Below, one piece after another: positions 1 to 64,000 of a DNA stretch of 64,000 bases. The notes under the pieces were generated by a model. It searched no databases. It had not been told where the DNA came from and worked only from the letters and a program-made list of their open reading frames with translations. The DNA lies in the NCBI RefSeq assembly GCF_035989265.1, contig NZ_JAYKZX010000003.1, positions 496,001 to 560,000 of the forward strand. The letters are read 5' to 3'. Source of the DNA: Sphingobium sp. HWE2-09 (GTDB taxonomy: Bacteria; Pseudomonadota; Alphaproteobacteria; Sphingomonadales; Sphingomonadaceae). The position numbers and the translations under genes are program-made. Every line of letters begins with the position of its first letter. Positions within the stretch are counted from its first letter, which is position 1.

Positions 1-118
1 GGGGATGATCCGGCAAACTGACAAAGCGCATATTGACGCCATGAAACTATGATGACTAGGCTTTCCTTTCGCAGATGACGCGTTATATGGCGATCCGCGC
101 CGACATGATCGGCTCTGC

Positions 119-193
119 TGGGGCGTCGCCAAGCGGTAAGGCAGCGGCTTTTGATGCCGCCATGCGCAGGTTCGAATCCTGCCGCCCCAGCCA
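119..193 (+). tRNA. tRNA-Gln (anticodon TTG)
   Basis: The sequence folds as a full cloverleaf. The 5' strand TGGGGCG pairs with CGCCCCA at the 3' end, the discriminator base is G, and CCA is encoded at 191-193. The anticodon stem GCGGC/GCCGC closes the loop TTTTGAT, so the anticodon is TTG, which reads CAA. The T arm carries the usual GGTTCGAATCC. The gene lies about 160 bases before an integrase remnant on the same strand, so its 3' end is the likely attachment site of the element that brought the integrase. Confidence 0.95.
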
Positions 194-356
194 GTCGAAT
201 CCACTAAATTCGGCCTATAAGTTCTTGATCGCGAACAGCAAACTTAGAACGACGGTTGGACGGAGATCGACACAGTTCGACTCGGTTGGACGGCTGTTGT
301 GCCCTTTTTGGGACCATGTTTGTGCCCCTGGACTTTGGGCCGAGAAGGGATCGATC

Positions 357-989
357 ATGGGAATCAAGACATCCTTTACGCCCGGACTCCTCGATGCGCT
401 CGGTCAGACGAGGAGCGGGACGAAACTTTCTCTCGAAGATCCGCAGACGCCCGGCCTGCGGATCGAGGTGCTCAAGAGCGGCCTGAAGAGCTGGCGATAT
501 CGTCGTCGCATCCGCGGCGTCGGCAGGATCATGAAAGTGACCTTGGGGTCATATCCTGCCTATTCCATTGCGGCGGCGCGCAAGTGGGAGCGGGGGCTTA
601 ATGACATGGTCGAGATTGGCACCGATCCTCGCGCGGAGATGTATAAGGAAGAATCCTATCGCGCGATGACCGTGGCGAAGGCCCATGGCCTTTACATGGA
701 GGCGGTAATGGAAGGACGTTCATCGCGGGCCAAGCGGCCCAACCGTCCGCGCACGATCACCGACAAGCTGAAGATTTTCAACCGTGATATTAAACCCGGT
801 GTCAAGAGTATGTCCGCCACGAAACGGCTCACTTCGCGCGGTTTGAGAAAACAATATGCCGTGCTTGATTGCCTAGGCGGCGTTCTCGTGCGTGTTTCTT
901 TGCATCAATTTCATGCCCTCAAGAAGACGCCCCGACGCGGCGATATTCGGTCGGCGCCATGCCGACCCATTCCTGAACCGCGCGCCTGA
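357..989 (+). pseudogene. truncated tyrosine-type integrase (DUF4102 arm-binding N-terminus only)
   Basis: From the ATG at 357 the product begins MGIKTSFTPGLLDAL and shows the N-terminal arm-type DNA-binding domain of P4-like integrases: a LEDPQTPGLRIEV segment, SWRYRRRIRGVGR, and VTLGSYPAYSIAAARKW with the DPRAE that follows. Family resemblance stops near residue 147 (about position 800), at the start of the core-binding domain. No catalytic domain with the Arg/His/Tyr residues exists anywhere downstream. Intact members are roughly 400 residues. The open frame runs on to 989 and overlaps the convergent AraC gene, so its tail is probably random. It sits directly after tRNA-Gln, the usual place for such an integrase. 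It is inactive by inspection. Confidence 0.75.
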
Positions 990-1989
990 ACGCATCGGAA
1001 TCGCAATAATCCAGGCGGATGGCGACGTCTTCGATCCGCATATTAGTGCGTCGGAGCAGGCTAAGTCCGAGTTGCCGCCTGCAGCTATCTTTGATCGCGC
1101 TGTAGGACGAGCCAGCATTTTTCAGCTGGCGTCGAACCGTCTCGCGGTTGCGCTCGAGTCGATCGGATAGGGTGTCGAGCGAAATAAGGACCCCTTCCCT
1201 TCGCAGCGACTCGTACATGACGAGACGCGCCTGATCGACCAGATTCTGTGTTGCTGCCTCTCCGCGCGAATCTGCCATGAAGTCGAGACTATGGGCTTCA
1301 TAATCGCTGCCGCTGCGCATGACTGGATGATCGAGAAACTTCACGGGAAAACAAATTGCATTATCCGCCCCGGAGGTACTGACGGGAAAGGGGAGGAAAA
1401 ACTCGACCCATTCGGTCGTGCAGGCGTCGGCATAGGGCAATACCACCGTGCTGACGGGAATCGGATCGGCGACTAGCCATCGCAACAGGCCGAAAATGCT
1501 CGCCATGCCGATGACGTCGAGCAGCAGGCTGAGCGTATCGCTTGTCTTGTGAAGGCATTGGAAGCGCAGTTCGGCATGGTCATGCTGATTGACGTGCAGG
1601 CTGGTGAAGCCGCATCGGCCGTCTATCGCGACGAAAAAGTCATTCATCCGCAAAATGGCGTCACGTAACGAGTGGCAGCTTAAAAGACAGCAAACCAGCA
1701 GTCTCCAGTCCGCCGTACGGGGACTGGCTCCGCCATCCCGCTCGCGTACGACCCTGCTCAGTTCGTCGATCGCGAAATAGGCCATGTGCTGCAGCTTTTG
1801 GTCGGGCAGTTTCACACCGCTGCGTTTGAAATCCGCGAGTGACGCAAAATCGTTGGTTTCAAGAATTTTGCCGATATCGATCTTCGCTGATGCCAGCACA
1901 TCCAGAACGTACACCGTGGTGCGAAAGCTTTCCAGACGCGGGGCGCCTTTCGCCTTGATCGACATGACATTCATGGAAATGGCTCCCAT
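919..1989 (-). CDS. AraC-family transcriptional regulator
   Basis: A 356-residue protein. The first about 230 residues resemble the arabinose-binding-like N-terminal region (PF12625 type) of OruR/ArgR-like AraC regulators. The last about 100 residues form the paired helix-turn-helix domain: ISLDTLSDRLERNRETVRRQL is helix-turn-helix one, and RIEDVAIRLDYCDSDAFRRAV with WVGMAPTEYRR is helix-turn-helix two with the closing AraC signature. It is divergent from the unknown exported protein at 2141, with about 150 bases between, so it may control the DUF1592/DUF1552 block; this is inference. Its 3' end overlaps the open tail of the integrase remnant. Starts at 1974 and 1965 are also possible; the one at 1974 has GGGAG eight bases before it. 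Confidence 0.88.
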   Translation of the reverse strand: MGAISMNVMSIKAKGAPRLESFRTTVYVLDVLASAKIDIGKILETNDFASLADFKRSGVKLPDQKLQHMAYFAIDELSRVVRERDGGASPRTADWRLLVCCLLSCHSLRDAILRMNDFFVAIDGRCGFTSLHVNQHDHAELRFQCLHKTSDTLSLLLDVIGMASIFGLLRWLVADPIPVSTVVLPYADACTTEWVEFFLPFPVSTSGADNAICFPVKFLDHPVMRSGSDYEAHSLDFMADSRGEAATQNLVDQARLVMYESLRREGVLISLDTLSDRLERNRETVRRQLKNAGSSYSAIKDSCRRQLGLSLLRRTNMRIEDVAIRLDYCDSDAFRRAVQEWVGMAPTEYRRVGASS

Positions 1990-2140
1990 TTCTTACCCGC
2001 CTTCTGCCCATAAATGGGGTGGTATATGGCCGTCAACCAGATAGATTTGCGCAGACGAACAACCCATTCGGCATACGGACAAGAGGTTGTCGCTCATCGC
2101 GGATGCGCTGTGACGCGTGTCCTTCGAGATCGAGGAGAGG

Positions 2141-3322
2141 ATGGACGTGGGTTTTGCTCATATCGTTCCGCCAGCGCTGGCGGCTGCCGGAATCATGGCT
2201 AGCGGCAGCAGTGTATGGGCGGCGGAAACGCGCAGCTTCATCATCGGGCCGATCTATATGCCGTCGGTCGAGGTGGACGAAAAATCCTGTCCGATGAAGC
2301 CCAAGAGCGCGATCGAGACTTTCCGCGATTCCCTTCCTCCCGAAGAACAGGCCAAATATATCGGTTCCGACAAAGCCCGCGGTCTGGGCGCGCTCATGGC
2401 CCAGCGGCTCGGCTTCAAGCGCGGTCCGATGGACGACACGCTGACGCGAGACAATATCGTGGAACGGCGTGTGATGAGCGGGTTTCCGGCGGGAAAGGGG
2501 GCGATCAGTTCCTATCCGCAGCGTCATCTCGCCTACGACCTCTGCACCAATCCGGAAGACTTTCCCACGCTGGCTGCGGGGCATCAGGATTATCTGGGCA
2601 AGGTCGGTTATGGCATCAATCTGGACGGCAAGGTCAGCAAGAATGATCTTATCGGCGTCGATGGAGAACAGGGCGTCGACAACGCCTGGTATCAAGCGGT
2701 CGGCTGCGCCAATATCGCGCGATCGCTGGGCGATCCCAAGGTTGGCGACAACGTCATCGTATCACGCCAGATCCCGACCTTGATCGAAATCACCGGCATC
2801 GATAATGATCGGGATGACGATGCGGTCATCGTCAATGTCTATGCCAGCGCGCGCGCCTTGGACCTGGACGCCGTAGGCAAGGCGCTGTCCTGGGCGAGCT
2901 TCAGGCCGATGCCGGACGAACGCTATACGGCCAGCGTCAAAGGACGGATCGTCAAAGGTGTGCTGTCAACGGACAGTTTCGACGTGAACCTGCGGATGCA
3001 GGAGTCGATCATCGATGCGTCGCGCGAATTGCGGGGCGCCCGCATCCAGGCGACGCTGAAGCCTGACGGTGGCATTGATGGCGGCTTCTACGGATATCAG
3101 ACGCTGGCGAGCCTGGAGGATGCTTATGCGCAAGCCTCCACCATCGGCAGCGACATGATATCCTGCCCGGCCGAGATCAAATCGCTGCGGGCGCATGCGG
3201 ATGGCTACAAAGATCCCAAGACGCGGCGCAACAGCGCGATATCCGTTGCCCTGCGCTTCAAGGCGGTGCCTGCTTTCGTGATCCACGAGCCAGAGGCAAC
3301 TATGAAGGTAGCCAGCAAATGA
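2141..3322 (+). CDS. exported protein of unknown function, first gene of a DUF1592/DUF1552 block
   Basis: I do not recognise this family. The ATG at 2141 was chosen because GAGGAGAGG lies directly before it, and the product then opens with a hydrophobic signal-like stretch ending near SSVWA-A (residues 20-26). The mature part is about 365 residues and hydrophilic, with few cysteines (around residues 50, 130, 190 and 345), no membrane segment and no metal motif that I can name. The stop codon overlaps the next start (ATGA at 3319), so it is translationally coupled to the DUF1592-type protein. That coupling suggests it is a dedicated partner or substrate-binding subunit of the same envelope module. 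An earlier in-frame start at 2117 would place a charged stretch before the signal and is less likely. Confidence 0.75.
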   Translation: MDVGFAHIVPPALAAAGIMASGSSVWAAETRSFIIGPIYMPSVEVDEKSCPMKPKSAIETFRDSLPPEEQAKYIGSDKARGLGALMAQRLGFKRGPMDDTLTRDNIVERRVMSGFPAGKGAISSYPQRHLAYDLCTNPEDFPTLAAGHQDYLGKVGYGINLDGKVSKNDLIGVDGEQGVDNAWYQAVGCANIARSLGDPKVGDNVIVSRQIPTLIEITGIDNDRDDDAVIVNVYASARALDLDAVGKALSWASFRPMPDERYTASVKGRIVKGVLSTDSFDVNLRMQESIIDASRELRGARIQATLKPDGGIDGGFYGYQTLASLEDAYAQASTIGSDMISCPAEIKSLRAHADGYKDPKTRRNSAISVALRFKAVPAFVIHEPEATMKVASK

Positions 3323-5019
3323 CGTTTATGGACAAGCCGTTCAACCGATGCGTGCAGGCCGTTTCGATACTGGCCATCGCCTTCGCGTGCCTTGGTGCTG
3401 CCGCTCAGGATGGCGAAGTGACGACGCCGGCAGCAGAAGCGCCCGATACGACGCCTCTGCTGCGGCGGCTGACCGAGGCGCAATACCGCGCCAGCATTGC
3501 AGACATATTTGGCGACGACATCAAGGTTGCCGGACGGTTCGAACCGGACTTGCGCGTGCAGGGGCTACTCGCCGCCGGTGCCAGCGCCGTATCCGTGACA
3601 CCGGGCGGGTTTGAACAATATGAAACGATGGCCCGTTCGATCGCCGAGCAGATCGTCGACCCCGCCCATCGGGGCCGACTGGTCGGATGCGGCCCGACCG
3701 ATGCCGATCCGGCGGGCCGCGCCTGCGCGACGGCTTTTTTCGAACGGGTAGGTTTCCGCCTATATCGGCGGCCGCTGGGTCCGAGCGAGGTCGCGCTGGC
3801 AGTGACGAACGCTGAAAACGCGCGCAAGCTGCTGGGCGGCGATTTCTATACGGGCGTCGGCGCGGCGCTTGCGGGCATGCTGTCCGGCATCGAGTTTATC
3901 TTCCAGATCGAAAATGACGTCGCCGATCCCAATCGACCGGGTGTCCGAACCCTCGACGCATGGTCGAGGGCGTCGCGACTAAGCTACTTGTTGTGGAACA
4001 GTACGCCGGACGCCGAACTGTTGCAGGCGGCGCAATCAGGCGCGCTGATGAGCGAGGCCGGGCTTGCCGCGCAGACGGACAGGCTCATGAAGTCGCCGCG
4101 TTTTGTCGATGGGGCGCGGGCGTTTTTCGACGATTATCTCCGACTCGAAGACCTCAATACGGTTACGAAGGACGGGCTGATCTATCCTGGCTTCCGCGCC
4201 AGTGCGACGGCCGATGCGCGCGAGCAGACGTTGCGGACACTGATCGACCTGCTGATCACCAAAGATGGTGATTTCCGCGACATGCTCACTACGCGGCAGA
4301 TGCCGATCAACGGGATGCTCAGCCCGCTCTATCGAGCGCCGGTGGGGCGGCAAGACTGGACCATGGTGGAGTTCAAGGATGATGATCCGCGAGCAGGCAT
4401 CTTGACCCAGGTCGCCTTCCTGGCTGGTCATTCGCACCCGGGGCGCAGTTCTCCCACGCTGCGGGGCAAGGCGATCCTGGAAATATTGCTATGCGAAGAG
4501 GTTCCTGCGCCGCCCGCCAATGTGAATTTCACGGTGGTGCAGGACGTCAGCAACCCCCAATATCTTACGACGCGTCAACGCGTGCAGGCGCATCTGGACG
4601 ATGAGGAATGCGCCAGCTGCCACAAGCGCATGGACCCGATGGGCCTGGCGCTGGAGAAATTCGACGGCGCTGGTCAGTTTCGTGCCCAGGAAAATGGCGC
4701 ACCGATCGATACGTTGGGCGAAATCGATGGGGTCAAGTTCGACGGCGCGGTTCAGTTGGGGCAAGCGCTTCGCGACAATCCCAAGGTGAAGTCATGCCTG
4801 GTGGAAACGGCGTTCCGCTATGCCGTGGGGCGGCAGTTGACGCCGTCCGATGACAGCATGTTGAGCCGCTTGAACGCCCGGTTCGCCACGAGCGGCTATC
4901 GCGTGCCCGACCTGATCCGCGCCATCGCGACCAGCCCCGATTATTATCGGGTCCATCGGGCACGGGGCAGCGCAACGCGCGTGGCGCAGGCCGCAACGCG
5001 TTCTGGAGGACATTTCTAA
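3319..5019 (+). CDS. exported DUF1592/DUF1588/DUF1585-type protein with a CxxCH haem motif
   Basis: A 566-residue exported protein; the hydrophobic stretch at residues 12-30 ends at AAAQ. It shows the domain train known from Planctomycetes: DUF1587-like LTEAQYRASIADIFG near residue 50, DUF1595-like FFERVGFRLYRRPLG near 145, DUF1592 over about 200-340, DUF1588 over about 355-465 with CASCH at 431-435 followed by KRMDPMGLALE, and DUF1585 at the C-terminus (CLVETAFRYAVGRQ). CASCH fits covalent c-type haem binding, so a periplasmic electron-transfer or oxidative role is likely. Its substrate is unknown. Its start overlaps the preceding stop, and its stop (TAATG) overlaps the next start. DUF1592- and DUF1552-type genes are regularly adjacent in many genomes. 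Confidence 0.88.
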   Translation: MTFMDKPFNRCVQAVSILAIAFACLGAAAQDGEVTTPAAEAPDTTPLLRRLTEAQYRASIADIFGDDIKVAGRFEPDLRVQGLLAAGASAVSVTPGGFEQYETMARSIAEQIVDPAHRGRLVGCGPTDADPAGRACATAFFERVGFRLYRRPLGPSEVALAVTNAENARKLLGGDFYTGVGAALAGMLSGIEFIFQIENDVADPNRPGVRTLDAWSRASRLSYLLWNSTPDAELLQAAQSGALMSEAGLAAQTDRLMKSPRFVDGARAFFDDYLRLEDLNTVTKDGLIYPGFRASATADAREQTLRTLIDLLITKDGDFRDMLTTRQMPINGMLSPLYRAPVGRQDWTMVEFKDDDPRAGILTQVAFLAGHSHPGRSSPTLRGKAILEILLCEEVPAPPANVNFTVVQDVSNPQYLTTRQRVQAHLDDEECASCHKRMDPMGLALEKFDGAGQFRAQENGAPIDTLGEIDGVKFDGAVQLGQALRDNPKVKSCLVETAFRYAVGRQLTPSDDSMLSRLNARFATSGYRVPDLIRAIATSPDYYRVHRARGSATRVAQAATRSGGHF

Positions 5020-6368
5020 TGGCTTTGAACACCACCCGCCGGGGCTTCATGCTGCGCGGCATATTGGGCGGCGGCGCGGTCGCTTTGGGCCTGCCTTTTC
5101 TCGACTGCTTCCTGGACGACAATGGTGAGGCGGTGGCCGCCACGCTGGGCGGCGGAAGGCTTCCGGTGCGCTTTGGCACCTGGTTCTGGGGCACAGGCGT
5201 GATCCCGGATCGGTGGGTGCCGAAAAAGGCCGGGTCTGGCTACGACCTTCCGCCGCAACTCGCGGCGCTGGCGGATGTTCAGCAGCATGTGTCCGTCCTT
5301 TCGGGCTTTTCCGTGCCGCTGGACGGTCAGTCCAACTCACCGCATTTTTCGGGCAATATCGCGGTGCGGACTGGCACCCCGGCTGAAGGCTGGCAGAAGA
5401 TCGTCGCGCCGTCGCTGGACGTGCTGATCGCGGATGCGATTGGCGGGGGATCGGTGTTCCGCTCGCTCGACGTAACGCCGGATGGCAACCCGCGCACCAG
5501 CTATTCCTTCCGCGATGGCAATGCGATGAACGCCAGTATTCCGACCCCAATCGAAATGTATCAGAAATTGTTCGGCGCCGATTTCCAGGATCCGAACGCA
5601 GCCAACTTCACCCCCGATCCGCGTTATATGGTGCGCAAGAGCGTATTGTCCGGCGTCACGGACGAGCGGCGCAAATTGCTGCAACGGATCGGCGCTTCGG
5701 ACCGCGCTCGCGTGGACCAGTATTTCACCTCCGTTCGGGAGGTCGAGCAGAAGCTGGCGATGCAGCTGGAAAAGCCGCCACGGGCGGAAAGCTGCCGCAT
5801 CCCGGAAAAGCCCGCCGATGTGCCCGCCAGCACCGATATCGCCAAGCGCACCGCTGCGCACAAGGTGATGACCGACATGCTGGCGATGGCTCTGGCCTGC
5901 AACCAGACCAAGGTGTTCAACATGGCCTATTCCACCGCGCTGTCGGACCTCCGCAAGGACGGTTCGGCGACCGGCGTTCATCAAAGCACGCATGAAGAGT
6001 TGACGGATCGCAAGCTCGGCTATCAGCCGACCGTCGATGTCTTCGTCACGCAGACGATGTCAGCCTGGGCCGATTTCGTGCGCGCTATGGCGTCAGTGAA
6101 GGAGGGCGATGGCACGCTGCTCGATAACATGCTCGTCTTCGCGCATTCGGACGTCAGCTTCGGCAAGAACCACGACGTCAATGGCCTGCCGATGATGCTC
6201 GCCGGCCGGGCCGGCGGCAAGGTCAAGTCGGGCGTCCACATCAACAATGGCGGTGATTCAGTAACGCGGGTCGGCCTGACCTTGCAGCAGGTCATGGGCG
6301 TTTCCGCCGATGGATGGGGCACCGGTGCGAGCCACACCACGCGCACGTTAAGCGAAATATTGGTCTAG
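5019..6368 (+). CDS. Tat-exported DUF1552 protein
   Basis: A 449-residue DUF1552-family protein, the regular partner of DUF1592-type proteins. It begins with TTRRGFMLRG (residues 5-14) followed by a hydrophobic GILGGGAVALGLPFL, which is a twin-arginine signal and implies that it folds in the cytoplasm before export. Family features include FGTWFWGTGVIPDRW, LSGFSVPL, the HFSG segment, a central RKSVLSGV helix region and the C-terminal VFAHSDVSFGKNHDVNGLPM. The fold has been compared with sulfatase/phosphatase-like (DUF1501) proteins, but the reaction is unknown. It starts at the TAATG overlap with the haem protein, so the two are co-translated. Export by Tat hints at a bound cofactor, which is inference. 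Confidence 0.88.
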   Translation: MALNTTRRGFMLRGILGGGAVALGLPFLDCFLDDNGEAVAATLGGGRLPVRFGTWFWGTGVIPDRWVPKKAGSGYDLPPQLAALADVQQHVSVLSGFSVPLDGQSNSPHFSGNIAVRTGTPAEGWQKIVAPSLDVLIADAIGGGSVFRSLDVTPDGNPRTSYSFRDGNAMNASIPTPIEMYQKLFGADFQDPNAANFTPDPRYMVRKSVLSGVTDERRKLLQRIGASDRARVDQYFTSVREVEQKLAMQLEKPPRAESCRIPEKPADVPASTDIAKRTAAHKVMTDMLAMALACNQTKVFNMAYSTALSDLRKDGSATGVHQSTHEELTDRKLGYQPTVDVFVTQTMSAWADFVRAMASVKEGDGTLLDNMLVFAHSDVSFGKNHDVNGLPMMLAGRAGGKVKSGVHINNGGDSVTRVGLTLQQVMGVSADGWGTGASHTTRTLSEILV

Positions 6369-6427
6369 CGCTGAGATGCCCGGGGCGCACGATTATGCGG
6401 CGCTTAAGCAATAATTTTGGGGGATGC

Positions 6428-6985
6428 ATGAGCAAGCAGAGATTAAGCGGACCGGAGAAAGAGGTGCGCGCGAAGACAAAGCGCAGCTATGGTACAGGGT
6501 GGAGGATCGGATCAATCCTGTTCGCGCTAGCTTGCCTGACCGGCTCGTCCTATGCCCAGCAATCCTCCGTCGTCGCTGCGCCGTCGTTCGGCTTTGTTGG
6601 CCTGGACGTGGCCGACATCGAAGCGGCCAAGAAATTCTACATCGACGGCGTGGGCATGAAGCAGGCGCTGGTGCTCAGCAAACCGACCGATCCTTTTCAA
6701 AAGATCGGCCTCAATTTCACGGGCGATCCGCGTTCGAGCGGGACGCTGCTGATCCTCATCCATTATGACAAGCCCAAGGCACCGCGCACGCAGCCCCCCG
6801 GCGGAATGGTGGGTATGCTGGTGCCTGACACGCACGCGGCGGCGGCGCGGCTGCGCGCCAATGGGTATCAGGTTCTAAGAGAACCTGCGGCGACCGACAC
6901 GGGACCGGTCTTGACCAGTCTCGCCCGCGACCCGGACGGCTTGTTGGTGGAACTGAGTGAATATCGCGGGGCGCCTCAGCCATAA
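6428..6985 (+). CDS. exported VOC (glyoxalase/bleomycin-resistance fold) protein
   Basis: The ATG at 6428 follows a GGGGG tract. It gives a 185-residue product with a basic N-terminus (about 24 residues), a hydrophobic signal ending at SSYAQQ, and a single VOC module: FGFVGLDVADIEAAKKFY, then LILIHYD, MVGMLVPDT, ARLRANGYQ, and LARDPDGLLVELSEY at the C-terminus with a metal-ligand-type Glu. Most VOC proteins are cytoplasmic, so the signal peptide is notable and fits a periplasmic role beside the DUF1592/DUF1552 pair. A gap of 59 bases follows the DUF1552 gene on the same strand. The substrate cannot be told; a small-molecule isomerase or dioxygenase is possible. Confidence 0.8.
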   Translation: MSKQRLSGPEKEVRAKTKRSYGTGWRIGSILFALACLTGSSYAQQSSVVAAPSFGFVGLDVADIEAAKKFYIDGVGMKQALVLSKPTDPFQKIGLNFTGDPRSSGTLLILIHYDKPKAPRTQPPGGMVGMLVPDTHAAAARLRANGYQVLREPAATDTGPVLTSLARDPDGLLVELSEYRGAPQP

Positions 6986-7136
6986 CGCACTGTCCTGACA
7001 AGGCACGCCTTGTCGCTGCCGGCCCGAAGTCGGCCATGCGCCAAGGGAACTTCGCAGGAGGCAGAAGGCGCGTCGATCGACAGAATATCGACAAAATATA
7101 ACGCCTGCCAAAGGGCAAAAACAGGGGAGAGAATAT

Positions 7137-9557
7137 ATGACTGATCGGTTCCAGCAGCGCACAATATGGCTTTGTTCCACGGCATTTCTCGTCATGGCGG
7201 TGCCGGGCGTGGCCCATGCGGAGCAGGATGGTGCGACGGTGGCGCAGGACCGCGGCAGTTCCGACCTCGACATCATCGTCACGGCTAACAAGCGCGAGCA
7301 GGCGCTGATCGACGTGCCGATGACCGTCAACGTCGCGACCGGCGCTCAACTGGAAAAGAACGCCCTGTTCAACTTCGAGGATATCGACCGGCTGGCGCCC
7401 GGTCTGGAAATCAACGATGACGGACGGAATACGACTACCGTTCTGCGCGGTATCAGTTTCGATCCCGACATTGGCGGGCCGAACACGATTGGCGTTTATT
7501 TCAACGAAGTGCCGATCGACATCAATGCAATCAGCGTGGGCACCTTCGATGTCCAACAGATCGAAGTGCTGCGCGGCCCCCAAGGTGTTTTGCGTGGGCG
7601 CACGGCGCCGGCCGGTGCGATAACGTTGACGACGCGGCGCGCCAACCTCAGTGAGAGCGAGGGGCAGGTTCGCGGATCGCTGACCGACAAAGGCGGCCGC
7701 AATGTGCAGGGCGGCGTATCCGTGCCGTTAATTGCCGACAAGCTGGCGTTGCGCATTGCAGGGTTGATCGACCGCACGCGCGGCAATTTCGTGCGCAATG
7801 TGACCAATGGCGAGCGTTCGTCAGGCCGAACCAACGCGATCCGCGCCACGCTGAGCTTCGCGCCGACGGAAAAATTCAGCGGCTCCGTCGTCTATCAATA
7901 TTCGGATAATTTGACGAGGCAGGCCACCCAGGTGGCAGGCACGGGCAACCGACCAAGCCTGCTGTCGCCCTTCGTCAGCGGCCCAGCCATCAGCCCGTTC
8001 GATCGCCAGGGCGTGCAGGAAGCGCAATCGACCTTCGGCATCAAGACGCACATCGTCACAACGGATCTGAATTTCGATCTGGGAAATCATGACCTGCGCT
8101 TTGTCGGCGGATTTATCCGCAATACCGGTCTGAACAAGGCCGATCTGGATAGCGGAAACGCCGTCCAGAATTATTCGCAGTTCCTGACGGTGCCGATCGA
8201 CAGCAAGGAATATACCGGAGAGTTGCGCCTTGATTCAAAGATGGACGGCATTTTCAACTATACGGTCGGCCTATTCTACAACAAGGTGAACAACCGCGGC
8301 ATATCGCATTTCGACGTCACCTCTTTCTATGCCAACGCCGTTCCGCGTACGCCTTTCCCGGCGGCGATGGCGTCACTGCCGCTGCTGGCCGACGTCAATA
8401 TCATCAACAACACGAGCGACCTTGCCGCCTTCGGAAATGCGCGGTTCGATTTCACGGATAAATTGCATGTGGAGGTCGGCGCGCGCTACACGATCAACAA
8501 GGCCCGCGCAGTCAGTTTCCTGACCGTCCGTTCGACTGGTGGCGTCGGATTCCTGTCGAGCGTTCCCGCCTTCGTCAACCCAAACAACCAGCAGACGGTC
8601 GACCCGGCCTTTGTGAAACAAAAGAACGAGCCGCTGACCGGCATGGCGAGCGTGACCTATGAATGGACGCCTGACCTCACGACCTATTTCAACTATGGCC
8701 GATCCTATCGACGCGGGTCCGCTGCGCTTGGCGTCACTTCGACGCTCGATTCCAGTCTGCTGGTGATCAAGCCGGAACGGTCCGACGCTTTCGAAGTCGG
8801 TATCAAGTCCCGGCTGTTCGACCGGCGGCTGTCGATCTCGCTTGCGGCCTATTACCAGAAATTCGACGGCTTCATCGGTCGCAATACCGTCCGTACCTCC
8901 GCCGCGCGCAACGGCGTGGTCGATTCCGGTCCGTTCGGTATCAACTTCAATGGCGATGCAGTCACCAAGGGCGTGGAGGCGGAAATCGCCGCGCGCGTGA
9001 ACGACAATTTCGACCTCAATATCGGCGCGAGCTACAACAAGGCAAATTATACCGATGCGCTGGCACCTTGCAATGACTTCAATTTCGACGGTATTCCCGA
9101 CACAGTCGGCACACCAGCCGTACCCGTCGGACAGCAGGTCAGCTTCTGCGTGCTCAATACGCGCCTGAACGACAATCCCAATTTCTCGCTCACCGCCAAT
9201 GGCGATATCCACTTTCCTGTCGGACCAGTGGAAAGCTTCCTCCGCTGGAACTACAAGCACCGCCCCAGCGTCGCGCAACAGGGGACGGTGCCGTTTACGA
9301 CGCCAGCGCAAAACCGCGTCGACCTGTTTGCGGGCGTCCGCGGTGGAGACAATCGCTGGGAAGTTTCCCTGTTCGTCCGCAATGTGCTGAACGAACGCAA
9401 GCTGTTGACGCAGGGCGCGGAACTTCAGGCCACCACATCCTATCTGGTGCGGCAACCTGCGGGATCGCCACCCTCGCCATCTTTCCTGTCGGGATATCGC
9501 GCCATCACGGTGAGCCCACCGCGCGAACTGGGCATAAGCGCTTCATTCAACTTTTAG
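7137..9557 (+). CDS. TonB-dependent outer-membrane receptor
   Basis: An 806-residue receptor. The signal peptide ends near VAHAEQ (about residue 28), a TonB-box-like DIIVTANKR lies near residue 44, and the plug domain contains the typical QQIEVLRGPQGVLRGR and APAGAITLTTRR. The barrel ends with the terminal aromatic signature ELGISASFNF. It is of the IroN/FyuA-like type common in sphingomonads and has no STN signalling domain. A strong site (GGGGAGAG) precedes the ATG. It lies about 150 bases after the VOC gene, on the same strand as the DUF1592/DUF1552 genes, so it probably imports the substrate or product of that module. The gap between them may hold its own promoter. Confidence 0.92.
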   Translation: MTDRFQQRTIWLCSTAFLVMAVPGVAHAEQDGATVAQDRGSSDLDIIVTANKREQALIDVPMTVNVATGAQLEKNALFNFEDIDRLAPGLEINDDGRNTTTVLRGISFDPDIGGPNTIGVYFNEVPIDINAISVGTFDVQQIEVLRGPQGVLRGRTAPAGAITLTTRRANLSESEGQVRGSLTDKGGRNVQGGVSVPLIADKLALRIAGLIDRTRGNFVRNVTNGERSSGRTNAIRATLSFAPTEKFSGSVVYQYSDNLTRQATQVAGTGNRPSLLSPFVSGPAISPFDRQGVQEAQSTFGIKTHIVTTDLNFDLGNHDLRFVGGFIRNTGLNKADLDSGNAVQNYSQFLTVPIDSKEYTGELRLDSKMDGIFNYTVGLFYNKVNNRGISHFDVTSFYANAVPRTPFPAAMASLPLLADVNIINNTSDLAAFGNARFDFTDKLHVEVGARYTINKARAVSFLTVRSTGGVGFLSSVPAFVNPNNQQTVDPAFVKQKNEPLTGMASVTYEWTPDLTTYFNYGRSYRRGSAALGVTSTLDSSLLVIKPERSDAFEVGIKSRLFDRRLSISLAAYYQKFDGFIGRNTVRTSAARNGVVDSGPFGINFNGDAVTKGVEAEIAARVNDNFDLNIGASYNKANYTDALAPCNDFNFDGIPDTVGTPAVPVGQQVSFCVLNTRLNDNPNFSLTANGDIHFPVGPVESFLRWNYKHRPSVAQQGTVPFTTPAQNRVDLFAGVRGGDNRWEVSLFVRNVLNERKLLTQGAELQATTSYLVRQPAGSPPSPSFLSGYRAITVSPPRELGISASFNF

Positions 9558-9742
9558 ATCGAACGAATTGGGAAGGTGCGTCGATGTTTCATGCAGCCGC
9601 TATTCCGGACACATCGACCACCGCATATTGCGTAGGCAGAGGCTATGAGATCATATGCAGATCGTGCCATTCCGGCGTGCACCTATCACGCCTGCGAAAT
9701 ATTATGCGTCCCGGCTATCGTTCTTCTTTGGAGTATTGATCG

Positions 9743-10222
9743 ATGAAAAGTCTGTTTTGGACCGGAAAGAAACTGGCCGCCCTCGCCATTGTGGGGATGG
9801 CTGGCGCCGCCTGGGTGGCTGAAGCGGCGGCCCCGGCAATGATTGCCGCGGTGAACGCGCGCAAGGCCAATTACAAAGAGATTGGCGGCGCATTCAAGAC
9901 GATCAACGATGAGATCAAGACAGGATCGCCGGATCTTGCGACCATACGTCCGCTGGCGAAGGACATCTTTACGCGCGCATCGGGGCAGCTCAAATTCTTC
10001 CCGCAGGGCAGCGGGCCACAGCCGGGGGTAAAGACCCGTGCGAAGGCGGAAATCTGGTCCGATCAGGCTGGCTTCAAGAAGATCCATGGCGACATGATCG
10101 CTGCGGCCGGAGCATTGCAGGACGCTGCAAATCGCGGCGACGTCGCGGCCATTACCGCCGCACGCACCAAATTGGGGGCGACGTGCAAAAGCTGCCACGA
10201 CAAGTTCCGGGAGGCTGAATAA
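9743..10222 (+). CDS. cytochrome c' (class II c-type cytochrome)
   Basis: A 159-residue exported protein. The signal peptide is about 28 residues (KKLAALAIVGMAGAAWVAEAAA), followed by a four-helix-bundle sequence. The haem motif CKSCH sits at residues 148-152, close to the C-terminus, as is diagnostic for PF01322. Helix features such as IRPLAKDIFTRASGQLKFFP match the family. Cytochromes c' are periplasmic haem proteins that bind NO or take part in electron transfer. The stop is followed after three bases by a b-type cytochrome, so the two form a membrane-to-periplasm electron path. It lies on the same strand after the receptor, consistent with a redox module. Confidence 0.93.
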   Translation: MKSLFWTGKKLAALAIVGMAGAAWVAEAAAPAMIAAVNARKANYKEIGGAFKTINDEIKTGSPDLATIRPLAKDIFTRASGQLKFFPQGSGPQPGVKTRAKAEIWSDQAGFKKIHGDMIAAAGALQDAANRGDVAAITAARTKLGATCKSCHDKFREAE

Positions 10223-10225
10223 ACT

Positions 10226-10897
10226 ATGCCAGCGACCGGTCCCGCCGACGCAGCGCAGTCCGATCATCAAATCGGCTGGGATCTTCCCGTCCGGCTGTTT
10301 CACTGGCTCATCGTGCTGCTTATAGGATTTTCCTGGTGGTCGGCGGAACAGCGGCTGCTCGATTGGCACCGCTATTCGGGCTACGCCGTGCTCACGCTGA
10401 TCCTGTTTCGGCTGGCGTGGGGATTTGGCGGAAGCGCCACTGCGCGCTTCTCCAACTTCGTCCGCGGCCCTTCCGCAGTCGGCCGCTATATGCGGCGAGA
10501 CATGTTCAGCCGGGCAAAGCCGGTGACCATAGGCCATAATCCGGTGGGCGGATGGAGCGTGGTGGCCATGCTGGTCGCGATGCTGGCGCAGACTTTGCTC
10601 GGCTTGGTGGCGGTCGATGTCGATGGCATCGAGTCAGGTCCGCTGTCGGCCTGGGTCAGTTTCGAAACCGGGAGGCTAGCGTCGAACCTGCATGGCATAG
10701 TGTTCAACATTCTACTTGCGCTGATCGCGCTGCACGTTCTGGCTATCTTATTTTACCTCCTGCGTAAGCGCGCCAATCTGTTCCGGCCCATGTGGTTTGG
10801 ACAAGGACGGGGCGCGCCCTCGGCATTGAGCCGTGCAGCAATCCTGTTGTTACTGTGCGCCGGGGCAGTGTGGGCGTTGGTCACCTACGGGGGATAG
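10226..10897 (+). CDS. cytochrome b561-type membrane protein
   Basis: A 223-residue integral membrane protein with about four transmembrane helices plus a C-terminal one. Candidate haem-ligand histidines are in LFHWLIV (near residue 31), DWHRYSGY (near 49), NLHGIVFN (near 155) and ALHVLAIL, matching the cytochrome b561/Ni-Fe hydrogenase b-type family (PF01292). The tail SRAAILLLLCAGAVWALVTYGG forms the last helix. The gene starts three bases after the cytochrome c' stop. The pair very likely shuttles electrons between the quinone pool and cytochrome c', and perhaps on to the CxxCH protein encoded at 3319. That last link is inference. Confidence 0.92.
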   Translation: MPATGPADAAQSDHQIGWDLPVRLFHWLIVLLIGFSWWSAEQRLLDWHRYSGYAVLTLILFRLAWGFGGSATARFSNFVRGPSAVGRYMRRDMFSRAKPVTIGHNPVGGWSVVAMLVAMLAQTLLGLVAVDVDGIESGPLSAWVSFETGRLASNLHGIVFNILLALIALHVLAILFYLLRKRANLFRPMWFGQGRGAPSALSRAAILLLLCAGAVWALVTYGG

Positions 10898-10985
10898 CCA
10901 GGCCGCAAGCCGGTGGCGATATCGAAATATTAGATTGACGGGGTTCGCCCGATGGCGGCGGACCTTGAAAACATATGGAGGATGT

Positions 10986-11732
10986 GTGGGCAGATTTACG
11001 AACAAGGCCGTCGTGATTACGGGCGGATCGAGCGGCATCGGGCTGGCAACGGCCCGGCGTGTCGTGGAAGAAGGCGGGCGCGTCCTCGTTACCGGATCGG
11101 ACCCGGCCCGGCTGCAGGCTGTTCGCGCGGAAATGCCGACGATTGCTGTGTTGGAAAACGACGCATCTCGTCCGGAATCTGCCGATGCGCTGGCCGCTGA
11201 GGCGCGCCGCCTATTCGGTGAGATCGATGCGGCATTTCTGAACGCCGGGGTGGGAACGGGGGCACCGCTCGGGCAGCTGACGCCCGTAATGTATCGGCAC
11301 CTTATGGACGTCAACGTCGGCGGTCCATTGTTCGGGATACAGGCGCTCGCGCCGGTCATGCGCGATGGCGGATCGTTTTTGATCACGGCGTCTATCGCCA
11401 AGGACAAAGGCATGCCGGCAAGCGCGCTCTATTCGGCCAGCAAGGGGGCGGTCCGGGCGATGGCGCGTGGCTTCGCACGCGAACTGTCGCCCCGCAGAAT
11501 TCGCGTGAACACGGTCAGCCCTGGCCCGACCGAAACCGACTTCTTCAAGCGGCTGGGGCTACCGGACGAGCATATCGCAATGGTCGAGCAGCATATCGTT
11601 GCGACCAATCCGCTGGGGCGCATGGGCACGGCCGCGGAAGTGGCTGCGGTGGCGTTGTTCCTGCTGTCGGACGAGGCAAGCTACGTTACCGGCTCCGATT
11701 ATTTCGTCGATGGCGGCGAAGCGCAGCTTTAG
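10986..11732 (+). CDS. short-chain dehydrogenase/reductase
   Basis: The GTG at 10986 was chosen because GGAGGA lies just before it and the Rossmann strand begins at once (NKAVVITGGSSGIG, residues 6-19). The product has 248 residues. It carries the classical SDR features: the TGxxxGIG nucleotide loop, LNAG near residue 86, catalytic Ser in ITASIA, Tyr and Lys in LYSASKGA near residue 150, and a C-terminal VTGSDYFVDGGE. It is closest to the classical glucose-dehydrogenase/3-oxoacyl-reductase-like group and would use NAD(P)H. It follows cytochrome b561 by about 90 bases on the same strand and may oxidise an alcohol released by the preceding envelope enzymes. The substrate is unknown. Confidence 0.9.
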   Translation: MGRFTNKAVVITGGSSGIGLATARRVVEEGGRVLVTGSDPARLQAVRAEMPTIAVLENDASRPESADALAAEARRLFGEIDAAFLNAGVGTGAPLGQLTPVMYRHLMDVNVGGPLFGIQALAPVMRDGGSFLITASIAKDKGMPASALYSASKGAVRAMARGFARELSPRRIRVNTVSPGPTETDFFKRLGLPDEHIAMVEQHIVATNPLGRMGTAAEVAAVALFLLSDEASYVTGSDYFVDGGEAQL

Positions 11733-11922
11733 ATGTGTGGGGTGCGGCCGGACATGTAAGAGCGTGGCGGCAGATCATCGTCCCGATCGCCGCAGCGTTC
11801 AAGCGATCCGACCAGGCTTTCACACATCGCAGGAAGTCCTGCTTGGCATGGGACGGCCACGGCCGGCATTCGACTTGGTGGGTGTGCCACGCTTTATCGG
11901 CATGAGGACAAGGACAAATTTA

Positions 11923-12987
11923 ATGATGGTGAGACGTTTTCTAGCCGCGCTGGCGATAGCCGCGTTGCTGCCCTTCGCACTGTCAGCGCAAAGCTTCACG
12001 CGCGGCGATCCGGTGCCCGCGACGCTGCCTCTCGGCAACAAGGCGGGGAACCCTATTCAGGACATGCCGCCGGGCCAGCGATTGATCTCCGCCTTTGGCG
12101 AACGCCCCGTCTTTTCTCCCAAAGGTGACAAACTGGCCTTCATCGGCAAATCCTATGGCGATGCCTTCGAATATGACATGACGACGGGTCGGGTCCGCAA
12201 CCTGACCGACCATGCGCCCAGCGAGGGTTGGTTGCGCGTCCATTATATGGGCGATGGCAGCTACGCTCTGCTCGGCCCTCGCATTCCTGCCAAGACGCGG
12301 GAGGAAACCCGGTTCGGCCGTATCCAGCTTTTCTGGATGGATGGGCAGGCGGGGCGTTCGCCGGTGCCGCTCGGCATCACGGTGTTCGAGGGTGTCGCGA
12401 CCAGTCCGCGCAGCAACATGATTGCGTGGAGCCAGATGACGATGGCCACGGGCGGCAAGCCTGCCTCCACCACCGTCTATACCGGCCGCATCGTGCCACA
12501 CGGCGGATCGGCGACGCTGGAAGATGTCCGCGAAATCGTCACCACCACCGAATGCTTTGTCGAGGCGCAGGATTTCCTGCCCGGCGACAAGGGCTTGCTG
12601 ATGCCCTGCTATTATTATGGCCAGGGAACCGGGGCGCAGACGAAAGTCGTCTCCGTCGATTTCGCGACGCGCAAGATCACAGACTATCCCACACCCACCA
12701 GTCTCTATGGCGAAGTCGAAGGGATATTTCCCGATGGAAAGCGCACGTTGGTCGAGTGTGCGCAGGACCGGTCCAAGGGCATGGACATCTGCGTCCTCGA
12801 CCTGGATCCCGCCCGCCCGCGCTACACCCGCATGACCAACATCGTGCAATATGGTGGCTGGAAATATGGCAATCCCGTCGTGCGGCCCGACGGCCGGATG
12901 ATCGCGGCGCAGGTCGGCTCGGCGGACGTGATCGACGCCGGCGTGGGCCAGGGCATCGTGCTGATGGACCTGGCGCCCGGCTTTTAA
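11923..12987 (+). CDS. exported TolB-like beta-propeller protein
   Basis: The ATG at 11923 gives a signal peptide MMVRRFLAALAIAALLPFALSA and a mature protein of about 330 residues. The repeats PVFSPKGDKLAFIGK, GVATSPRSNMIAWSQM, EVEGIFPDGKRTLVE and NPVVRPDGRMIAAQV are WD40/PD40-like blades of TolB type. Four cysteines in the second half may form disulfides. A propeller of this kind usually binds a partner protein or a ligand rather than acting as an enzyme. The stop lies within about 5 bases of the truncated convergent GH78 remnant, so the 3' end is next to a deletion junction and may itself be altered. The upstream SDR is 190 bases away, so co-transcription is uncertain. Confidence 0.75.
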   Translation: MMVRRFLAALAIAALLPFALSAQSFTRGDPVPATLPLGNKAGNPIQDMPPGQRLISAFGERPVFSPKGDKLAFIGKSYGDAFEYDMTTGRVRNLTDHAPSEGWLRVHYMGDGSYALLGPRIPAKTREETRFGRIQLFWMDGQAGRSPVPLGITVFEGVATSPRSNMIAWSQMTMATGGKPASTTVYTGRIVPHGGSATLEDVREIVTTTECFVEAQDFLPGDKGLLMPCYYYGQGTGAQTKVVSVDFATRKITDYPTPTSLYGEVEGIFPDGKRTLVECAQDRSKGMDICVLDLDPARPRYTRMTNIVQYGGWKYGNPVVRPDGRMIAAQVGSADVIDAGVGQGIVLMDLAPGF

Positions 12988-12991
12988 GGCG

Positions 12992-14329
12992 AGGCGCATG
13001 GCGAAGGGCATTGGTGAGCGCGGCGGCCCGCATTTTGCGCGTGCCAACCCCTGCCAGGGTCATCCACGCCTGGGAAGCCATCGATATTTGTCCTTTAACG
13101 CCGCTGACAAACAGCTGCGCTTCGGGAGACCAGAAAGCTTTGATAGCCGCCGCTTCCGTACGCGCGATCTCAGCAGGAAAATCGCTGATATCTGCTGAAC
13201 GGCCCAGCTTTTCGGCCAGCATCATCATCTGTTTCAGGGCATAGATATAGATGGCGTGGATCGCTGCGTTGCGGCTGAGCTGCGGATTCCAGTCGATGAA
13301 GGCCGTCACCCCCTTGGCCAGCCTGATCTGTCCATCCTCGCTGATCATCCCGCCGACAAGGCGGACTTGCGCGACCGCCATAAGCCATAGTTCTCGACCG
13401 AATGCCAGATCGCCGGTGGCATCGACATAGTCCGCCAGGGTGACGGGAAAGATGGCGCTGTAATCCATCATATATTCCGCGCCCTGCATGGGCCGGGGAT
13501 ATTCATAGACATTGGCGGGCAACAGGCCATCTGCTCGCGGGAAGGCCGCAAGGAGATAGAGGGATCGCTTCACAAGATCATTGTTCGGATACGTGACATA
13601 GCTTGTCAGCGCCTGGAGCCGAAGATCGCCCGTCCACAAACGCTGGTCGCGTCGTGGCCCATCCTCAAACACGGTTTGCATGCAGTCGCGCAGCGTCGCT
13701 ACCGCCACACGATCCATGTCGTGCAGGTCCGCCGGCAATTGCTTGGGAAGCGCGGGCACCGTTCCAGTTGCTGATGTCACGGCATGGGCGCGGACATTAT
13801 GAAACGCTATCTTACGTCCGATCGGCAGGCCAAGAAGCTCGATCTTCACGAACCGAAAGGCATAGCGCCTCGGCAGACGGAACGACGAAGGGACGACGTC
13901 GATCGTCACGATCTCTTCTGGCAGCCAGCTTTCGAACAGCCATCCTTTATACGGCTGGAACGGTTCCGCCACGTCGGAAATGACTTCACCAAAGATCAAG
14001 CGCAGCCGCACAGGCGCGCCGATCACGGCGCCGACATTCTCGATATCGAAGGACAGATGGCCGACACGATGGCCGCCGAAATCGATGATGAGCGCGTCGC
14101 CCTTTTTCTGTAACGATCGGGACGCGATCGCGTCTGCATCTCCGACTTTATCGATCCGCCAGCCCAACGGCTGTCCTGTATCCCTGATCGAATTTACGAT
14201 GCCGACGGGCATCTGAACCAATATATTGAGGCGCGGCTTCAACTGCTCAGCCTTGTCCGGCCACCGTCGCGGTATTTCGGCAATCCGAAAGTGTCTCTGA
14301 CGAATTCGCTCGCAGTTAACGCGCTTCAA
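12992..14329 (-). pseudogene. GH78-type alpha-L-rhamnosidase remnant, 3'-truncated
   Basis: About 446 residues carry GH78/(alpha/alpha)6-barrel features: a jelly-roll-like region over about 75-180, then RRDQRLWTGDLRLQAL (227-241) with the acidic catalytic region, PRADGLLPANVYEYPRP, YMMDYSAIFPVTLADYVDATGD, FIDWNPQ, and ALKQMMMLAEKLG. Resemblance stops abruptly at AALTNALRHAP. The frame then runs antisense through the TolB-like gene with low-complexity Arg/Pro sequence, which is not protein-like. The C-terminal barrel helices and beta domain of the family are missing. There is no signal peptide at the N-terminus, so the 5' end may be lost too. It is probably inactive. It shows that a rhamnose-cleaving enzyme once stood here, in addition to the intact GH106 gene at 57632. 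Confidence 0.7.
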
Positions 14330-14406
14330 CGGGTCGTCCGGCTACTATCATAGCGAACGTAAAATCCTTCGTCCGAAGCCATCTATGTGAGCAGGAGACA
14401 ATAACC

Positions 14407-15954
14407 TCACTTTTGATCAGAAACTGCGAAATCGGTGGTGAAAAGCGCGTACAGGCTCCGTACGCCAGTAGAAAAATTGCCGAGCCGCAGATTTTCGTTG
14501 GCCGCATGCTGGTTATTGTCGGCGTTGACCAGAGGGATCAGTAGGATGGGGACTTTCAGGCCATCGGCAAGCGGCTTCGTCGGCACCCCGCCGCCCATGA
14601 TGGGAATGCGTACCGGCTCTTCCCCGAACGCATCGCGGAATGCTCTCGCGGCCCATTTGCCGACATCGGCGTCAAGCGGCGTCATCAAGGCCGGCATACC
14701 GCCGCCGCCCTTGATCGCCGCCAGGAACGGGAATGTAAGACGTTCTTTCTCGGTCGGCGTGTCGGCGACTAGATGATAGCCTTGGCCTTCCACCCATTTG
14801 CGGACCAGTGCGATCTGACGTTCGGGCGGTGTGCCCGGAACCGTGCGGGAACTGATACTGGCCGTCGCGAATGCCGGAATGACTGAACGCCGACTGCCGG
14901 GCTGACCCGATATCATCGAAGTGATGTTGAACGTTGGATAGTTCATCGCCTCCTGATAATTGTCACCGACCTTTTCGTTGCGGGCTATGCCGATACGGGC
15001 GCGGATCGCGGCTTCGTCGTCCGGTACGGCGGCCAGCACCTTCTTCATCGCCGGGCTCATATCCACCCCGTCATAATAGCCGGGAATGAGTACACGCCCT
15101 TCGCCGTCCCGCATGGTCGACAGCAGATGCGCCAGCGCAAAGCTGGGATCGGGCAGAAAATTGCCGAAATGCCCGCTATGTGCGTCATTATTGCCGGCGA
15201 ATACGGTGAGATCGAAGCCTGTCCCGCCGCGATGGCCATATACCAGCGTCGGCCGATTGCTGGGGTGCATGGGGCCATCCAGCATGATCACAGCGTCGGC
15301 CTTGAGCAGATCGAGATTGTTGGCGACGACATCCTTCAGGGTGGGCGGGCCACCTTCTTCATGGGAATCGATGATGATCTTGATGTTGATCGCTGGGGTC
15401 TTACCCTGTGCCTTAAGGGCGTCCATCGCAGCCATCAACATCATGATCGGCGCCTTGTCGTCGGCCGCCGAGCGGGCGAACAGCCGCCATTCCGGTTCGA
15501 TCGCGCCACCTTTTATGATCATCTCTATCGGGAGGGACGTGAATGTCCCGTCCGCACCCTTTTGTTTCAGGACCGGCTGAAACGGATCTGGCTGGTCCCA
15601 ATCCTTGGGGAAGACGGCCTGGCCATCCATATGGGCATAGAACAATATGGTCTTGCGCTTGGGCGACGGATTGGCGGTCTGGGCGAATATCATGGGTGTC
15701 TCGCCATCTTCCAACTGGCGCGCTTCGAACCCGTGTCGTCTGAAAGCCGCCTCCACCCAGTCCGCATTCTTCCGCATGTCTGCGGTCGATTTGTGCATGA
15801 CATTGGGCAGCTGCAGGAATGCGACAAATTCAGGCAAGGCGCGGTCTGCAGCCGTCTGCGTCGCCGCCGCCTCCTTCGGGGGCAGCGCAAAGGCCGTACA
15901 GGGAAGGGCCAACGCGATAAGGCAGGTCGACAAGATTTTGGAGGCGATGGCCAT
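14407..15954 (-). CDS. exported M20-family metallopeptidase
   Basis: A 515-residue protein with a signal peptide (MAIASKILSTCLIALALPCTAFA). The metal-site motifs of M20 peptidases are present: FYAHMDGQ with His and Asp, RSAADDKAP with the bridging Asp, SHEEGG with the catalytic and ligand Glu, VIMLDG with Asp, and a late NNQHAANENLRL with His. It would cleave a dipeptide, acyl-amino-acid or amide in the periplasm using two zinc ions. The start at 15954 has GGGAAG before it; 15966 and 15987 are alternatives. It follows the receptor gene (stop at 15984) on the same strand and is probably co-transcribed, so the receptor may carry a peptide-like or acylated amino acid substrate. Confidence 0.88.
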   Translation of the reverse strand: MAIASKILSTCLIALALPCTAFALPPKEAAATQTAADRALPEFVAFLQLPNVMHKSTADMRKNADWVEAAFRRHGFEARQLEDGETPMIFAQTANPSPKRKTILFYAHMDGQAVFPKDWDQPDPFQPVLKQKGADGTFTSLPIEMIIKGGAIEPEWRLFARSAADDKAPIMMLMAAMDALKAQGKTPAINIKIIIDSHEEGGPPTLKDVVANNLDLLKADAVIMLDGPMHPSNRPTLVYGHRGGTGFDLTVFAGNNDAHSGHFGNFLPDPSFALAHLLSTMRDGEGRVLIPGYYDGVDMSPAMKKVLAAVPDDEAAIRARIGIARNEKVGDNYQEAMNYPTFNITSMISGQPGSRRSVIPAFATASISSRTVPGTPPERQIALVRKWVEGQGYHLVADTPTEKERLTFPFLAAIKGGGGMPALMTPLDADVGKWAARAFRDAFGEEPVRIPIMGGGVPTKPLADGLKVPILLIPLVNADNNQHAANENLRLGNFSTGVRSLYALFTTDFAVSDQK

Positions 15955-15983
15955 GTTGCTTCCCATGCTGATGGACGACTGTA

Positions 15984-18900
15984 TCAAAAGGACTTGCGAA
16001 CGGTCGCATACCAGTAGCGCCGCTGCGGCTGGTAGAGCGACGCCAGATAGCCGCTCGTTGCAAGGGGTGGACGCTCGTTCGTAAAGTTGCGGACGCCAAG
16101 CTGAATCGAGGTCGATCCGCCCAGCCCGTCCTTCTTCATCATATATTGGGCGTAGAGATTGCCGGTCATCTGCGAGTCCACCACATAGGGATTGGCACTG
16201 GCGTCGAAGACCGTCGATTGTTCGACCGACCCGATATATTGGGTAAATAATCCGACCTGGATCGGCCCCTTGTACCAGGTCAAGGTGCCCGAATAGCGCC
16301 AGCGCGGATGCCCGTCTTGCCGCACCAGATCGGCAGCTCCGGTGACCCCGATGGCCGCGTTGATGTCGCCACCTGCTATCGCATCGAGCAGCGATTGCAC
16401 CTGCGCGGAAGGGGACTGATAATATTTGATCAGCTTCGACGCGTTGAAACTCAGCGTGAAGCGCCCGATGGACGTGGGGGGCGATGCATAGTTGAATCCG
16501 AAATCGATGCCCTGCACGTCGAGCGGCAGCAGATTTTCATAACGGGAATCGACGTAGAGTATGTCACCGGTCGGTGCGATGCCCGTACCGGCATAACGCG
16601 CTATGTCGTCCGCAGTGGCCGCGGCGCGCACGACATTGGGATTGCTGGAACCGTTTACGCGCGCGAGATAATCGAGAGCGATTTCCGTTGCGTCCGACAA
16701 TATTCCCACGGACCCTTTCTGCTTGATCCGCCAGCGATCGACCGTGAGCGTCACCTTGCCCAGTCCGCCTGGCAGAGGCGGGGTCAATACCGTGCCGAGC
16801 GACCAGCTCGTCGATTCCTCGGGCTTCAGGTCGCTGTTGCCGTCGCGACGCTGCTGCACGGCAAAGCTGCGCGTACAGGCGGAAAAACTGCTGATCCGCC
16901 TGGCGCGCAGGTCCGCCTCGCACTGGACATAGTCGGTGCGGCTATTCACGCCTTCGGACACCGGTGTGTTGATGACTTCCAAGTTGGGCGCCCGGAAACC
17001 TCCAGATATGGACCCACGTAACCGGATGCCGTCCAGCAGATCCCAGAAGCCGGCCAGTTTGGGTTTGGCGACGTCGCCCACATCGCTGTAGCGTTCATAG
17101 CGGCCCGCAAGCTGAAATTCGAGGGCGCGGAACATCGGTATTTCCATCTCGGGCGTAAAGACCGGAACGGCGAGTTCGGCATAGGCCGAAAACACGGTCC
17201 GCTTGCCATAAATGTCGGGCCGATAGCTGGCGCCCAGCAGATCGCTGGAATAGCGGACACCCGTTACGGAATCGACGAAGGGCGTCGATCCATCCTGCAG
17301 CGCGTCGCGATCATCCTTATAGGTTTCGCGACGCAATTCGATACCCGCGGCGATCCCGATGGGTGCGCCCCAGATGTCGATAAGCTGCGCGTTTGAAACC
17401 TTGGCGTCCCACAAGGCCAGCGTCGTCTTGTTGCGCCTGGTCGATGTGACGATGAACGAATCGATCGTCGCCTGGCTGGACGGCGTGGTATCGGCCCCGC
17501 TGGGGTTGGTGGGATCGCCGCCGTTGAAGGGATTATAGGCGTCGGCTGTGGTACGATTGATTGCAGCTTGCAACAGGCTATTGCTGATGGCGTCTCCGGA
17601 ATCCTTGACCGTGGCTTCCGAATATAGTGCCGCAGATTCCCAATCCCAGTTGCCGATCTCGCCCTTCAGGCCCGCGAGCAGGCGATATTGCTGGTTGGTC
17701 ACATTGACCTGTCGCATACCCGCGTCGCGGATCGACAGGTTGACGGTCGACAGGTTCAGCCCGCCTGCGGGCGCATCGATGCCAGGCAGACGGTTAGCAG
17801 AGCCGACGGCCCCAAACGGGTTCCAATAGGCGCTCGCGGCAATCGTGATCGGCGTGGTGGCCAGAAGCGTGCCGGGGGTCGTGTACCCCTTAGACTTGGC
17901 GCGATAATATCCAAGTTCGCTGAAGAATTTGATGCTGTCGTTCAACTCGTAGTTGACGAAGGCGAACAGGTTGAGACGGTTGGTCGATGGCGTGACGGTG
18001 ATGTCGGGAAAAGCCGCATTGTTATCGGCCCGCAGGTTCCTGTCGCCCGCGCCAGTGATGACGCCGTCGTCGATGCAGATGCCGGGTGCCGTGGACAGGT
18101 TGATCTGGCAGCCCGCATTGCTTTGCGGCTGGATGTGAAAGACGCCGGCCGCGCTCGTGACCAACGTGCCGTTGCTGCGTACCGCCGATCCATTCTGCGT
18201 GCGGAAGGCACCCCAGGACGAACTGGTCGAACGCGTATCGAACGCCGTGTTGCCCGCAAAGGCCGTGCCTTCGACCAGAGATCGCAAATCGTTAGTGGCG
18301 GTATAATCCTGGTCACCTACCGCAAGGCTGGTCCGGCGCGTAAAATTGGCCATCAGACTGATATTGCCCCGACCCGCCGCAAAATCCGAACCATATTTGC
18401 CGTTCAACTGAAACTCGCGGAGGCCGGTGCCTTCGGCGCCGCCATAGGTCGCATCCATCGACAGGCCGGTATAGTCGGTCGACAGCACATTGTTGACCAC
18501 ACCGGCAACAGCGTCGGAGCCATAGAGCGCCGCCGCGCCATCGCGCAACACTTCCACCCGCTCCAGGCCGCCGACCGGCACGGCATTGATGTTGTAGGTC
18601 AGGACCGGCGTACCGTTGCTCGTCTGCGACGTGGGATGCAGCACCATCCGTCGGCCATTCAGCAGGACCAGCGTATTGCCCTGTTCCAACCCGCGCAAGC
18701 TGACGGAGGCGACGTCGCCCCGCGCCGCATTGGGGCTGCCCCCGCCCAGCGTCTGCTCGTTGAATGTCATGTCGCTGGCCTGGGGCAGGGTACGAAACAG
18801 GTCGTTGGCCGAAACGGCGCCAATGGCTGCTATGTCATCCTTGCCCACGACCGATACGGGAAGGGCGCCGGTCGTTTTCGCGCCGCGAATCTGGCTGCCT

Positions 18901-19352
18901 ATCACAACGATTTCGTCGATGGGCGGAGCGGGCGCTTCAGTGGCGGCTGGCATCATGCCAAGGCTGGGCTGCAATGCGGCAAGCTGGACGGGTTTCGCCA
19001 GCGAGAAGCGCGAAACTGCCAGCATCTCGCCCTTGCGCGCGGTCAGGGCGATCACCTTGCCCCGGATGGACGCGATCCGCAGCGGGGTGTCGGTGAGCAG
19101 CAGATTGAGCGCGTCCTCCGCCGATAACGAACCTGACAGCGAGCGGGACTTGAGGTCCATGACGCTCCGCGATGGAAAGAGCAGGCGATAGCCGGACTGC
19201 TTGGCAAATAGTTGCAAGGCCGCCGAGACAGATTGGGACGGTATGCTGAACTGATGATCTTCGGCATTGGCCTGAAAGCTGACAATGGATGTCGCAATGA
19301 ATGCAGTGCTCGCCAAAATATGGCGCAGCGAAATACGGTATGAATGTCGCAT
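15984..19352 (-). CDS. TonB-dependent receptor with STN signalling domain (FecA-like transducer)
   Basis: A 1122-residue receptor. After the signal peptide (ending QANAED) comes an STN domain at about residues 32-105 (FSIPSQSVSAALQLFAKQSGYRLLF... split by DLKSRSLSGSLSAEDALNLLL), then a linker with EIVVIGSQIRG, then the plug with [32 protein letters not shown] and a very large barrel ending in RRYWYATVRKSF. The STN domain contacts FecR in cell-surface signalling. The ECF sigma and FecR genes are divergent from 19482, about 130 bases away, so all three parts of a FecARI-like relay are here. The barrel with GSDAVAG is typical of sphingomonad receptors for large organic substrates rather than siderophores. 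The substrate is unknown; the downstream M20 peptidase suggests a peptide or amide. Confidence 0.93.
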   Translation of the reverse strand: MRHSYRISLRHILASTAFIATSIVSFQANAEDHQFSIPSQSVSAALQLFAKQSGYRLLFPSRSVMDLKSRSLSGSLSAEDALNLLLTDTPLRIASIRGKVIALTARKGEMLAVSRFSLAKPVQLAALQPSLGMMPAATEAPAPPIDEIVVIGSQIRGAKTTGALPVSVVGKDDIAAIGAVSANDLFRTLPQASDMTFNEQTLGGGSPNAARGDVASVSLRGLEQGNTLVLLNGRRMVLHPTSQTSNGTPVLTYNINAVPVGGLERVEVLRDGAAALYGSDAVAGVVNNVLSTDYTGLSMDATYGGAEGTGLREFQLNGKYGSDFAAGRGNISLMANFTRRTSLAVGDQDYTATNDLRSLVEGTAFAGNTAFDTRSTSSSWGAFRTQNGSAVRSNGTLVTSAAGVFHIQPQSNAGCQINLSTAPGICIDDGVITGAGDRNLRADNNAAFPDITVTPSTNRLNLFAFVNYELNDSIKFFSELGYYRAKSKGYTTPGTLLATTPITIAASAYWNPFGAVGSANRLPGIDAPAGGLNLSTVNLSIRDAGMRQVNVTNQQYRLLAGLKGEIGNWDWESAALYSEATVKDSGDAISNSLLQAAINRTTADAYNPFNGGDPTNPSGADTTPSSQATIDSFIVTSTRRNKTTLALWDAKVSNAQLIDIWGAPIGIAAGIELRRETYKDDRDALQDGSTPFVDSVTGVRYSSDLLGASYRPDIYGKRTVFSAYAELAVPVFTPEMEIPMFRALEFQLAGRYERYSDVGDVAKPKLAGFWDLLDGIRLRGSISGGFRAPNLEVINTPVSEGVNSRTDYVQCEADLRARRISSFSACTRSFAVQQRRDGNSDLKPEESTSWSLGTVLTPPLPGGLGKVTLTVDRWRIKQKGSVGILSDATEIALDYLARVNGSSNPNVVRAAATADDIARYAGTGIAPTGDILYVDSRYENLLPLDVQGIDFGFNYASPPTSIGRFTLSFNASKLIKYYQSPSAQVQSLLDAIAGGDINAAIGVTGAADLVRQDGHPRWRYSGTLTWYKGPIQVGLFTQYIGSVEQSTVFDASANPYVVDSQMTGNLYAQYMMKKDGLGGSTSIQLGVRNFTNERPPLATSGYLASLYQPQRRYWYATVRKSF

Positions 19353-19481
19353 AGAGTGTGATCCCCCATTATCACCTCTCCGACTTTTCTGTTTTGTTGG
19401 TTCTCACTCCATATTGACGGTCCATTTCCCAACTCCCCCCACAGGCGGCGCGAAAATTATTGAATTTTTGTGACTGGACAT

Positions 19482-20135
19482 ATGCCTGCGCAATCGCTTC
19501 CTTCGTGGCGGGAGGGGATCGGCTTTCCAACGGGGGTATGCGTGGACGATCCATCAGAAAAGACCAGATGGTTTCAGGATGTGATCCTGCCGTCGCGCGG
19601 CCTGTTACGGCGTCGCCTGCGCAAGATTCTGCCGGGGCATATGGATTTGGACGACATCGTCGCAGAGGTTCTGATGCGGGCCTATGCGGTGGACGATTGG
19701 CGGCAAATCCGCAACGGCCTGGCCTTTATGCACCGGATCGCCCGCAATCTGTTGATCGATCAGGCGCGAAGGGAAGCGATTATTTCCTTCGACTATATGG
19801 CCGATCTGGATGATCTGGGCAAAACTGTCAGTTATGACGGCATGCTTAATGCCCGCGACGAATTGCGACGCCTGGAAAATCTTGTGAAAAAGCTGCCGAT
19901 GCAGCAAAGACGCGCATTCATGCTGCGCCGGGTCGAAGAATATTCGGTCGCTGATGTGGCAGCGGAGATGGGTTTGTCCGTCTCTACAGTAGAGAACCAT
20001 TTGAGCCGGGCTCTCGCCTCGATCGCCCGTGGAACGATGGACAGCGAAAATCATGATGCCGAACACACCCCTGCCAGACAAAACACAAAGACGGAAAATC
20101 GAGGCGGAAGCCGCGCGTCTGGTCGTCCTGCTTGA
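19482..20135 (+). CDS. ECF-type RNA polymerase sigma factor (FecI-like)
   Basis: The product is about 217 residues. Region 2 is RGLLRRRLRKILPGHMDLDDIVAEVLMRAY with NGLAFMHRIARNLLID (promoter -10 melting). Region 4 is LPMQQRRAFMLRRVEEYSVADVAAEMGLSVSTVENHL, a helix-turn-helix for the -35 element. This is the FecI-type group. The start is uncertain: the ATG at 19482 has no clear ribosome site, while a GTG at 19542 preceded by GGGGG gives a product that starts right before region 2. The gene overlaps the FecR gene, whose start lies within its last 83 bases, so the two are coupled. It is expected to drive transcription of the divergent STN receptor gene when FecR relays the signal. Confidence 0.88.
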   Translation: MPAQSLPSWREGIGFPTGVCVDDPSEKTRWFQDVILPSRGLLRRRLRKILPGHMDLDDIVAEVLMRAYAVDDWRQIRNGLAFMHRIARNLLIDQARREAIISFDYMADLDDLGKTVSYDGMLNARDELRRLENLVKKLPMQQRRAFMLRRVEEYSVADVAAEMGLSVSTVENHLSRALASIARGTMDSENHDAEHTPARQNTKTENRGGSRASGRPA

Positions 20136-21090
20136 CGGGTGCGATGATCCCGCCGATCGTGCGGCAGCGCAGCAATGGATCGCAAGCCATCCCTATCACG
20201 GGGTCGCCTATGCAGCCGCAGCGGATGTCTGGTTGAAAGGAGAGCGTCTCCGGCTGAGAGGGGATGAGTTCTATGTCGAAATCGATGACGAGGCCGCCGC
20301 CGATATGGCGAGCGATCCTCGAAAGGCGCATGTACCAGGCGAGAACACCCCCCATCCTGCCATTTCCCGCCGGGGGATGACCGCCGCCCTTCTGGGTGCT
20401 GCGGCCGCCACAGTCGCTGGCATCGGGCTTGCCGGGCATTTCCGCCTGTGGGGCGACCATCGCGCCACGCAACTGGGGCAACGGGAAACCGCGCAACTGT
20501 CCGACGGATCGTCCATTGCCATGAACAGCGATACCAGTCTGGACGTCCTTATCAACGGCAGTCAGCGCAAGGTGCGACTACTGCGCGGCGAAGCGATGTT
20601 CGATATCGCCAAGGACGTTCATCGCCCTTTCTACGTCGACCTGGGCGACAGCGAAATCAAGGTGCTGGGCACGAAGTTCAACATCCGGCGTCGGGATGGC
20701 GTGACCGAACTGGCGGTGACCGAAGGCGTCGTTCTGGTCGCGAACAAGGGTGCTGATCCGGTAAAGGTACACGCCGGATCGTCCGCGTTCATCCGTCCGG
20801 GCATTGCGACGTCGATCATCACCGACCCCGGTATAGTGCAGCAACGTATAGCTTGGACCGAGGGCTTCCTGGAGTTCGAGGAAGAGCCGTTGGAGGAAGT
20901 GGTGGAGGAATTCAACCGATACCGGAAGATCCCGTTGACGATCGGCGATCCGCGTATTGCAGGGACATTGATTACTGGTCGGTTCGGCCTGAACGAAGGG
21001 GACGAATTCGTTCTGGCCTTGGAAAGCAGTTTCGATATCAGGGCTTCGAAAGGTGCGAATGGATCGGTAGTCCTGCTTCAATCCGATTGA
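20053..21090 (+). CDS. FecR-family anti-sigma/sigma regulator
   Basis: About 345 residues. The N-terminal cytoplasmic part (EAEAARLVVLLDG...AAAQQWIASHPYHGVAYAAAADVW, residues 15-65) is the DUF4880-like sigma-binding segment with the conserved Trp. A single transmembrane segment, MTAALLGAAAATVAGIGLAG, lies near residues 115-135. The periplasmic FecR domain follows (QRETAQLSDGSSIAMNSDTSLDV, RGEAMFDIAKD.RPFYVDLGD, KVLGTKFNIRR), and a C-terminal STN-like contact domain (EEPLEEVVEEFNRYRKIPLTI). It sits in the inner membrane, senses the signalling domain of the receptor encoded at 15984-19352, and controls the sigma factor. An ATG at 20029 is an alternative start; both overlap the sigma gene. Confidence 0.9.
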   Translation: MMPNTPLPDKTQRRKIEAEAARLVVLLDGCDDPADRAAAQQWIASHPYHGVAYAAAADVWLKGERLRLRGDEFYVEIDDEAAADMASDPRKAHVPGENTPHPAISRRGMTAALLGAAAATVAGIGLAGHFRLWGDHRATQLGQRETAQLSDGSSIAMNSDTSLDVLINGSQRKVRLLRGEAMFDIAKDVHRPFYVDLGDSEIKVLGTKFNIRRRDGVTELAVTEGVVLVANKGADPVKVHAGSSAFIRPGIATSIITDPGIVQQRIAWTEGFLEFEEEPLEEVVEEFNRYRKIPLTIGDPRIAGTLITGRFGLNEGDEFVLALESSFDIRASKGANGSVVLLQSD

Positions 21091-21699
21091 GGTTCGTGAA
21101 ATAGATTTCCGCCTTCAGGCAAGGTTTTTTCGCAACTGCTCCGTTGCCAGCGGAATGCAGGGCGCAAACCCTTTGCTCTCGCTTTTCACTTTACCATTTC
21201 GGCGGTTGGACAGCATCGCCAGCTTAGCCTGCCGGGAATCACAAGTTAGGCGCGGCTCGATAGCTATGGCCCTAAGCATAGGATCTCATAGCGACGACCA
21301 GTATGATACGGTCGACATGTAGATTGGCTCCTGCGCGGGATCATCTGGCGGTGTCGCGGGGGTACGTCGATCTGTTCCGATGTAGAGGACCATCACGCAG
21401 GCGACATGGAATTCACGTGTGATGTATGAACTAACCACGCAGGGAGCCGTGCAGGAGCGGGTCGGCGTGCCGTCAGCGATGGCCACTACGAAGATGATAA
21501 CGCACCTCGACCCAGGCGCGCTGACCTGGATCGCCGTGGCTACAGTGATGGTAGCCACCTTGGTTCATGACGATGACATCGACATTGTCATCGGAAGGGG
21601 GGATCCTCTGGGTGGGGCTGTCGGCGACACGATGGCGCCCCGGCTCCTATGCACCTGGCTTGACACGCCGGAGCGACTTGCGCCTGGATCGGGATTTGG
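21091..21699. other. gene-free stretch, no recognisable content
   Basis: About 600 bases after FecR without a convincing gene. Frames on both strands are open for up to about 90-160 codons, but their products have no domain, signal or family feature that I can recognise, and the plus-strand frame is the antisense of the decayed GFA gene that follows. It is likely degraded coding DNA. Confidence 0.5.
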
Positions 21700-21892
21700 A
21701 TCGATCTTCCTTGTCCCTTCACTCGATGAGATGTTGCGCGTGATAGACGGCGAAGGCGGAACAGGGCGCGCCATGCACCTTCTGGCAAACGAGACAATGT
21801 CACAGACCAGCCCGCGAAGGATCGCCTCGCGCCGTGAACCTGGGCGCACCGCAGGCGCCGCCGCCCGACAGTTCCGGATCTACGATGCTCAT
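21700..21892 (-). pseudogene. decayed GFA/CENP-V-domain gene (glutathione-dependent formaldehyde-activating-like)
   Basis: From the ATG at 21892 the translation gives ...PELSGGGACGAPRFTARG, then a stop (21800-21802), then HCLVCQKVHGAPCSAFAVY, then a second stop (21719-21721). This lines up with the zinc-binding start of GFA-family proteins, in which GCxCG, RxxxCHCxxCRKxHG and AFVV are expected. The first Cys of the CxC pair is Gly here, the Cys before HC is a TGA stop, and the Trp expected after LIE is also TGA. The C-terminal part is not recognisable. The gene is therefore dead. The assignment rests on motif recognition alone. Confidence 0.5.
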
Positions 21893-22072
21893 GTCTGACC
21901 AATGCGCGACGGGGCGGAAAGGCTCGAACAGCTTGGAACTATTGAGCCATTGCATCGGGATGTGGGGGAATGGGCGAAAGCTACACATTATGCCCGCCAG
22001 ATCCGACAGCGGTCGGCATCCCTGATGAACCAGCGTCAGCCAGATCGACTTACCTCTCCCCCATTATGCTCC

Positions 22073-22960
22073 TCAGCCTTCAGCAGCCGTTTGCGTTCTG
22101 ATCGTCCTGAACCCGATATGGGAGGTGCCGAGGTCCAACTCCTGCGCCTGGAATGCGGCGGGCCTGAAATTGGCGCAGTAGTTCATCGCACATAGATAGG
22201 AGCCACCCTTGATCAAGCCGTTCCGATCCCGCTGCTCGCTGGTCCATTCCCACACATTGCCGACCATGTCGCGAAGACCAAAACCATTGGCCTCGAAGCA
22301 GCCAACCGGTGCCAGTCCGACATAGCCGTCCTTACCAGTATCGCGGACGGGGAAGACACCCTGCCAACTGTTCGCCGTCGGACGGCCTTCACGATCATAG
22401 GCCCAGCTTGCAGGATGGCGAGGCTCACTTTGCTTGCCTCGCGCGGCGCGCTCCCATTGCGCTTCGCTCGGAAGCGTCGCGCCAGCCCAGCGCGCGTAGG
22501 CCCAGGCATCCTCATAGTCGACATGTACGACGGGCCACTCCTCGCGACCCGAGTTGTCGCTCCCGGGTCCATCAGGATGCTTCCAGTCAGCGCCCTTGCG
22601 ATAGTTCCACCAGTTGGCCGCATTGTTGAGATCAACTTGGCCAAGCGGCGACACGAATATGGCAGAACCGCCCGCGCGTTCAGCCGCAGTCCGATACCCG
22701 GTAGCGGCGACGAAATCTGCAAACTGCCGATTGGTCACCTCATGCCGGTCGATCCGGAAGGCAGCGACAGCTACCTTCCGTCCCGGCTTTCCTTCTCCAT
22801 CCTCGCCCAGAAGCACGGTGCCGGCAGGAATAAGGACTCGTCCATCCCGGCTATCGCATCGCGCACCCCGGACGGGAACAACAGGCGAGGATGCCCCCAG
22901 CAAGGGCAACGCGGCGGCGAATAGAAACGTCGCCCGCCCGATCCGCCGCTTCAGGCTCAT
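22073..22960 (-). CDS. formylglycine-generating enzyme (SUMF1-like), with signal peptide
   Basis: A 295-residue FGE-sulfatase-domain protein. It oxidises the motif cysteine of a sulfatase to formylglycine using oxygen. Features: IPAGTVLLGEDG, FRIDRHEVTNRQFADFVAATGY (residues 72-94), ADWKHPDGPGS, WPVVHVDYEDAWAYARWAGATLPSEAQWERAARG split over residues 145-178, GNVWEWTSE, and KGGSYLCAMNYCANFRP with the redox/copper Cys pair at 257 and 262, spaced as in SUMF1. All key residues appear present. The N-terminus (RRIGRATFLFAAALPLLGASS) is a Sec signal, which would place maturation in the periplasm. It overlaps the sulfatase stop by 4 bases (22957-22960), so the two are coupled, and its substrate is almost surely that sulfatase. 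Confidence 0.93.
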   Translation of the reverse strand: MSLKRRIGRATFLFAAALPLLGASSPVVPVRGARCDSRDGRVLIPAGTVLLGEDGEGKPGRKVAVAAFRIDRHEVTNRQFADFVAATGYRTAAERAGGSAIFVSPLGQVDLNNAANWWNYRKGADWKHPDGPGSDNSGREEWPVVHVDYEDAWAYARWAGATLPSEAQWERAARGKQSEPRHPASWAYDREGRPTANSWQGVFPVRDTGKDGYVGLAPVGCFEANGFGLRDMVGNVWEWTSEQRDRNGLIKGGSYLCAMNYCANFRPAAFQAQELDLGTSHIGFRTIRTQTAAEG

Positions 22961-24684
22961 TTCTTCGCACCGTCCTCGGAAGGAACGACCACGCCCTTGT
23001 CTTTGGCATAGCTATTCCAGTCAGCGACCAACTCCTGCAGCTTTGCAGGTTCGCTGGCGGCAAGGTCATTAGCTTCGGCCGGATCACGCGCGACGTTGAA
23101 CAACTGCCAGGCGCCCGTCCCGAAGCCGCCGCGTGGATAGGCACTACCGGACTTGGGCAGGTACACCGCCTTCCAGTCGCCTTTGCGCAACGCGCGGCGG
23201 TAGAAGAGTTCGGTGCCCACCGCTTCGCCCGGCTGACGCACATTTGCCTCGCTACCGCTCAACACGGGTACAAGGCTATGCCCCTGGAATGGCAGAATGG
23301 CGCGTCCAGCGAAGCTGGCGGGCTGGGTCTGGCCAGCAAGGTTGAGCAGGGTCGGCGCAATGTCAGTGACGTTGAGAAAAGCGTTGGCAATTCGTCCGCC
23401 TGCAACATGCGGCCCCGCGGCGAACGCAGTCACGCGGGTGCCGCCTTCGGTCGGATAGCCCTTGACCAGCCAGGATGGCGAACTGTTCGCCTGGGCCCAT
23501 CCAGGACCATAGCCGAGATAGCTATTGGCGGCGCCGATATTGCCCAGGCTATTGTCGATGCCAAGCTTCGCCGCACGTTCCGGCTTCAAAACCGCCTGAT
23601 GAGGCGCATCGATGACATTGCCTTCAGGGCCATTGTCGGCGAGGAAAATGATCACCGTGTCCTCATATTTTCCGAGGTGCTTGAGGGTCGCCACCACGCG
23701 GCCGACATTCTGATCCATGCGGTCGACCATCGCGGCGTAGACTTCCATCTTACGCGATTCCACGGCCTTTTCTTCGGCGCTGAGCGACGCCCAAGGTTTC
23801 ACATCCTGCCATTGATGCGGCTGAATATCAGCAGGTACGAGGCCGAGTTCCTTCTGGCGCTTCAACCTTGCATCGCGAAGTGCCTCATAGCCGGCATCAT
23901 AGCGCCCCTTATATCTGGCGATATCTTCCGGCGGCGCTTGGATCGGCCAGTGTGGTGTGGAATAAGGCAGATAAGCAAAGAAGGGGCGGCCATCCTTTGC
24001 GCCTTCTTCCAGAAAGCCGATCAGCCGATCGGTAAAATAGTCGGCAGAAAAGCGCCCCTTGGGATAGGATACGACCTTGCCATTGTCGCGATAGGTCGGG
24101 GACGCATCGATCGCCTTCCATGCAGCATTCTGGTCAGCACCAAAATGATTGCCGAGCCCTTGAAGCAGAGCATAGGATCGCTCGAACCCGCGCGCGGCAG
24201 GCCCCCGTTCAGGGGTCAGGCCCAGATGCCATTTCCCCGACATGAGCGTACGATAGCCGCCCTCATGCAGCAGCTCTGCGATCGAAGCCACCCGATCGTT
24301 GAGATAGCCTTCATAGCCGGGCTGCCCGGTTTGGTCGGGCTGAAGGGTTTCAGCCATGCTGCCAAGACCCGCCTGATGATTGTCGACGCCGCTGAGCAGC
24401 ATCGAACGGGTTGGCGAACAGGTCGGTGCCGTGTGGAAGCCTGTGAACCGCACACCTGCAGTGGCGATAGCATCCAGATTGGGGGTGGCGATCTCCCCGC
24501 CGAAGGATCCCAGGTCCGACCATCCCAGGTCGTCGGCGACGATCAGAAGGAAATTTGGTCGGTGGGCTGCGGGGGCCGGATCAGCGCTATTCTTTGCGAC
24601 AGGGGCTGACTGGGCTTTCGCGACGTTGCCGCACGACAAGGCGGTGGCGGCAAGCAAAATGGCTGATTTCAAGAATTTACTCAT
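22957..24684 (-). CDS. arylsulfatase-type type I sulfatase
   Basis: A 575-residue exported sulfatase. The ATG at 24684 was chosen because a signal peptide follows at once (FLKSAILLAATALSCGNVAKA); an earlier in-frame start adds 50 residues with no signal. Motifs: NFLLIVADDLGWSDLG with calcium-ligand Asp51 and Asp52, the activation motif CSPTR at 89-93 whose Cys becomes formylglycine, GKWHLG in the middle, and DNGPEGN late in the chain. It hydrolyses a sulfate ester in the periplasm, releasing sulfate. Its gene overlaps that of its maturase at 22073 and is divergent from a receptor gene (24867), so the three look like a sulfate-ester capture set. The natural substrate (aryl, steroid or sugar sulfate) cannot be told. 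Confidence 0.94.
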   Translation of the reverse strand: MSKFLKSAILLAATALSCGNVAKAQSAPVAKNSADPAPAAHRPNFLLIVADDLGWSDLGSFGGEIATPNLDAIATAGVRFTGFHTAPTCSPTRSMLLSGVDNHQAGLGSMAETLQPDQTGQPGYEGYLNDRVASIAELLHEGGYRTLMSGKWHLGLTPERGPAARGFERSYALLQGLGNHFGADQNAAWKAIDASPTYRDNGKVVSYPKGRFSADYFTDRLIGFLEEGAKDGRPFFAYLPYSTPHWPIQAPPEDIARYKGRYDAGYEALRDARLKRQKELGLVPADIQPHQWQDVKPWASLSAEEKAVESRKMEVYAAMVDRMDQNVGRVVATLKHLGKYEDTVIIFLADNGPEGNVIDAPHQAVLKPERAAKLGIDNSLGNIGAANSYLGYGPGWAQANSSPSWLVKGYPTEGGTRVTAFAAGPHVAGGRIANAFLNVTDIAPTLLNLAGQTQPASFAGRAILPFQGHSLVPVLSGSEANVRQPGEAVGTELFYRRALRKGDWKAVYLPKSGSAYPRGGFGTGAWQLFNVARDPAEANDLAASEPAKLQELVADWNSYAKDKGVVVPSEDGAKK

Positions 24685-24866
24685 CCGGCATCTCCAGGGT
24701 TGAGTGGCGCGTCTGGCGGCCGAACTAAGGCAACAACCCTGGAAATCCGAAGCAATCAATTGTCTATGACATTGATAGAAAAACTGTCTGGCGAGACGTC
24801 CAATAATATCTCTACTCGCTGACTTGAGAATCAATCAACCGTTCAGATGCCGTGAAAAGGGGTTTC

Positions 24867-27254
24867 ATGACCGTCCTCCATTCGTCTTCCATCCTTGCTC
24901 TTGCAGCCGCCCTTGCTCCGATTGCGGTGCCTCAATCCCATGCGGCACAGAATGAAGCCGTGATCACCGCTACGCCTGCAGAGGCGCTTTACGAGGGCGG
25001 TGCCATCATCATCACGGCGCGCCGGCGTAATGAGAAAATCCAAGACGTGCCGGTCGCGGCGAACAGCTATGGCGGCGAACAGCTTGCGGCGACACGCACC
25101 TACAATCTGCGCGACCTTCAGGCGTTGAGCCCCAGCCTTGTGGTGACGGTCACCAATCCACGTAACACCAGCATCAACATTCGCGGCCTGGGCAACAATG
25201 TCTCGGTCTACAATGACGGACTTGAGCCGGCAGTCGGCGTCTATATGGACCAGGTCTATCTCGCCCGGCCAGGCCAGGCAGTCTTCGACCTTGCCGACAT
25301 CGAGCGGATTGAGGTTCTGCGCGGCCCCCAAGGCACCCTGTTTGGCAAGAACACGTCCGCCGGTGCGGTCGTGATCACGACCAAGTCGCCGACCTTCGAT
25401 CCGGAAATCGGCGGTGATCTGACCTATGGCAATTATGATTTCCGCCAACTGCACGCCTATGCGAGCGGCGCGCTGATCGACGATAAGCTGGCTGCGCGCA
25501 TCTATGTTTCGAAGACGGATCGGGATGGCTATGTCTCCAACCGCTATGACGACAGCAAGACGCAGGATTATCACGATTTCGGCCTACGTGGGCAGTTGCT
25601 CTTCACGCCGACGAACAATTTCAAGCTGCGGCTTATTGGCGACTATGGCTTCCAAAAGCAGCAGACTGCCGCCGCCGTCCTGACCGGCGTCATCCGCAGC
25701 TACGACAATGGCAGCAATTTCGCGAACAACTATACTGATCGGACCACGCGGTTGGGTGTTCCGGTCGTCACCGATGCGCCAAGTGAACGCATCGTCGATG
25801 TGAACGGCAACCCTCGCTACAAGATGCGCCAAGGCGGCGTGGCGGCCATTGCGGACCTCACTCTGCCGGGCCATTCGCTGACATCCGTCACCTCCTGGCG
25901 CCGGTGGGACTGGTATCCCCATAATGATGGCGACAGCACCCGCCTTGATGCCGGACGGGATTTCCATCAGAGTAACAACCAGCAGCAGTTCAGCCAGGAG
26001 TTGCGCATCGCTTCCGAAGGCGAGCGCAGGGTCGATTATATCGCTGGTCTTTATTATCTGTGGCAGTCGATCAAGGCCGAAGCACTCAACGCCTATGGTG
26101 CTGACGCGGCAGCCTGGTTCCTGGCGCCGACCGTCGATCCGACGGTCGGCGCCGCAGCGCTCAACAATTACACCGTTCTCAGCCATTCGAAGCCCGTCAC
26201 GAACAGCTATGCCGCCTTCGGCCAGACGATCTGGCATATCACGCCCACGATCGACCTCACTACGGGCCTGCGCTACACCTATGAAACCAAGACCGGTTGG
26301 TTCGATCAGGAGGCGACGGGGGCGGACCTGAGCGGTCTGACGACCGCGCAGCAGGCCGCGGCGCAGGCGATCCGCGCTCGCTATGGCGTCGCCAACTATT
26401 ATGAGGCCAGGACGAAGGAAGGTCGCCTCTCAGGTCAGGCGACATTGTCCTGGAAGGTGACCCCAGACGCGCTGCTCTACGCCACCTATGGTCGCGGCAA
26501 TAAATTTGGTGGGCTGAACCTTGCCAACATCGTCACCACCGGTCAGTTCGCCGTCGATCCCGTCATCAAGCCGGAAACGATCGACAGCTATGAGCTGGGC
26601 GTCAAGACCAGCTGGCTGGGCGGCAAGCTGATAACGAACCTCGCCGGTTTCTGGACCGACGTCAGCGACTATCAGACGACGATCATCGACACTGCGCCCG
26701 ACCGCAACAATATTTCCTACTTCACCAATGTCGGGAAGGTTCGCACGCGCGGGTTCGAAGGAGATGTCCGCGTCACGCCCACGCCATGGCTCTCCCTCTA
26801 TGGCTCGGGTACCTACACCGATGCGCAATATGTCAGCTATCCTAATGCCCCATGCCCGATCGAAACGACAGGCGTCACGTCCTGCAATCTGTCGGGCGAC
26901 CGGCTACCCGGCGTGTCAAAATGGGCGTTCTCCGCTGGGGGCGAGGCAAAAGCTCCAGTCGGCAATCGCCTTGGGCATGACGCGGAATTCTATACGGGCG
27001 CCGATTTCAGCTTCCGTTCCAACTTCTACACGACGGCCAGCCTGTCGCGCTATTCGCTCATTCCTGGCTATAGCCTGCTGAACGCGCGGGTCGGCGTGCG
27101 CGCGCGGGATGGCGCGCTGGACCTGCAAGTGTGGGGCCGCAACCTCTTCAATAAGGGCTATTTCCAGAGCTTATCGGCCGCCAATACGGGGGCGATCACC
27201 GGGACGCTGGGTGATCCGCGCACCTATGGCGTGACGCTCCGCACGCGTTTCTGA
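24867..27254 (+). CDS. TonB-dependent receptor, divergent from the sulfatase
   Basis: About 795 residues. The ATG at 24867 is preceded by AAAAGGGG; a GTG at 24852 lies upstream in frame but would take in the ribosome site. The signal peptide ends near SHAAQ. A TonB-box-like IIITARRRNEKIQDVPV lies near residue 50, the plug holds SINIRGLGNN, GVYMDQVYLARPGQAVFDL and ERIEVLRGPQGTLFGKNTSAGAV split over residues 140-165, and the barrel ends YGVTLRTRF. There is no STN domain. The 182-base divergent gap to the sulfatase probably holds both promoters. The receptor likely takes in the sulfated compound or its desulfated product. Confidence 0.93.
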   Translation: MTVLHSSSILALAAALAPIAVPQSHAAQNEAVITATPAEALYEGGAIIITARRRNEKIQDVPVAANSYGGEQLAATRTYNLRDLQALSPSLVVTVTNPRNTSINIRGLGNNVSVYNDGLEPAVGVYMDQVYLARPGQAVFDLADIERIEVLRGPQGTLFGKNTSAGAVVITTKSPTFDPEIGGDLTYGNYDFRQLHAYASGALIDDKLAARIYVSKTDRDGYVSNRYDDSKTQDYHDFGLRGQLLFTPTNNFKLRLIGDYGFQKQQTAAAVLTGVIRSYDNGSNFANNYTDRTTRLGVPVVTDAPSERIVDVNGNPRYKMRQGGVAAIADLTLPGHSLTSVTSWRRWDWYPHNDGDSTRLDAGRDFHQSNNQQQFSQELRIASEGERRVDYIAGLYYLWQSIKAEALNAYGADAAAWFLAPTVDPTVGAAALNNYTVLSHSKPVTNSYAAFGQTIWHITPTIDLTTGLRYTYETKTGWFDQEATGADLSGLTTAQQAAAQAIRARYGVANYYEARTKEGRLSGQATLSWKVTPDALLYATYGRGNKFGGLNLANIVTTGQFAVDPVIKPETIDSYELGVKTSWLGGKLITNLAGFWTDVSDYQTTIIDTAPDRNNISYFTNVGKVRTRGFEGDVRVTPTPWLSLYGSGTYTDAQYVSYPNAPCPIETTGVTSCNLSGDRLPGVSKWAFSAGGEAKAPVGNRLGHDAEFYTGADFSFRSNFYTTASLSRYSLIPGYSLLNARVGVRARDGALDLQVWGRNLFNKGYFQSLSAANTGAITGTLGDPRTYGVTLRTRF

Positions 27255-27272
27255 CGCTCAATTGTTGAGTAG

Positions 27273-27303
27273 TGGAGCCTTGCAATACATGGTCATGGCT
27301 CCA
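27273..27303 (+). terminator. possible hairpin after the receptor gene
   Basis: TGGAGCC (27273-27279) pairs with GGCTCCA (27297-27303) across a 17-base loop, 19 bases past the receptor stop. No T-run follows, so it may be an mRNA-stabilising hairpin instead of an intrinsic terminator. Confidence 0.35.
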
Positions 27304-27653
27304 CCATCCGTTCAAAAGCGTCAATCGACGGAAGAAAAAAGCAGCCGGTCTGCTGCTAGGATTACCAAATCAGCGGTTTAAGACTAAAAAGCGTTCATAT
27401 CGGTAGCCCGGAAGTGGTGCAAAACCGCCATTCGCCGATACCTTGGCTAATGACGGTCTGCGCAAAAGCGGCGGTTAAATCCCATTCTTTTTTAAATGCA
27501 ACGGCTAAGCGAATGCCGAGATTTGGCTCAAAGTACCGTTCCTAAAAAAGGAACGGTGAGTGCCTATATGGATAGCTAGTTCGTCATGAAAGGGAACCGT
27601 ATCTGGTGTCGGTCGATCACATGATCGAGTGGCACCAGATGAAGGAATTGACG
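27304..27653. other. intergenic region before the isochorismatase, AT-rich
   Basis: A stretch of about 350 bases more AT-rich than its neighbours, with no convincing reading frame. Its one clear structure is the perfect palindrome at 27535-27557. It probably carries the promoter region of the gene at 27654. Confidence 0.5.
27535..27557. promoter_or_regulatory. perfect inverted repeat, candidate operator
   Basis: ACCGTTCC (27535-27542), a 7-base spacer TAAAAAA, and GGAACGGT (27550-27557) make a perfect 8-base inverted repeat about 100 bases before the isochorismatase start. Arm length and centre-to-centre spacing fit a dimeric regulator site. An intrinsic terminator is less likely because there is no T-run after it. 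Confidence 0.4.
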
Positions 27654-28277
27654 ATGTCCTATGACCGCCTGACTGCAGACAACGCTGCCGTGCTTTTCGT
27701 GGACCACCAGACCGGCCTTGCCAATGGGGTCCAGACGCAGAGCCCTCCCGAATTCGTCAACAATGTGAAGGCGCTCGTCACGATAGCGCAGATCTACAAG
27801 CTGCCGACGGTGATCACCACCAGCGCCGCCGACGGTCCCAATGGGCCGGTCATGCCGGTCGTGGCGCAAGGTCTGCCGGACGCGACGATCGTCGCGCGGC
27901 CCGGCGAGATCAACGCCTGGGACAATGCCGAGTTCGTTGCGGCTGTCGAAAAGACCGGGCGCAAGAAGCTGCTTGTTGCTGGCATCTCGACCGAGGTTTG
28001 TCTTGCCTTCGTGGCGCTGTCTGCCAAGCAGGCCGGCTATGATGTTTACGCCGTGCTTGATGCGTCGGGCACATGGGACAAGCGCGTCGAGGCTGCGGCG
28101 ATCGCGCGCATGGTCCAGGTCGGCGTCGTGCCGATCACCTGGGTCGGTGTCGGCGCGGAGCTGATGGGTGACTGGCGCTCGCCGACAGGAGAAGCGCACG
28201 GGAAGCTGATGGCCGACCATCTGCCCTTTGCAGGCAACAACATGGCAGGCTATCTGGCCGCGAAGGGCCTTGCATGA
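27654..28277 (+). CDS. isochorismatase-family hydrolase (YcaC-like)
   Basis: A 207-residue cysteine hydrolase of the isochorismatase fold. The nucleophile-activating Asp is in LFVDHQTG (Asp17), RPGEINAWDNAEFV (82-95) is the YcaC subgroup signature, and the nucleophile Cys is in ISTEVCLAF (Cys116), followed by LDASGTWDKRVE. YcaC-type enzymes are cytoplasmic, multimeric and of unsettled substrate, and probably cleave small amides. GAAGGAA lies before the chosen ATG; upstream starts at 27639 and 27606 are possible. The neighbours once included a pirin and face LysR genes, a grouping often seen with YcaC. The gene itself looks intact. Confidence 0.9.
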   Translation: MSYDRLTADNAAVLFVDHQTGLANGVQTQSPPEFVNNVKALVTIAQIYKLPTVITTSAADGPNGPVMPVVAQGLPDATIVARPGEINAWDNAEFVAAVEKTGRKKLLVAGISTEVCLAFVALSAKQAGYDVYAVLDASGTWDKRVEAAAIARMVQVGVVPITWVGVGAELMGDWRSPTGEAHGKLMADHLPFAGNNMAGYLAAKGLA

Positions 28278-28379
28278 CGTGATCAGGCTGATCGAGGCTT
28301 GCTGTCATGATGAGGGCGTCGATCGCACCAGCGGTCGGCGCCCTTCATTTGCGAGGATTGGCCGATGGACGTCCCTGCG

Positions 28380-28694
28380 CGGCAGTCACCTGAGAAAACG
28401 AGGCCGCATCCATGCAGATCGGAGCGTGGCTGGTTCCGGTCATCACCGGCGAACGGATCGTCCCGTCAGTCCGCAACCAAACAATATTGTGGAAGTGGCT
28501 CTGGCAATGACATGGCCCGGCTGGATCAGCGCAAGGTCGATCCGCCCGATCGCGCCGATTCCGCTATCGCCGCCCTTGAAGGCGGTCCCCGGATATAAAA
28601 TCTCGACGCTGAAGCCGCGTTTCCAGTTGCCGCATTTGACGGAGGAATGGATTTTGATCGGGGTGATGATGGTGGCTCCTGATGCCTCCTCCAT
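28380..28694 (-). pseudogene. pirin-like gene remnant
   Basis: From the ATG at 28694 the product reads SGATIITPIKIHSS, GNWKRGFSVEILYPG, GIGAIGRIDLALIQPGHVI, which matches the first strands of pirin-family (cupin) proteins, where GRIDHAxLxPG leads into a metal-binding HPH. Exactly at that point the frame is lost. In the next frame a short QSHFHNIVWLRTDGTIR looks like the continuation (His pair, then an LR.GT turn). The remaining about 200 codons are absent. The gene is divergent from the LysR at 28783, the arrangement expected for a regulated target. Identification is by motif only. Confidence 0.45.
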
Positions 28695-28782
28695 GGATCG
28701 TTCACGGCAGAGGTGGCGTTGCTGAATTAAGTCCGGTAGGCATCGCCAAGGGGAAGCTGCGTTCGGCAAAGAGGAACATCTC

Positions 28783-29664
28783 ATGGAGATCGAGGATCTG
28801 CGGACATTCGTCGAAGTGGCCGATGCGGGCGGTGTCTCGCCGGCGGCGCGGCGGCTTGGGCTTGCCAAATCCATCGTCAGCCGTCGGCTGTCGCGGCTGG
28901 AGGACGAACTGGGTGTGCAGTTGCTCGCCCGGACGACGCGCGGCGCAGCGCTTACCGAGGCGGGCATCATCTTCCGCGAGCGTGCCGCGCGCATCTGCGC
29001 CGATCTGGAGGCCGCCCGAGACGAAATCCTGCCGACGGGCGACCTCAGGGGCCGGCTCAGGCTCGCGGCGCCCTCGTCATTCGGCGCGGAATATTTCGCG
29101 CCCGCGCTGGCCGAACTTGCGCGCCGTCATCCCCTGCTTCACGTGCAGTCCTTGTTCAGCGACCGCTATGTCGATCTGGTCAGCGAAGGGTTCGATTGCG
29201 GCATCCGTGTCGGCTACCTGCCCGACTCGAACTTGGTGGCGCGCAAGATCGGCAGCTTCCCGGTCCGCCTGTTCGCTAGCGCCGGCTATCTTGAAAAGTA
29301 TGGAGCGCCGGCGGCGCCGGAGAATGTGATCGAACACGCTGCCGTGATGATCGGATCGGAAAGCTGGAAGTTCAGCCGGAACGGCAAGACCGTCCAGGTG
29401 CACCCGCACGGCAGGTTCAAGTCCGACAGCGCCGCCACCATCGCGGAGGCAACGGCCGCCAGCATCGGCATAGCGGCTTTGCCGGATGCGATCGCCGCAC
29501 GCTACGTGGAAGACAGGCAACTCACGCCCATCATGGAAGACTGGTCGCTACCGTCGGTCGGAGTTTATGTCGTGCGGCCCCCCGGGCAGCATCTGCCGCG
29601 CAAGGTCCGGGTGTTGACGGACCTGCTGCTCGAACGGTTCGGCGCCTCTGCAAAGGGAGAATAG
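28783..29664 (+). CDS. LysR-family transcriptional regulator
   Basis: A 293-residue LTTR. The helix-turn-helix lies at residues 1-60 (LRTFVEVADAGGVSPAARRLG, KSIVSRRLSRLEDELGVQLLAR, LTEAG), followed by a periplasmic-binding-like effector domain (LRLAAPSSFGAEYFAPALAEL to LLERFG) of the CrgA/DmlR subgroup. It lies divergent from the decayed pirin gene and 500 bases after the isochorismatase. It may once have controlled both; one target now appears dead. It ends beside another decayed stretch. Confidence 0.92.
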   Translation: MEIEDLRTFVEVADAGGVSPAARRLGLAKSIVSRRLSRLEDELGVQLLARTTRGAALTEAGIIFRERAARICADLEAARDEILPTGDLRGRLRLAAPSSFGAEYFAPALAELARRHPLLHVQSLFSDRYVDLVSEGFDCGIRVGYLPDSNLVARKIGSFPVRLFASAGYLEKYGAPAAPENVIEHAAVMIGSESWKFSRNGKTVQVHPHGRFKSDSAATIAEATAASIGIAALPDAIAARYVEDRQLTPIMEDWSLPSVGVYVVRPPGQHLPRKVRVLTDLLLERFGASAKGE

Positions 29665-29717
29665 CCAGCCCGTATGACGCGTTGGACATGAGGGCGGCGG
29701 CTGCCGAGTTCGCCTTC

Positions 29718-29871
29718 CCATTCCACCCCGATCTTGCCGAAATGACTGGAGGATTGCTGGAAGCGGAAGGCTTTGGCCATTTCGATCAGTGGAAAGCGCC
29801 GGTCGATCTGCGCGCTCGGTCCATGCCAGAGTGTCCAACGTCGCGTGCGAACCTATGGTCCAGGCCTTCAT
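29718..29871 (-). pseudogene. internally deleted MDR (zinc-type alcohol dehydrogenase/quinone reductase) remnant
   Basis: The first 26 codons from the ATG at 29871 read MKAWTIGSHATLDTLAWTER, a typical start of an NAD(P)-dependent medium-chain dehydrogenase. Then, in a different frame from about 29810, comes QIDRRFPLIEMAKAF followed by SSHFGKIGVEW, a typical MDR C-terminus (R.FPL.E..AF...SSHFGKI). Some 280 middle codons are missing. Both ends of the gene survive, joined out of frame, so a single internal deletion is the simplest history. Its ATG overlaps the stop of the SDR remnant upstream, as in an operon. Confidence 0.6.
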
Positions 29872-30046
29872 ATCTGCTCCTTACTCGTGACATGCGGCAC
29901 CTTGAGCAGGCTTGCGGGCCGGTCGTCGCTGATGCCGCTCAGCGCGGCGGCGTCGCAATCAGATTGTCGCCAGTGTCCAGCACGGCCTGCGCCAGCCCGC
30001 GTCCGAAGCCGCGCGAGCTTCCTATTATCAGCCAGGTTTTGGTCAT
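29868..30046 (-). pseudogene. SDR gene remnant
   Basis: From the ATG at 30046 the product reads TKTWLIIGSSRGFGRGLAQAVL then DTGDNLIAT, a clear SDR start with the G..RG.G nucleotide loop. The frame is lost at once, and a second frame gives SDDRPASLLKVPHVTSKEQI and a stop at 29868. Only about 60 of about 280 codons remain. The tail may be the true end of the same gene, which would mean an internal deletion like the one in the MDR remnant next to it. Confidence 0.6.
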
Positions 30047-30211
30047 TGTCCTTAGTCTCTTCCTGCAGCCGCTGCGGGGGCCGTCGTCGCCAGCCCATGT
30101 CGGGATGTAAAATGGCGCGCTCAAGCCGTGCGCGAAGGAACCCTCCGTTCTTCCTTGCGCAGCGCCGTGCGCCTGTTCTGAACAGGCGCGGCTATGGAAA
30201 CGCGCGCCGGG

Positions 30212-31102
30212 TCAGTTCAGCAGCCGGTTTTCGCGGAGCCGCGAGACGGCCAGGTCGACAAAGGCCCGGACCTTGGCAGGCGCGTGGCGCCCCTCGGGAT
30301 GGATGACGTGGATCGGGAGCGCCGGCTCCTCATGATCGGCGAGCACGATCTGAAGTTCGCCTGCCACTAGCGCCGGACCGATCTGATAGTGCAGCACGCG
30401 TGTCAGGCCCCAGCCATCCTTCGCGGTGGCGATCGCGGCTTCGTTGGTATTGCATTGTAGGGCAGCGTCGATCGTGATCCGCTGGTCGCCAGCGAAGCGC
30501 CATTCGGGCGACGCCCACGCGCTGGTCGCCGCCGCGATCCGATGGTCTTTCAGCGCCGCAGGCGTGGAGGGCACGCCATGCTTCTCGAAATAGGCAGGCG
30601 ATCCGCAGACCACGCGGCGGACCGAACCGACCTTGATCGCCGTGAAGCCGGAGTCGGGCAGATGCCCGATGCGGATGGCGACATCGACGCCTTCCTCGAC
30701 GATGTTGACGGGACGGTCGATGAAGAAGGTCCGGCCGCTCATCGTCGGGTAGCTATCGAGATATTCGGTCATGACCGGAAGCACATACATCTGGCCGAAT
30801 ATCACCGACGCGGTGACGGCGAGCGTCCCTGCCGGCGTCGCATAGGAGCCAGCGGCGGCGGCCTCGGCCTCGGCGATATCGGCGAGGATGCGCCGGCAGT
30901 CCTCGAAGTAGCGCGCGCCGGCCTCGGTCATCTTCACCGACCGCGTCGTGCGGACGAACAGGCGCGCGCCGATCATCTCTTCCAGCGAGGCGACGGCGCG
31001 GGTCACCGCAGGCGCGCTCATGTGCATGAGACGCGCGGTTTCCGCGAAGCTTTCCGTTTCAGCGACCTTCGCGAAGATCCGCATCGCCTGCCATCGATCC
31101 AT
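30212..31102 (-). CDS. LysR-family transcriptional regulator
   Basis: A 296-residue LTTR of the CrgA/DmlR-like group. The helix-turn-helix region is MRIFAKVAETESFAETARLMHM, SAPAVTRAVASLEEMIGARLFVR, TEAGARYFE. The effector domain runs from TLAVTASVIFGQMYVLPVM to AFVDLAVSRL, with AIRIGHLPDS in the middle as in its relatives. It faces the SDR/MDR remnants on its own strand, while the AhpD-like gene (31265) lies upstream of it on the same strand. The natural targets were probably the lost dehydrogenases, by position. The regulator seems intact. Confidence 0.92.
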   Translation of the reverse strand: MDRWQAMRIFAKVAETESFAETARLMHMSAPAVTRAVASLEEMIGARLFVRTTRSVKMTEAGARYFEDCRRILADIAEAEAAAAGSYATPAGTLAVTASVIFGQMYVLPVMTEYLDSYPTMSGRTFFIDRPVNIVEEGVDVAIRIGHLPDSGFTAIKVGSVRRVVCGSPAYFEKHGVPSTPAALKDHRIAAATSAWASPEWRFAGDQRITIDAALQCNTNEAAIATAKDGWGLTRVLHYQIGPALVAGELQIVLADHEEPALPIHVIHPEGRHAPAKVRAFVDLAVSRLRENRLLN

Positions 31103-31264
31103 TCGTCCCCCTCTTCCAGCAATGCGATCGCGCGGTCATGATCGGATTTCTGGCCGTTCAACCGCCGCCTGTCGAGAAGAAGCACCAGAACAGTGCCAAT
31201 TGATAGCGGCAGGCGGCCGGTGTCGTCGGGGGACGACCGCGATCGCTCGTTTAGCCATGGCCGT

Positions 31265-31612
31265 TCATCCCCGTGTCTGACAATAGGCCACTGCGATAGT
31301 TTGGATTTCGCAGCAGGCCTCCTCATCGATGCCGGCCTGGATCGCGCGCGATCGCGCATGGGCATGATCGCCGCGTCCGGCTGCCAGAGCGAGTTCAAGC
31401 GCCCGGGCGCCGCACGCGTCGAAGCTCCGCCCTTCGCGTGCGGCCTCGATCTCAGCGCCGCACATGCCGATCCGTGCGGCGGCATCGTCCTGCTGGCGGA
31501 TCAGGGCGGGCGCGCCCCGACCCGCCGTAAGCGCCATCTCGATCGACAGGCGCGTGCGGGCGTCGAGTTTGGAGATTTGCATGGGCAGGTCATCCTCGCA
31601 TGGGTGGGACAT
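31265..31612 (-). CDS. carboxymuconolactone-decarboxylase/AhpD-like small protein without the CxxC site
   Basis: A 115-residue helical protein starting at the ATG at 31612 (a start at 31582, MQISKLD, is possible). KLDARTRLSIEMALTAGRGAP and CGARALELALAAGRGDHAHAR with RSRAIQAGIDEEACCEIQTIA follow the doubled helix pattern of AhpD-like/CMD domains. The redox CxxC...H of AhpD is missing, because the segment reads GDHAHARSR where it would be. It may therefore be a binding or structural relative. It is 18 bases downstream of the DUF1348 gene and probably shares its message. Confidence in the family is moderate. Confidence 0.55.
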   Translation of the reverse strand: MSHPCEDDLPMQISKLDARTRLSIEMALTAGRGAPALIRQQDDAAARIGMCGAEIEAAREGRSFDACGARALELALAAGRGDHAHARSRAIQAGIDEEACCEIQTIAVAYCQTRG

Positions 31613-31629
31613 GGACGCAGCCTGGCCGG

Positions 31630-32094
31630 TCAGAAGCCGAAATCGCTGAGACCCGGATGATCGTCGGGGCGCCGCCCGAGCGGCCAGCGGAACTTGCGAT
31701 CTTCCTCGCGGATCGGATGTTCGTTGATGCTGGCGTGGCGGTGCGCCATCAGGCCGTCCTCGGCGAACTCCCAATTCTCGTTGCCATAGGCGCGGAACCA
31801 CTGACCGCTGTCATCGCGATATTCATAGGCATAGCGGACCGCAATGCGATTGCCGGTGAAGGCCCACAGCTCCTTGATGAGCCGGTATTCCAGCTCCTTG
31901 TTCCACTTGCGGGTGAGGAAGGCCTGCGCTTCTTCGCGGTTGGTCGCGAACTCGGCGCGGTTACGCCAGCGGGTGTCGAGCGTGTAGGCAAGCGCGACCT
32001 TCGCCGGGTCGCGGCTGTTCCAGCCATCTTCGGCCAATCGCACCTTCTCAGTGGCGCTGTCGCGGGTGAAGGGTGGGACGGGCGGACGGCTCAT
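31630..32094 (-). CDS. DUF1348 (NTF2-like) protein
   Basis: A 154-residue protein starting at the ATG at 32094, with AGGAG seven bases before it. [28 protein letters not shown] (split as [13 protein letters not shown] and [11 protein letters not shown]), [23 protein letters not shown], and the [12 protein letters not shown] region are the full DUF1348 pattern. These proteins have a SnoaL/NTF2-like cone fold and unknown function, and many lie beside GST and redox genes, as here. It is complete compared with family size. It lies upstream of the AhpD-like gene and downstream of a 210-base gap after the oxidoreductase fusion. Confidence 0.9.
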
Positions 32095-32305
32095 GATGAT
32101 CTCCTGTTGCGTGAGTTCGAGAAAGAGACGGGCGGGAGGTCGGGGAGGGGTTTGGCCACCCGCCGCCACCTCATGCCGCCCGGCGATCGACCTGGAGGAA
32201 CAAAGGCGGGCTGCCTTCGATACGCAGATGATGGGGCATTGGCGGGTAGCGATGAATGCCGAAAATTCGGAAAAGATTATTCCACTTCAAGGATGCAATG
32301 GCCCG

Positions 32306-34375
32306 TTACAGCTCCAGTTGAACCCGATCCTCCTCGGCCGACTGCTGCTGCGCAGGCACCGCGCTGCAAATCAGCACCTCATCGTTGGCCAAGCTGATAC
32401 CCGGCTGGTGGATATGGGTCACGGCACCGCGCAGCAACTTCGTTTTACACGTTCCGCACGTACCCTCGCGGCAACTGAACGCTGGCGACAGGCCGCGCGC
32501 CTCGGCAAGGTCCAGAAGCGTTCCCGAGTCAGGCGTCCAGCGCGCTTCCTTGGCCGATGCCATGAAGGCGACAGGAACGGGCTTCGTCGATGCAGGCCGC
32601 ATCGGCGTTTGAGCCGCACGCCCCAGATCGGGCGAACGCATCAGCGACGACGGGCCGAAGGCCTCGGCATGGATACGCGCATCTGCGATATTCATGCTGC
32701 GCAGACCGTCATAGAGCGTCTGGGTGAAAGCGGGTGGGCCGCACAGATAGAAGTCATAATCGTTGAACGGCAGGAAGCGGGTGAGCAGGGCCATGTCGAT
32801 CCGGCCCACCGCCTCATAATCAGCGCCTTCAGCGGCGTCCGTGGGGTCGCTGATCACCCGGACGACCTTCACGGCATTGGAGGAGGCCTCGACCAATGCC
32901 GCCAGTTCGGGGCCGAATGGCCGCTCCGCCTTGGTCCGGGCGGCGTGGAACAGAGTGGTGGCGCGGATCCGCTGTTTGCGCACGCCCTCATAGACGACGT
33001 GCCGCAGCATCGCGAGCAGCGGCGTGATGCCCACCCCGCCCGCCAGCAGGACGGCGGGGCGCGTCTCGCGGGCGTCGATGGTAAAGTCGCCGGCGGGGGC
33101 GCGCGCCTCGATCACATCGCCGATCCGGATGCTGTCGTGCAGATGGCTTGAGACAGCACCCTTGCGCTTGACGCTGATGCGATAGATGCCGTCGGACGGA
33201 GCGACCGAGAGCGTGTAGGTGCGGATGACGGGCTTGTCCTCGCCGAGAAGGGTCAGACGGATCGGGAGATGCTGTCCCGCCTGGTGCGGCAGCAGACCGG
33301 CTCCGTCATCGGGCTGGAGGTGAAAGGAACGGATCGCGCTGCTCTCATCGACGATCTTCGTCACCTTGAGCGGGCGCCAGCGGGCTGACAACTCGGCCGC
33401 GCGGAGACGGTTGACCGCTTCGTCCCAATCGCCTGTCATCAGCGAACTGGGCGACCAAGGCTCCGCTTGCATCGTCCAGCGCAAGGCGAGCGCGCCGCGC
33501 CGGCGCACGATCGTCTGCGCCCGGAACGTCCAGAGTCGCTCCGCACCCTGAAAGGCGGCGATCTCGGGACCGTCGAAGATCAGGTCGGCCGTGCCCGTCA
33601 TCTGGAGCATGTCGCCGCTCTCATAATCGACGAAGAGCAATCCGGCCCGACCATTGAGCAGGATGTTGCCGAGGGTGTTGAAGAACAGATTGCCGTCGAA
33701 ATCGGGAATGGTGAGGGTGCCATCGTCGGCGATGCGGACGAACCCGGCCTTGCCACCACGGTGGGAGACGTCGACCTGCCGGCGATCGTCGCGGTCGGCA
33801 TAGGAGGCGACGAAAAAACTGTCCGCGTCGGCGATCATCGCCCGGGCGGGGGCGTCGAGCGCGGTCAGGGTTTCCACGTCGCCGGGATAGGGCGTGCCGG
33901 GATCGCGCGCATGGCTGACATCGCGAAGCTGGATGTAGCGCGGGCAGTTGCCGAAACTCTGGTCGACATCGACCCGGAAGCCCTGTGCGGCCTCACCGAC
34001 GACGCCGTTCATGCGGTTTCGCCTGCGCGTGTGCATCTCGATGCCGAGCAGCCCGATGGGCTTACCCGGTTGCAGGCCCGAAGCGGCGGGATCGGTCGGG
34101 TCCGCGCTGGCGTCGATTTCGAGCGTGGTGGGGTCGGGAGAGGTGATGAATCCGGCGCGCCCCTCAATGAACGTCGCCCAGGGCGCTCCTGCCGCATCGA
34201 CACTGCCCAGGACGATGAACAGGAGCTGCGCGTAGAAGGCACGGTGCTGATCGGGCATATGGTCGCGGATGACCCGCTGGCCGACCGACGCCATGCGCTC
34301 CGCCACGCCGAGCTTTTCCTGGATGAAGCGCTCACCCTCATGCCAGACCGGAAGCTTGGTTAGGTTCGCCGTCAT
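32306..34375 (-). CDS. PNPOx-domain / ferredoxin reductase / 2Fe-2S ferredoxin fusion
   Basis: A 689-residue three-part enzyme. Residues about 1-290 form a pyridoxamine-phosphate-oxidase-like split barrel (FVASYADRDDRRQVDVSHRGG, FFNTLGNILLNGRAGLLFVD). Residues about 330-570 are a ferredoxin-NADP reductase-like unit with FAD motif RTYTLS, LAGGVGITPLLAMLR for NAD(P), and YLCGPPAFT. The last about 85 residues are a plant-type 2Fe-2S ferredoxin with Cys635, Cys640, Cys643 and Cys670 (CREGTCGTC ... IC). Electrons would pass from NAD(P)H via FAD to the cluster. The N-terminal domain may bind a second flavin. No separate oxygenase gene adjoins it, so it is probably self-contained. It is upstream of DUF1348 on the same strand and 68 bases downstream of the GST gene. 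Confidence 0.92.
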   Translation of the reverse strand: MTANLTKLPVWHEGERFIQEKLGVAERMASVGQRVIRDHMPDQHRAFYAQLLFIVLGSVDAAGAPWATFIEGRAGFITSPDPTTLEIDASADPTDPAASGLQPGKPIGLLGIEMHTRRRNRMNGVVGEAAQGFRVDVDQSFGNCPRYIQLRDVSHARDPGTPYPGDVETLTALDAPARAMIADADSFFVASYADRDDRRQVDVSHRGGKAGFVRIADDGTLTIPDFDGNLFFNTLGNILLNGRAGLLFVDYESGDMLQMTGTADLIFDGPEIAAFQGAERLWTFRAQTIVRRRGALALRWTMQAEPWSPSSLMTGDWDEAVNRLRAAELSARWRPLKVTKIVDESSAIRSFHLQPDDGAGLLPHQAGQHLPIRLTLLGEDKPVIRTYTLSVAPSDGIYRISVKRKGAVSSHLHDSIRIGDVIEARAPAGDFTIDARETRPAVLLAGGVGITPLLAMLRHVVYEGVRKQRIRATTLFHAARTKAERPFGPELAALVEASSNAVKVVRVISDPTDAAEGADYEAVGRIDMALLTRFLPFNDYDFYLCGPPAFTQTLYDGLRSMNIADARIHAEAFGPSSLMRSPDLGRAAQTPMRPASTKPVPVAFMASAKEARWTPDSGTLLDLAEARGLSPAFSCREGTCGTCKTKLLRGAVTHIHQPGISLANDEVLICSAVPAQQQSAEEDRVQLEL

Positions 34376-34443
34376 CTATCTCGTCCCTCTGTCAGGGGTC
34401 TGGCGGGCGCACCATGGCGGTACGCCCGCTTGGGGCAGCATGA

Positions 34444-35055
34444 TCAGGCCGCCAGGCCGACTGGGGTCTGCACGAAGGGCACGAAGCTCGGGAGCGCTTC
34501 GACCCGGCGCAGGAAGGCGTTCACCTTCGGGTAGGCCGCTAGATCGACATTGCCCTCCGGCGCGCGGGCGACATAGCTGTAGATCGCGACGTCGGCGATC
34601 GTCGGTTGCGCGCCCGCCAGCCAGTCGGTCCCCTCCAGATGGGCTTCCAGACGGCCGAGCAATGTGTGAGCGCGGCCGATCACCTCGTCGGCGTCGAACC
34701 CGGCGCCGAACACGGTGATGAGCCGGGCCGCGGCCGGACCATAGGCGACCTCACCGGCCGCGACGGATAGCCAGCGCTGGACGGCTGCGGCGCCCTGCGA
34801 ATCTTCGGGCAGCCAGTCGCTGCGACCCGCCTTCTTAGCGAGATAGACCAGGATCGCGTTGGAGTCCGCGACGACCACATCGTCATCCTCAAGGACCGGC
34901 ACCTGACCGAAGGGATTGAGCGCGAGAAATTCGGGGCGCTTGTGCGCCCCAGCCTTGAGGTCGACTTCGACCAGTTCGTGGGGAATATCGAGCAGTGAAG
35001 CGAGCAGCACGGCGCGGTGCGAGTGACCCGACAGAGGATGATGGTGAAGCTTCAT
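34444..35055 (-). CDS. glutathione S-transferase
   Basis: A 203-residue GST. The thioredoxin-like N-terminal domain begins [22 protein letters not shown] and holds [31 protein letters not shown], split at [10 protein letters not shown] with cis-Pro and DSNAILVYL for glutathione. The C-terminal helical domain runs to [17 protein letters not shown]. The start at 35055 gives the usual N-terminus; 35085 adds 10 residues. It is the first gene of the minus-strand run to the fusion oxidoreductase and DUF1348, and all three may serve detoxification or redox defence. The ligand is unknown. Confidence 0.93.
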
Positions 35056-35413
35056 GGCGAAATCCTGCTTGATGGTCGGGTCCATTCCCGATCCGCAGCG
35101 CCATTGTGCTTCGATACTGACCGAGCGAGAATGACTCGTCTCGGCACTTCATTATTCCGCCCAATGTAATGATGGGGTAGCCTGGAGGCGTTGAGTTCGA
35201 TGGCTGCTGTTGCCGAGAGCAGCCGTTTCGGTATCGCGGTGCATCGAACGGCTTGGTCGACACTCTACCGACGCTTAATCGACGTTTATGTTGCGATCGA
35301 GCAACATGTCGCAATAAAAAGGCAAATCTGGTGCGACGCGCGAGAAGCGCAATTGCCAGTCCGAAGCAGACTCGCAACACTCCCCTAGGGAACGATGGTC
35401 AGGGGTGAAAATC
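35056..35413. other. divergent intergenic region between the GST and receptor genes
   Basis: About 360 bases between two genes that point away from each other. No credible reading frame was found. It should hold the promoters of both genes. A short interrupted inverted repeat CCGAG ... CTCGG (35121-35144) is the only structure seen and is weak. Confidence 0.45.
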
Positions 35414-38239
35414 ATGCGGTTAAAAAATGCGTTATATTGCGGCGTCATGCTGTCCGTATTGGGCGTGGCTTCACCCGCATTGGCTCAGTCCACCGCTCCG
35501 CAGGCTGATGACGGAGGCGCGATCATCGTCACTGGTTCGCGCATCCGCCGCGATCCCACCGAACAGGACAAACCGATCGTCACAGTCGATCAGGAATTGA
35601 TTGCGCGGACCGGCCTGTCTTCTATCGCCGACGTGCTGCAACGTATCCCGAGCGCTGCGGGCGGCCTGAACACCAAGACCAATAATGCCGGCAATATCGG
35701 CGGGCCGCCCGATGGCACCGGTGTGAGTTCAGGTTCGGCCGAAATCGACCTGCGCTATTTGGGTGCCAAGCGGACGCTCGTGCTGGTCGATGGTATGCGC
35801 TACGTCAACGGTTCGGCGGCTGGCGGCATCCCGGCCTCCGTCGATCTCAACACTATTCCGCAGAGCATGATCGAGCGCGTGGAAGTGCTGCAATCGGGCG
35901 CGTCCCCCCTCTATGGTTCGGACGCCGTCGCTGGCGTCGTAAATATCATCACGCGCCAGTCGCAAAAGGGGCTGGATATGTCGGCCCAGTTCGGCACCTA
36001 TCGTCAGGGCGACGGGCACACCTACGACATCAACGCCAGCTACGGTATCCAGTCCGATCGCGTATCGATCGTCTTCGGCGGCAATTATGTGAAGCAGGAG
36101 GGCGTCAGCACCGCCGACCGTTCGATTTCGCAATGGCCGGCGGCGGGCGGGACGAGTTGCGCCGACGGCGGCTGTTCCAGCGCCACGCCCAATGGCCGCT
36201 ACGATGTGCTGGGACGCAGTCTCACGCTCGGCAGCCCGATCATCGGCCGCGCGCCGGTGGCAAGCGACTACCGCAACTATAATTCGTCAACCGACTCCTT
36301 CAATTTCGCGCCCTATAATTATCTGCTGACGCCATCGGAACGCTACGGCGCGTTCCTGAACGGCAAGTTCGACTTCTCCGACGCCGTCAGCCTGCGCACG
36401 CGACTGGTGTACCAACATCGTGAATCCACGACGCAAGCGGCCTTCCTACCCCTGTTCATTGGTCCCGATGCGGGCAACGGCAATCTGCTCGACACCATAT
36501 CGGTCGATGCGAGCAATCCCTACAACCCGTTCGGTGTCACTCTGTCATCGGGTGCCGACGGCACGCCCGCCAATTATTCCACCATCCGCCGCCGCTTCGT
36601 GGAGGGCGGACCGCGCATTTTCAGCCAGCAAGTCGATACGCTGACAATGGCGGCGACGCTGGAAGGCACCTTCGATGTCGGTGATCGTAAATGGTATTGG
36701 GACGTCAACGGCAGTTACGGCACCAATAATGCGCATCAGACCTTCACTGGCAACCTCAACGCTGCAAAGCTTGCCCAGGCGCTGGGTCCAGTCGGTAATT
36801 GCACCGGCGACTGCGTGCCGTTCAACATCTTTGGCGGCGCCGGGTCGATCACCCAGGCGATGCTCGACTATGTAACTTTCGACCAACGTGACCGCAGCGA
36901 ACAGGAATTGTGGGACGTCACCGCCAACCTGTCAGGCGACTTGTTCGAATTGCCCGCGGGCGCCGTCGGCTTCGCGGTCGGCTATGAACATCGCGATCAG
37001 CAGGCGTCCTATACGCCAGATCCGATCATTACCGCGGGCCTCGGCGCGGACGTGCCGACCAGCCCAGCCCGCGGCGGCTTCAATGTCGATGAATTTTACG
37101 GCGAACTGCGCATCCCGATCCTGTCCGACACGCCCTTCTTCCAGAAGCTGGAACTGGACGGGGCAGTGCGCCATTCCAACTATTCCAGCTTCGGCAGCAA
37201 CACGACCTACACCGTTTCGGGCCTGTGGAAGCCGACCCGCGACCTGTTGCTCCGGGGCGGCTACGCCGAAAGCCTGCGCGCACCCAGCATCGGCGAACTT
37301 TATGCCGGGCGATCGCGCACCGATGCGACGATCGATGATCCTTGCACCAACGTTGCGGGCAGCGCCTGGCAGACAAACGCAACCGTCCGAACTAACTGCA
37401 TCGCCAACGGCGTGCCGGCCAATGGCAGCTATGCCGAACCGCAGGGCGGCCAGCTTGGTGTCTTTTCGCAGGGATTTACCGGCCTCAAGCCGGAAACGTC
37501 CAAGACCTGGACCGCAGGCGGCGTGTACAGCCCGGCCTGGGCGCGCGACAGCTTCGCCAGTGCGTTCAGCATCGAGGTCAACTATTACACGATCACGCTG
37601 AAGAACGCGATCGACTCCGTGCCCGCAACGCTGACGCTTCAACGCTGCGCGTTCGAGGCGGACCCGATCAGTTGCGCCGCGATCACGCGCACCGGCAGTG
37701 GTGCAGTTGCTGGCATCAACGGCGTGCTCCAGAACCTTAACGCCATTGAAACCGACGGCATCGACGGCACGCTGAACTACCGTTCTAAGATGGTCGGAAA
37801 CGGCTCGATCGGCCTTAACGTTAACGCAGCCTATCTACTGAAATATAATATCAAGCCGCCAGCCGATCTGGGCGCCCCAACGATCAAATGTGCCGGTACC
37901 GAGCGCTGTGGATCAAGCGACCAAGCCTATCCGCACTTCAAGGCGAACGCGACGATCGACTATTCTACAGAGGCTTATGGCTTGTCCTTCACCGGACGTT
38001 ACCTCAGTAAGGTCACCGAGGGCGACGGCAACGTCATGAAGGCCACCTTCTATGGCGACATCCAGGCCTATTTCTCCCCCGGTTGGATGGATCATCGCGC
38101 CCGCTTTACGATTGGCGTCAACAATCTGTTCGACAAGGATCCGCCGCTTTGTGGCACCTGCGATGGCGCGAATTTCGACACGACCAGCTATGACGTGCCG
38201 GGCCAATTTGGCTATCTGCGCCTGTCTTATAAAATGTAG
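35414..38239 (+). CDS. TonB-dependent receptor (large, OAR/CirA-like)
   Basis: About 941 residues. The ATG at 35414 has AGGGG eight bases before it; a GTG at 35405 is an alternative. The signal peptide ends [25 protein letters not shown] is the TonB-box region, the plug includes [36 protein letters not shown] and VVNIITRQ, and the barrel ends with [10 protein letters not shown]. Extracellular loops contain several Cys pairs (for example NCTGDC, CGTCDG). It has no STN domain. The nearest plus-strand neighbours are an SDR (38803) and a GH5 glycosidase (40125), so it may import a glycolipid- or glycan-derived compound. That link is weak, since gaps are over 500 bases. Confidence 0.93.
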
Positions 38240-38802
38240 ACGATTCAGCGCTGGGTTGTGCTCACCATCATGTGCGGTGGCAGGACGGATGTGTCCGATC
38301 AGATCCGGCCGCCGCTGGACTTAATGCGCAGACCATCACCCTAGTTGGGGATGTGGTTGCAGGCCAGGTAGGGACGATCGCCAGCCACATCATCGTCGCC
38401 CTCGATATCGAAGCGTTGGCCGACGCCTTGGTGTTCGCGTCGAAGGGTGGCCCCGATCCTGCGCGCGCGTGTAGCGTTGATGGGCGGATTTTCCTTATCG
38501 CGCAGGTCGGAGATCCATAGGCAGCACATGATCGGCTGCAGCTTTGAGCATGGTTTCCGGATCGGCTTTATTGAAAGGCTGTCGGCCTTCCCCTTGACGC
38601 TGCGCAAAGGTTCGGTCTAGCGCTACATTGGTGCGGCAAATGCGCAGCATTTATGCAGTGGCTGCGTTGCGTAAAGGGACGAGGACAGGGATCATTCTGC
38701 TATGGCAGTTGCGCTGGAACGGGCCGCACATCATGCGTTGCATACAGGCTGGGACACAGTGCCCGACCATCGATTTACGCACATAGGACTAAGGAAAATG
38801 GC
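38240..38802. other. intergenic stretch, no gene recognised
   Basis: About 560 bases between the receptor and the SDR. A frame on each strand around 38272-38607 is open for 80-90 codons, but neither product shows a known family, a signal peptide or a ribosome site, so I do not call a gene. It may be decayed coding DNA plus the SDR promoter. Confidence 0.45.
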
Positions 38803-39579
38803 ATGAGAGAGAGACTGAAGGGCCGCCGCATCATCATATTCGGCAGCGCCACGGGGATCGGCGCGGCAACGGTGAAACGCTTGGCGGAAGAAGGCGCACG
38901 CGTCTGCGCGGCCGACATCAATATCGACGGCGCGACGCAGGTCGCGGCCGATGCTGGCGGGGAAACATTCGCGGTCCATGTCGACATCGCGGACGAAGCG
39001 TCGGTCAACCAGGCCGTGGCGGCTGCGGTCGATCGCTTCGGCGGCCTCGATGGCGCGCATATCAACGCCGCCGACTTGCGTGTTATCATGGAAGACAGCG
39101 ATGCGCTCGCCATGGACCTCGCCGTGTTCGACCGCACCGTCGCGGTCAACCTGCGTGGGCATCTGCTTTGCACCCGCGCCGTGCTGCCCCATTTGACCAA
39201 GAATGACGCGTCGGCGATCGTCTACACCAGTTCAGGTTCGGCCCATGGCGCTGAGCCAACACGGCCGAGCTATGCGATGACGAAGGCGGGCATCAACGCG
39301 CTGATGCGCCATGTCGCTTCGCGCTGGGGCAGGGAAGGTGTCACCGCCAACGTGCTTGCCCCGGGCTTTACCGTCACTGGCGAGATGAAGACGGCAATGG
39401 AGGCCAATGCCGAAGAAGCTACCAAATGGGCGAAATATTTCATGGATCGCACGCCGCATACCCGGCTTGGCGAAGCGGAAGACCATGCCGGCGTCGTTGC
39501 GCTGTTGCTGTCCGAGGATGGCCGCTGGATCAACGGTACGATCATCGACGTCAACGGCGGCGCGCTGATGCGCGGCTGA
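38803..39579 (+). CDS. short-chain dehydrogenase/reductase
   Basis: A 258-residue classical SDR. The ATG at 38803 has AAGGAAAA before it. RRIIIFGSATGIGAATVKRLAEEG (residues 7-29, with G.ATGIG) binds NAD(P), DINIDGA gives the specificity loop, INAADLR replaces the usual NNAG, and the catalytic set is Ser in VYTSSGSAHG with Tyr and Lys in SYAMTKAG. The end is WINGTIIDVNGGALMRG. It oxidises or reduces a hydroxyl group on an unknown substrate. A strong hairpin follows 15 bases after the stop, so the gene seems to be the last of its transcript. Confidence 0.92.
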   Translation: MRERLKGRRIIIFGSATGIGAATVKRLAEEGARVCAADINIDGATQVAADAGGETFAVHVDIADEASVNQAVAAAVDRFGGLDGAHINAADLRVIMEDSDALAMDLAVFDRTVAVNLRGHLLCTRAVLPHLTKNDASAIVYTSSGSAHGAEPTRPSYAMTKAGINALMRHVASRWGREGVTANVLAPGFTVTGEMKTAMEANAEEATKWAKYFMDRTPHTRLGEAEDHAGVVALLLSEDGRWINGTIIDVNGGALMRG

Positions 39580-39593
39580 TTAGCACGGAGTTG

Positions 39594-39624
39594 GCGGCGG
39601 GCATCCATTGCGGATGCCCGCCGC
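39594..39624 (+). terminator. strong hairpin after the SDR gene
   Basis: A perfect 13-base stem, GCGGCGGGCATCC (39594-39606) with GGATGCCCGCCGC (39612-39624), and a 5-base loop, 15 bases past the SDR stop. There is no long T-run behind it, which is common for high-GC terminators. Confidence 0.65.
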
Positions 39625-39699
39625 TGGCTCAACCTTATAGGCTGGTTTCCGTTAGGCGAAATCGACGGTAACATCTGATCATCGATGCGCGGCATGTCG

Positions 39700-39856
39700 A
39701 CTTCGACCAGCAGGTGCCGCTGCCGTTCAAGCGGTTGCCCAAATAGCCATCGATCCGATAACGCCGCCCCATTTCCTCGATCATGCGGGGCATAAATTCG
39801 AAATCATTAGGGCTGTAGGCGCAGGTCAGTGTCAGGTCGGGCGCGCTGCCATGGAA
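39700..39856 (-). pseudogene. short scrap of a TIM-barrel glycosidase-like gene
   Basis: About 50 codons read SAPDLTLTCAYSPNDF, FMPRMIEEMGRRYRIDGYLGN, RLNGSGTCW. This pattern (R.I.E...RY..DG.....R..GSG.C.C) recalls the putative glycosyl hydrolase family GHL6 (PF14871). Beyond these limits, frames are broken on both sides, and the second Cys of the motif is missing. The rest of the 39580-40124 gap has no gene. The family call is from memory of the motif only. Confidence 0.35.
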
Positions 39857-40124
39857 CTTTGTGCTACCATCGGGGCGGCAGCGCCCATTCGAGATGCGCC
39901 GCCGTTACCGCCGCATTCATCGCATGTGGTCGATGCGGGCCAGCACGCAGAAACCATCATGCCAAACGCATCGTTCCTCTTGCCGACGCCCTTGCCCATG
40001 CCATGATCGGGCATGTCCAGTGATCGGCGTTCTGCACGAACTGTCGCTTCATCCCGAACATCCTTCTTTTTATTAGAACGATTACGTGCGAATAGACGAT
40101 AGATAAACAGGATGAGGATCGATC

Positions 40125-42074
40125 GTGAAAGCACGCAATTATCATTTGCTCGTGCCGCTTGCGATGGCTTTAGCGAGCACGGCCTTGGCCGCGCCTGCCA
40201 ATCAGCGCATCACGCAGCATGAGCGCTGGTTCGTTGACCCGGCTGGCCGCGTCGTCACGATCCATGGCGGCAATGTGACGCTGCCCGAATTTCACTCCGG
40301 CGGTTCCGATGATGAGCGTTGGCGGGCGCAAACGCCTGCACGCATGGCGGAACAGGGTTTCAATGGCGTTCGCCTGGTGATCTTTCTGTCCGGTTTGATG
40401 CCGCAACCGGGTGTCATCGATACGGCCTATCTGGACCGTATCGCAAAGGCTGTGGCCGCTTATAAGGCGGTCGGCATCTACACGATGATCGATTTCCATC
40501 AGGATGAATATGGCGCCCTTGTCGGGGTGCGCGGCTTGCCCGATTGGGCGGTTTTTGCCGACGGCAACCAGCGCATCCCCGGCCTCGAATTCCCGATGGG
40601 CTATTTCAAGGATCCGGCGGTCCAGCGAGCCTTTGATCATTTCTGGAAAAACCATCCTGTCCCGGGGATGGGCAAGGGCGTGCAGGATCTGTATGTGGAG
40701 GGGCTGGCGGCGGTTGCCCGCCGATTCCGCGACGAGTTGGCCGTGATCGGCATCGACGTGATGAACGAGCCTGCGACCGGCAGCCGCTGCGCCCAGCCCG
40801 ATCCGGTTAAGGCCGATTGTCCGGAACTCGAACAGGAACTGCTCAAGCCCTTTTACGAAAGAGCATCCCGCGCGATCAATCAGGCCGCGCCGAAGATGAT
40901 CGTGTTCGTAGAGCCGTTCATGCTTCAGGGTGCTCTGGGCACGCCGATCCATACGCCTGTTGCTGGGGCGCCGGGAACGCGCGGACTGTCCTTTCACAAT
41001 TATGGACCCGTGAAGGCGGTGCGCGACCGCGTGAACGACGGAGCGCTCTCCCATGCGCAACGAAGCAAAGCCGCGATCATCAACACCGAATGGGGTTTCA
41101 CCAACGATCCGGCGGAGATAGCAGGTCAGGCGGCCGATTTCGACGCGCGCCATATATCCTGGCTGGGATGGACGCGCGGCGCGTTCGAGGCTCTGTCGGA
41201 CGCCGGATTGCCCGACCGGGGCAACGGCAATCGCGTTGCGCTCCTGCGTGCCTACGCCCGGCCCTATGCGCAAGTCACGGCGGGAACGCCGGTGGCCATG
41301 CATTTTGACAGTGACAAGGGCACGATGCGTTACAGCTATACGACAACCCTGTCTGCCGGCGGCGCGGCCAGGGGCGAGACAGAAATCCGTATTCCTGCCG
41401 TAAATTATCCCGCCGGATACAGCGTATCGGTCACGGGGGGGATAGTTCGTTCGGCACGGAACGCCCCATTGCTCAAGATCGCCAACAAACCGGGCGCTCG
41501 GGAAGTGACGGTCATGGTCAATCGTGAGGGCGAACTGCCGCCCTTGCCAGCCGGCAAGGTTGAGGCTGACCGCAGCGAGGCCGCCTTGCGCACGCTTCCA
41601 CCGATCCCTGCCGGGCGCCTCACCCGCAACTCGCTTCTGGGACATATCGTCGTAACGCCAGGCGGTCGCGCGCTACTGGACCGCCAAGTGCCTGGCATGC
41701 TGGCAGGTCTGAGCCACGTTCACGGTTGGGAGAAGATGACGCTTGTGGGCATTCAGCAGTTCGCCAGCGGCACGTTGACCACAGCAAAGCTAAGCGAGAT
41801 CGACACCGAACTTGCGACATTGACCGTGACGCCAGGGCCGACACAGACCGGAGAGCAGGGACGCCTCAGCATCGATTCCATTACCAGCGATCTGCTCGCC
41901 GATCCGCGTGCGCGCGCCATTCTCGACCGGGAGGCTCCCGGCTTGTCGACATCTTCCCAGCAAGGCCTGTTCCCGCAAACCCGGCTGCGGGCACTCCAGT
42001 CCGCCATGCCCGACATATTGACACAGGCCGCGCTCCATCGAATCGAGCAAGCACTCGCAGCGCTGCCCCAATAG
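40125..42074 (+). CDS. GH5 endoglycoceramidase-like glycosidase with C-terminal extension
   Basis: A 649-residue exported enzyme starting at GTG, after a GGATGAGGATC tract. Signal peptide to LAAPAN. The GH5 barrel spans about 25-390: RVVTIHGGNVTLPEF, GFNGVRLVIFLSGLMPQPG, MIDFHQDEYG, IDVMNEPATG with acid/base Glu215, LSFHNYGP, and INTEWGFTND with nucleophile Glu322. This layout resembles endoglycoceramidases (GH5 subgroup), which free the sugar chain from glycosphingolipids. A beta-sandwich-like domain follows (about 395-480), then an extra about 150 residues with two similar segments, GGRALLDRQVPGML and DPRARAILDREAPGL. Sphingomonads contain glycosphingolipids, so a role in lipid turnover is possible, as is action on plant glycosides. 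Confidence 0.85.
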   Translation: MKARNYHLLVPLAMALASTALAAPANQRITQHERWFVDPAGRVVTIHGGNVTLPEFHSGGSDDERWRAQTPARMAEQGFNGVRLVIFLSGLMPQPGVIDTAYLDRIAKAVAAYKAVGIYTMIDFHQDEYGALVGVRGLPDWAVFADGNQRIPGLEFPMGYFKDPAVQRAFDHFWKNHPVPGMGKGVQDLYVEGLAAVARRFRDELAVIGIDVMNEPATGSRCAQPDPVKADCPELEQELLKPFYERASRAINQAAPKMIVFVEPFMLQGALGTPIHTPVAGAPGTRGLSFHNYGPVKAVRDRVNDGALSHAQRSKAAIINTEWGFTNDPAEIAGQAADFDARHISWLGWTRGAFEALSDAGLPDRGNGNRVALLRAYARPYAQVTAGTPVAMHFDSDKGTMRYSYTTTLSAGGAARGETEIRIPAVNYPAGYSVSVTGGIVRSARNAPLLKIANKPGAREVTVMVNREGELPPLPAGKVEADRSEAALRTLPPIPAGRLTRNSLLGHIVVTPGGRALLDRQVPGMLAGLSHVHGWEKMTLVGIQQFASGTLTTAKLSEIDTELATLTVTPGPTQTGEQGRLSIDSITSDLLADPRARAILDREAPGLSTSSQQGLFPQTRLRALQSAMPDILTQAALHRIEQALAALPQ

Positions 42075-42212
42075 CGGGACGCGTTACGGATAGGCTCCAT
42101 GTAGAAGTGGGAGGCTCAGGCCGTTGACGCCCAATACCAGTTGCAACCCTAGGCCATGTCGATACGTTTCACAGGAGCGGCGCAATAAGGCGGTCAAGTC
42201 GAAGGGGATGCG

Positions 42213-43055
42213 ATGCTCACTATCCGCCTGAGGATTGCCGACGCATTGGGCAGGAACGCGGGGATAGCGACGCCGATCCCCGATGGCCCTGTAACCGACG
42301 ACTGGTTCGCGCAGGGGCTGTGCCGCAACTGTAGCGCACAGATGACGACGCCCTATTGCGGGCAGTGCGGGCAAAAGGCCGCGCAGCGTTTCGTCTGGCG
42401 CGATATCCGCAATGAAAGCTGGGACCGGCTGCGCCTGTTCGAAATCCAGTCCGTCCGTACATTACGCCATTTGCTACTGTCGCCTGGCAAGGTGGCCCGT
42501 GAATATGTGATGGGCCGCCGCGCCGCGCATATGCATCCGCTCAAGCTGCTGGTGGCGCTGGTCGCCATCCTCGTCCTGTTGCTCGCGGCCAATCAATATT
42601 TCGGCCATTATGCCTATGTCGGGCGCGACGCCGTGGTGGATCGCATGGCGCAGCAGGTCATGGCCTATGCCAATTGGAGTTTCTCGCTCGGCATCTTCGC
42701 CATCTTCGCGGGCGCATGGATCATACTGCGCCGCCGCCTTGGCTATAATATGGTCGAACTCGCGATTCTGGCGATCTATGTGCAATCGATCATCCTGACG
42801 CTGATCATGATCAACCTGCTGCCAACGCTGATCTGGCGCAGTCCCGACTTCATCCTGTGGCACAAGAGCGCATCGCAATATTATATACCGGTGATAAAGC
42901 TGATGATCGTTGCTGTGGCTTATCGCCAATTCTTTCTGCTCGATCTGAAATCGGACTGGCCGAAGCTGCTTTCGGCTTGCCTTATTTATGCGGCGATCAA
43001 CTGGGCACTGCTGCGACTCTATGCGTTGATGATTTTCTGGCTGGTCAGCCGCTAA
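42213..43055 (+). CDS. DUF3667 membrane protein with a zinc-ribbon N-terminus
   Basis: A 280-residue protein. Cys37-RN-Cys40 and Cys49-GQ-Cys52 form a zinc-ribbon-like pair, followed by FVWRDIRNE and SPGKVAREYVMGRRAAHMHPLKLL of the DUF3667 family, and then about four to five transmembrane helices (LKLLVALVAILVLLLAANQYF, ANWSFSLGIFAIFAGAWIIL, VQSIILTLIMINLLP, LIYAAINWALLRLYALMIFWL). Function is unknown; related proteins sit in the inner membrane. The next gene starts 16 bases later on the same strand, so the two are probably co-expressed. Confidence 0.85.
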   Translation: MLTIRLRIADALGRNAGIATPIPDGPVTDDWFAQGLCRNCSAQMTTPYCGQCGQKAAQRFVWRDIRNESWDRLRLFEIQSVRTLRHLLLSPGKVAREYVMGRRAAHMHPLKLLVALVAILVLLLAANQYFGHYAYVGRDAVVDRMAQQVMAYANWSFSLGIFAIFAGAWIILRRRLGYNMVELAILAIYVQSIILTLIMINLLPTLIWRSPDFILWHKSASQYYIPVIKLMIVAVAYRQFFLLDLKSDWPKLLSACLIYAAINWALLRLYALMIFWLVSR

Positions 43056-43071
43056 GGGAGGAGAGGCGCTT

Positions 43072-44709
43072 ATGCGACGCATGGTCCTGGCATCGACAAC
43101 GGCGGCGGCCGCCGCCCTCCTACTGAACGGATGCGACAAGAGCGGCGGCGATGGCGCGCTGTCGAGCGCGGACAAGGTCGAAGCCATCGCCTCAACCTTG
43201 CAGGCCTGTTCCTATGATGGCGAACCGGTCAAGGCGCAGGCGTCGGCGCTGTCCGGCGGTGCGCCGGAAGATTGCGCCAGCGCCGTGTCCCGGATCATGG
43301 GCTATACCGGCCTGCCCGCCAATTTCGTCGTCGTATCCGGGCCAGTGCCCAACGCCGCCGCCGTCATCCTGCTGGACGACAATCGGGTGCCGCGCCGGGT
43401 CATCGCCTTCAACCCGCAATTCATGAAGGCTGCCGAAGCGCAGGTCGGCGGCAGCCCATGGGGTCCGATCAGCATCATGGCGCATGAAATCGCGCATCAT
43501 CTGTCGGGCCATACGATTGTACCGGGCGGCAGCCGTCCGGAAATCGAATTGGAAGCCGATAAATTCAGCGGCTATGTCCTGCAGAAGATGGGCGCGCCGC
43601 TCGCCTCCGCCCAGCAGATGATCTTGGCGGTCGGCTCCAGTCACGGCACGCCGACCCACCCGGCCAAGGACCAGCGGGCCGAGGCAATAAAGCAGGGCTG
43701 GGTCCAGTCCTGCACGCAGGCGGGCGGCACGGATTGCGGCCGTGGGACTGCCGCTGCGACAACGGGACCGGCATCTTCGCCCGGTGGACTGCCATCCACC
43801 GTCCCGCCCACATCGGCGCCCATCATCAACGCCTCCACGCCGGGCCGCGCCTTGCCCGATCCAGGGTCTATCCCATTCAAATATGGTCGGTTTATCGTTG
43901 ATGAAACGGGCCGTCTCGATCCCGCGCGGGTCAAAACGATGGAGCAAAAACTCTACCGTCTGGCAAAGGATGTCGGCGTGGAGATGAGCTTCCTGGTGGT
44001 CAACGACCTGAAGGGCATGAGCGCCGACGACTATGCCTGGGCGATGATGCGCCAGCTGCGCATCGGCAAACTCGATGTGGGCAATGGCGCGGTGGTGGTG
44101 GTCGCTCCGCGGCAGGGGCAGGCGGCCGTCGCCTTCGGTCCGGGCCTGGCGAAGGAAGCCGAATTTTCCGATCCCAAGAAGCAGTTGCTGCAATGGATCG
44201 GGGCCGCTTGGCCCAATTGCGAGGATGCCGATGGCTGCGCGGGTTGGACCGACGCCCTGTTCACCATCTTCGACGGGACATTATTCTGGGCGGAGCGGAG
44301 CAAGTGGACGATCCAATATCAAACGCTCGGCGACCTGCTCACCCATTATAAGCAGGTTAATGACGAGCGGATGCGCACCAAGCGCCCGTTCAATTCCGAT
44401 ACCGACCAACCCAACGGCAACCTGATCCGCGTCACGGGACGCATCACCAATTTGAAGGCGCCGGTCGGCATCCGTCAGGCGAACGAGCGGCTGCTGGGCG
44501 GGAAGCTGGGCTATACCGCCGTTAGTATGACCACCGATGACGGCCATGATGTGGTGCTATATGTCTCGCCGCGCCTTGCACCCTTGATGCCGTCCGGTGC
44601 GATCAAGGCGGGCGCCAACTACACGATGGTCGGCCGTTTGCAGAGCACGGGCGACAAGGCCAGCAAGCAGGCCTCGTCCATGTGGCTGTTCAGCTATGAT
44701 CCCATCTAG
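43072..44709 (+). CDS. lipoprotein fusing an M48-like HExxH metalloprotease domain to a TPM domain
   Basis: A 545-residue lipoprotein. The lipobox LLLNGC places the lipid-modified Cys at 21. A zinc-protease module follows with HEIAHH at 138-143 and a downstream EIELEADKFSGYV that supplies the third ligand, as in M48-type proteases. A Thr/Pro/Ser-rich linker (about 225-260) leads to a TPM domain (DETGRLDPARVKTMEQKLYRL..., about 277-410) with GAVVVVAPRQGQAAVAFG, as in PF04536 proteins that act in photosystem II repair or as phosphatase-like proteins. The C-terminal about 100 residues (LIRVTGRITNLKAPVG) look like an OB-like or DUF part. The membrane protein upstream (DUF3667) may be its partner. 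I know of no described protein with this order, but I could not search. Confidence 0.8.
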   Translation: MRRMVLASTTAAAAALLLNGCDKSGGDGALSSADKVEAIASTLQACSYDGEPVKAQASALSGGAPEDCASAVSRIMGYTGLPANFVVVSGPVPNAAAVILLDDNRVPRRVIAFNPQFMKAAEAQVGGSPWGPISIMAHEIAHHLSGHTIVPGGSRPEIELEADKFSGYVLQKMGAPLASAQQMILAVGSSHGTPTHPAKDQRAEAIKQGWVQSCTQAGGTDCGRGTAAATTGPASSPGGLPSTVPPTSAPIINASTPGRALPDPGSIPFKYGRFIVDETGRLDPARVKTMEQKLYRLAKDVGVEMSFLVVNDLKGMSADDYAWAMMRQLRIGKLDVGNGAVVVVAPRQGQAAVAFGPGLAKEAEFSDPKKQLLQWIGAAWPNCEDADGCAGWTDALFTIFDGTLFWAERSKWTIQYQTLGDLLTHYKQVNDERMRTKRPFNSDTDQPNGNLIRVTGRITNLKAPVGIRQANERLLGGKLGYTAVSMTTDDGHDVVLYVSPRLAPLMPSGAIKAGANYTMVGRLQSTGDKASKQASSMWLFSYDPI

Positions 44710-44779
44710 ACCGGCCATGGTTGCGCTTCTCCTGGCCTTCGCCTGTCGCTAAAGCCTTGGGCTGCAGCAGGAGCAGCGC

Positions 44780-45772
44780 ATGGATCACAGCCCCGTCATT
44801 ACCATCGACGACATTATCGATGCCGCCCGCAGGATAGCCCCTGCCGCGGTGCGCACGCCGTTATTGGAAAATGCCGCGCTGAACGATCGGTGCGGCCGCC
44901 GCGTTTTGCTCAAATTCGAAGGGGCGCAGCATACCGGATCGTTCAAATTCCGCGGCGCTTATAACCGCCTAGTCCAACTCGATGCGCGAGAGCGCGCGGC
45001 AGGCGTCGTCGCCTGGTCGTCCGGTAATCATGCCCAGGGTGTGGCGGCGGCGGCGAAACGGCTGGGCATCGCCGCGACGATCGTGATGCCGACCGATGCT
45101 CCCGCCATTAAGATCGCCAATACGCGTGCGCTGGGTGCAGAGATCGTCACTTACGATCGCTACACCCAAAGCCGTGAGCAGATCGCGATCACGCTGTCGC
45201 AGGAGCGGGGCGCTACGCTGGTGCCGTCCTTCGATGACCCCTGGGTCATTGCGGGGCAGGGGACGGTGGGCCTCGAAATCCTGGAGCAGGCAGCGGAGGC
45301 GGGCGCGGACGTCGGACAAATTCTCATCTGTTGCGGCGGCGGCGGATTGACCGCGGGCATCGCGACGGCGGTGAAGGCGCGCGCGCCCGATGTCGCCCTC
45401 TATGCCGTCGAACCAGCGGGCTTCGACGACACGGCGCGCTCCCTCGCCAGCGGCGTGCGCGAAGATATATCCCCCGACGCGCGCAGCATCTGCGACGCAT
45501 TGATGGCGCCCAGTCCAGGCGCGATGACCTTCCCGATCAATCAGTCGCTTCTGTCCGGCGGCCTGATCGTCACCGACGATCAGGTGCGCGATGCGATGCG
45601 CTTCGCTTTCTCGACGCTCAAGCTGGTGGTGGAGCCCGGCGGGGCGGTGGCGCTGGCGGCGATGCTCAGCGGCCTTGCGCCGCCGTGCGAGGGCGCCAGC
45701 GTCGTCATCCTGTCGGGCAGCAATGTCGATCCGGCCCTCTATGCCGCGATCATCGGCGAGCGCACGGCATGA
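44780..45772 (+). CDS. PLP-dependent threonine/serine dehydratase-like enzyme
   Basis: A 330-residue fold-type II PLP enzyme. Lys56 in SFKFRGA forms the internal aldimine, WSSGNHAQG follows as the phosphate/substrate loop, GGGGLTAG near residue 190 binds phosphate, and ILSGSNVD is near the end. This length lacks the ACT-like regulatory domain of biosynthetic IlvA, so it is of the catabolic TdcB, serine racemase or hydroxyaspartate dehydratase type. It eliminates water (or ammonia) from a beta-hydroxy amino acid. Its stop overlaps the LysR start (ATGA at 45769), so both share a message at the head of the aromatic/glycoside block. Its place in that pathway is not clear. Confidence 0.9.
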   Translation: MDHSPVITIDDIIDAARRIAPAAVRTPLLENAALNDRCGRRVLLKFEGAQHTGSFKFRGAYNRLVQLDARERAAGVVAWSSGNHAQGVAAAAKRLGIAATIVMPTDAPAIKIANTRALGAEIVTYDRYTQSREQIAITLSQERGATLVPSFDDPWVIAGQGTVGLEILEQAAEAGADVGQILICCGGGGLTAGIATAVKARAPDVALYAVEPAGFDDTARSLASGVREDISPDARSICDALMAPSPGAMTFPINQSLLSGGLIVTDDQVRDAMRFAFSTLKLVVEPGGAVALAAMLSGLAPPCEGASVVILSGSNVDPALYAAIIGERTA

Positions 45773-46665
45773 TCGATCCGCGCGCGCTTCGCACCTTCCT
45801 CGCCGTCTGTCGCGCTAACAGCATCAGCGGCGGCGCGCGGGCGCTCAACATTTCCCAACCGTCCGTATCCAACGCCATCGCGCTGCTCGAACAGTCGCTG
45901 GGCGTGTCGCTGTTCGAACGCTCGCGCAGCGGCATCCTGCTGACGCCGGAGGGGCAGGTGCTGCTACGCCGCGCCGAAGCGATGGACAGCCTGCTGGCGG
46001 ATGTGCAGACGGAGGTGCAACTGGCCAGCCGCGGCATCACCGGCCCCTTGCGGATCGGCGGCACGCCCGGAGCGCTGGTCAGCCTGCTGCCCGATGCGGT
46101 GCGGCGGCTGGAAGCCAAGATCGGCCGTTTCGCGCTGCACGTTGTCGAACGGCCGGATCATGACCTGGCGGCGATGCTCCATCGTGGCGATATCGAACTC
46201 GCCTTCGTCACCACCGGCATCGAGGAACCCCCCAAAGGCATAGAAGAGCGCACTTTTTCGCGCGATCCCTTCGCCTTGATCGTCGGCAAGCAAAATGAGC
46301 ATCTGCCCGCCAGCTTGCCGCTGCGCGATGCGGTCGCCATGCGCTGGGTTCTGCCCGAAGCGCGCGGCGCCTTTCGTCGGCAGATTGACGCGCTGTTCAT
46401 GGCGGCGGACATCACCGTGCCGCAGGACGTCATCCGCTGCGATTCCCTGCTGACGACCAAGGCGATCGTGCGGGGCAGCGGGCGCGTCACTATCTTGCCG
46501 ATGCAGGTTGCATCAGCCGAACTGTCGATCGGCGTCTTGCGCGCGATTACGATCCAGGAAGCCGCCTTTCCTCGCAGCATCGGCGTGCGGATGCTGGCGA
46601 ACGGGCGGCTGTCGCGGCTGGGTGAGGCGCTGGTCGATGTGCTTATCCATAGTTCCAGACTATGA
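45769..46665 (+). CDS. LysR-family regulator of the aromatic/glycoside cluster
   Basis: A 298-residue LTTR. The helix-turn-helix region is LRTFLAVCRANSISGGARALN, ISQPSVSNAIALLEQSLGVSLFER, LLTPEGQVLLRRAE. The effector domain runs from LRIGGTPGALVSLLPDAV to LGEALVDVLI. Unusually for an LTTR, it is co-directional and overlaps the stop of the dehydratase, with the amidohydrolase 81 bases after it. It is inside the predicted operon, not divergent from it. It probably senses a catabolic intermediate and activates the genes downstream, which is inference from position. Confidence 0.93.
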   Translation: MIDPRALRTFLAVCRANSISGGARALNISQPSVSNAIALLEQSLGVSLFERSRSGILLTPEGQVLLRRAEAMDSLLADVQTEVQLASRGITGPLRIGGTPGALVSLLPDAVRRLEAKIGRFALHVVERPDHDLAAMLHRGDIELAFVTTGIEEPPKGIEERTFSRDPFALIVGKQNEHLPASLPLRDAVAMRWVLPEARGAFRRQIDALFMAADITVPQDVIRCDSLLTTKAIVRGSGRVTILPMQVASAELSIGVLRAITIQEAAFPRSIGVRMLANGRLSRLGEALVDVLIHSSRL

Positions 46666-46746
46666 TGTTGGCAAAAATCATTATTTTTCTTTGATTGCGA
46701 AGCGGCGCATAAGCATGGCCGACAAGAGCTTTCAGGAGAGACCAGC

Positions 46747-47982
46747 GTGCGGCAGATCATCCGCAATATCGCCATATTCGACGGGACGGGCAGCGCCCCG
46801 CGTCCTGGCGCGGTGGTGGTGGAAGGCGATGTCATCGCCGCCGTGCTGCATGACGCCGACGCCATCGACGCGGTCGATGCCGATGCGGTGATCGATGGTC
46901 AGGGCGGCACGCTGATACCCGGCATGGTCGACTCTCACACCCATCTGACCTGGGGCAGTTCGGTCGAAAAAATCTATCATCAATTCATCCTGCCGCCCGA
47001 AGAATTGAAGGTCGCGGCCTGGCGCAATGCCCGCGTGCTGCTCGACCATGGTTTCACCAGCGTCTATTCGGCCGGCGCGCTGGGCGACCAGATCGAACCG
47101 GAACTGGCTCGCGCGATTGAAGCGGGCGAAACCCCCGGACCGCGCCTCATCCCTTCGACCCTTGAGCGCAGCCCGGAAGGGGAAGAGGGCGTGGAAACCG
47201 GCGACGTGTTCAATGGTCGCGGCCCCGATGCCATGCGCGCCTTCGTCGCCTATTGCGCGGCGGAGGGGGTGAAATCCCTGAAACTGGTCATTTCGGGTGA
47301 GGATGCGCTCAAGCCCGGATCGTCCGGCGACATCCTCTATACCGATGAAGAAATGCTGGCGGCGGGCGAGGCCGCGAAGGAAGCGGGCCTTTGGATCGCG
47401 ACCCATGCCTATTCGCCGCGCGCCGTACAGCTTGCGCTCGAAGCGGGCGCGCGCATCCTCTACCACTGCTCCTTTGCCGATGATGCGACCATCGACGCGA
47501 TGGCAGCGAAGAAGGATGACATCTTCTACGCGCCCGGCCCCGGCGTGTCCGTCGCCGCTCTGGAAGCCTCGCCGCCGCCCCATATCGATATGCGGTCGAT
47601 GAAGGCGAGCGCGGCCGAGCGGCTGGAACTGGAAGAGGCGCTGGTGCCAAAGCTCAAGGCGCGCGGCGTGCGCATCCTGCCCGGCGGTGACTATGGCTTC
47701 CCGTTCAATCCCCATGGTCGCAACGCCCGCGATCTGGAGCATTTCGTCACCTATTATGGCTTCACCCCGGCCGAGGCGCTCAGCGCCGCGACGATGCTGG
47801 GTGGGCAATTGATGGGACAGCGAATTGGACAGGTGAAGCCGGGCTATCTGGCCGACCTGCTGCTGATCGATGGCGACCCGACAAGCGATGTTCGCATCCT
47901 GCAAAATACCAATAATATCAAGATGATCATGCTGGGCGGGCGAATGCACAAATCCCCCGCAGTCCAGCCCGTGACCGCCTGA
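46747..47982 (+). CDS. metal-dependent amidohydrolase
   Basis: A 411-residue enzyme of the imidazolonepropionase/prolidase-like amidohydrolase group, beginning at GTG after GGAGAGACC. The metal motif DSHTHL (His64 and His66) closes the first beta strand; YSAGALGDQIEPELARAIEAGETPGPRL, a mid-chain Lys in VKSLKLVIS (likely carboxylated), ATHAYSPRAV, HCSFADD, and GGDYGFPFN with late metal Asp follow. It hydrolyses a cyclic amide, lactone or ester. It lies 16 bases before the FAD hydroxylase. In the cluster it might open a lactone formed after ring cleavage. That is a guess from context. Confidence 0.88.
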   Translation: MRQIIRNIAIFDGTGSAPRPGAVVVEGDVIAAVLHDADAIDAVDADAVIDGQGGTLIPGMVDSHTHLTWGSSVEKIYHQFILPPEELKVAAWRNARVLLDHGFTSVYSAGALGDQIEPELARAIEAGETPGPRLIPSTLERSPEGEEGVETGDVFNGRGPDAMRAFVAYCAAEGVKSLKLVISGEDALKPGSSGDILYTDEEMLAAGEAAKEAGLWIATHAYSPRAVQLALEAGARILYHCSFADDATIDAMAAKKDDIFYAPGPGVSVAALEASPPPHIDMRSMKASAAERLELEEALVPKLKARGVRILPGGDYGFPFNPHGRNARDLEHFVTYYGFTPAEALSAATMLGGQLMGQRIGQVKPGYLADLLLIDGDPTSDVRILQNTNNIKMIMLGGRMHKSPAVQPVTA

Positions 47983-47998
47983 CCGGAAAGACGCTACC

Positions 47999-49498
47999 AT
48001 GTTCGATGTTGCGATCATCGGCTGCGGGCCGGTAGGGGCCTTTGCGGCCAATCTTCTTGGCAAATCCGGCCTATCCGTCCTGGTGATAGAGCGCGATGCG
48101 CATCCCTATCCGCTGCCCCGCGCGGTGCATCTGGATCATGAGATGATGCGCCTGTTCCAGTCGGCGGGCGTCATCGACCGGGCCTTGCCCGACATGCGCG
48201 ATACCGAAGGGCATCTGCATGTCGGCGCCGACCATGGCGTCATCCGCTACATGGGGACGGTGGGCGGCGCACGGCCGTTCAGTTGGTCGAACGACTATTT
48301 TTTCTATCAGCCCGAACTGGAGGATCACCTCCGCGACGCGCTCAACGATTATCCGAATATAATTGTCCAACTCGGTGTCGCATTCGAAGGGCTGGAACAG
48401 GACGAAAGCGGCGTCACGCTGCGCCTGTCGGGCGGCATGGAGCAGCGCGCGCGCTACGTCATCGCCTGCGACGGGTCGCGCAGCGCCGTGCGCAAGGCAC
48501 TGGACATCCACCTGGACGATCTGGATTTCGAGGAACCCTGGCTGGTAGTCGACGCGCAAGTCGACGGCCCGGTCCGCTTCCCCGATCTGTCGGGCGTGCC
48601 GGATGTAGCCGACCTTCAGAAACTGTCAGTGATGATGTGCGATCCCCAGCGCCCGACGACGATCGTGCCGGGGCGCGGCAATCATCGCCGCTGGGAATTC
48701 ATGCTGCTGCCCGGCGAAGACGATCAGGCGATGATGGCGCCCGATGCGGTCGCGGCGCTCGTCGCGCCCTATCTCTCCGGCGTGCCGCATCGGGTGGAGC
48801 GCGCGGCGACCTATCGCTTCCACGGCCTGATCGCCGAACAGTGGCGGCAGGGCGGCGTCTTCCTGGCGGGCGACGCTGCACATCAGACGCCGCCCTTTTT
48901 CGGGCAAGGCATGTGTCACGGCCTGCGCGACGTCGCCAATCTTGCCTGGAAACTGGAGATGGTGCTCCGGGGCCACGCGCCCGACGCGCTGCTGGACAGC
49001 TATCAGCCCGAACGCGATCCTCATGTCCGTGCGGTCATCACGGCTGCGGTAAGTGCAGGGCGCTATATCTGCATGCTCGACCCCGAAGCGGCCGCACAGC
49101 GCGACGCCCAGATGCGCGAAGCCGCCAAGGGCGAGCGGCAACGCACCGCCGCCGACCTGATCCCCGCCATCGCAACGGGCATCGTCGCGACGGGTACGCC
49201 CGGCGCGGGCGAGCGTTTCATTCAGCCACGCGTCGGCGATCGATTGCTGGACGATGTGACGGGCGGCGGCTGGCGGCTCTTCGCACGCGCGGCTGTCGAT
49301 GGCGGCGATGTCACCGTCATCGACCTTACCAAACTGGACGATCAAGGCGCGATCGCGGCCTGGCTGGCCGATCGCCACGCCGACGCCGTGCTCGTCCGTC
49401 CCGACCATTATGTCTTCGGCACGGGCGAGGCCGCCGCCCTCATCGACCGCCGCGACGCCCTGATCGCGGGCGCTGCGCGTCAGGAGATTGCCGCATGA
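47999..49498 (+). CDS. FAD-dependent aromatic hydroxylase (MhpA/PheA-like)
   Basis: A 499-residue group A flavoprotein monooxygenase. FAD motif GCGPVG at 8-13, YVIACDGSRSAVRKAL (the DG motif binding both FAD and NAD(P)H), and GDAAHQTPPFFGQGMCHGLRDV with Asp292 bind FAD ribityl and pyrophosphate. The C-terminal thioredoxin-like domain is present. It resembles 3-(3-hydroxyphenyl)propionate hydroxylase and would add a hydroxyl group ortho to a phenolic OH, using NAD(P)H and oxygen, to make a catechol-like substrate for the extradiol enzyme encoded at 49920. The next gene overlaps its stop (49495-49498). It is cytoplasmic. The ring it acts on is not known. Confidence 0.93.
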   Translation: MFDVAIIGCGPVGAFAANLLGKSGLSVLVIERDAHPYPLPRAVHLDHEMMRLFQSAGVIDRALPDMRDTEGHLHVGADHGVIRYMGTVGGARPFSWSNDYFFYQPELEDHLRDALNDYPNIIVQLGVAFEGLEQDESGVTLRLSGGMEQRARYVIACDGSRSAVRKALDIHLDDLDFEEPWLVVDAQVDGPVRFPDLSGVPDVADLQKLSVMMCDPQRPTTIVPGRGNHRRWEFMLLPGEDDQAMMAPDAVAALVAPYLSGVPHRVERAATYRFHGLIAEQWRQGGVFLAGDAAHQTPPFFGQGMCHGLRDVANLAWKLEMVLRGHAPDALLDSYQPERDPHVRAVITAAVSAGRYICMLDPEAAAQRDAQMREAAKGERQRTAADLIPAIATGIVATGTPGAGERFIQPRVGDRLLDDVTGGGWRLFARAAVDGGDVTVIDLTKLDDQGAIAAWLADRHADAVLVRPDHYVFGTGEAAALIDRRDALIAGAARQEIAA

Positions 49499-49923
49499 TC
49501 CTGTCTCTGTCTCACGCCCGCACCATCATCGACGCCGCGCTGGACAAGGCCCGCGCCGTCGGCGCTCAGCCGCTGGCCGTCGTCGTGCTGGACGCTGGCG
49601 CGCACCCGGTCGCGACCGTTCGCGAAGATGGCGCCAGCCTGTTCCGGTTCGACATAGCCAAGGCCAAGGCCTCTGGCGCGCTGGGCATGGGGGCGGACAC
49701 GCGCATTCTAGCGGCACGCGCCGCGTCGAACCCGGTGTTTTTTCAAAGCGTGGCGGCCGCGACCGGTCGTCTGGCTTTGTCACCTGGCGGCGTCCTGATC
49801 CGCGATGTGGGAGGGGCGGTGATGGGCGCCGTTGGGATTAGCGGCGATACCGGTGACTGCGACGAAATCTGCGCCATGGCGGGCATCGAGGCGGCCGGCC
49901 TTTCCTGTGGAGACGCGAAATGA
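49495..49923 (+). CDS. GlcG/HbpS-family (DUF336) protein
   Basis: A 142-residue protein of the heme-degrading/GlcG group (PF03928): LSLSHARTIIDAALDKARAVG, LAVVVLDAGAHPVATVRED, LGMGADTRILAARAASNP, SPGGVLIRDVGGAVMGAVGISG, and CAMAGIEAAGL. Members often sit inside aromatic or glycolate degradation operons with unclear tasks, possibly binding a small ligand or heme. It is coupled at both ends by ATGA overlaps: with the hydroxylase stop and with the dioxygenase start at 49920. It has no signal peptide and is cytoplasmic. Confidence 0.9.
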   Translation: MILSLSHARTIIDAALDKARAVGAQPLAVVVLDAGAHPVATVREDGASLFRFDIAKAKASGALGMGADTRILAARAASNPVFFQSVAAATGRLALSPGGVLIRDVGGAVMGAVGISGDTGDCDEICAMAGIEAAGLSCGDAK

Positions 49924-50840
49924 AATTACGCAGCATCGAACTGGCGCTGCCCGGCGCGGCGGAGGCGGCCGCCTTTCTGGTCGACATCTGGGGCATGGCT
50001 TTGGCGGATGTGGTCGGCGACACCCATTATCTGCGCGGATCGGGCAGCTTCCCCTATCTGGTCGCGCTGACGGAATCGCCCGATCCCTATGTCCGTTCGA
50101 CCACCTTCGTGTGCACTGCCGACCGGCTGGAACAACTCAAGCGCAGCGTCACCGACGCGGGCCTGCCCGCCACGCCCGTCACCTCCGACGATCCGGGCGG
50201 TGGCCATGGTATCATCATCGAACTGGCCGAGGGCGAATTGCTGCGCTTTCTGGTCGATGCGGGCGAGGTCGCCCCGATCATGGGGGCCGACCTGCCGGTC
50301 AAGCTGACCCATGTCGTCTTCAACAGCGCCGACGCGGAAGCGACCGGTCATCTGGTCGAAGACGCGCTGGGCTTCCGCGTATCGGACCGGACCAAGGGCA
50401 TGGTCTTCGTGCGATGCAATGATTCGCACCATTCGACCGCTTTTGCGCGCGCGGGCTTCGCCTCCCTCAACCATATCGCTTTCGAGATGGAGGATCTGGA
50501 CGCAGTGATGCGCGGCATCGGTCGCTTGCGCGATCAGGATATGGCCCCTGCCTGGGGACCGGGTCGCCATGGTCCGGGCGCCAACGTCTTCGCCTATTTC
50601 ATCGCCCCGTTCGGTCCAGTCATCGAATTTTCGACCGCCGTCGAAAAGGTGCCCGACGACTATCAGGCGGGCAGCCCCGAAGACTGGACGTGGCCGGAAA
50701 AGCGGATCGACCAGTGGGGCATGTCCGACAAGGATTTCGGCAGCCTGCGGGCGGCCGAGGAGAAGTTTCGCCATCGCCGCGAATGGCAGCCGCAATCGCT
50801 CGCTCAGCCGATGGATGTCCTGACAGAGGAAAATCACTAA
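49920..50840 (+). CDS. VOC-type extradiol ring-cleavage dioxygenase
   Basis: A 306-residue two-module VOC protein. The second module has the complete metal triad of type I extradiol dioxygenases: His131 (LTHVVF), His185 (LNHIAFEM) and Glu236 (PVIEFST). The first module is degenerate, as in the BphC family. It should open a dihydroxylated ring next to the hydroxyl pair with Fe(II) and O2. Coupling to the hydroxylase and to the FAH-type hydrolase (start overlaps its stop at 50840) gives the classical order hydroxylation, cleavage, hydrolysis. The C-terminal tail (about 50 residues, DWTWPEKRIDQWGM) resembles that of dioxygenases of larger bicyclic phenols. Substrate unknown. Confidence 0.9.
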   Translation: MKLRSIELALPGAAEAAAFLVDIWGMALADVVGDTHYLRGSGSFPYLVALTESPDPYVRSTTFVCTADRLEQLKRSVTDAGLPATPVTSDDPGGGHGIIIELAEGELLRFLVDAGEVAPIMGADLPVKLTHVVFNSADAEATGHLVEDALGFRVSDRTKGMVFVRCNDSHHSTAFARAGFASLNHIAFEMEDLDAVMRGIGRLRDQDMAPAWGPGRHGPGANVFAYFIAPFGPVIEFSTAVEKVPDDYQAGSPEDWTWPEKRIDQWGMSDKDFGSLRAAEEKFRHRREWQPQSLAQPMDVLTEENH

Positions 50841-51670
50841 TGCGTTATGTCAGTTTCCGCCGTGCCGACGGCACCCCCAGCTTCGGTCGCCTTGATGGTG
50901 AGACGATCGTCGAACTCGCAACCGACGCCACGCCCAGCCTGAAGGCCGCATTGACTGACGGCAATTTGGCCGCCCTGGCCGATGGTGCATCCTTCGCCTC
51001 AGCAGATGTCGTGCTGCTTCCGGTCATTCCCGATCCCGCCAAGATCCTGTGCGTCGGTTTAAACTATGCCGAGCATGTCAAGGAAACCGGGCGTGAGCAG
51101 AAAGCGCATCCGGCCATCTTCGTGCGCTATGCCGACAGTCTGGTCGCCGACGGCCAGCCGATGGTGAAGCCAGTCGTGACGGAACGCTTCGATTATGAAG
51201 GCGAACTGGCCGTCATCATCGGCAAGCCTGCGCACAAGGTTGCCGCCGCCGATGCATGGAGCCATGTCGCTGGCTATGCCGCCTTCAACGACGGCAGCGC
51301 GCGGGACTGGCAGCGCCACAATATTCAGTTTACGCCCGGTAAAACCTTTCCCGGCACCGGCGGCTTCGGCCCCGCGCTGGTAACGCCAGACGAGATTGCC
51401 GACCTTGGGGCGCTGCGCGTCCAGACTCGCCTGAACGGCGCGGTAGTGCAGGACCAGCCGGTCGGCGACATGATCTGGGATATCCCGACCGTGATCGAAT
51501 ATATCAGCGCCTTCACGCCGCTCGCACCGGGCGATGTGATCGCGACCGGTACGCCAGGTGGCGTCGGCGACAAGCGTAGTCCGCCACTCTACATGCACGC
51601 GGGCGACAAGGTCGAAGTCGACATCGGCATCATCGGCACGCTCACTAACCGCATCATCGACGAACAATAA
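50840..51670 (+). CDS. fumarylacetoacetate-hydrolase-family enzyme
   Basis: A 276-residue FAH-fold enzyme of the short HpcE/FahD type. ILCVGLNYAEHVKETG, HPAIFVRYADSLV, FDYEGELAVIIGK with the metal Glu pair, GYAAFNDGSARDWQ with the catalytic region, FGPALVTPDEIADL, and GDVIATGTPGGVG are all present. It hydrolyses a C-C bond in a beta-diketone or acylpyruvate-type ring-cleavage product, or decarboxylates or isomerises it. It starts in the TAATG overlap at 50840 and is the last of the tightly coupled catabolic run before the receptor gene (38-base gap). It is cytoplasmic. Confidence 0.93.
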   Translation: MRYVSFRRADGTPSFGRLDGETIVELATDATPSLKAALTDGNLAALADGASFASADVVLLPVIPDPAKILCVGLNYAEHVKETGREQKAHPAIFVRYADSLVADGQPMVKPVVTERFDYEGELAVIIGKPAHKVAAADAWSHVAGYAAFNDGSARDWQRHNIQFTPGKTFPGTGGFGPALVTPDEIADLGALRVQTRLNGAVVQDQPVGDMIWDIPTVIEYISAFTPLAPGDVIATGTPGGVGDKRSPPLYMHAGDKVEVDIGIIGTLTNRIIDEQ

Positions 51671-51708
51671 GCCCGAACTACCCAACCATAATAAGGGGAG
51701 GAATAACC

Positions 51709-54006
51709 ATGCGTAATGTCATTTCGATCGCGACGCTCGCCAGTGCCAGCATCATCGCCCTGTCCGCGCCCGCCATGGCGCAGGACGCCGCTGCACCTGT
51801 TTCTTCAGCGCCCGACGCCAATTCGGACATCATCGTCACCGCCCAGCGTAAGGCGGAAAAGGTGACGGAAGTGCCCATTTCGATCACCGTCGCTAACCAG
51901 GCGCAGTTGGAACGGCAACAGGTCAACACCGTCAATGACTTGAACCGCATTGCGCCCAGCCTGGAAATCCAGCAGGCGCCGGGCCAGAATACCGGCGGCG
52001 GTGGCGCCATCCGCGGCATCGGCACGCAGACTTTCTCGGCCGGCGCGGTCGCGTCGGTTGGCGTGGTCGTGGATCAGGTGAGCCAGGGCAACGCCAATAT
52101 CTCCGACCTGTTCGACGTGTCGCGTATCGAAGTGCTCAAAGGCCCACAGGGCACGCTCTTTGGCCTCACCACGTCGGCGGGCGTCATCAACATCACAACC
52201 AACGCGCCCGACCCGACCGGTTTTTCCGCGCGTGTCCGCACCGAATTGTCGGATGCGGGGACGGCAGGTTCGAAATTCGGCAATCAGGTTATCCAGGGCG
52301 TGGTCAACATCCCGCTCGCATCCAACGCCGCGATACGCGTGTCGGGCGTCACCAACTTGCGGCAGGGCGTCAATCGCAACACGCTGACCGGCGACTATAA
52401 TGGCAATGACCGCTATGGCGTGCGCGCGCGCCTGCTATGGGAACCGACCGAGCGTCTGACGGTCAATGCGATCGGCGATTATACCAAGAGCCGGGCCGAA
52501 AATGGCGGCGACTTCTTCACCTTCGTCAAGACCAGCCAACCTGGTTCCGCGCTAGGCGGGGCGATCCAGGATGGCACGGGGATCACGGCACGCCTTGCCA
52601 CTTGTGGCGTGACGCCGGGTGAGGGCAATCGCAACTATTGTTCCAGCAACAGCTTCGTCGGCCGTTCCGAAAATTATGGCGGGTCGCTTCAGTTGGACTA
52701 TGAGGCCGATCCGTTCACGCTGACGTCGGTCACCGCCTATCGCAAGTCGAACGAGACCGGTTTTGGCGCAGCGACCGATGTGTTCCGTGGCGAACCGCTG
52801 GAGTTGCAGGTCGGCAATGGCCGAGTCAATCGCCGCCTCAGCCTGTTCACGCAGGAGTTCCGCGTCTCCTCGCCTGCGGACCAGTTCCTCGAATATACGC
52901 TGGGCGCTTTCTATTCGAATCAGAAGCAGCTGCGCGATCCCGAAACCCTGTCGGTGTCGGTCATACCGTTCCCCGGCCTCGTCATTCCGATCGTGCGCAA
53001 CCCCGGCGCCGATGTCGAGATCAAGGATGAATCGCTCGCCTTTTTCGGCCAGGGTACCTTCCATCTGTCGCCCAGCCTGCGCCTGATCGCTGGCGGCCGC
53101 TACACCACCGATCGTCTGTCGCTCGACTATTACGACTATGCCGTCCCGGCCGATCCGTTCAGCCGGACCGTTTTGGACGTGCAGAAATTCTCGTGGCGTC
53201 TGGGCGCGCAATATTACCTGGACCAACGGACCATGGTCTATGCGACGGCATCGCGCGGCTTCAAGGGCGGGCAGATCGCTACGCCGTCGGCACCGCTCAA
53301 GCCGTTTGTGGTACTGCCGGAAATCCCAATGGCCTATGAAGCAGGCCTCAAGACCACCTTGTTTGGTAGCTGGGTCGCGGACCTCAACCTCTTTTACCAG
53401 AAGATCAAGAATTTCCAGGCGCAGCAGTGCACGGTCGATGGCAATGCCGTTATTTCTTGCGTTCAGAGAAACATCGATGGCGTGAAGTCGCGCGGCGCGG
53501 AGATCAACTTCTTCGGCAAGGTTTTTGACGGCCTGTCGCTGAACACTGGCTTCATCTACGCCAAGGCGACCTATCCCAAGGGCTTTGTCGGCACCGATGG
53601 CACCAATATCGGCAGCACCCAATTGGCCTATGCGCCCAAATATAAGTTCACCCTGTCGGGCGAATATGAAGTGCCGGTGACCAGCCGTTTCAACGCTTTC
53701 CTGGCGGCGGATACGATATGGAAGTCGCGGGTCCGCTACGAAGCTAATTCGATCCCCGAAACCACATTCCGTTCGCACTGGCTGGTAGGTGGCCGGATCG
53801 GGGTTCGGACCGAGGATAATCGCTACAGCATCGCTGTGTTCGGCCGTAACCTGTTCAATGTGCATGAGCCGTCGCTGCTGCAGAGCAACCTGCCTTATAC
53901 GAACACGGTCAGCACGAACCCTCTCGTAACCGAACAGAATATCGGTGCCATTTACGGACCGCAGTCTTTCCGTCAGGTCGGCATCAGCCTCGACGCGAAG
54001 TTCTGA
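51709..54006 (+). CDS. TonB-dependent receptor of the aromatic/glycoside cluster
   Basis: A 765-residue receptor. The signal peptide ends APAMAQD; DIIVTAQRKAEKVTEVPISITV holds the TonB-box-like part. The plug has IRGIGTQTFSAGAVASVGVVVD, SRIEVLKGPQGTLFGLTTSAG and VINITT. The barrel ends in RQVGISLDAKF. There is no STN domain. It has a strong ribosome site (AAGGGGAGGA) and lies between the ring-cleavage genes and the esterase/glycosidase genes on the same strand, so it is the obvious uptake gate for the substrate of this cluster. The type (FyuA/CirA-like with a long N-terminus) is used in sphingomonads for plant-derived aromatics and glycosides. Confidence 0.93.
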   Translation: MRNVISIATLASASIIALSAPAMAQDAAAPVSSAPDANSDIIVTAQRKAEKVTEVPISITVANQAQLERQQVNTVNDLNRIAPSLEIQQAPGQNTGGGGAIRGIGTQTFSAGAVASVGVVVDQVSQGNANISDLFDVSRIEVLKGPQGTLFGLTTSAGVINITTNAPDPTGFSARVRTELSDAGTAGSKFGNQVIQGVVNIPLASNAAIRVSGVTNLRQGVNRNTLTGDYNGNDRYGVRARLLWEPTERLTVNAIGDYTKSRAENGGDFFTFVKTSQPGSALGGAIQDGTGITARLATCGVTPGEGNRNYCSSNSFVGRSENYGGSLQLDYEADPFTLTSVTAYRKSNETGFGAATDVFRGEPLELQVGNGRVNRRLSLFTQEFRVSSPADQFLEYTLGAFYSNQKQLRDPETLSVSVIPFPGLVIPIVRNPGADVEIKDESLAFFGQGTFHLSPSLRLIAGGRYTTDRLSLDYYDYAVPADPFSRTVLDVQKFSWRLGAQYYLDQRTMVYATASRGFKGGQIATPSAPLKPFVVLPEIPMAYEAGLKTTLFGSWVADLNLFYQKIKNFQAQQCTVDGNAVISCVQRNIDGVKSRGAEINFFGKVFDGLSLNTGFIYAKATYPKGFVGTDGTNIGSTQLAYAPKYKFTLSGEYEVPVTSRFNAFLAADTIWKSRVRYEANSIPETTFRSHWLVGGRIGVRTEDNRYSIAVFGRNLFNVHEPSLLQSNLPYTNTVSTNPLVTEQNIGAIYGPQSFRQVGISLDAKF

Positions 54007-54014
54007 ACGGACAG

Positions 54015-54047
54015 GGGCATGGTGGGGCAGTAGGCTTCGCCATGCCC
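54015..54047 (+). terminator. possible hairpin after the receptor gene
   Basis: GGGCATGG (54015-54022) pairs with CCATGCCC (54040-54047) around a 17-base loop, 9 bases after the stop. No T-run follows. It may attenuate or stabilise the message at the junction between the receptor and esterase genes. Confidence 0.35.
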
Positions 54048-54077
54048 GTTCATGACGCGGCACAAGAAAGGGGACGA

Positions 54078-54926
54078 ATGAATCAAATCGCACAGTCGAT
54101 TGCCGCGCTCGGCACGGGACTGGGGCCAGATGTTCTTGCCCAATGCCGCGCCTTGTTCGATGCGGAGCAATCGGCCCTGGCGGCAGAGGTTCCCGTAACT
54201 CGGGCCGATGTCGCCTATGGCCCGGATGTCCGCCATCGCCTTGACCTCTACCAGCCGCAGGGCGATGGCCTCGCGCCCATCCTCGTATTCGTCCATGGCG
54301 GCGGTTTCGTGAAGGGGGACAAGGGCGGCGCGGACGCATGGCCGAACGCCAATGTGGGCCGCATGGCCGCGCAGGCCGACTTCCTGGGCGTCGTGATCAA
54401 TTATCGCCTCGCGCCCGATCATGCATGGCCTACAGGCGCGGAGGATGTCGCGTCGGTCGTTGCATGGCTCAAGGCGGAAGCGGCACGGCATGGCGGCGAT
54501 CCCGACCGGATCGTGTTGATGGGCACATCGGCGGGGGCCGTGCATGTCGCGGCCTATCTCAAGCTGGCGGGGGCAAAGGACATTCGTGCCGCCATCCTGC
54601 TCTCGGGCCTTTACGGCTACACGCCGCTCGATCAGCGCGACACGCTCTATTATGGCGACGCGGCGCTTTATCCTGACCGGATGCCGCTGGAGGCTGTCGC
54701 GTTGACCCCGCTGCCGCTATTCCTCGCCTGCGCCGAATTCGATCCGCCGCGCTTTCAGGCGGAGTTTCTCGGCCTCCTCCAGGACCGGCTTGACCGCCAC
54801 GGCACCATGCCGCGTGCGTGCATCCTGTCGGGCCACAATCATTATTCCATGGCCATGCATCTGGGCACCACCGACCGGCGACTAGCCGACGAAATCTGCA
54901 CCTTCGTGCGCGAAACGACCGCCTGA
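54078..54926 (+). CDS. alpha/beta hydrolase (HSL-like esterase/lipase)
   Basis: A 282-residue cytoplasmic-type esterase starting at the ATG at 54078, with AAAGGGGA before it. It has the HSL-group oxyanion motif HGGGF (73-77), the nucleophile elbow GTSAG with Ser151, and catalytic Asp222 (CAEFDPP) and His (GHNHYS, 253-255). There is no signal peptide. It probably removes an acyl or aryl ester from the imported compound. It lies 71 bases after the receptor and 26 bases before the GH1 gene. Close family relatives are kynurenine formamidase-like and carboxylesterase-type enzymes, so the substrate remains open. Confidence 0.88.
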   Translation: MNQIAQSIAALGTGLGPDVLAQCRALFDAEQSALAAEVPVTRADVAYGPDVRHRLDLYQPQGDGLAPILVFVHGGGFVKGDKGGADAWPNANVGRMAAQADFLGVVINYRLAPDHAWPTGAEDVASVVAWLKAEAARHGGDPDRIVLMGTSAGAVHVAAYLKLAGAKDIRAAILLSGLYGYTPLDQRDTLYYGDAALYPDRMPLEAVALTPLPLFLACAEFDPPRFQAEFLGLLQDRLDRHGTMPRACILSGHNHYSMAMHLGTTDRRLADEICTFVRETTA

Positions 54927-54952
54927 CAATCATAATAGGAGAGACGGAAACC

Positions 54953-56257
54953 ATGCTGGACCGCAGAACCCTTCTGGCCACCGGAGCTGCCGCAATGGCC
55001 GCTCCAGCCCTTGCCGCGCGCAAGAGCGCCGACCCCGCTTTTCCCAAGGGCTTCCTATGGGGTGCCGCCACCGCGCCGCACCAGATCGAAGGCAATAATA
55101 TCGCCAGTGACCTCTGGTTCCTGGAGAACCAGAAGCCCACCGTCTTCGCCCAGCCTTCCGGCGACGCCTGCAACAGTTTCGAACTATGGGAAACCGACCT
55201 CGACCTGGCAAAGACGATGGGCCTCAACGCCTATCGCTTCGGGATCGAATGGGCGCGGATCGAGCCGGAAAAGGGGCTGTTCAGCCAGGCGATGCTCGAT
55301 CATTACAAGGCGATTATCGATGGATGCCGCACGCGCGGCCTGACGCCGATCGTCACCTACAGCCATTTTACCGCGCCGTGCTGGTTCAGCGCGCAGGGGG
55401 GCTGGACGAACCCGGAAAGCGCCGCGCTGTTCGCCCGCTATTGCGACAAGGCGACCCGCGCCTTTGGGCAGGGGATCGATCGCGTCATCACCTTCAACGA
55501 ACCCAACATCCTGCTGTTGCTCAAGCCCATGCTGCCGCAGCAGGTGTGGGATATCCAGAAACTGACGCTGGACACCGCCGCCAAGCGGCTGGGCGTCCCC
55601 AAATTCGTCAGCGCCAATGTCGCGGGTTTCGATGATTTGCCTGCGCTGCAAAAAGGGCTGCTTACCGCACACAAAGCTGGCAAGGCCGCGATCAAGGCCG
55701 TGCGGCCTGACCTTCCGGTCGGCATCTCTCTGGCAATGCTGGACGACCAGGCTGTCGGCAGGGCGTCGATCCGCGATCGGATGCGCGGCGAGCTTTATGG
55801 TGAATGGCTCACTGTAGCGAAGGGCGACGACTTCATCGGCGTGCAGAATTATGAGCGCGCATTGTGGGGCGGCAAGGGCCGTCTGCCCGCGCCAAAGGGG
55901 TCGCCGGTCAATTGGTCCGGCACGGAAGTCTGGGCACCTTCGCTCGGTGGCGCCGTCCGTTATGCCCATGAAGCGACTGGCGTGCCGATCCTGGTGTCCG
56001 AACATGGCGTCGGCACGGAAGACGACGCTGTTCGTGCAAAATTCATTCCCGAAGCCTTGGCTGGTCTGAAAGACGCGATTGACGATGGCGTGCCGGTGCT
56101 GGGCTATTGCCATTGGTCGCTGCTCGACAATTTCGAGTGGATATTCGGCTATAAACCCAAATTCGGGCTGCACAGTGTCGATCCGATTAGCTTCGCGCGC
56201 ACGGCTAAGCCTAGCGCCGCCGTCTATGGTGCCATCGCGCGCCGCAACGCCTTGTAA
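54953..56257 (+). CDS. GH1 beta-glucosidase, exported (Tat-like signal)
   Basis: A 434-residue GH1 enzyme. N-terminus DRRTLLATGAAAMAAPALAA looks like a twin-arginine signal. GFLWGAATAPHQIEG at 33-47 is the GH1 opening motif, FGIEWARIEPEKG follows, TFNEPN holds acid/base Glu183, and the nucleophile segment reads LVSEHG with Glu350, where most of the family has TENG. YCHWSLLDNFEWIFGY near the end binds the sugar. GGAGAG lies before the ATG. It removes beta-linked glucose or a related sugar in the periplasm. It is between two esterase genes and upstream of the GH106 rhamnosidase, fitting stepwise deglycosylation of a rhamnosyl-glucoside. Confidence 0.92.
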   Translation: MLDRRTLLATGAAAMAAPALAARKSADPAFPKGFLWGAATAPHQIEGNNIASDLWFLENQKPTVFAQPSGDACNSFELWETDLDLAKTMGLNAYRFGIEWARIEPEKGLFSQAMLDHYKAIIDGCRTRGLTPIVTYSHFTAPCWFSAQGGWTNPESAALFARYCDKATRAFGQGIDRVITFNEPNILLLLKPMLPQQVWDIQKLTLDTAAKRLGVPKFVSANVAGFDDLPALQKGLLTAHKAGKAAIKAVRPDLPVGISLAMLDDQAVGRASIRDRMRGELYGEWLTVAKGDDFIGVQNYERALWGGKGRLPAPKGSPVNWSGTEVWAPSLGGAVRYAHEATGVPILVSEHGVGTEDDAVRAKFIPEALAGLKDAIDDGVPVLGYCHWSLLDNFEWIFGYKPKFGLHSVDPISFARTAKPSAAVYGAIARRNAL

Positions 56258-56269
56258 GGAGTAGGAGCC

Positions 56270-57178
56270 ATGAAACGCTTCGCCATCGCCGCCGCGCTGT
56301 TGTTCGCCGCGCCTGTCGCCGCGCAGATGCCCATCCCCGTGCCTGCACAAGCCCCCGCCGAACCGAATGCGATCCCGCTCTATCCGGCCATGAACGCACC
56401 CAAGGCCTCCACCGAAAACTGGGTGCGCTTCGGGCAGGATCTGGCGGTGCGCAACGTCACGGTGCCGACTTTGACCCCCGTCCTGCCCGATCCCGCCAAG
56501 GAGACCGGCGCGGCCGTGATCGTTGCGCCCGGCGGTGCGTTCATGCTGCTTTCGATGGAGCATGAGGGCTGGAGCGTGGCGCGATGGCTTGCTGATCATG
56601 GCGTGGCCGCATTCGTGCTCAAATATCGGCTGAACCAGACGCCGCCCGACACGGCCCAGGCCGCCGCCTATATGGGTAAGCGCATGGCGGAGTCGCTGCG
56701 CGATCCGACCGCCGCGCCCGGCATCACCGAACCGCGCGCCACGCTCGACGCCCTAGCCGCGCTCAAGCTGGTGCGCGGCAAGGCCGGGTCATGGGGCATC
56801 GATGCGCGACGGGTCGGCATGATCGGCTTTTCCGCAGGGGCGATGACCACGCTGAACGCTGCTTTGGAAGGGCAGGGGAGCGATCGCCCGGCCTTCATCG
56901 GCTATGTCTATGGTCCGATGCTGGCGCGGGATGTACCCGCCGACGCGCCGCCCATGTTCGCCGCCATCGCCAATGACGACAGCCTGTTTCCCAATCCATC
57001 CTATGGCTTGGTCGAAGCGTGGCGTAGGGCGCACGTGCCGGTCGAACTTCATGCCTATGAACGGGGCAACCATGGGTTTGGCATGGGTAAGCCCGGCACG
57101 ACGACCATGGGCGTGATGCCGCAATTCCTTTCGTGGATGGCAATGCGCGGTTTGCTCGGCAAGTCCCCGGACCAATGA
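56270..57178 (+). CDS. exported alpha/beta hydrolase (acetyl-xylan-esterase-like)
   Basis: A 302-residue exported esterase: signal peptide MKRFAIAAALLFAAPVAAQ, then the BD-FAE/acetyl-xylan-esterase-like fold with APGGAF as oxyanion region (86-91), GFSAG with nucleophile Ser188, Asp237 (NDDSLFP) and His268 (ERGNHGFGMG). Such enzymes deacetylate sugars or cleave aromatic acyl esters from glycosides. It starts 12 bases after the GH1 stop, and its own stop overlaps the start of the next gene (57175), so it is part of the same message. A periplasmic acyl-removing step before or after glycosidase action is likely. Confidence 0.9.
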   Translation: MKRFAIAAALLFAAPVAAQMPIPVPAQAPAEPNAIPLYPAMNAPKASTENWVRFGQDLAVRNVTVPTLTPVLPDPAKETGAAVIVAPGGAFMLLSMEHEGWSVARWLADHGVAAFVLKYRLNQTPPDTAQAAAYMGKRMAESLRDPTAAPGITEPRATLDALAALKLVRGKAGSWGIDARRVGMIGFSAGAMTTLNAALEGQGSDRPAFIGYVYGPMLARDVPADAPPMFAAIANDDSLFPNPSYGLVEAWRRAHVPVELHAYERGNHGFGMGKPGTTTMGVMPQFLSWMAMRGLLGKSPDQ

Positions 57179-57618
57179 CGCATGGAATTTCGATCGGGCG
57201 GGAAGCGGCGATCAGTGTCGTCATCAACGGCGTCCTCAGCCTTGCCTTCTTTTTGGGCGTATTTGGCACCCAATCCCGCTGGTTGTATTGGACGGGGCCT
57301 GACGAACTTGCGCTGGATTTTGTGCCGCAAAGCATGGCGGTCGCATTGATGAGTGCGCTCGTCCCGGCGCTGATCGCACGGCGGCGCTTGGGTAAGCAGC
57401 TGGCGCTGCACCCGATCCTGATCCGCGCTGCACTCTTTGCCTTAGCGGGCGCTATTTTGGGTGGCCTGCTGGCCTTCGCTATCAGCCAGGCAGGGCTTCC
57501 GCCAATCGATTGGGCCAATGCTCTGGCGATCAAGATCGCCTATGGCGGCGCGCTCGGTGCGCTGGTCGCCAGCCTGGCGCTCCGACGGTTGCTTTCGTCG
57601 GCCAAGTCGTTTGCATAA
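57175..57618 (+). CDS. small hydrophobic membrane protein of unknown family
   Basis: A 147-residue protein with about four transmembrane segments (SVVINGVLSLAFFLGVF, SMAVALMSALVPALIA, ALFALAGAILGGLLAFAI, IKIAYGGALGALVASLAL). I recognise no family. The ATG overlaps the previous stop by 4 bases and the next gene follows after 13 bases, so it belongs to the operon. An inner-membrane role alongside uptake or modification of the substrate is possible, but the sequence shows nothing more. Confidence 0.75.
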   Translation: MTHGISIGREAAISVVINGVLSLAFFLGVFGTQSRWLYWTGPDELALDFVPQSMAVALMSALVPALIARRRLGKQLALHPILIRAALFALAGAILGGLLAFAISQAGLPPIDWANALAIKIAYGGALGALVASLALRRLLSSAKSFA

Positions 57619-57631
57619 AAGGATCATGTTG

Positions 57632-60600
57632 ATGAAAGCCCGCACTGCTCGCCTTATCGCCCTGCTGGCCTGTGCGGCGATGGCGACGCCTGGCCTGGCG
57701 GACGAACTGGCCGACGGCTTTCGCAACCCGCCGCAGTCGGCGCGCCCGCGCGTGTGGTGGCACTGGATGAATGGCAATGTCACCAAGGATGGGATCGACA
57801 AGGATCTCGACTGGATGGCGCGCATGGGCATAGGCGGCGTCCAGAATTTCGACGCCAATCTGCAGACGCCCCAGATCGTGCCACAGCGGCTGACCTATAT
57901 GACCGACGGTTGGAAAGACGCCTTCCGTCACGCGGTCCGCACCGCCGATGCCAAGGGGCTGGAGTTTGCCATCGCGGCGTCGCCCGGCTGGAGCGAAACC
58001 GGCGGTCCCTGGGTCAAGCCGCAGGACGCGATGAAGAAGCTGGTGTGGAGCGAAACCGACCTGCGTGGTGGCCAGCGACTGAAAGGCGCGCTGCCTGCGC
58101 CGCCGTCCATCACCGGGCCTTTCCAAAGCGCGAAGTTCAGCGATCCGCTGGCGGGCGGCGGGGCGGCGGACGCGCTACCCAGCTTCTACGCCGATGCGCA
58201 TGTCCTTGCCTATCCGGTCAGCGGCAGCCCTTTGTCGCAACCGCGCATCACCCAAATCGACGGCAGCAGCCTTGCCGTAGCGCCGCTGCTCGACAATGAC
58301 CTGGAAACGGTGGCGCAGATTGCCAAGGGCGATGTCGGCCATCCCGGCGGACTGATCCTCGACTATGGCAGGCCCGTCACCATCCGATCGGCCAGCCTGT
58401 TCGTGCCCCATGCACGGCCGCCCTTCGGCGATCCCGCCTATCGCCCCACGCTGGAGGCAGAAACGGCGCAGGGCTGGCAGGCGGTGGGCCGCTTCGCCCT
58501 CACTGAAGCGTCCACGACGATCGGCTTCGCGCCCGTCACTGCGCGGCGTTTCCGGCTGCTGCTGTCGCCCAACGATGCGCCCAAATCCCCTGGCCTGGGC
58601 GATGGCGCGCCCGGCGCCATGATGATGGATGTCTTCGCGCAGCCGAGCAGCGCCACCTTCGGCATCGGCGACTTCCATCTGTCCGCACAAGCGAAGATCG
58701 ATCAATATGAAGCAAAGGCGGGCTTTGCCATCGTCCCCGATTATAACAGGCTTAGCGAAGGCGCATCGCCGGTTGGACAGGCCATAGATCCGGCCAACGT
58801 CGTTGACCTGACGTATCGCCTCCGCCCCGATGGTACGCTCGACTGGACCGCGCCCAAGGGCAGCGACTGGCGCATCGTGCGCATGGGCTATTCCCTGACC
58901 GGCAAGATGAACCATCCGGCCACACCCGAAGCGACCGGACTGGAGGTCGACAAATATGATGCGGCCGCCGTGCGCCGCTATCTGGAAACCTATCTTGGCC
59001 TGTATCGCGATACGGTGGGCGCGGACTGGATCGGCAAAAAGGGGATACGCGCGCTGCTGACCGATAGTATCGAGGTCGGCGCGTCCAACTGGACCCCGCG
59101 CATGGTCGAGGAATTCAGGGCGCGGCGTGGTTATGATCCGCTGCCCTATCTGCCTGCATTGACCGGCGCGGTGGTCGGATCGGCTGCGCGCAGCGATGCC
59201 TTCCTCCACGATTACCGCCTGACTCTGGCCGATCTGCTGGCCGACGCCCATTATAGCACGGTGGCGAAGGTCGCGCATGAAAACGGCCTGACCGTCTATG
59301 GCGAGGCGCTGGAAAATGGCCGCCCGGTGCTGGGTGACGATCTTTCCATGCGCGCACATACCGATGTGCCGATGGCGGCGATGTGGACCTTCAACCGGGG
59401 GGCTGCGCCGCGTCCGACCTTGATCGGCGATATGAAGGGCGCAGCCTCGGTCGCGCATATCTACGGCCAGAATATCGTTTCGGCCGAATCCATGACATCC
59501 GTCTTTGCGCCCTGGGCTTTCGCACCGTCGGACCTTAAGCGGGTGATCGATCTGGAGTTTGCGTCCGGCGTCAACCGGCCGATCGTCCATACCTCCGTCC
59601 ACCAGCCGGTGGACGATAAGCTGCCGGGGCTCAGCCTGATGATCTTCGGCCAATATTTCAACCGGCACGAAAGCTGGGCGGAGATGGCCAAGCCCTGGGT
59701 CGATTATATGGCGCGCACCGGCTATTTGCTCCAGCAGGGCCGCGATCAAGCCGATGTCGCCTATTTTTATGGCGAGGATGCGCCGATCACGTCGCTCTTC
59801 GAACATGGCGTTCCTGCTGATCTGCCGACCCGTTACGGCTATGATTTCGTCAATGCCGACATCCTGACCCATCGCATGACGGTGGATAAGGGCGAACTGG
59901 TGGCGGGTAACGCCCGTTACCGCGCGCTATATCTGGGCGGATCGAGCCGGGTGATGACGCTGGCGACTTTGCAACGCATTGCCGCGCTCGTGGACGATGG
60001 CGCGACCGTGATCGGCATGGCCCCGGAACGCGCGCCCGGACTTCAGGATGATGCCGCTGCCTTCAAGGCGTTGGCGAGCCGTTTGTGGAGCGGCACTGCG
60101 CGTACCAAGGGGCGCGTGATCGCCAGTCGCGACGCCGAAGCGGCGCTCGCCAGCGTCGGTATCGGACCGGATTTTCGTATAGGCCAAGGCGCTGCTGATG
60201 CGGACTATCGCTTCGTTCACCGCAAACTGGCGGATGGCGACCTTTATTTCGTTAACAATCGCACGGCGAAGGCCGGACGGATCGAGGCGCGATTCCGTGT
60301 TACGGGTAAGCAACCGGAAATCTGGCATGCGATCGACGGGACGGCAGCGCCGCTATCCTATCGGACCGAAGGCAGCGAAACGGTGATCCCGCTGGATGTC
60401 GGCGCGGAAGATGCCTTCTTCATCCTCTTCCGTCGGCCCGCCACAGCATCGTCCGCCACGATTGCGGTCAAGGCTGCCCGTTCAATCGCGACGCTCGACA
60501 ACCCATGGACCGTCCGTTTCCAGCCCGGCCGTGGCGCGCCCGCGCAGATCAAAATGGCAACCCTCAGCCCGCTAAACAGCAATGCCGACCAAGGCGTCCG

Positions 60601-60958
60601 CTATTTCTCCGGCACTACGGCCTATAGCACGCGCTTTGCTTTGCCGAAGGGGGCGAAGGTCGGGGCGTCGCTGTGGCTCGATCTCGGTCAGATCGGCGAC
60701 GTCGCCGAAATACGCGTCAATGGTCAGGTAGCGGGCACCAGTTGGTTCGCGCCGTACAGGATCGACATCGGCAAATTCGTGAAAGCAGGCAGCAATGCGC
60801 TGGAGGTCAAGGTCGCCAATCTGTGGGTCAATCGCCTGATCGGCGATCAGCAACCGGGCGCGCAGAAGATCACCTTCACGGCGGCCCCAACCTATAAACC
60901 TGATGCGCCGCTGCGCCCGTCCGGCCTGATCGGACCGGTGCAGCTTCTGGCCGAATGA
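57632..60958 (+). CDS. GH106 alpha-L-rhamnosidase (RhaM-like)
   Basis: A 1108-residue exported enzyme. The ATG at 57632 has AAGGA eight bases before it; 57626 is too close to that site. The signal peptide ends GLADE. The GH106 opening RPRVWWHWMNGNVTKDGIDKDL (split as PRVWWHWMNGN and TKDGIDKDLDWM) is clear, followed by GLEFAIAASPGWSETGGPWV, GADWIGKKGIRALLTDSIEVG near residues 460-485, and a C-terminal beta-sandwich with LWLDLGQIGDVAEIRVNGQ and APYRIDIGKFVKAGSN. Family members remove alpha-L-rhamnose from flavonoid glycosides, polysaccharides or related compounds. RhaM of Sphingomonas paucimobilis, the founding member, is of similar size. It is the last gene of the block, and it precedes a convergent gene by 3 bases. 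Confidence 0.93.
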   Translation: MKARTARLIALLACAAMATPGLADELADGFRNPPQSARPRVWWHWMNGNVTKDGIDKDLDWMARMGIGGVQNFDANLQTPQIVPQRLTYMTDGWKDAFRHAVRTADAKGLEFAIAASPGWSETGGPWVKPQDAMKKLVWSETDLRGGQRLKGALPAPPSITGPFQSAKFSDPLAGGGAADALPSFYADAHVLAYPVSGSPLSQPRITQIDGSSLAVAPLLDNDLETVAQIAKGDVGHPGGLILDYGRPVTIRSASLFVPHARPPFGDPAYRPTLEAETAQGWQAVGRFALTEASTTIGFAPVTARRFRLLLSPNDAPKSPGLGDGAPGAMMMDVFAQPSSATFGIGDFHLSAQAKIDQYEAKAGFAIVPDYNRLSEGASPVGQAIDPANVVDLTYRLRPDGTLDWTAPKGSDWRIVRMGYSLTGKMNHPATPEATGLEVDKYDAAAVRRYLETYLGLYRDTVGADWIGKKGIRALLTDSIEVGASNWTPRMVEEFRARRGYDPLPYLPALTGAVVGSAARSDAFLHDYRLTLADLLADAHYSTVAKVAHENGLTVYGEALENGRPVLGDDLSMRAHTDVPMAAMWTFNRGAAPRPTLIGDMKGAASVAHIYGQNIVSAESMTSVFAPWAFAPSDLKRVIDLEFASGVNRPIVHTSVHQPVDDKLPGLSLMIFGQYFNRHESWAEMAKPWVDYMARTGYLLQQGRDQADVAYFYGEDAPITSLFEHGVPADLPTRYGYDFVNADILTHRMTVDKGELVAGNARYRALYLGGSSRVMTLATLQRIAALVDDGATVIGMAPERAPGLQDDAAAFKALASRLWSGTARTKGRVIASRDAEAALASVGIGPDFRIGQGAADADYRFVHRKLADGDLYFVNNRTAKAGRIEARFRVTGKQPEIWHAIDGTAAPLSYRTEGSETVIPLDVGAEDAFFILFRRPATASSATIAVKAARSIATLDNPWTVRFQPGRGAPAQIKMATLSPLNSNADQGVRYFSGTTAYSTRFALPKGAKVGASLWLDLGQIGDVAEIRVNGQVAGTSWFAPYRIDIGKFVKAGSNALEVKVANLWVNRLIGDQQPGAQKITFTAAPTYKPDAPLRPSGLIGPVQLLAE

Positions 60959-60961
60959 CCT

Positions 60962-62284
60962 TTAATGATCGAATGTCTCGCCGCCGCGGGTCGGCGGCGG
61001 GCGCTTGACCTTTCGCAGTTGCTTCATTCCCAGAAAGACCGCGACGACAATGGCCGGGATCAAGGCCAGGTCGATCCAGCCGGGCAGATGCCCGCCCTGA
61101 TGCTCGATCGCTTCCTTTAGATAATGCCACAGGCCGAATGCATAATAGCTGATCGCGACGACCGACAAGCCTTCCACCGTATGCTGCAAACGGAGTTGCA
61201 ATCCGGTGCGCCGGTCCATCGACGCCAACAGATCGCGGTTCCGCCGGGCGAGCGCGGTATCGACCCGCGTGCGCAGCATGGCGCTGGTCCAGGCGACGCG
61301 TTGCGACAAATCGTCCAGGCGGCGGCCGAACGCGTCGCAGGTGCGCATCGCGGGCAACAGTCGGCGTTCTGTGAAATCGTCCAGGGATCGATAGCCGCGC
61401 ACCGGCGCGACTTCCAGCCGACGGATGCGGTCGAAGCACAGTTCGGCATAGGCTCGGGTTGCGCTCATGCGATAGCGGGTGCGCGCGACGATGTGCGCGA
61501 GTTCGGCGCTCAACGAAGATAGATCCTCCAGCACCGCATCGGCATCGGCCTGCGGCTGCGCCACGCGCGCGGTGATCTCCGTCAGCCGTTGCTCCAGTGT
61601 CGCCAGAATGGGCGTCGCCTGTTGCGCTTCGGGCAGGCCCAGCAGCGCGATCTTGCGATAATTGCCCAATTCCTGAAGCCTTTGCACCAGCAGCGCGGCT
61701 TCCGCGCCCTGCAGTCCGCGGTCCTGGATCAGCAAGCGGCCAAAGCCATTGTCATGGAGCCGAAAATCGCACCAGATGCGCGCGCGCCCTTGCGCGATGT
61801 CGGAGATGATGAGGTCGTCAGACGCGAAATGCGCGGCTGTTGTCGCGGCGGACGGTTCGTCGCCGGTCAGCGCGATCTGGGTCGACCGGATGATCCGTCC
61901 GGGCAATCGGGCGATCCAATGGGCGACGGGTTGGAAAGGGGTCAGGTCGAACGGCGCCCCGTCGCCATCGGCGATGAAACTATAGGTAATGAATTCGCTG
62001 TGCCGCTCCCAGGAAAATCCCAGCAAACCGATGCGGCAGGCGAAGAAGCGGTCGCTCGCGTCGGGCGAAGGGATTTCGGGAGGGAGTAGGTCGCGCAGGG
62101 CGACCACGCTGTCCTGTGCTTCGGCGTCATCGACGATCATCATGAATTGCACGATGCGAGCCGGCGTATCCAGTCGTGGCATTTTGCGCACATGCATCTC
62201 ACGCGAAAGCGATGCCCGCAGAGGATGACTGCGCTGCGAGAGGTCGGGAAAGAGGCTCGCGCCTACTTGCGTGTCTGCGCCCAT
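60962..62284 (-). CDS. DUF3422 membrane-anchored protein
   Basis: A 440-residue protein of family DUF3422. LFPDLSQRSHPLRASLSREMHVRKMPRL (split as HPLRASLSREMHVRK), GFSWERHSEFITYSF near residue 90, and the helical middle with LSSLSAELAHIVARTRYRMSATRAYAE match. The coiled part VDTALARRNRDLLASMDRRTGLQLRLQHTVEGLSVVAISYYA leads into two transmembrane helices near the C-terminus. Function is unknown; DUF3422 is widespread in proteobacteria. It converges on the GH106 gene with a 3-base gap and has no evident link to it. Confidence 0.9.
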   Translation of the reverse strand: MGADTQVGASLFPDLSQRSHPLRASLSREMHVRKMPRLDTPARIVQFMMIVDDAEAQDSVVALRDLLPPEIPSPDASDRFFACRIGLLGFSWERHSEFITYSFIADGDGAPFDLTPFQPVAHWIARLPGRIIRSTQIALTGDEPSAATTAAHFASDDLIISDIAQGRARIWCDFRLHDNGFGRLLIQDRGLQGAEAALLVQRLQELGNYRKIALLGLPEAQQATPILATLEQRLTEITARVAQPQADADAVLEDLSSLSAELAHIVARTRYRMSATRAYAELCFDRIRRLEVAPVRGYRSLDDFTERRLLPAMRTCDAFGRRLDDLSQRVAWTSAMLRTRVDTALARRNRDLLASMDRRTGLQLRLQHTVEGLSVVAISYYAFGLWHYLKEAIEHQGGHLPGWIDLALIPAIVVAVFLGMKQLRKVKRPPPTRGGETFDH

Positions 62285-62358
62285 TGTCGTTGCTTCCCCC
62301 TACGTCCCCTTTTGTCATACTAATGGGGGCGATCTGCAAGGCGGAATTGGTTCGAGAG

Positions 62359-63120
62359 TCAGATACGACGGGCGATCGCTCCTGCGGCCCAGCCCATGCC
62401 GACCGCCATGGCAATCGCCACAAGGCCATAGAGGATGGGCCAATGTTCGGCGGAACTGGCCATGAATTGTTCGAAGCCGGATTTGCGCACCGTGATATCC
62501 CGCACGGCGGCTGCGACTACCCGGCCATCCTGCACAAGGAAGGTTTCGGCGGTATAGTCGCCCACGATCACGCGCGCCGACAGCGGCAGGCGCGCGCGAT
62601 ACAGCACGCCGTCGGTGATTTCGACCGTGCCCGGTCGTTCGACGAACAGGCCGGACCGGTCGCGCAAGTCTATCAGTCCCGCCTGGAAGCGCGACAGTTC
62701 CGCACTTTCGTTAAGGGAGGATGGCGATAGTTGCAGCTTGTCGACCCCCAGTTCGTAGATGGCAGCGGTCCTCTCATCCACGATCCGGTCGATCGGGCGG
62801 GAGGACGCCATCGCATAGAAGCTGGGCGCGGATCGGAAGCGAACGGTGTCGGCATTGACCCATATACCGGCGACCTTCTGCTTTTCGCGCATGGTGATGG
62901 ACTGTTCCGGTCCCTTGAGCACCACCACGATGTCGGCCGGTTTGTCGGGCCGCCGCCCGTCCGGATAGACGATCGCGCCGAACAGCAGCAGGTCGGCGCC
63001 AGTGAAGCTATATTGAATTTCCACGTCGCGCTGCGACACGTCGGGCACGAGGTGCGGCTCATCCGCGCCGCCAAGCAGGATCGCCACGGGCAGGGCGAAC
63101 AAGGCGTACCAACGACGCAT
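62359..63120 (-). CDS. TIGR02186-family membrane protein
   Basis: A 253-residue protein. The ATG at 63120 overlaps the stop of the TauE/SafE gene (63120-63122), so the two are translationally coupled. A signal peptide (RRWYALFALPVAILLGGA) is followed by LVPDVSQRDVEIQYSFTGADLLLFGAI, VVVLKGPEQSITMREKQKVAGIWVN, and a single transmembrane segment at the C-terminus (PILYGLVAIAMAVGMGWAAGA). This is the TIGR02186 (PF09608) pattern, a conserved alphaproteobacterial family that regularly sits next to TauE/SafE permeases. Its role is unknown; an accessory part of the exporter is likely. Confidence 0.9.
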   Translation of the reverse strand: MRRWYALFALPVAILLGGADEPHLVPDVSQRDVEIQYSFTGADLLLFGAIVYPDGRRPDKPADIVVVLKGPEQSITMREKQKVAGIWVNADTVRFRSAPSFYAMASSRPIDRIVDERTAAIYELGVDKLQLSPSSLNESAELSRFQAGLIDLRDRSGLFVERPGTVEITDGVLYRARLPLSARVIVGDYTAETFLVQDGRVVAAAVRDITVRKSGFEQFMASSAEHWPILYGLVAIAMAVGMGWAAGAIARRI

Positions 63121-64000
63121 CAGCGCAGGTCGATCGTATAGATTTCGTCCGGCCGCCACCCCAGCCCCAGCGCCATGCGACCTGCAACCAGCAGCACGAT
63201 CGCGGCGAGCAGGATGCGCAGATATTCGGGCCGGATGGACATGGACAAGCGGGTGCCGATCTGCGCGCCGGTGACGCTGCCGATCAGCAGCAGCAATGCC
63301 AGGACCAGATCGACCGCCTTGGTCGTCATGGCGTGCATCATCGTCGTCGCCATCGTTACGAACAAAATCTGGAACAGGGATGTGCCGACCACCGATTGCG
63401 TGGCCATGCCCAGAAGATAGAGCATCGCGGGCACCAGGATGAAACCACCACCAACGCCCAGCAACATAGTGAGGATGCCGGTCGCTATGCCCAGCAGCAG
63501 CGGTGCCAGCGGCGAGATATACAGGCCCGAACGATAGAAGCGCCAGCGCATCGGCAGGGCGGCGACCAGCGGATGATGCCGCCGCTTGCGGGCCGGGGGG
63601 CGCTTGCCGGTCTTCAACGCGACCAGCGCCTGGATCGATTCCTTTGCCATCAACGCGCCGATGCCGCCCAGCATCAATACGTAAAGAATGCCGATGACCG
63701 TATCGATCTGCCCTATTTGTTGCAGCAGTCGGAAGATGAAGACGCCCAGGCCCGCCCCGATCACCCCGCCTGCGATCAGCACGCCGCCCATGCGGAAATC
63801 CACGGTGCCCCGCGACATATGAGTGAACACGCCCGACACGCTGGCCCCGGTAACCTGCGATGCCGCGGAGGCCGCCGCGACTGTCGGCGGAATGCCATAG
63901 AAGATAAGAAGCGGCGTGGTGAGAAAGCCGCCGCCCACGCCGAACATGCCGGACAGCAGCCCGACGATGCCGCCCAGGCCGATGATGACGAGTGCGTTGA
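63120..64000 (-). CDS. TauE/SafE-family sulfite/anion exporter (partial, start beyond window)
   Basis: At least 292 residues are visible; the 5' end lies past position 64000, and translation is open to the edge (ALVIIGLGGIVGLLSGMFGVGGG). Repeated GxGGGxxxxP motifs (MFGVGGGFLTTPLLIF and LLGVGGGFILVPAMLYLLG) and several hydrophobic helices are those of TauE/SafE (PF01925), which exports sulfite, sulfonates or similar anions. A cytoplasmic loop rich in Arg/Lys (KTGKRPPARKRRHH) lies between the halves. Its stop overlaps the start of the TIGR02186 gene. There may be a link to the sulfatase set in the window through sulfite or sulfate handling, but the distance is 36 kb. Confidence 0.92.
   Translation of the reverse strand, partial: NALVIIGLGGIVGLLSGMFGVGGGFLTTPLLIFYGIPPTVAAASAASQVTGASVSGVFTHMSRGTVDFRMGGVLIAGGVIGAGLGVFIFRLLQQIGQIDTVIGILYVLMLGGIGALMAKESIQALVALKTGKRPPARKRRHHPLVAALPMRWRFYRSGLYISPLAPLLLGIATGILTMLLGVGGGFILVPAMLYLLGMATQSVVGTSLFQILFVTMATTMMHAMTTKAVDLVLALLLLIGSVTGAQIGTRLSMSIRPEYLRILLAAIVLLVAGRMALGLGWRPDEIYTIDLR

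Follow-up and report, generated by a model that had tools for sequence, protein, structure and literature searches.

Positions 45769-60958 of the analysed window probably form an operon for the utilisation of aromatic rhamnoglucosides, most likely flavonoid rhamnoglucosides resembling naringin or rutin. The window is a stretch of 64,000 nt from Sphingobium sp. HWE2-09 (GCF_035989265.1, NZ_JAYKZX010000003.1, positions 496,001-560,000, forward strand), and all coordinates given are those of this stretch. That the glycosidases and the ring-cleavage route encoded here are functionally joined in one locus, the main claim of the original prediction, is strongly supported by comparative genomics: the two halves are co-conserved, they stay linked in relatives where the architecture is rearranged, and an operator-like dyad precedes both of them. 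A flavonoid is the likeliest aglycone.

ORF and domain calls identified thirteen genes at 44780-60958, all on the plus strand, in agreement with the thirteen plus-strand genes with four-base overlaps or short gaps originally described. Four-base overlaps occur at four joints: dehydratase/LysR, FAD hydroxylase (FMO)/HbpS, HbpS/VOC and Esterase 2 (Est2)/membrane protein (TM). VOC and FAH overlap by one base, and the remaining gaps in the block are of 12-81 bases, the largest lying between LysR and the amidohydrolase (46666-46746). The left border at 44780 was too generous, since the gene at this end, a PLP-dependent serine/threonine-type dehydratase (PALP; 44780-45772, PF00291), is found in only 18 of 39 Sphingobium loci. 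Its best NCBIfam model is threo-3-hydroxy-L-aspartate ammonia-lyase (325 bits, below the cut-off of 452). This gene is probably an optional neighbour outside the conserved unit, whose more fitting limits are LysR or the amidohydrolase on the left and GH106 on the right.

The ring-cleavage core opens with the gene of an amidohydrolase (46747-47982, GTG start, PF01979); among solved structures, the chains closest to this protein are hydrolases of the carboxypeptidase, prolidase and ochratoxinase types. The gene is present in 38 of 39 Sphingobium loci, the remaining locus being cut by a contig end. The next gene encodes the FMO, a class A FAD aromatic hydroxylase (47999-49498, PF01494). Among the matches listed for it (25 of 65), it passes only one NCBIfam model, the subfamily NF004829 named for 3-hydroxyphenylpropionate/3-hydroxycinnamate hydroxylase (478 bits, cut-off 390), and lies below four MhpA-type equivalog cut-offs (336.6/546, 240/853, 207.3/966 and 201.8/1135 bits). 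An HbpS/GlcG-like protein (49495-49923, PF03928) follows, its gene being present in 39/39 Sphingobium loci. The VOC extradiol-type ring-cleavage dioxygenase (49920-50840, PF00903) possesses the full His/His/Glu triad that had been claimed for it: H131, H185 and E236 align with residues of 3b59 and of homoprotocatechuate dioxygenase 1f1r that we take to be metal ligands, and are invariant in 13 aligned sequences (that of the window included). As it scores below the cut-offs of all four dioxygenase equivalog models matched, these models assign it no substrate. The core ends with an FAH-family hydrolase (50840-51670, PF01557), whose presumed substrate is the product of ring cleavage. No cupin domain was found in any of the thirteen proteins at E 0.001.

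Downstream of the core lie a TonB-dependent outer-membrane receptor (51709-54006; PF07715, PF00593), the presumed glycoside importer, and Esterase 1 (Est1), an alpha/beta hydrolase (54042-54926; PF07859, PF20434) in which no signal peptide was seen by eye. The receptor match is less than 50% identical in 12 of 39 Sphingobium loci. They are followed by a GH1 beta-glucosidase with a twin-arginine signal (54953-56257; PF00232, 192.8 bits, cut-off 22.6), which lies below the cut-off of the NCBIfam BGL equivalog (208 against 478.5 bits); its relatives keep both catalytic-Glu motifs in 58/58 cases and the twin-arginine motif in 55/58. Est2 is of the acetylesterase/DLH type (56270-57178; PF07859, PF01738). 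TM, a small conserved membrane protein (57175-57618), has no Pfam or NCBIfam match, is alignable across orders, often adjoins GH1 or GH106 and is present in 32 of 39 Sphingobium loci. The last gene encodes a GH106 alpha-L-rhamnosidase (57632-60958, with an alternative start possible at 57626; PF17132, 1036.6 bits, cut-off 29), which is below the cut-off of the NCBIfam equivalog AlphaRhamBT4145 (266.5/1300 bits) and shows homology to 6q2f across residues 25-1108, at 1340 bits. Its E481 and E619 align with E461 and E593 of BT_0986, E461 presumably being a catalytic residue. E593 is described as the base in the passage concerned of PMC6828813. Export signals were recognised by eye at the starts of GH1, Est2 and GH106 (Sec-like in the latter two), in keeping with the exported glycosidases originally proposed; sugar removal outside the cell was not borne out, as the twin-arginine motif on GH1, kept in relatives, indicates that this step is probably periplasmic rather than extracellular.

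The LysR-type regulator (45769-46665; PF00126, PF03466), presumed to activate the operon, has PcaQ as its best NCBIfam match (124 bits, below the cut-off of 304) and is present in 38 of 39 Sphingobium loci, the other being cut by a contig end. The A+T-rich gap between it and the amidohydrolase looks like a control region, with 30% G+C over 46664-46700 versus 63% over 46747-60958. An operator-like dyad, ATAG-N7-CTAT (46649-46663), overlaps the last LysR codons, and after it lies the A+T-rich element AAAAATCATTATTTTT (46673-46688, plus strand), a candidate promoter part recognised by eye in upstream regions. The dyad is single copy within the window, and dyad and element together occur once in the 4.44 Mb genome. 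Of 62 loci compared, 53 carry the dyad ahead of the amidohydrolase and nine lack it (300 shuffles: mean 0.14, maximum 2); part of this conservation could be coding, given the overlap with LysR codons in the window; outside Sphingobium it occurs in 28 of 36 loci. The 1.57 Mb of loci sequence hold 76 copies, of which 53 sit 80-128 bp before the amidohydrolase, five precede GH1 at 83-94 bp in loci where GH1 stands apart (four of these also directly preceding LysR), and two precede TM, at 128 bp in locus L113 and at 81 bp in Novosphingobium sp. PP1Y, where the copy falls inside an MBL-fold gene match. Ten copies have no cluster gene downstream. Seven alternative dyad spacings gave 1-7 copies each. 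An interrupted dyad kept upstream of putative target genes and alongside a LysR regulator is the arrangement of a LysR-controlled operon.

A wider regulon of this dyad may exist in the genome, where its long form, with one mismatch allowed, gave 68 matches versus 23 for a reversed control (both strands and palindromic doubles counted). Two of these copies are exact, one belonging to the operon and the other lying inside an ORF, and three further one-mismatch sites inspected (of 66) are all within ORFs. Scans for sigma-70 promoters (3 versus 4.7 in shuffles) and for terminators (16 versus 13.0) showed no clear excess.

Presence counts were taken from tblastn, as codon-position scoring of ORFs misses some true genes. 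Within Sphingobium, GH106 is encoded in 38 of 39 genomes with an ortholog of the dioxygenase versus 11 of 52 without (Fisher p 1.5e-14, only indicative as the genomes are related). Gene order is kept, with GH1 in 35/39 loci and GH106 in 34/39; among the other five, contig ends truncate three loci, GH106 sits on another contig in one, and one lacks it. Sixty-four loci with full context from Alpha- and Gammaproteobacteria, drawn from 80 fetched as the best of 190, biased to close relatives and overlapping with the 39 Sphingobium loci, were searched for GH1, GH106 and GH3 only: GH1 was found in 51, GH106 in 37, GH3 in four and any of the three in 55, leaving nine with none. Est1 is encoded in 55 of the 64. 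The lack of co-conservation named at the outset as grounds for refuting the coupling was therefore not what was found (38/39 versus 11/52; 55/64). Of 296 genomes sampled evenly from the order, 6 (counting the genome under study) matched with E 1e-90 or better.

In Alteromonadaceae and Aestuariicella the linkage is kept with an opposite strand, while in Azospirillum and AAP38 the order is amidohydrolase-Est1-FMO-HbpS-VOC-FAH-GH1-TM-GH106. The cluster label switches at least eight times on a quick GH106 tree, which we read as repeated joining of GH106 to the cluster. Novosphingobium aromaticivorans pNL2 possesses the core, and neither GH1 nor GH106 was matched within the 27 kb covered there. Other partners of the core are an RPE65-family oxygenase (Marinomonas) and VanA-type Rieske oxygenases of the O-demethylase type (S. 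bisphenolivorans), so that it may serve several phenols. A chance neighbourhood was rejected on the Sphingobium two-by-two table, the rearranged yet linked architectures and the dyad.

From these gene families the following route may be proposed. The TonB receptor would import the glycoside into the periplasm, where Est2 could strip any acyl groups, GH106 would take off the terminal L-rhamnose and the Tat-exported GH1 the beta-glucose, both activities being predicted from family and conserved catalytic residues. The aglycone would then pass to the cytoplasm. There, judging by family membership, the FAD hydroxylase would add a hydroxyl group, giving a catechol whose ring the VOC enzyme would open with Fe(II) and O2, and FAH, Est1, the amidohydrolase and the HbpS-like protein would degrade the ring-cleavage product. 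LysR is predicted to bind the dyad ahead of the amidohydrolase and so regulate the unit; in some relatives with GH1 in a separate transcript, GH1 is preceded by the same dyad. Of the complete pathway originally envisaged, the joining of its halves is strongly supported; its completeness is a proposal, as the nature of the aglycone, the position hydroxylated and the reactions that follow ring opening are predictions, and the same core occurs in some relatives with GH3, with Rieske O-demethylase-type oxygenases or with an RPE65-family oxygenase.

Freed rhamnose could feed a non-phosphorylative L-rhamnose pathway encoded outside the locus, whose dehydrogenase, dehydratase, hydrolase and transporter all exceed their cut-offs on contig C1: L-rhamnose 1-dehydrogenase (466/400 bits), L-rhamnonate dehydratase (767/393), didehydro-deoxyrhamnonate hydrolase (537/500) and RhaT (534/468). 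For the rhamnose lactonase and the second dehydrogenase, matches went no further than the generic families Amidohydro_2 and SDR, and L-rhamnose isomerase and L-rhamnose mutarotase were not found in the search of this genome. Eight of the 80 fetched loci (the best of 190) do carry RhaI close to GH106. Very improbable is a reading in which the FAH and amidohydrolase of the locus themselves serve L-rhamnose breakdown, so that the block would be no more than a rhamnoside locus in which the FMO and dioxygenase are incidental. FAH does score 150 bits against the 2,4-didehydro-3-deoxy-L-rhamnonate hydrolase model, but the member over that cut-off, at 537 bits, adjoins L-rhamnonate dehydratase and L-rhamnose dehydrogenase on C1, and FAH is still found beside VOC in loci without GH106. 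The locus FAH was rejected as a rhamnose-pathway enzyme on these scores.

A coupled operon for a different aglycone, for example a rhamnoglucoside of a stilbene, phenylpropanoid, lignan or methoxylated phenol, is a possible though less probable reading. The RPE65 family includes carotenoid and stilbene cleavage enzymes, and its occurrence beside the core in Marinomonas points this way, as do the Rieske oxygenases of S. bisphenolivorans, the 3-hydroxyphenylpropionate-type model passed by the FMO and the marine or aquatic genera of several hosts. Against it, and indirectly in favour of the flavonoid-glycoside reading of the original prediction, the rhamnosidase of the orthologous PP1Y cluster is active on flavonoid rhamnoglucosides according to the relevant part of PMC6710449, though such enzymes may take several aglycones. 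That a deglycosylation set for a glycoside such as a saponin and an aromatic catabolic set are merely independent neighbours is improbable: a Sphingobium GH106 is reported active on steroidal saponins in the part of PMC10653915 concerned, and some genomes show that the core can be separated from the glycosidases, yet the two are co-conserved across orders, GH106 appears to have joined repeatedly, and GH1 and the amidohydrolase share one dyad at equal upstream spacing. A flavonoid rhamnoglucoside operon remains our preferred reading.

Deglycosylation and ring opening, which tend to be studied separately, seem to be one jointly controlled unit here, and a conserved joint locus for which an operator is predicted and one member has been crystallised (PP1Y) makes the whole route testable. 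If the reading is true, it gives a physiological role to the crystallised PP1Y rhamnosidase, as well as new hydroxylases and dioxygenases plausibly usable on polyphenols. Flavonoid glycosides are common plant phenols reaching roots and water. We give even chances to a broader proposal: that exchangeable aromatic-glycoside utilisation loci, widespread in Alpha- and Gammaproteobacteria, are the polyphenol-glycoside counterpart of polysaccharide utilisation loci, with a fixed LysR-controlled core (amidohydrolase, FMO, HbpS-like, VOC, FAH), interchangeable GH1/GH106 or GH3, receptors and ring-activating FMO or Rieske O-demethylase, and a ring-opening route distinct from those of fde and ifc.

The fde operon of Herbaspirillum seropedicae is not known to contain glycosidases. 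Its naringenin route employs a FAD hydroxylase and then a glyoxalase-type dioxygenase on the A-ring (passages of PMC11069340 and PMC11303751), a pair resembling that of the locus by description. The isoflavone catabolism cluster ifc of Variovorax sp. V35, likened on the same descriptive basis, encodes the FAD 8-hydroxylase IfcA and the glyoxalase IfcB, acting on the A-ring, and differs in its use of the cupins IfcD1/IfcD2, a domain absent from the thirteen proteins of the locus; IfcA is inactive on isoflavone glycosides, and the passages on the cluster (PMC11069340) name no glycosidase. Both systems start from the free aglycone (passages of PMC11069340 and PMC11303751), and rhamnosidases are presented as processing enzymes in the literature passages on them. 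In Sphingobium RC1, of the same genus, SpGH106-1 and other glycosidases likewise form a cluster containing GH106; their reported targets are saponins, and no ring-cleavage genes are named in the passages of PMC10653915. Titles and abstract openings gave no description of a coupling of deglycosylation to ring cleavage, though one may exist in subscription papers such as the original ones on RHA-P.

A close relative of the locus is the orthologous cluster of Novosphingobium sp. PP1Y, matched exactly by two 100-residue pieces of 6q2f, which we take to be RHA-P; its GH106 is the only one on plasmid Mpl (NC_015583). The PP1Y rhamnosidase hydrolyses naringin, rutin and neohesperidin dihydrochalcone (passage of the review PMC6710449), and the literature passages on it make no link to ring cleavage. 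Like the locus described here, the PP1Y cluster encodes Est2, GH106, LysR, amidohydrolase, FMO, HbpS, VOC, FAH, receptor, TM, Est1 and GH1, with identities of 56-76% except for the receptor (28%) and TM (44%). It differs in having GH106 upstream of LysR, and TM-Est1-GH1 with a dyad of their own.

ORF reading of the window (contig C3, bases 496001-560000, of a 4.44 Mb genome) recovered all thirteen plus-strand genes predicted at 44780-60958, with start sites inferred by eye from overlaps and spacing. They encode a dehydratase, a LysR regulator, an amidohydrolase, a FAD hydroxylase (FMO), an HbpS/GlcG-like protein (49495-49923, plus strand), an extradiol-type dioxygenase (VOC), a FAH-family hydrolase, a receptor, esterase Est1, GH1, esterase Est2, a small membrane protein (TM) and GH106. 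A DUF3422 gene follows on the opposite strand. A GH5-family glycosidase gene (40125-42074) was also seen upstream of the block.

Synteny near the dioxygenase ortholog was assessed across 39 Sphingobium loci, which come from 38 genomes besides the window's own (two loci in G013). The stretch from LysR to GH106 is kept across these loci: HbpS, VOC, FAH and the receptor were identified in all 39 (the receptor at 50% identity or more in 27), LysR, amidohydrolase and FMO in 38 each, Est1 in 37, GH1 in 35, GH106 in 34, TM in 32 and Est2 in 31. The left border at 44780 did not hold, the dehydratase occurring in just 18 of the 39; DUF3422 is present in eight. Among the five loci lacking an adjoining GH106, L035 and L043 stop at contig ends, that of the Sphingobium sp. 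RAC03 plasmid (L058) lies at one contig end with GH106 near the opposite end, L070 has GH106 on a different contig, and in S. bisphenolivorans (L071) GH106 is missing.

In the 91 Sphingobium genomes covered by both searches (three further members being excluded), GH106 was present in 38 of 39 with a dioxygenase ortholog (at least 72% identity) vs 11 of 52 without; the p value of 1.5e-14 is indicative only, because genomes share ancestry. This table scores GH106 anywhere in the genome, and the synteny counts are the stricter test. Together they bear out the expected co-conservation of GH106 with VOC. In one Sphingobium locus (L072, genome G051) the dioxygenase ortholog is split into two overlapping pieces in different frames. 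Six of 296 evenly drawn genomes of the order, the window's own included, gave a match at E 1e-90 or better, and the locus is therefore patchy in the order.

A scan of 84,980 species genomes yielded 190 dioxygenase relatives, the best 80 of which span Sphingobium, Novosphingobium, Sphingomonas, Caulobacter, Asticcacaulis, Brevundimonas, Azospirillum, Alteromonadaceae, Marinomonas and others. Among the 64 of these best 80 with sufficient flank, FAH was identified in 64, HbpS in 63, FMO in 62, amidohydrolase in 58, Est1 in 55, GH1 in 51, GH106 in 37 and GH3 in four; at least one of GH1, GH106 and GH3, the only glycosidase families sought, occurs in 55. For the 44 of these 64 from outside Sphingobium the figures are 32 (GH1), 19 (GH106) and 36 (any of the three). 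The synteny and co-occurrence counts support well the original prediction that glycoside removal and ring cleavage are coupled in one locus, which we hold to be very probable.

Gene order varies among the relatives. Alteromonadaceae and Aestuariicella carry GH1 or GH106 on the opposite strand or separated from the core (amidohydrolase-FMO-HbpS-VOC-FAH), and Azospirillum and AAP38 share the order amidohydrolase-Est1-FMO-HbpS-VOC-FAH-GH1-TM-GH106. On a quick GH106 tree of 50 rows (29 cluster, 21 other; partial L111 omitted), midpoint-rooted and with long branches flagged, the cluster/other label switches at least eight times, and the Azospirillum/AAP38 pair splits off from the remaining rows. 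We read this as repeated joining of GH106 to the cluster, although some label changes are moves away, such as the relocated ortholog in L163. A second gene set (hisD-like dehydrogenase, SDR, FAH, VOC and flavoprotein genes) adjoins the core in N. aromaticivorans pNL2 (L155, 17502-25657) and Massilia putida (L158, 17564-23221). More distant FMO-FAH sets were seen in L156-L159, three of the four with a VOC match; the amidohydrolase of the Massilia and Rhizobium sets belongs to a different family (PF04909), GH3 and sugar ABC genes lie near the Rhizobium brockwellii set, and GH1/GH106 matches were not found within the stretches read.

The TonB receptor (51709-54006) is the most exchanged gene among the 39 Sphingobium loci. 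Its match is 24-31% identical in twelve (L034, L041, L043, L050, L057, L062, L064, L066, L068, L069, L070, L071). In all of these but L071, FAH is 84-91% identical and Est1, in the loci that have it, 69-83%, a pattern suggestive of cassette-like receptor swapping. TM (57175-57618), a multi-helix protein of no family, stays next to GH1 or GH106 in several orders (alignment A2).

An interrupted dyad, ATAG-N7-CTAT (46649..46663), precedes the amidohydrolase gene in 53 of 62 sequences (25/26 Sphingobium, 28/36 others), namely the window and 61 loci with plus-strand matches to both LysR and amidohydrolase; 300 letter shuffles averaged 0.14 and never exceeded 2. The dyad occurs 76 times in 81 loci totalling 1.57 Mb: 53 copies are 80-128 bp upstream of amidohydrolase, ten 14-38 bp before LysR, five 83-94 bp before GH1 (L121, L131, L132, L135, L139), two before TM (81 bp in Novosphingobium sp. 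PP1Y, 128 bp in L113), and for ten no cluster gene was found downstream. Control counts in these loci were 1-7 for seven other spacings, 12 for the reversed motif and 1-18 for four other palindromes. Four of the five pre-GH1 copies also precede LysR, so that LysR autoregulation is an alternative there; in L121 the dyad lies at the end of LysR and GH1 occupies the amidohydrolase position. The pre-TM copy of PP1Y falls inside an MBL-fold gene match, ahead of TM-Est1-GH1. The window copy of the dyad overlaps the last LysR codons, its right half using CTA, a leucine codon rare in G+C-rich genomes. Together with an A+T-rich element it occurs once in the genome. Two exact copies of the long form CCATAG-N7-CTATG are present there, the second within an ORF, and matches with one mismatch number 66, giving 68 in all vs 23 for the reversed control; three of the one-mismatch sites were examined, and additional targets may exist.

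FMO matches FAD_binding_3 and exceeds the cut-off of the broad hydroxylase model NF004829, falling below those of the four other hydroxyphenylpropionate-hydroxylase models listed. The VOC metal triad is complete, as predicted, the alignment showing an intact site. A twin-arginine signal was identified in 55 of 58 GH1 relatives (the three misses may reflect start-site choice), and the starts of GH106 and Est2 look Sec-type by eye. The export signals proposed for the glycosidases are borne out, and place sugar removal probably in the periplasm rather than outside. A role for FAH as the rhamnose-pathway hydrolase was rejected, that enzyme being encoded on contig C1 with L-rhamnose dehydrogenase, L-rhamnonate dehydratase and RhaT, each over its own cut-off. 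This non-phosphorylative pathway locus (L190 4046-10806; G000:C1:941545-948305) also holds an Amidohydro_2 gene, and the lactate-oxidation genes beside it score under their cut-offs.

The closest solved chain to the window GH106 is 6q2f (1340 bits), which we take to be the enzyme named RHA-P. Two 100-residue pieces of it match exactly within a PP1Y megaplasmid stretch (L154), in the sole GH106 found on that plasmid, neighbouring Est2, LysR, amidohydrolase, FMO, HbpS, VOC, FAH, receptor, TM, Est1 and GH1. A review describes hydrolysis of naringin, rutin and neohesperidin dihydrochalcone by PP1Y extracts and the cloned alpha-L-rhamnosidase (PMC6710449), and the PP1Y genome paper describes three extradiol enzymes, including Mpl10251, as poorly characterised (PMC4059872). 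Our guess from tag numbering is that Mpl10251 is the VOC counterpart. A flavonoid rhamnoglucoside is the likely substrate of the locus. The core itself need not be flavonoid-specific, because of two variants. The S. bisphenolivorans locus yielded no FMO match, and its core is flanked by two VanA-type Rieske oxygenases (L115, 2748-3896 and 11662-12771), which fits an exchangeable catechol-making step. In Marinomonas (L126 5637-7124, L128 5651-7144) an RPE65-family oxygenase lies beside FMO-VOC-FAH; a glutathione transferase also accompanies this core, and the L126 FMO is split between two overlapping ORF calls.

Among known flavonoid and isoflavone A-ring pathways, compared by description, ifc is distinguished by cupin enzymes. 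These were sought among the thirteen block proteins, where no cupin domain was found at E 0.001, and the locus is therefore kept apart from ifc. We file it provisionally as a variant of flavonoid/aromatic catabolic clusters outside fde and ifc.
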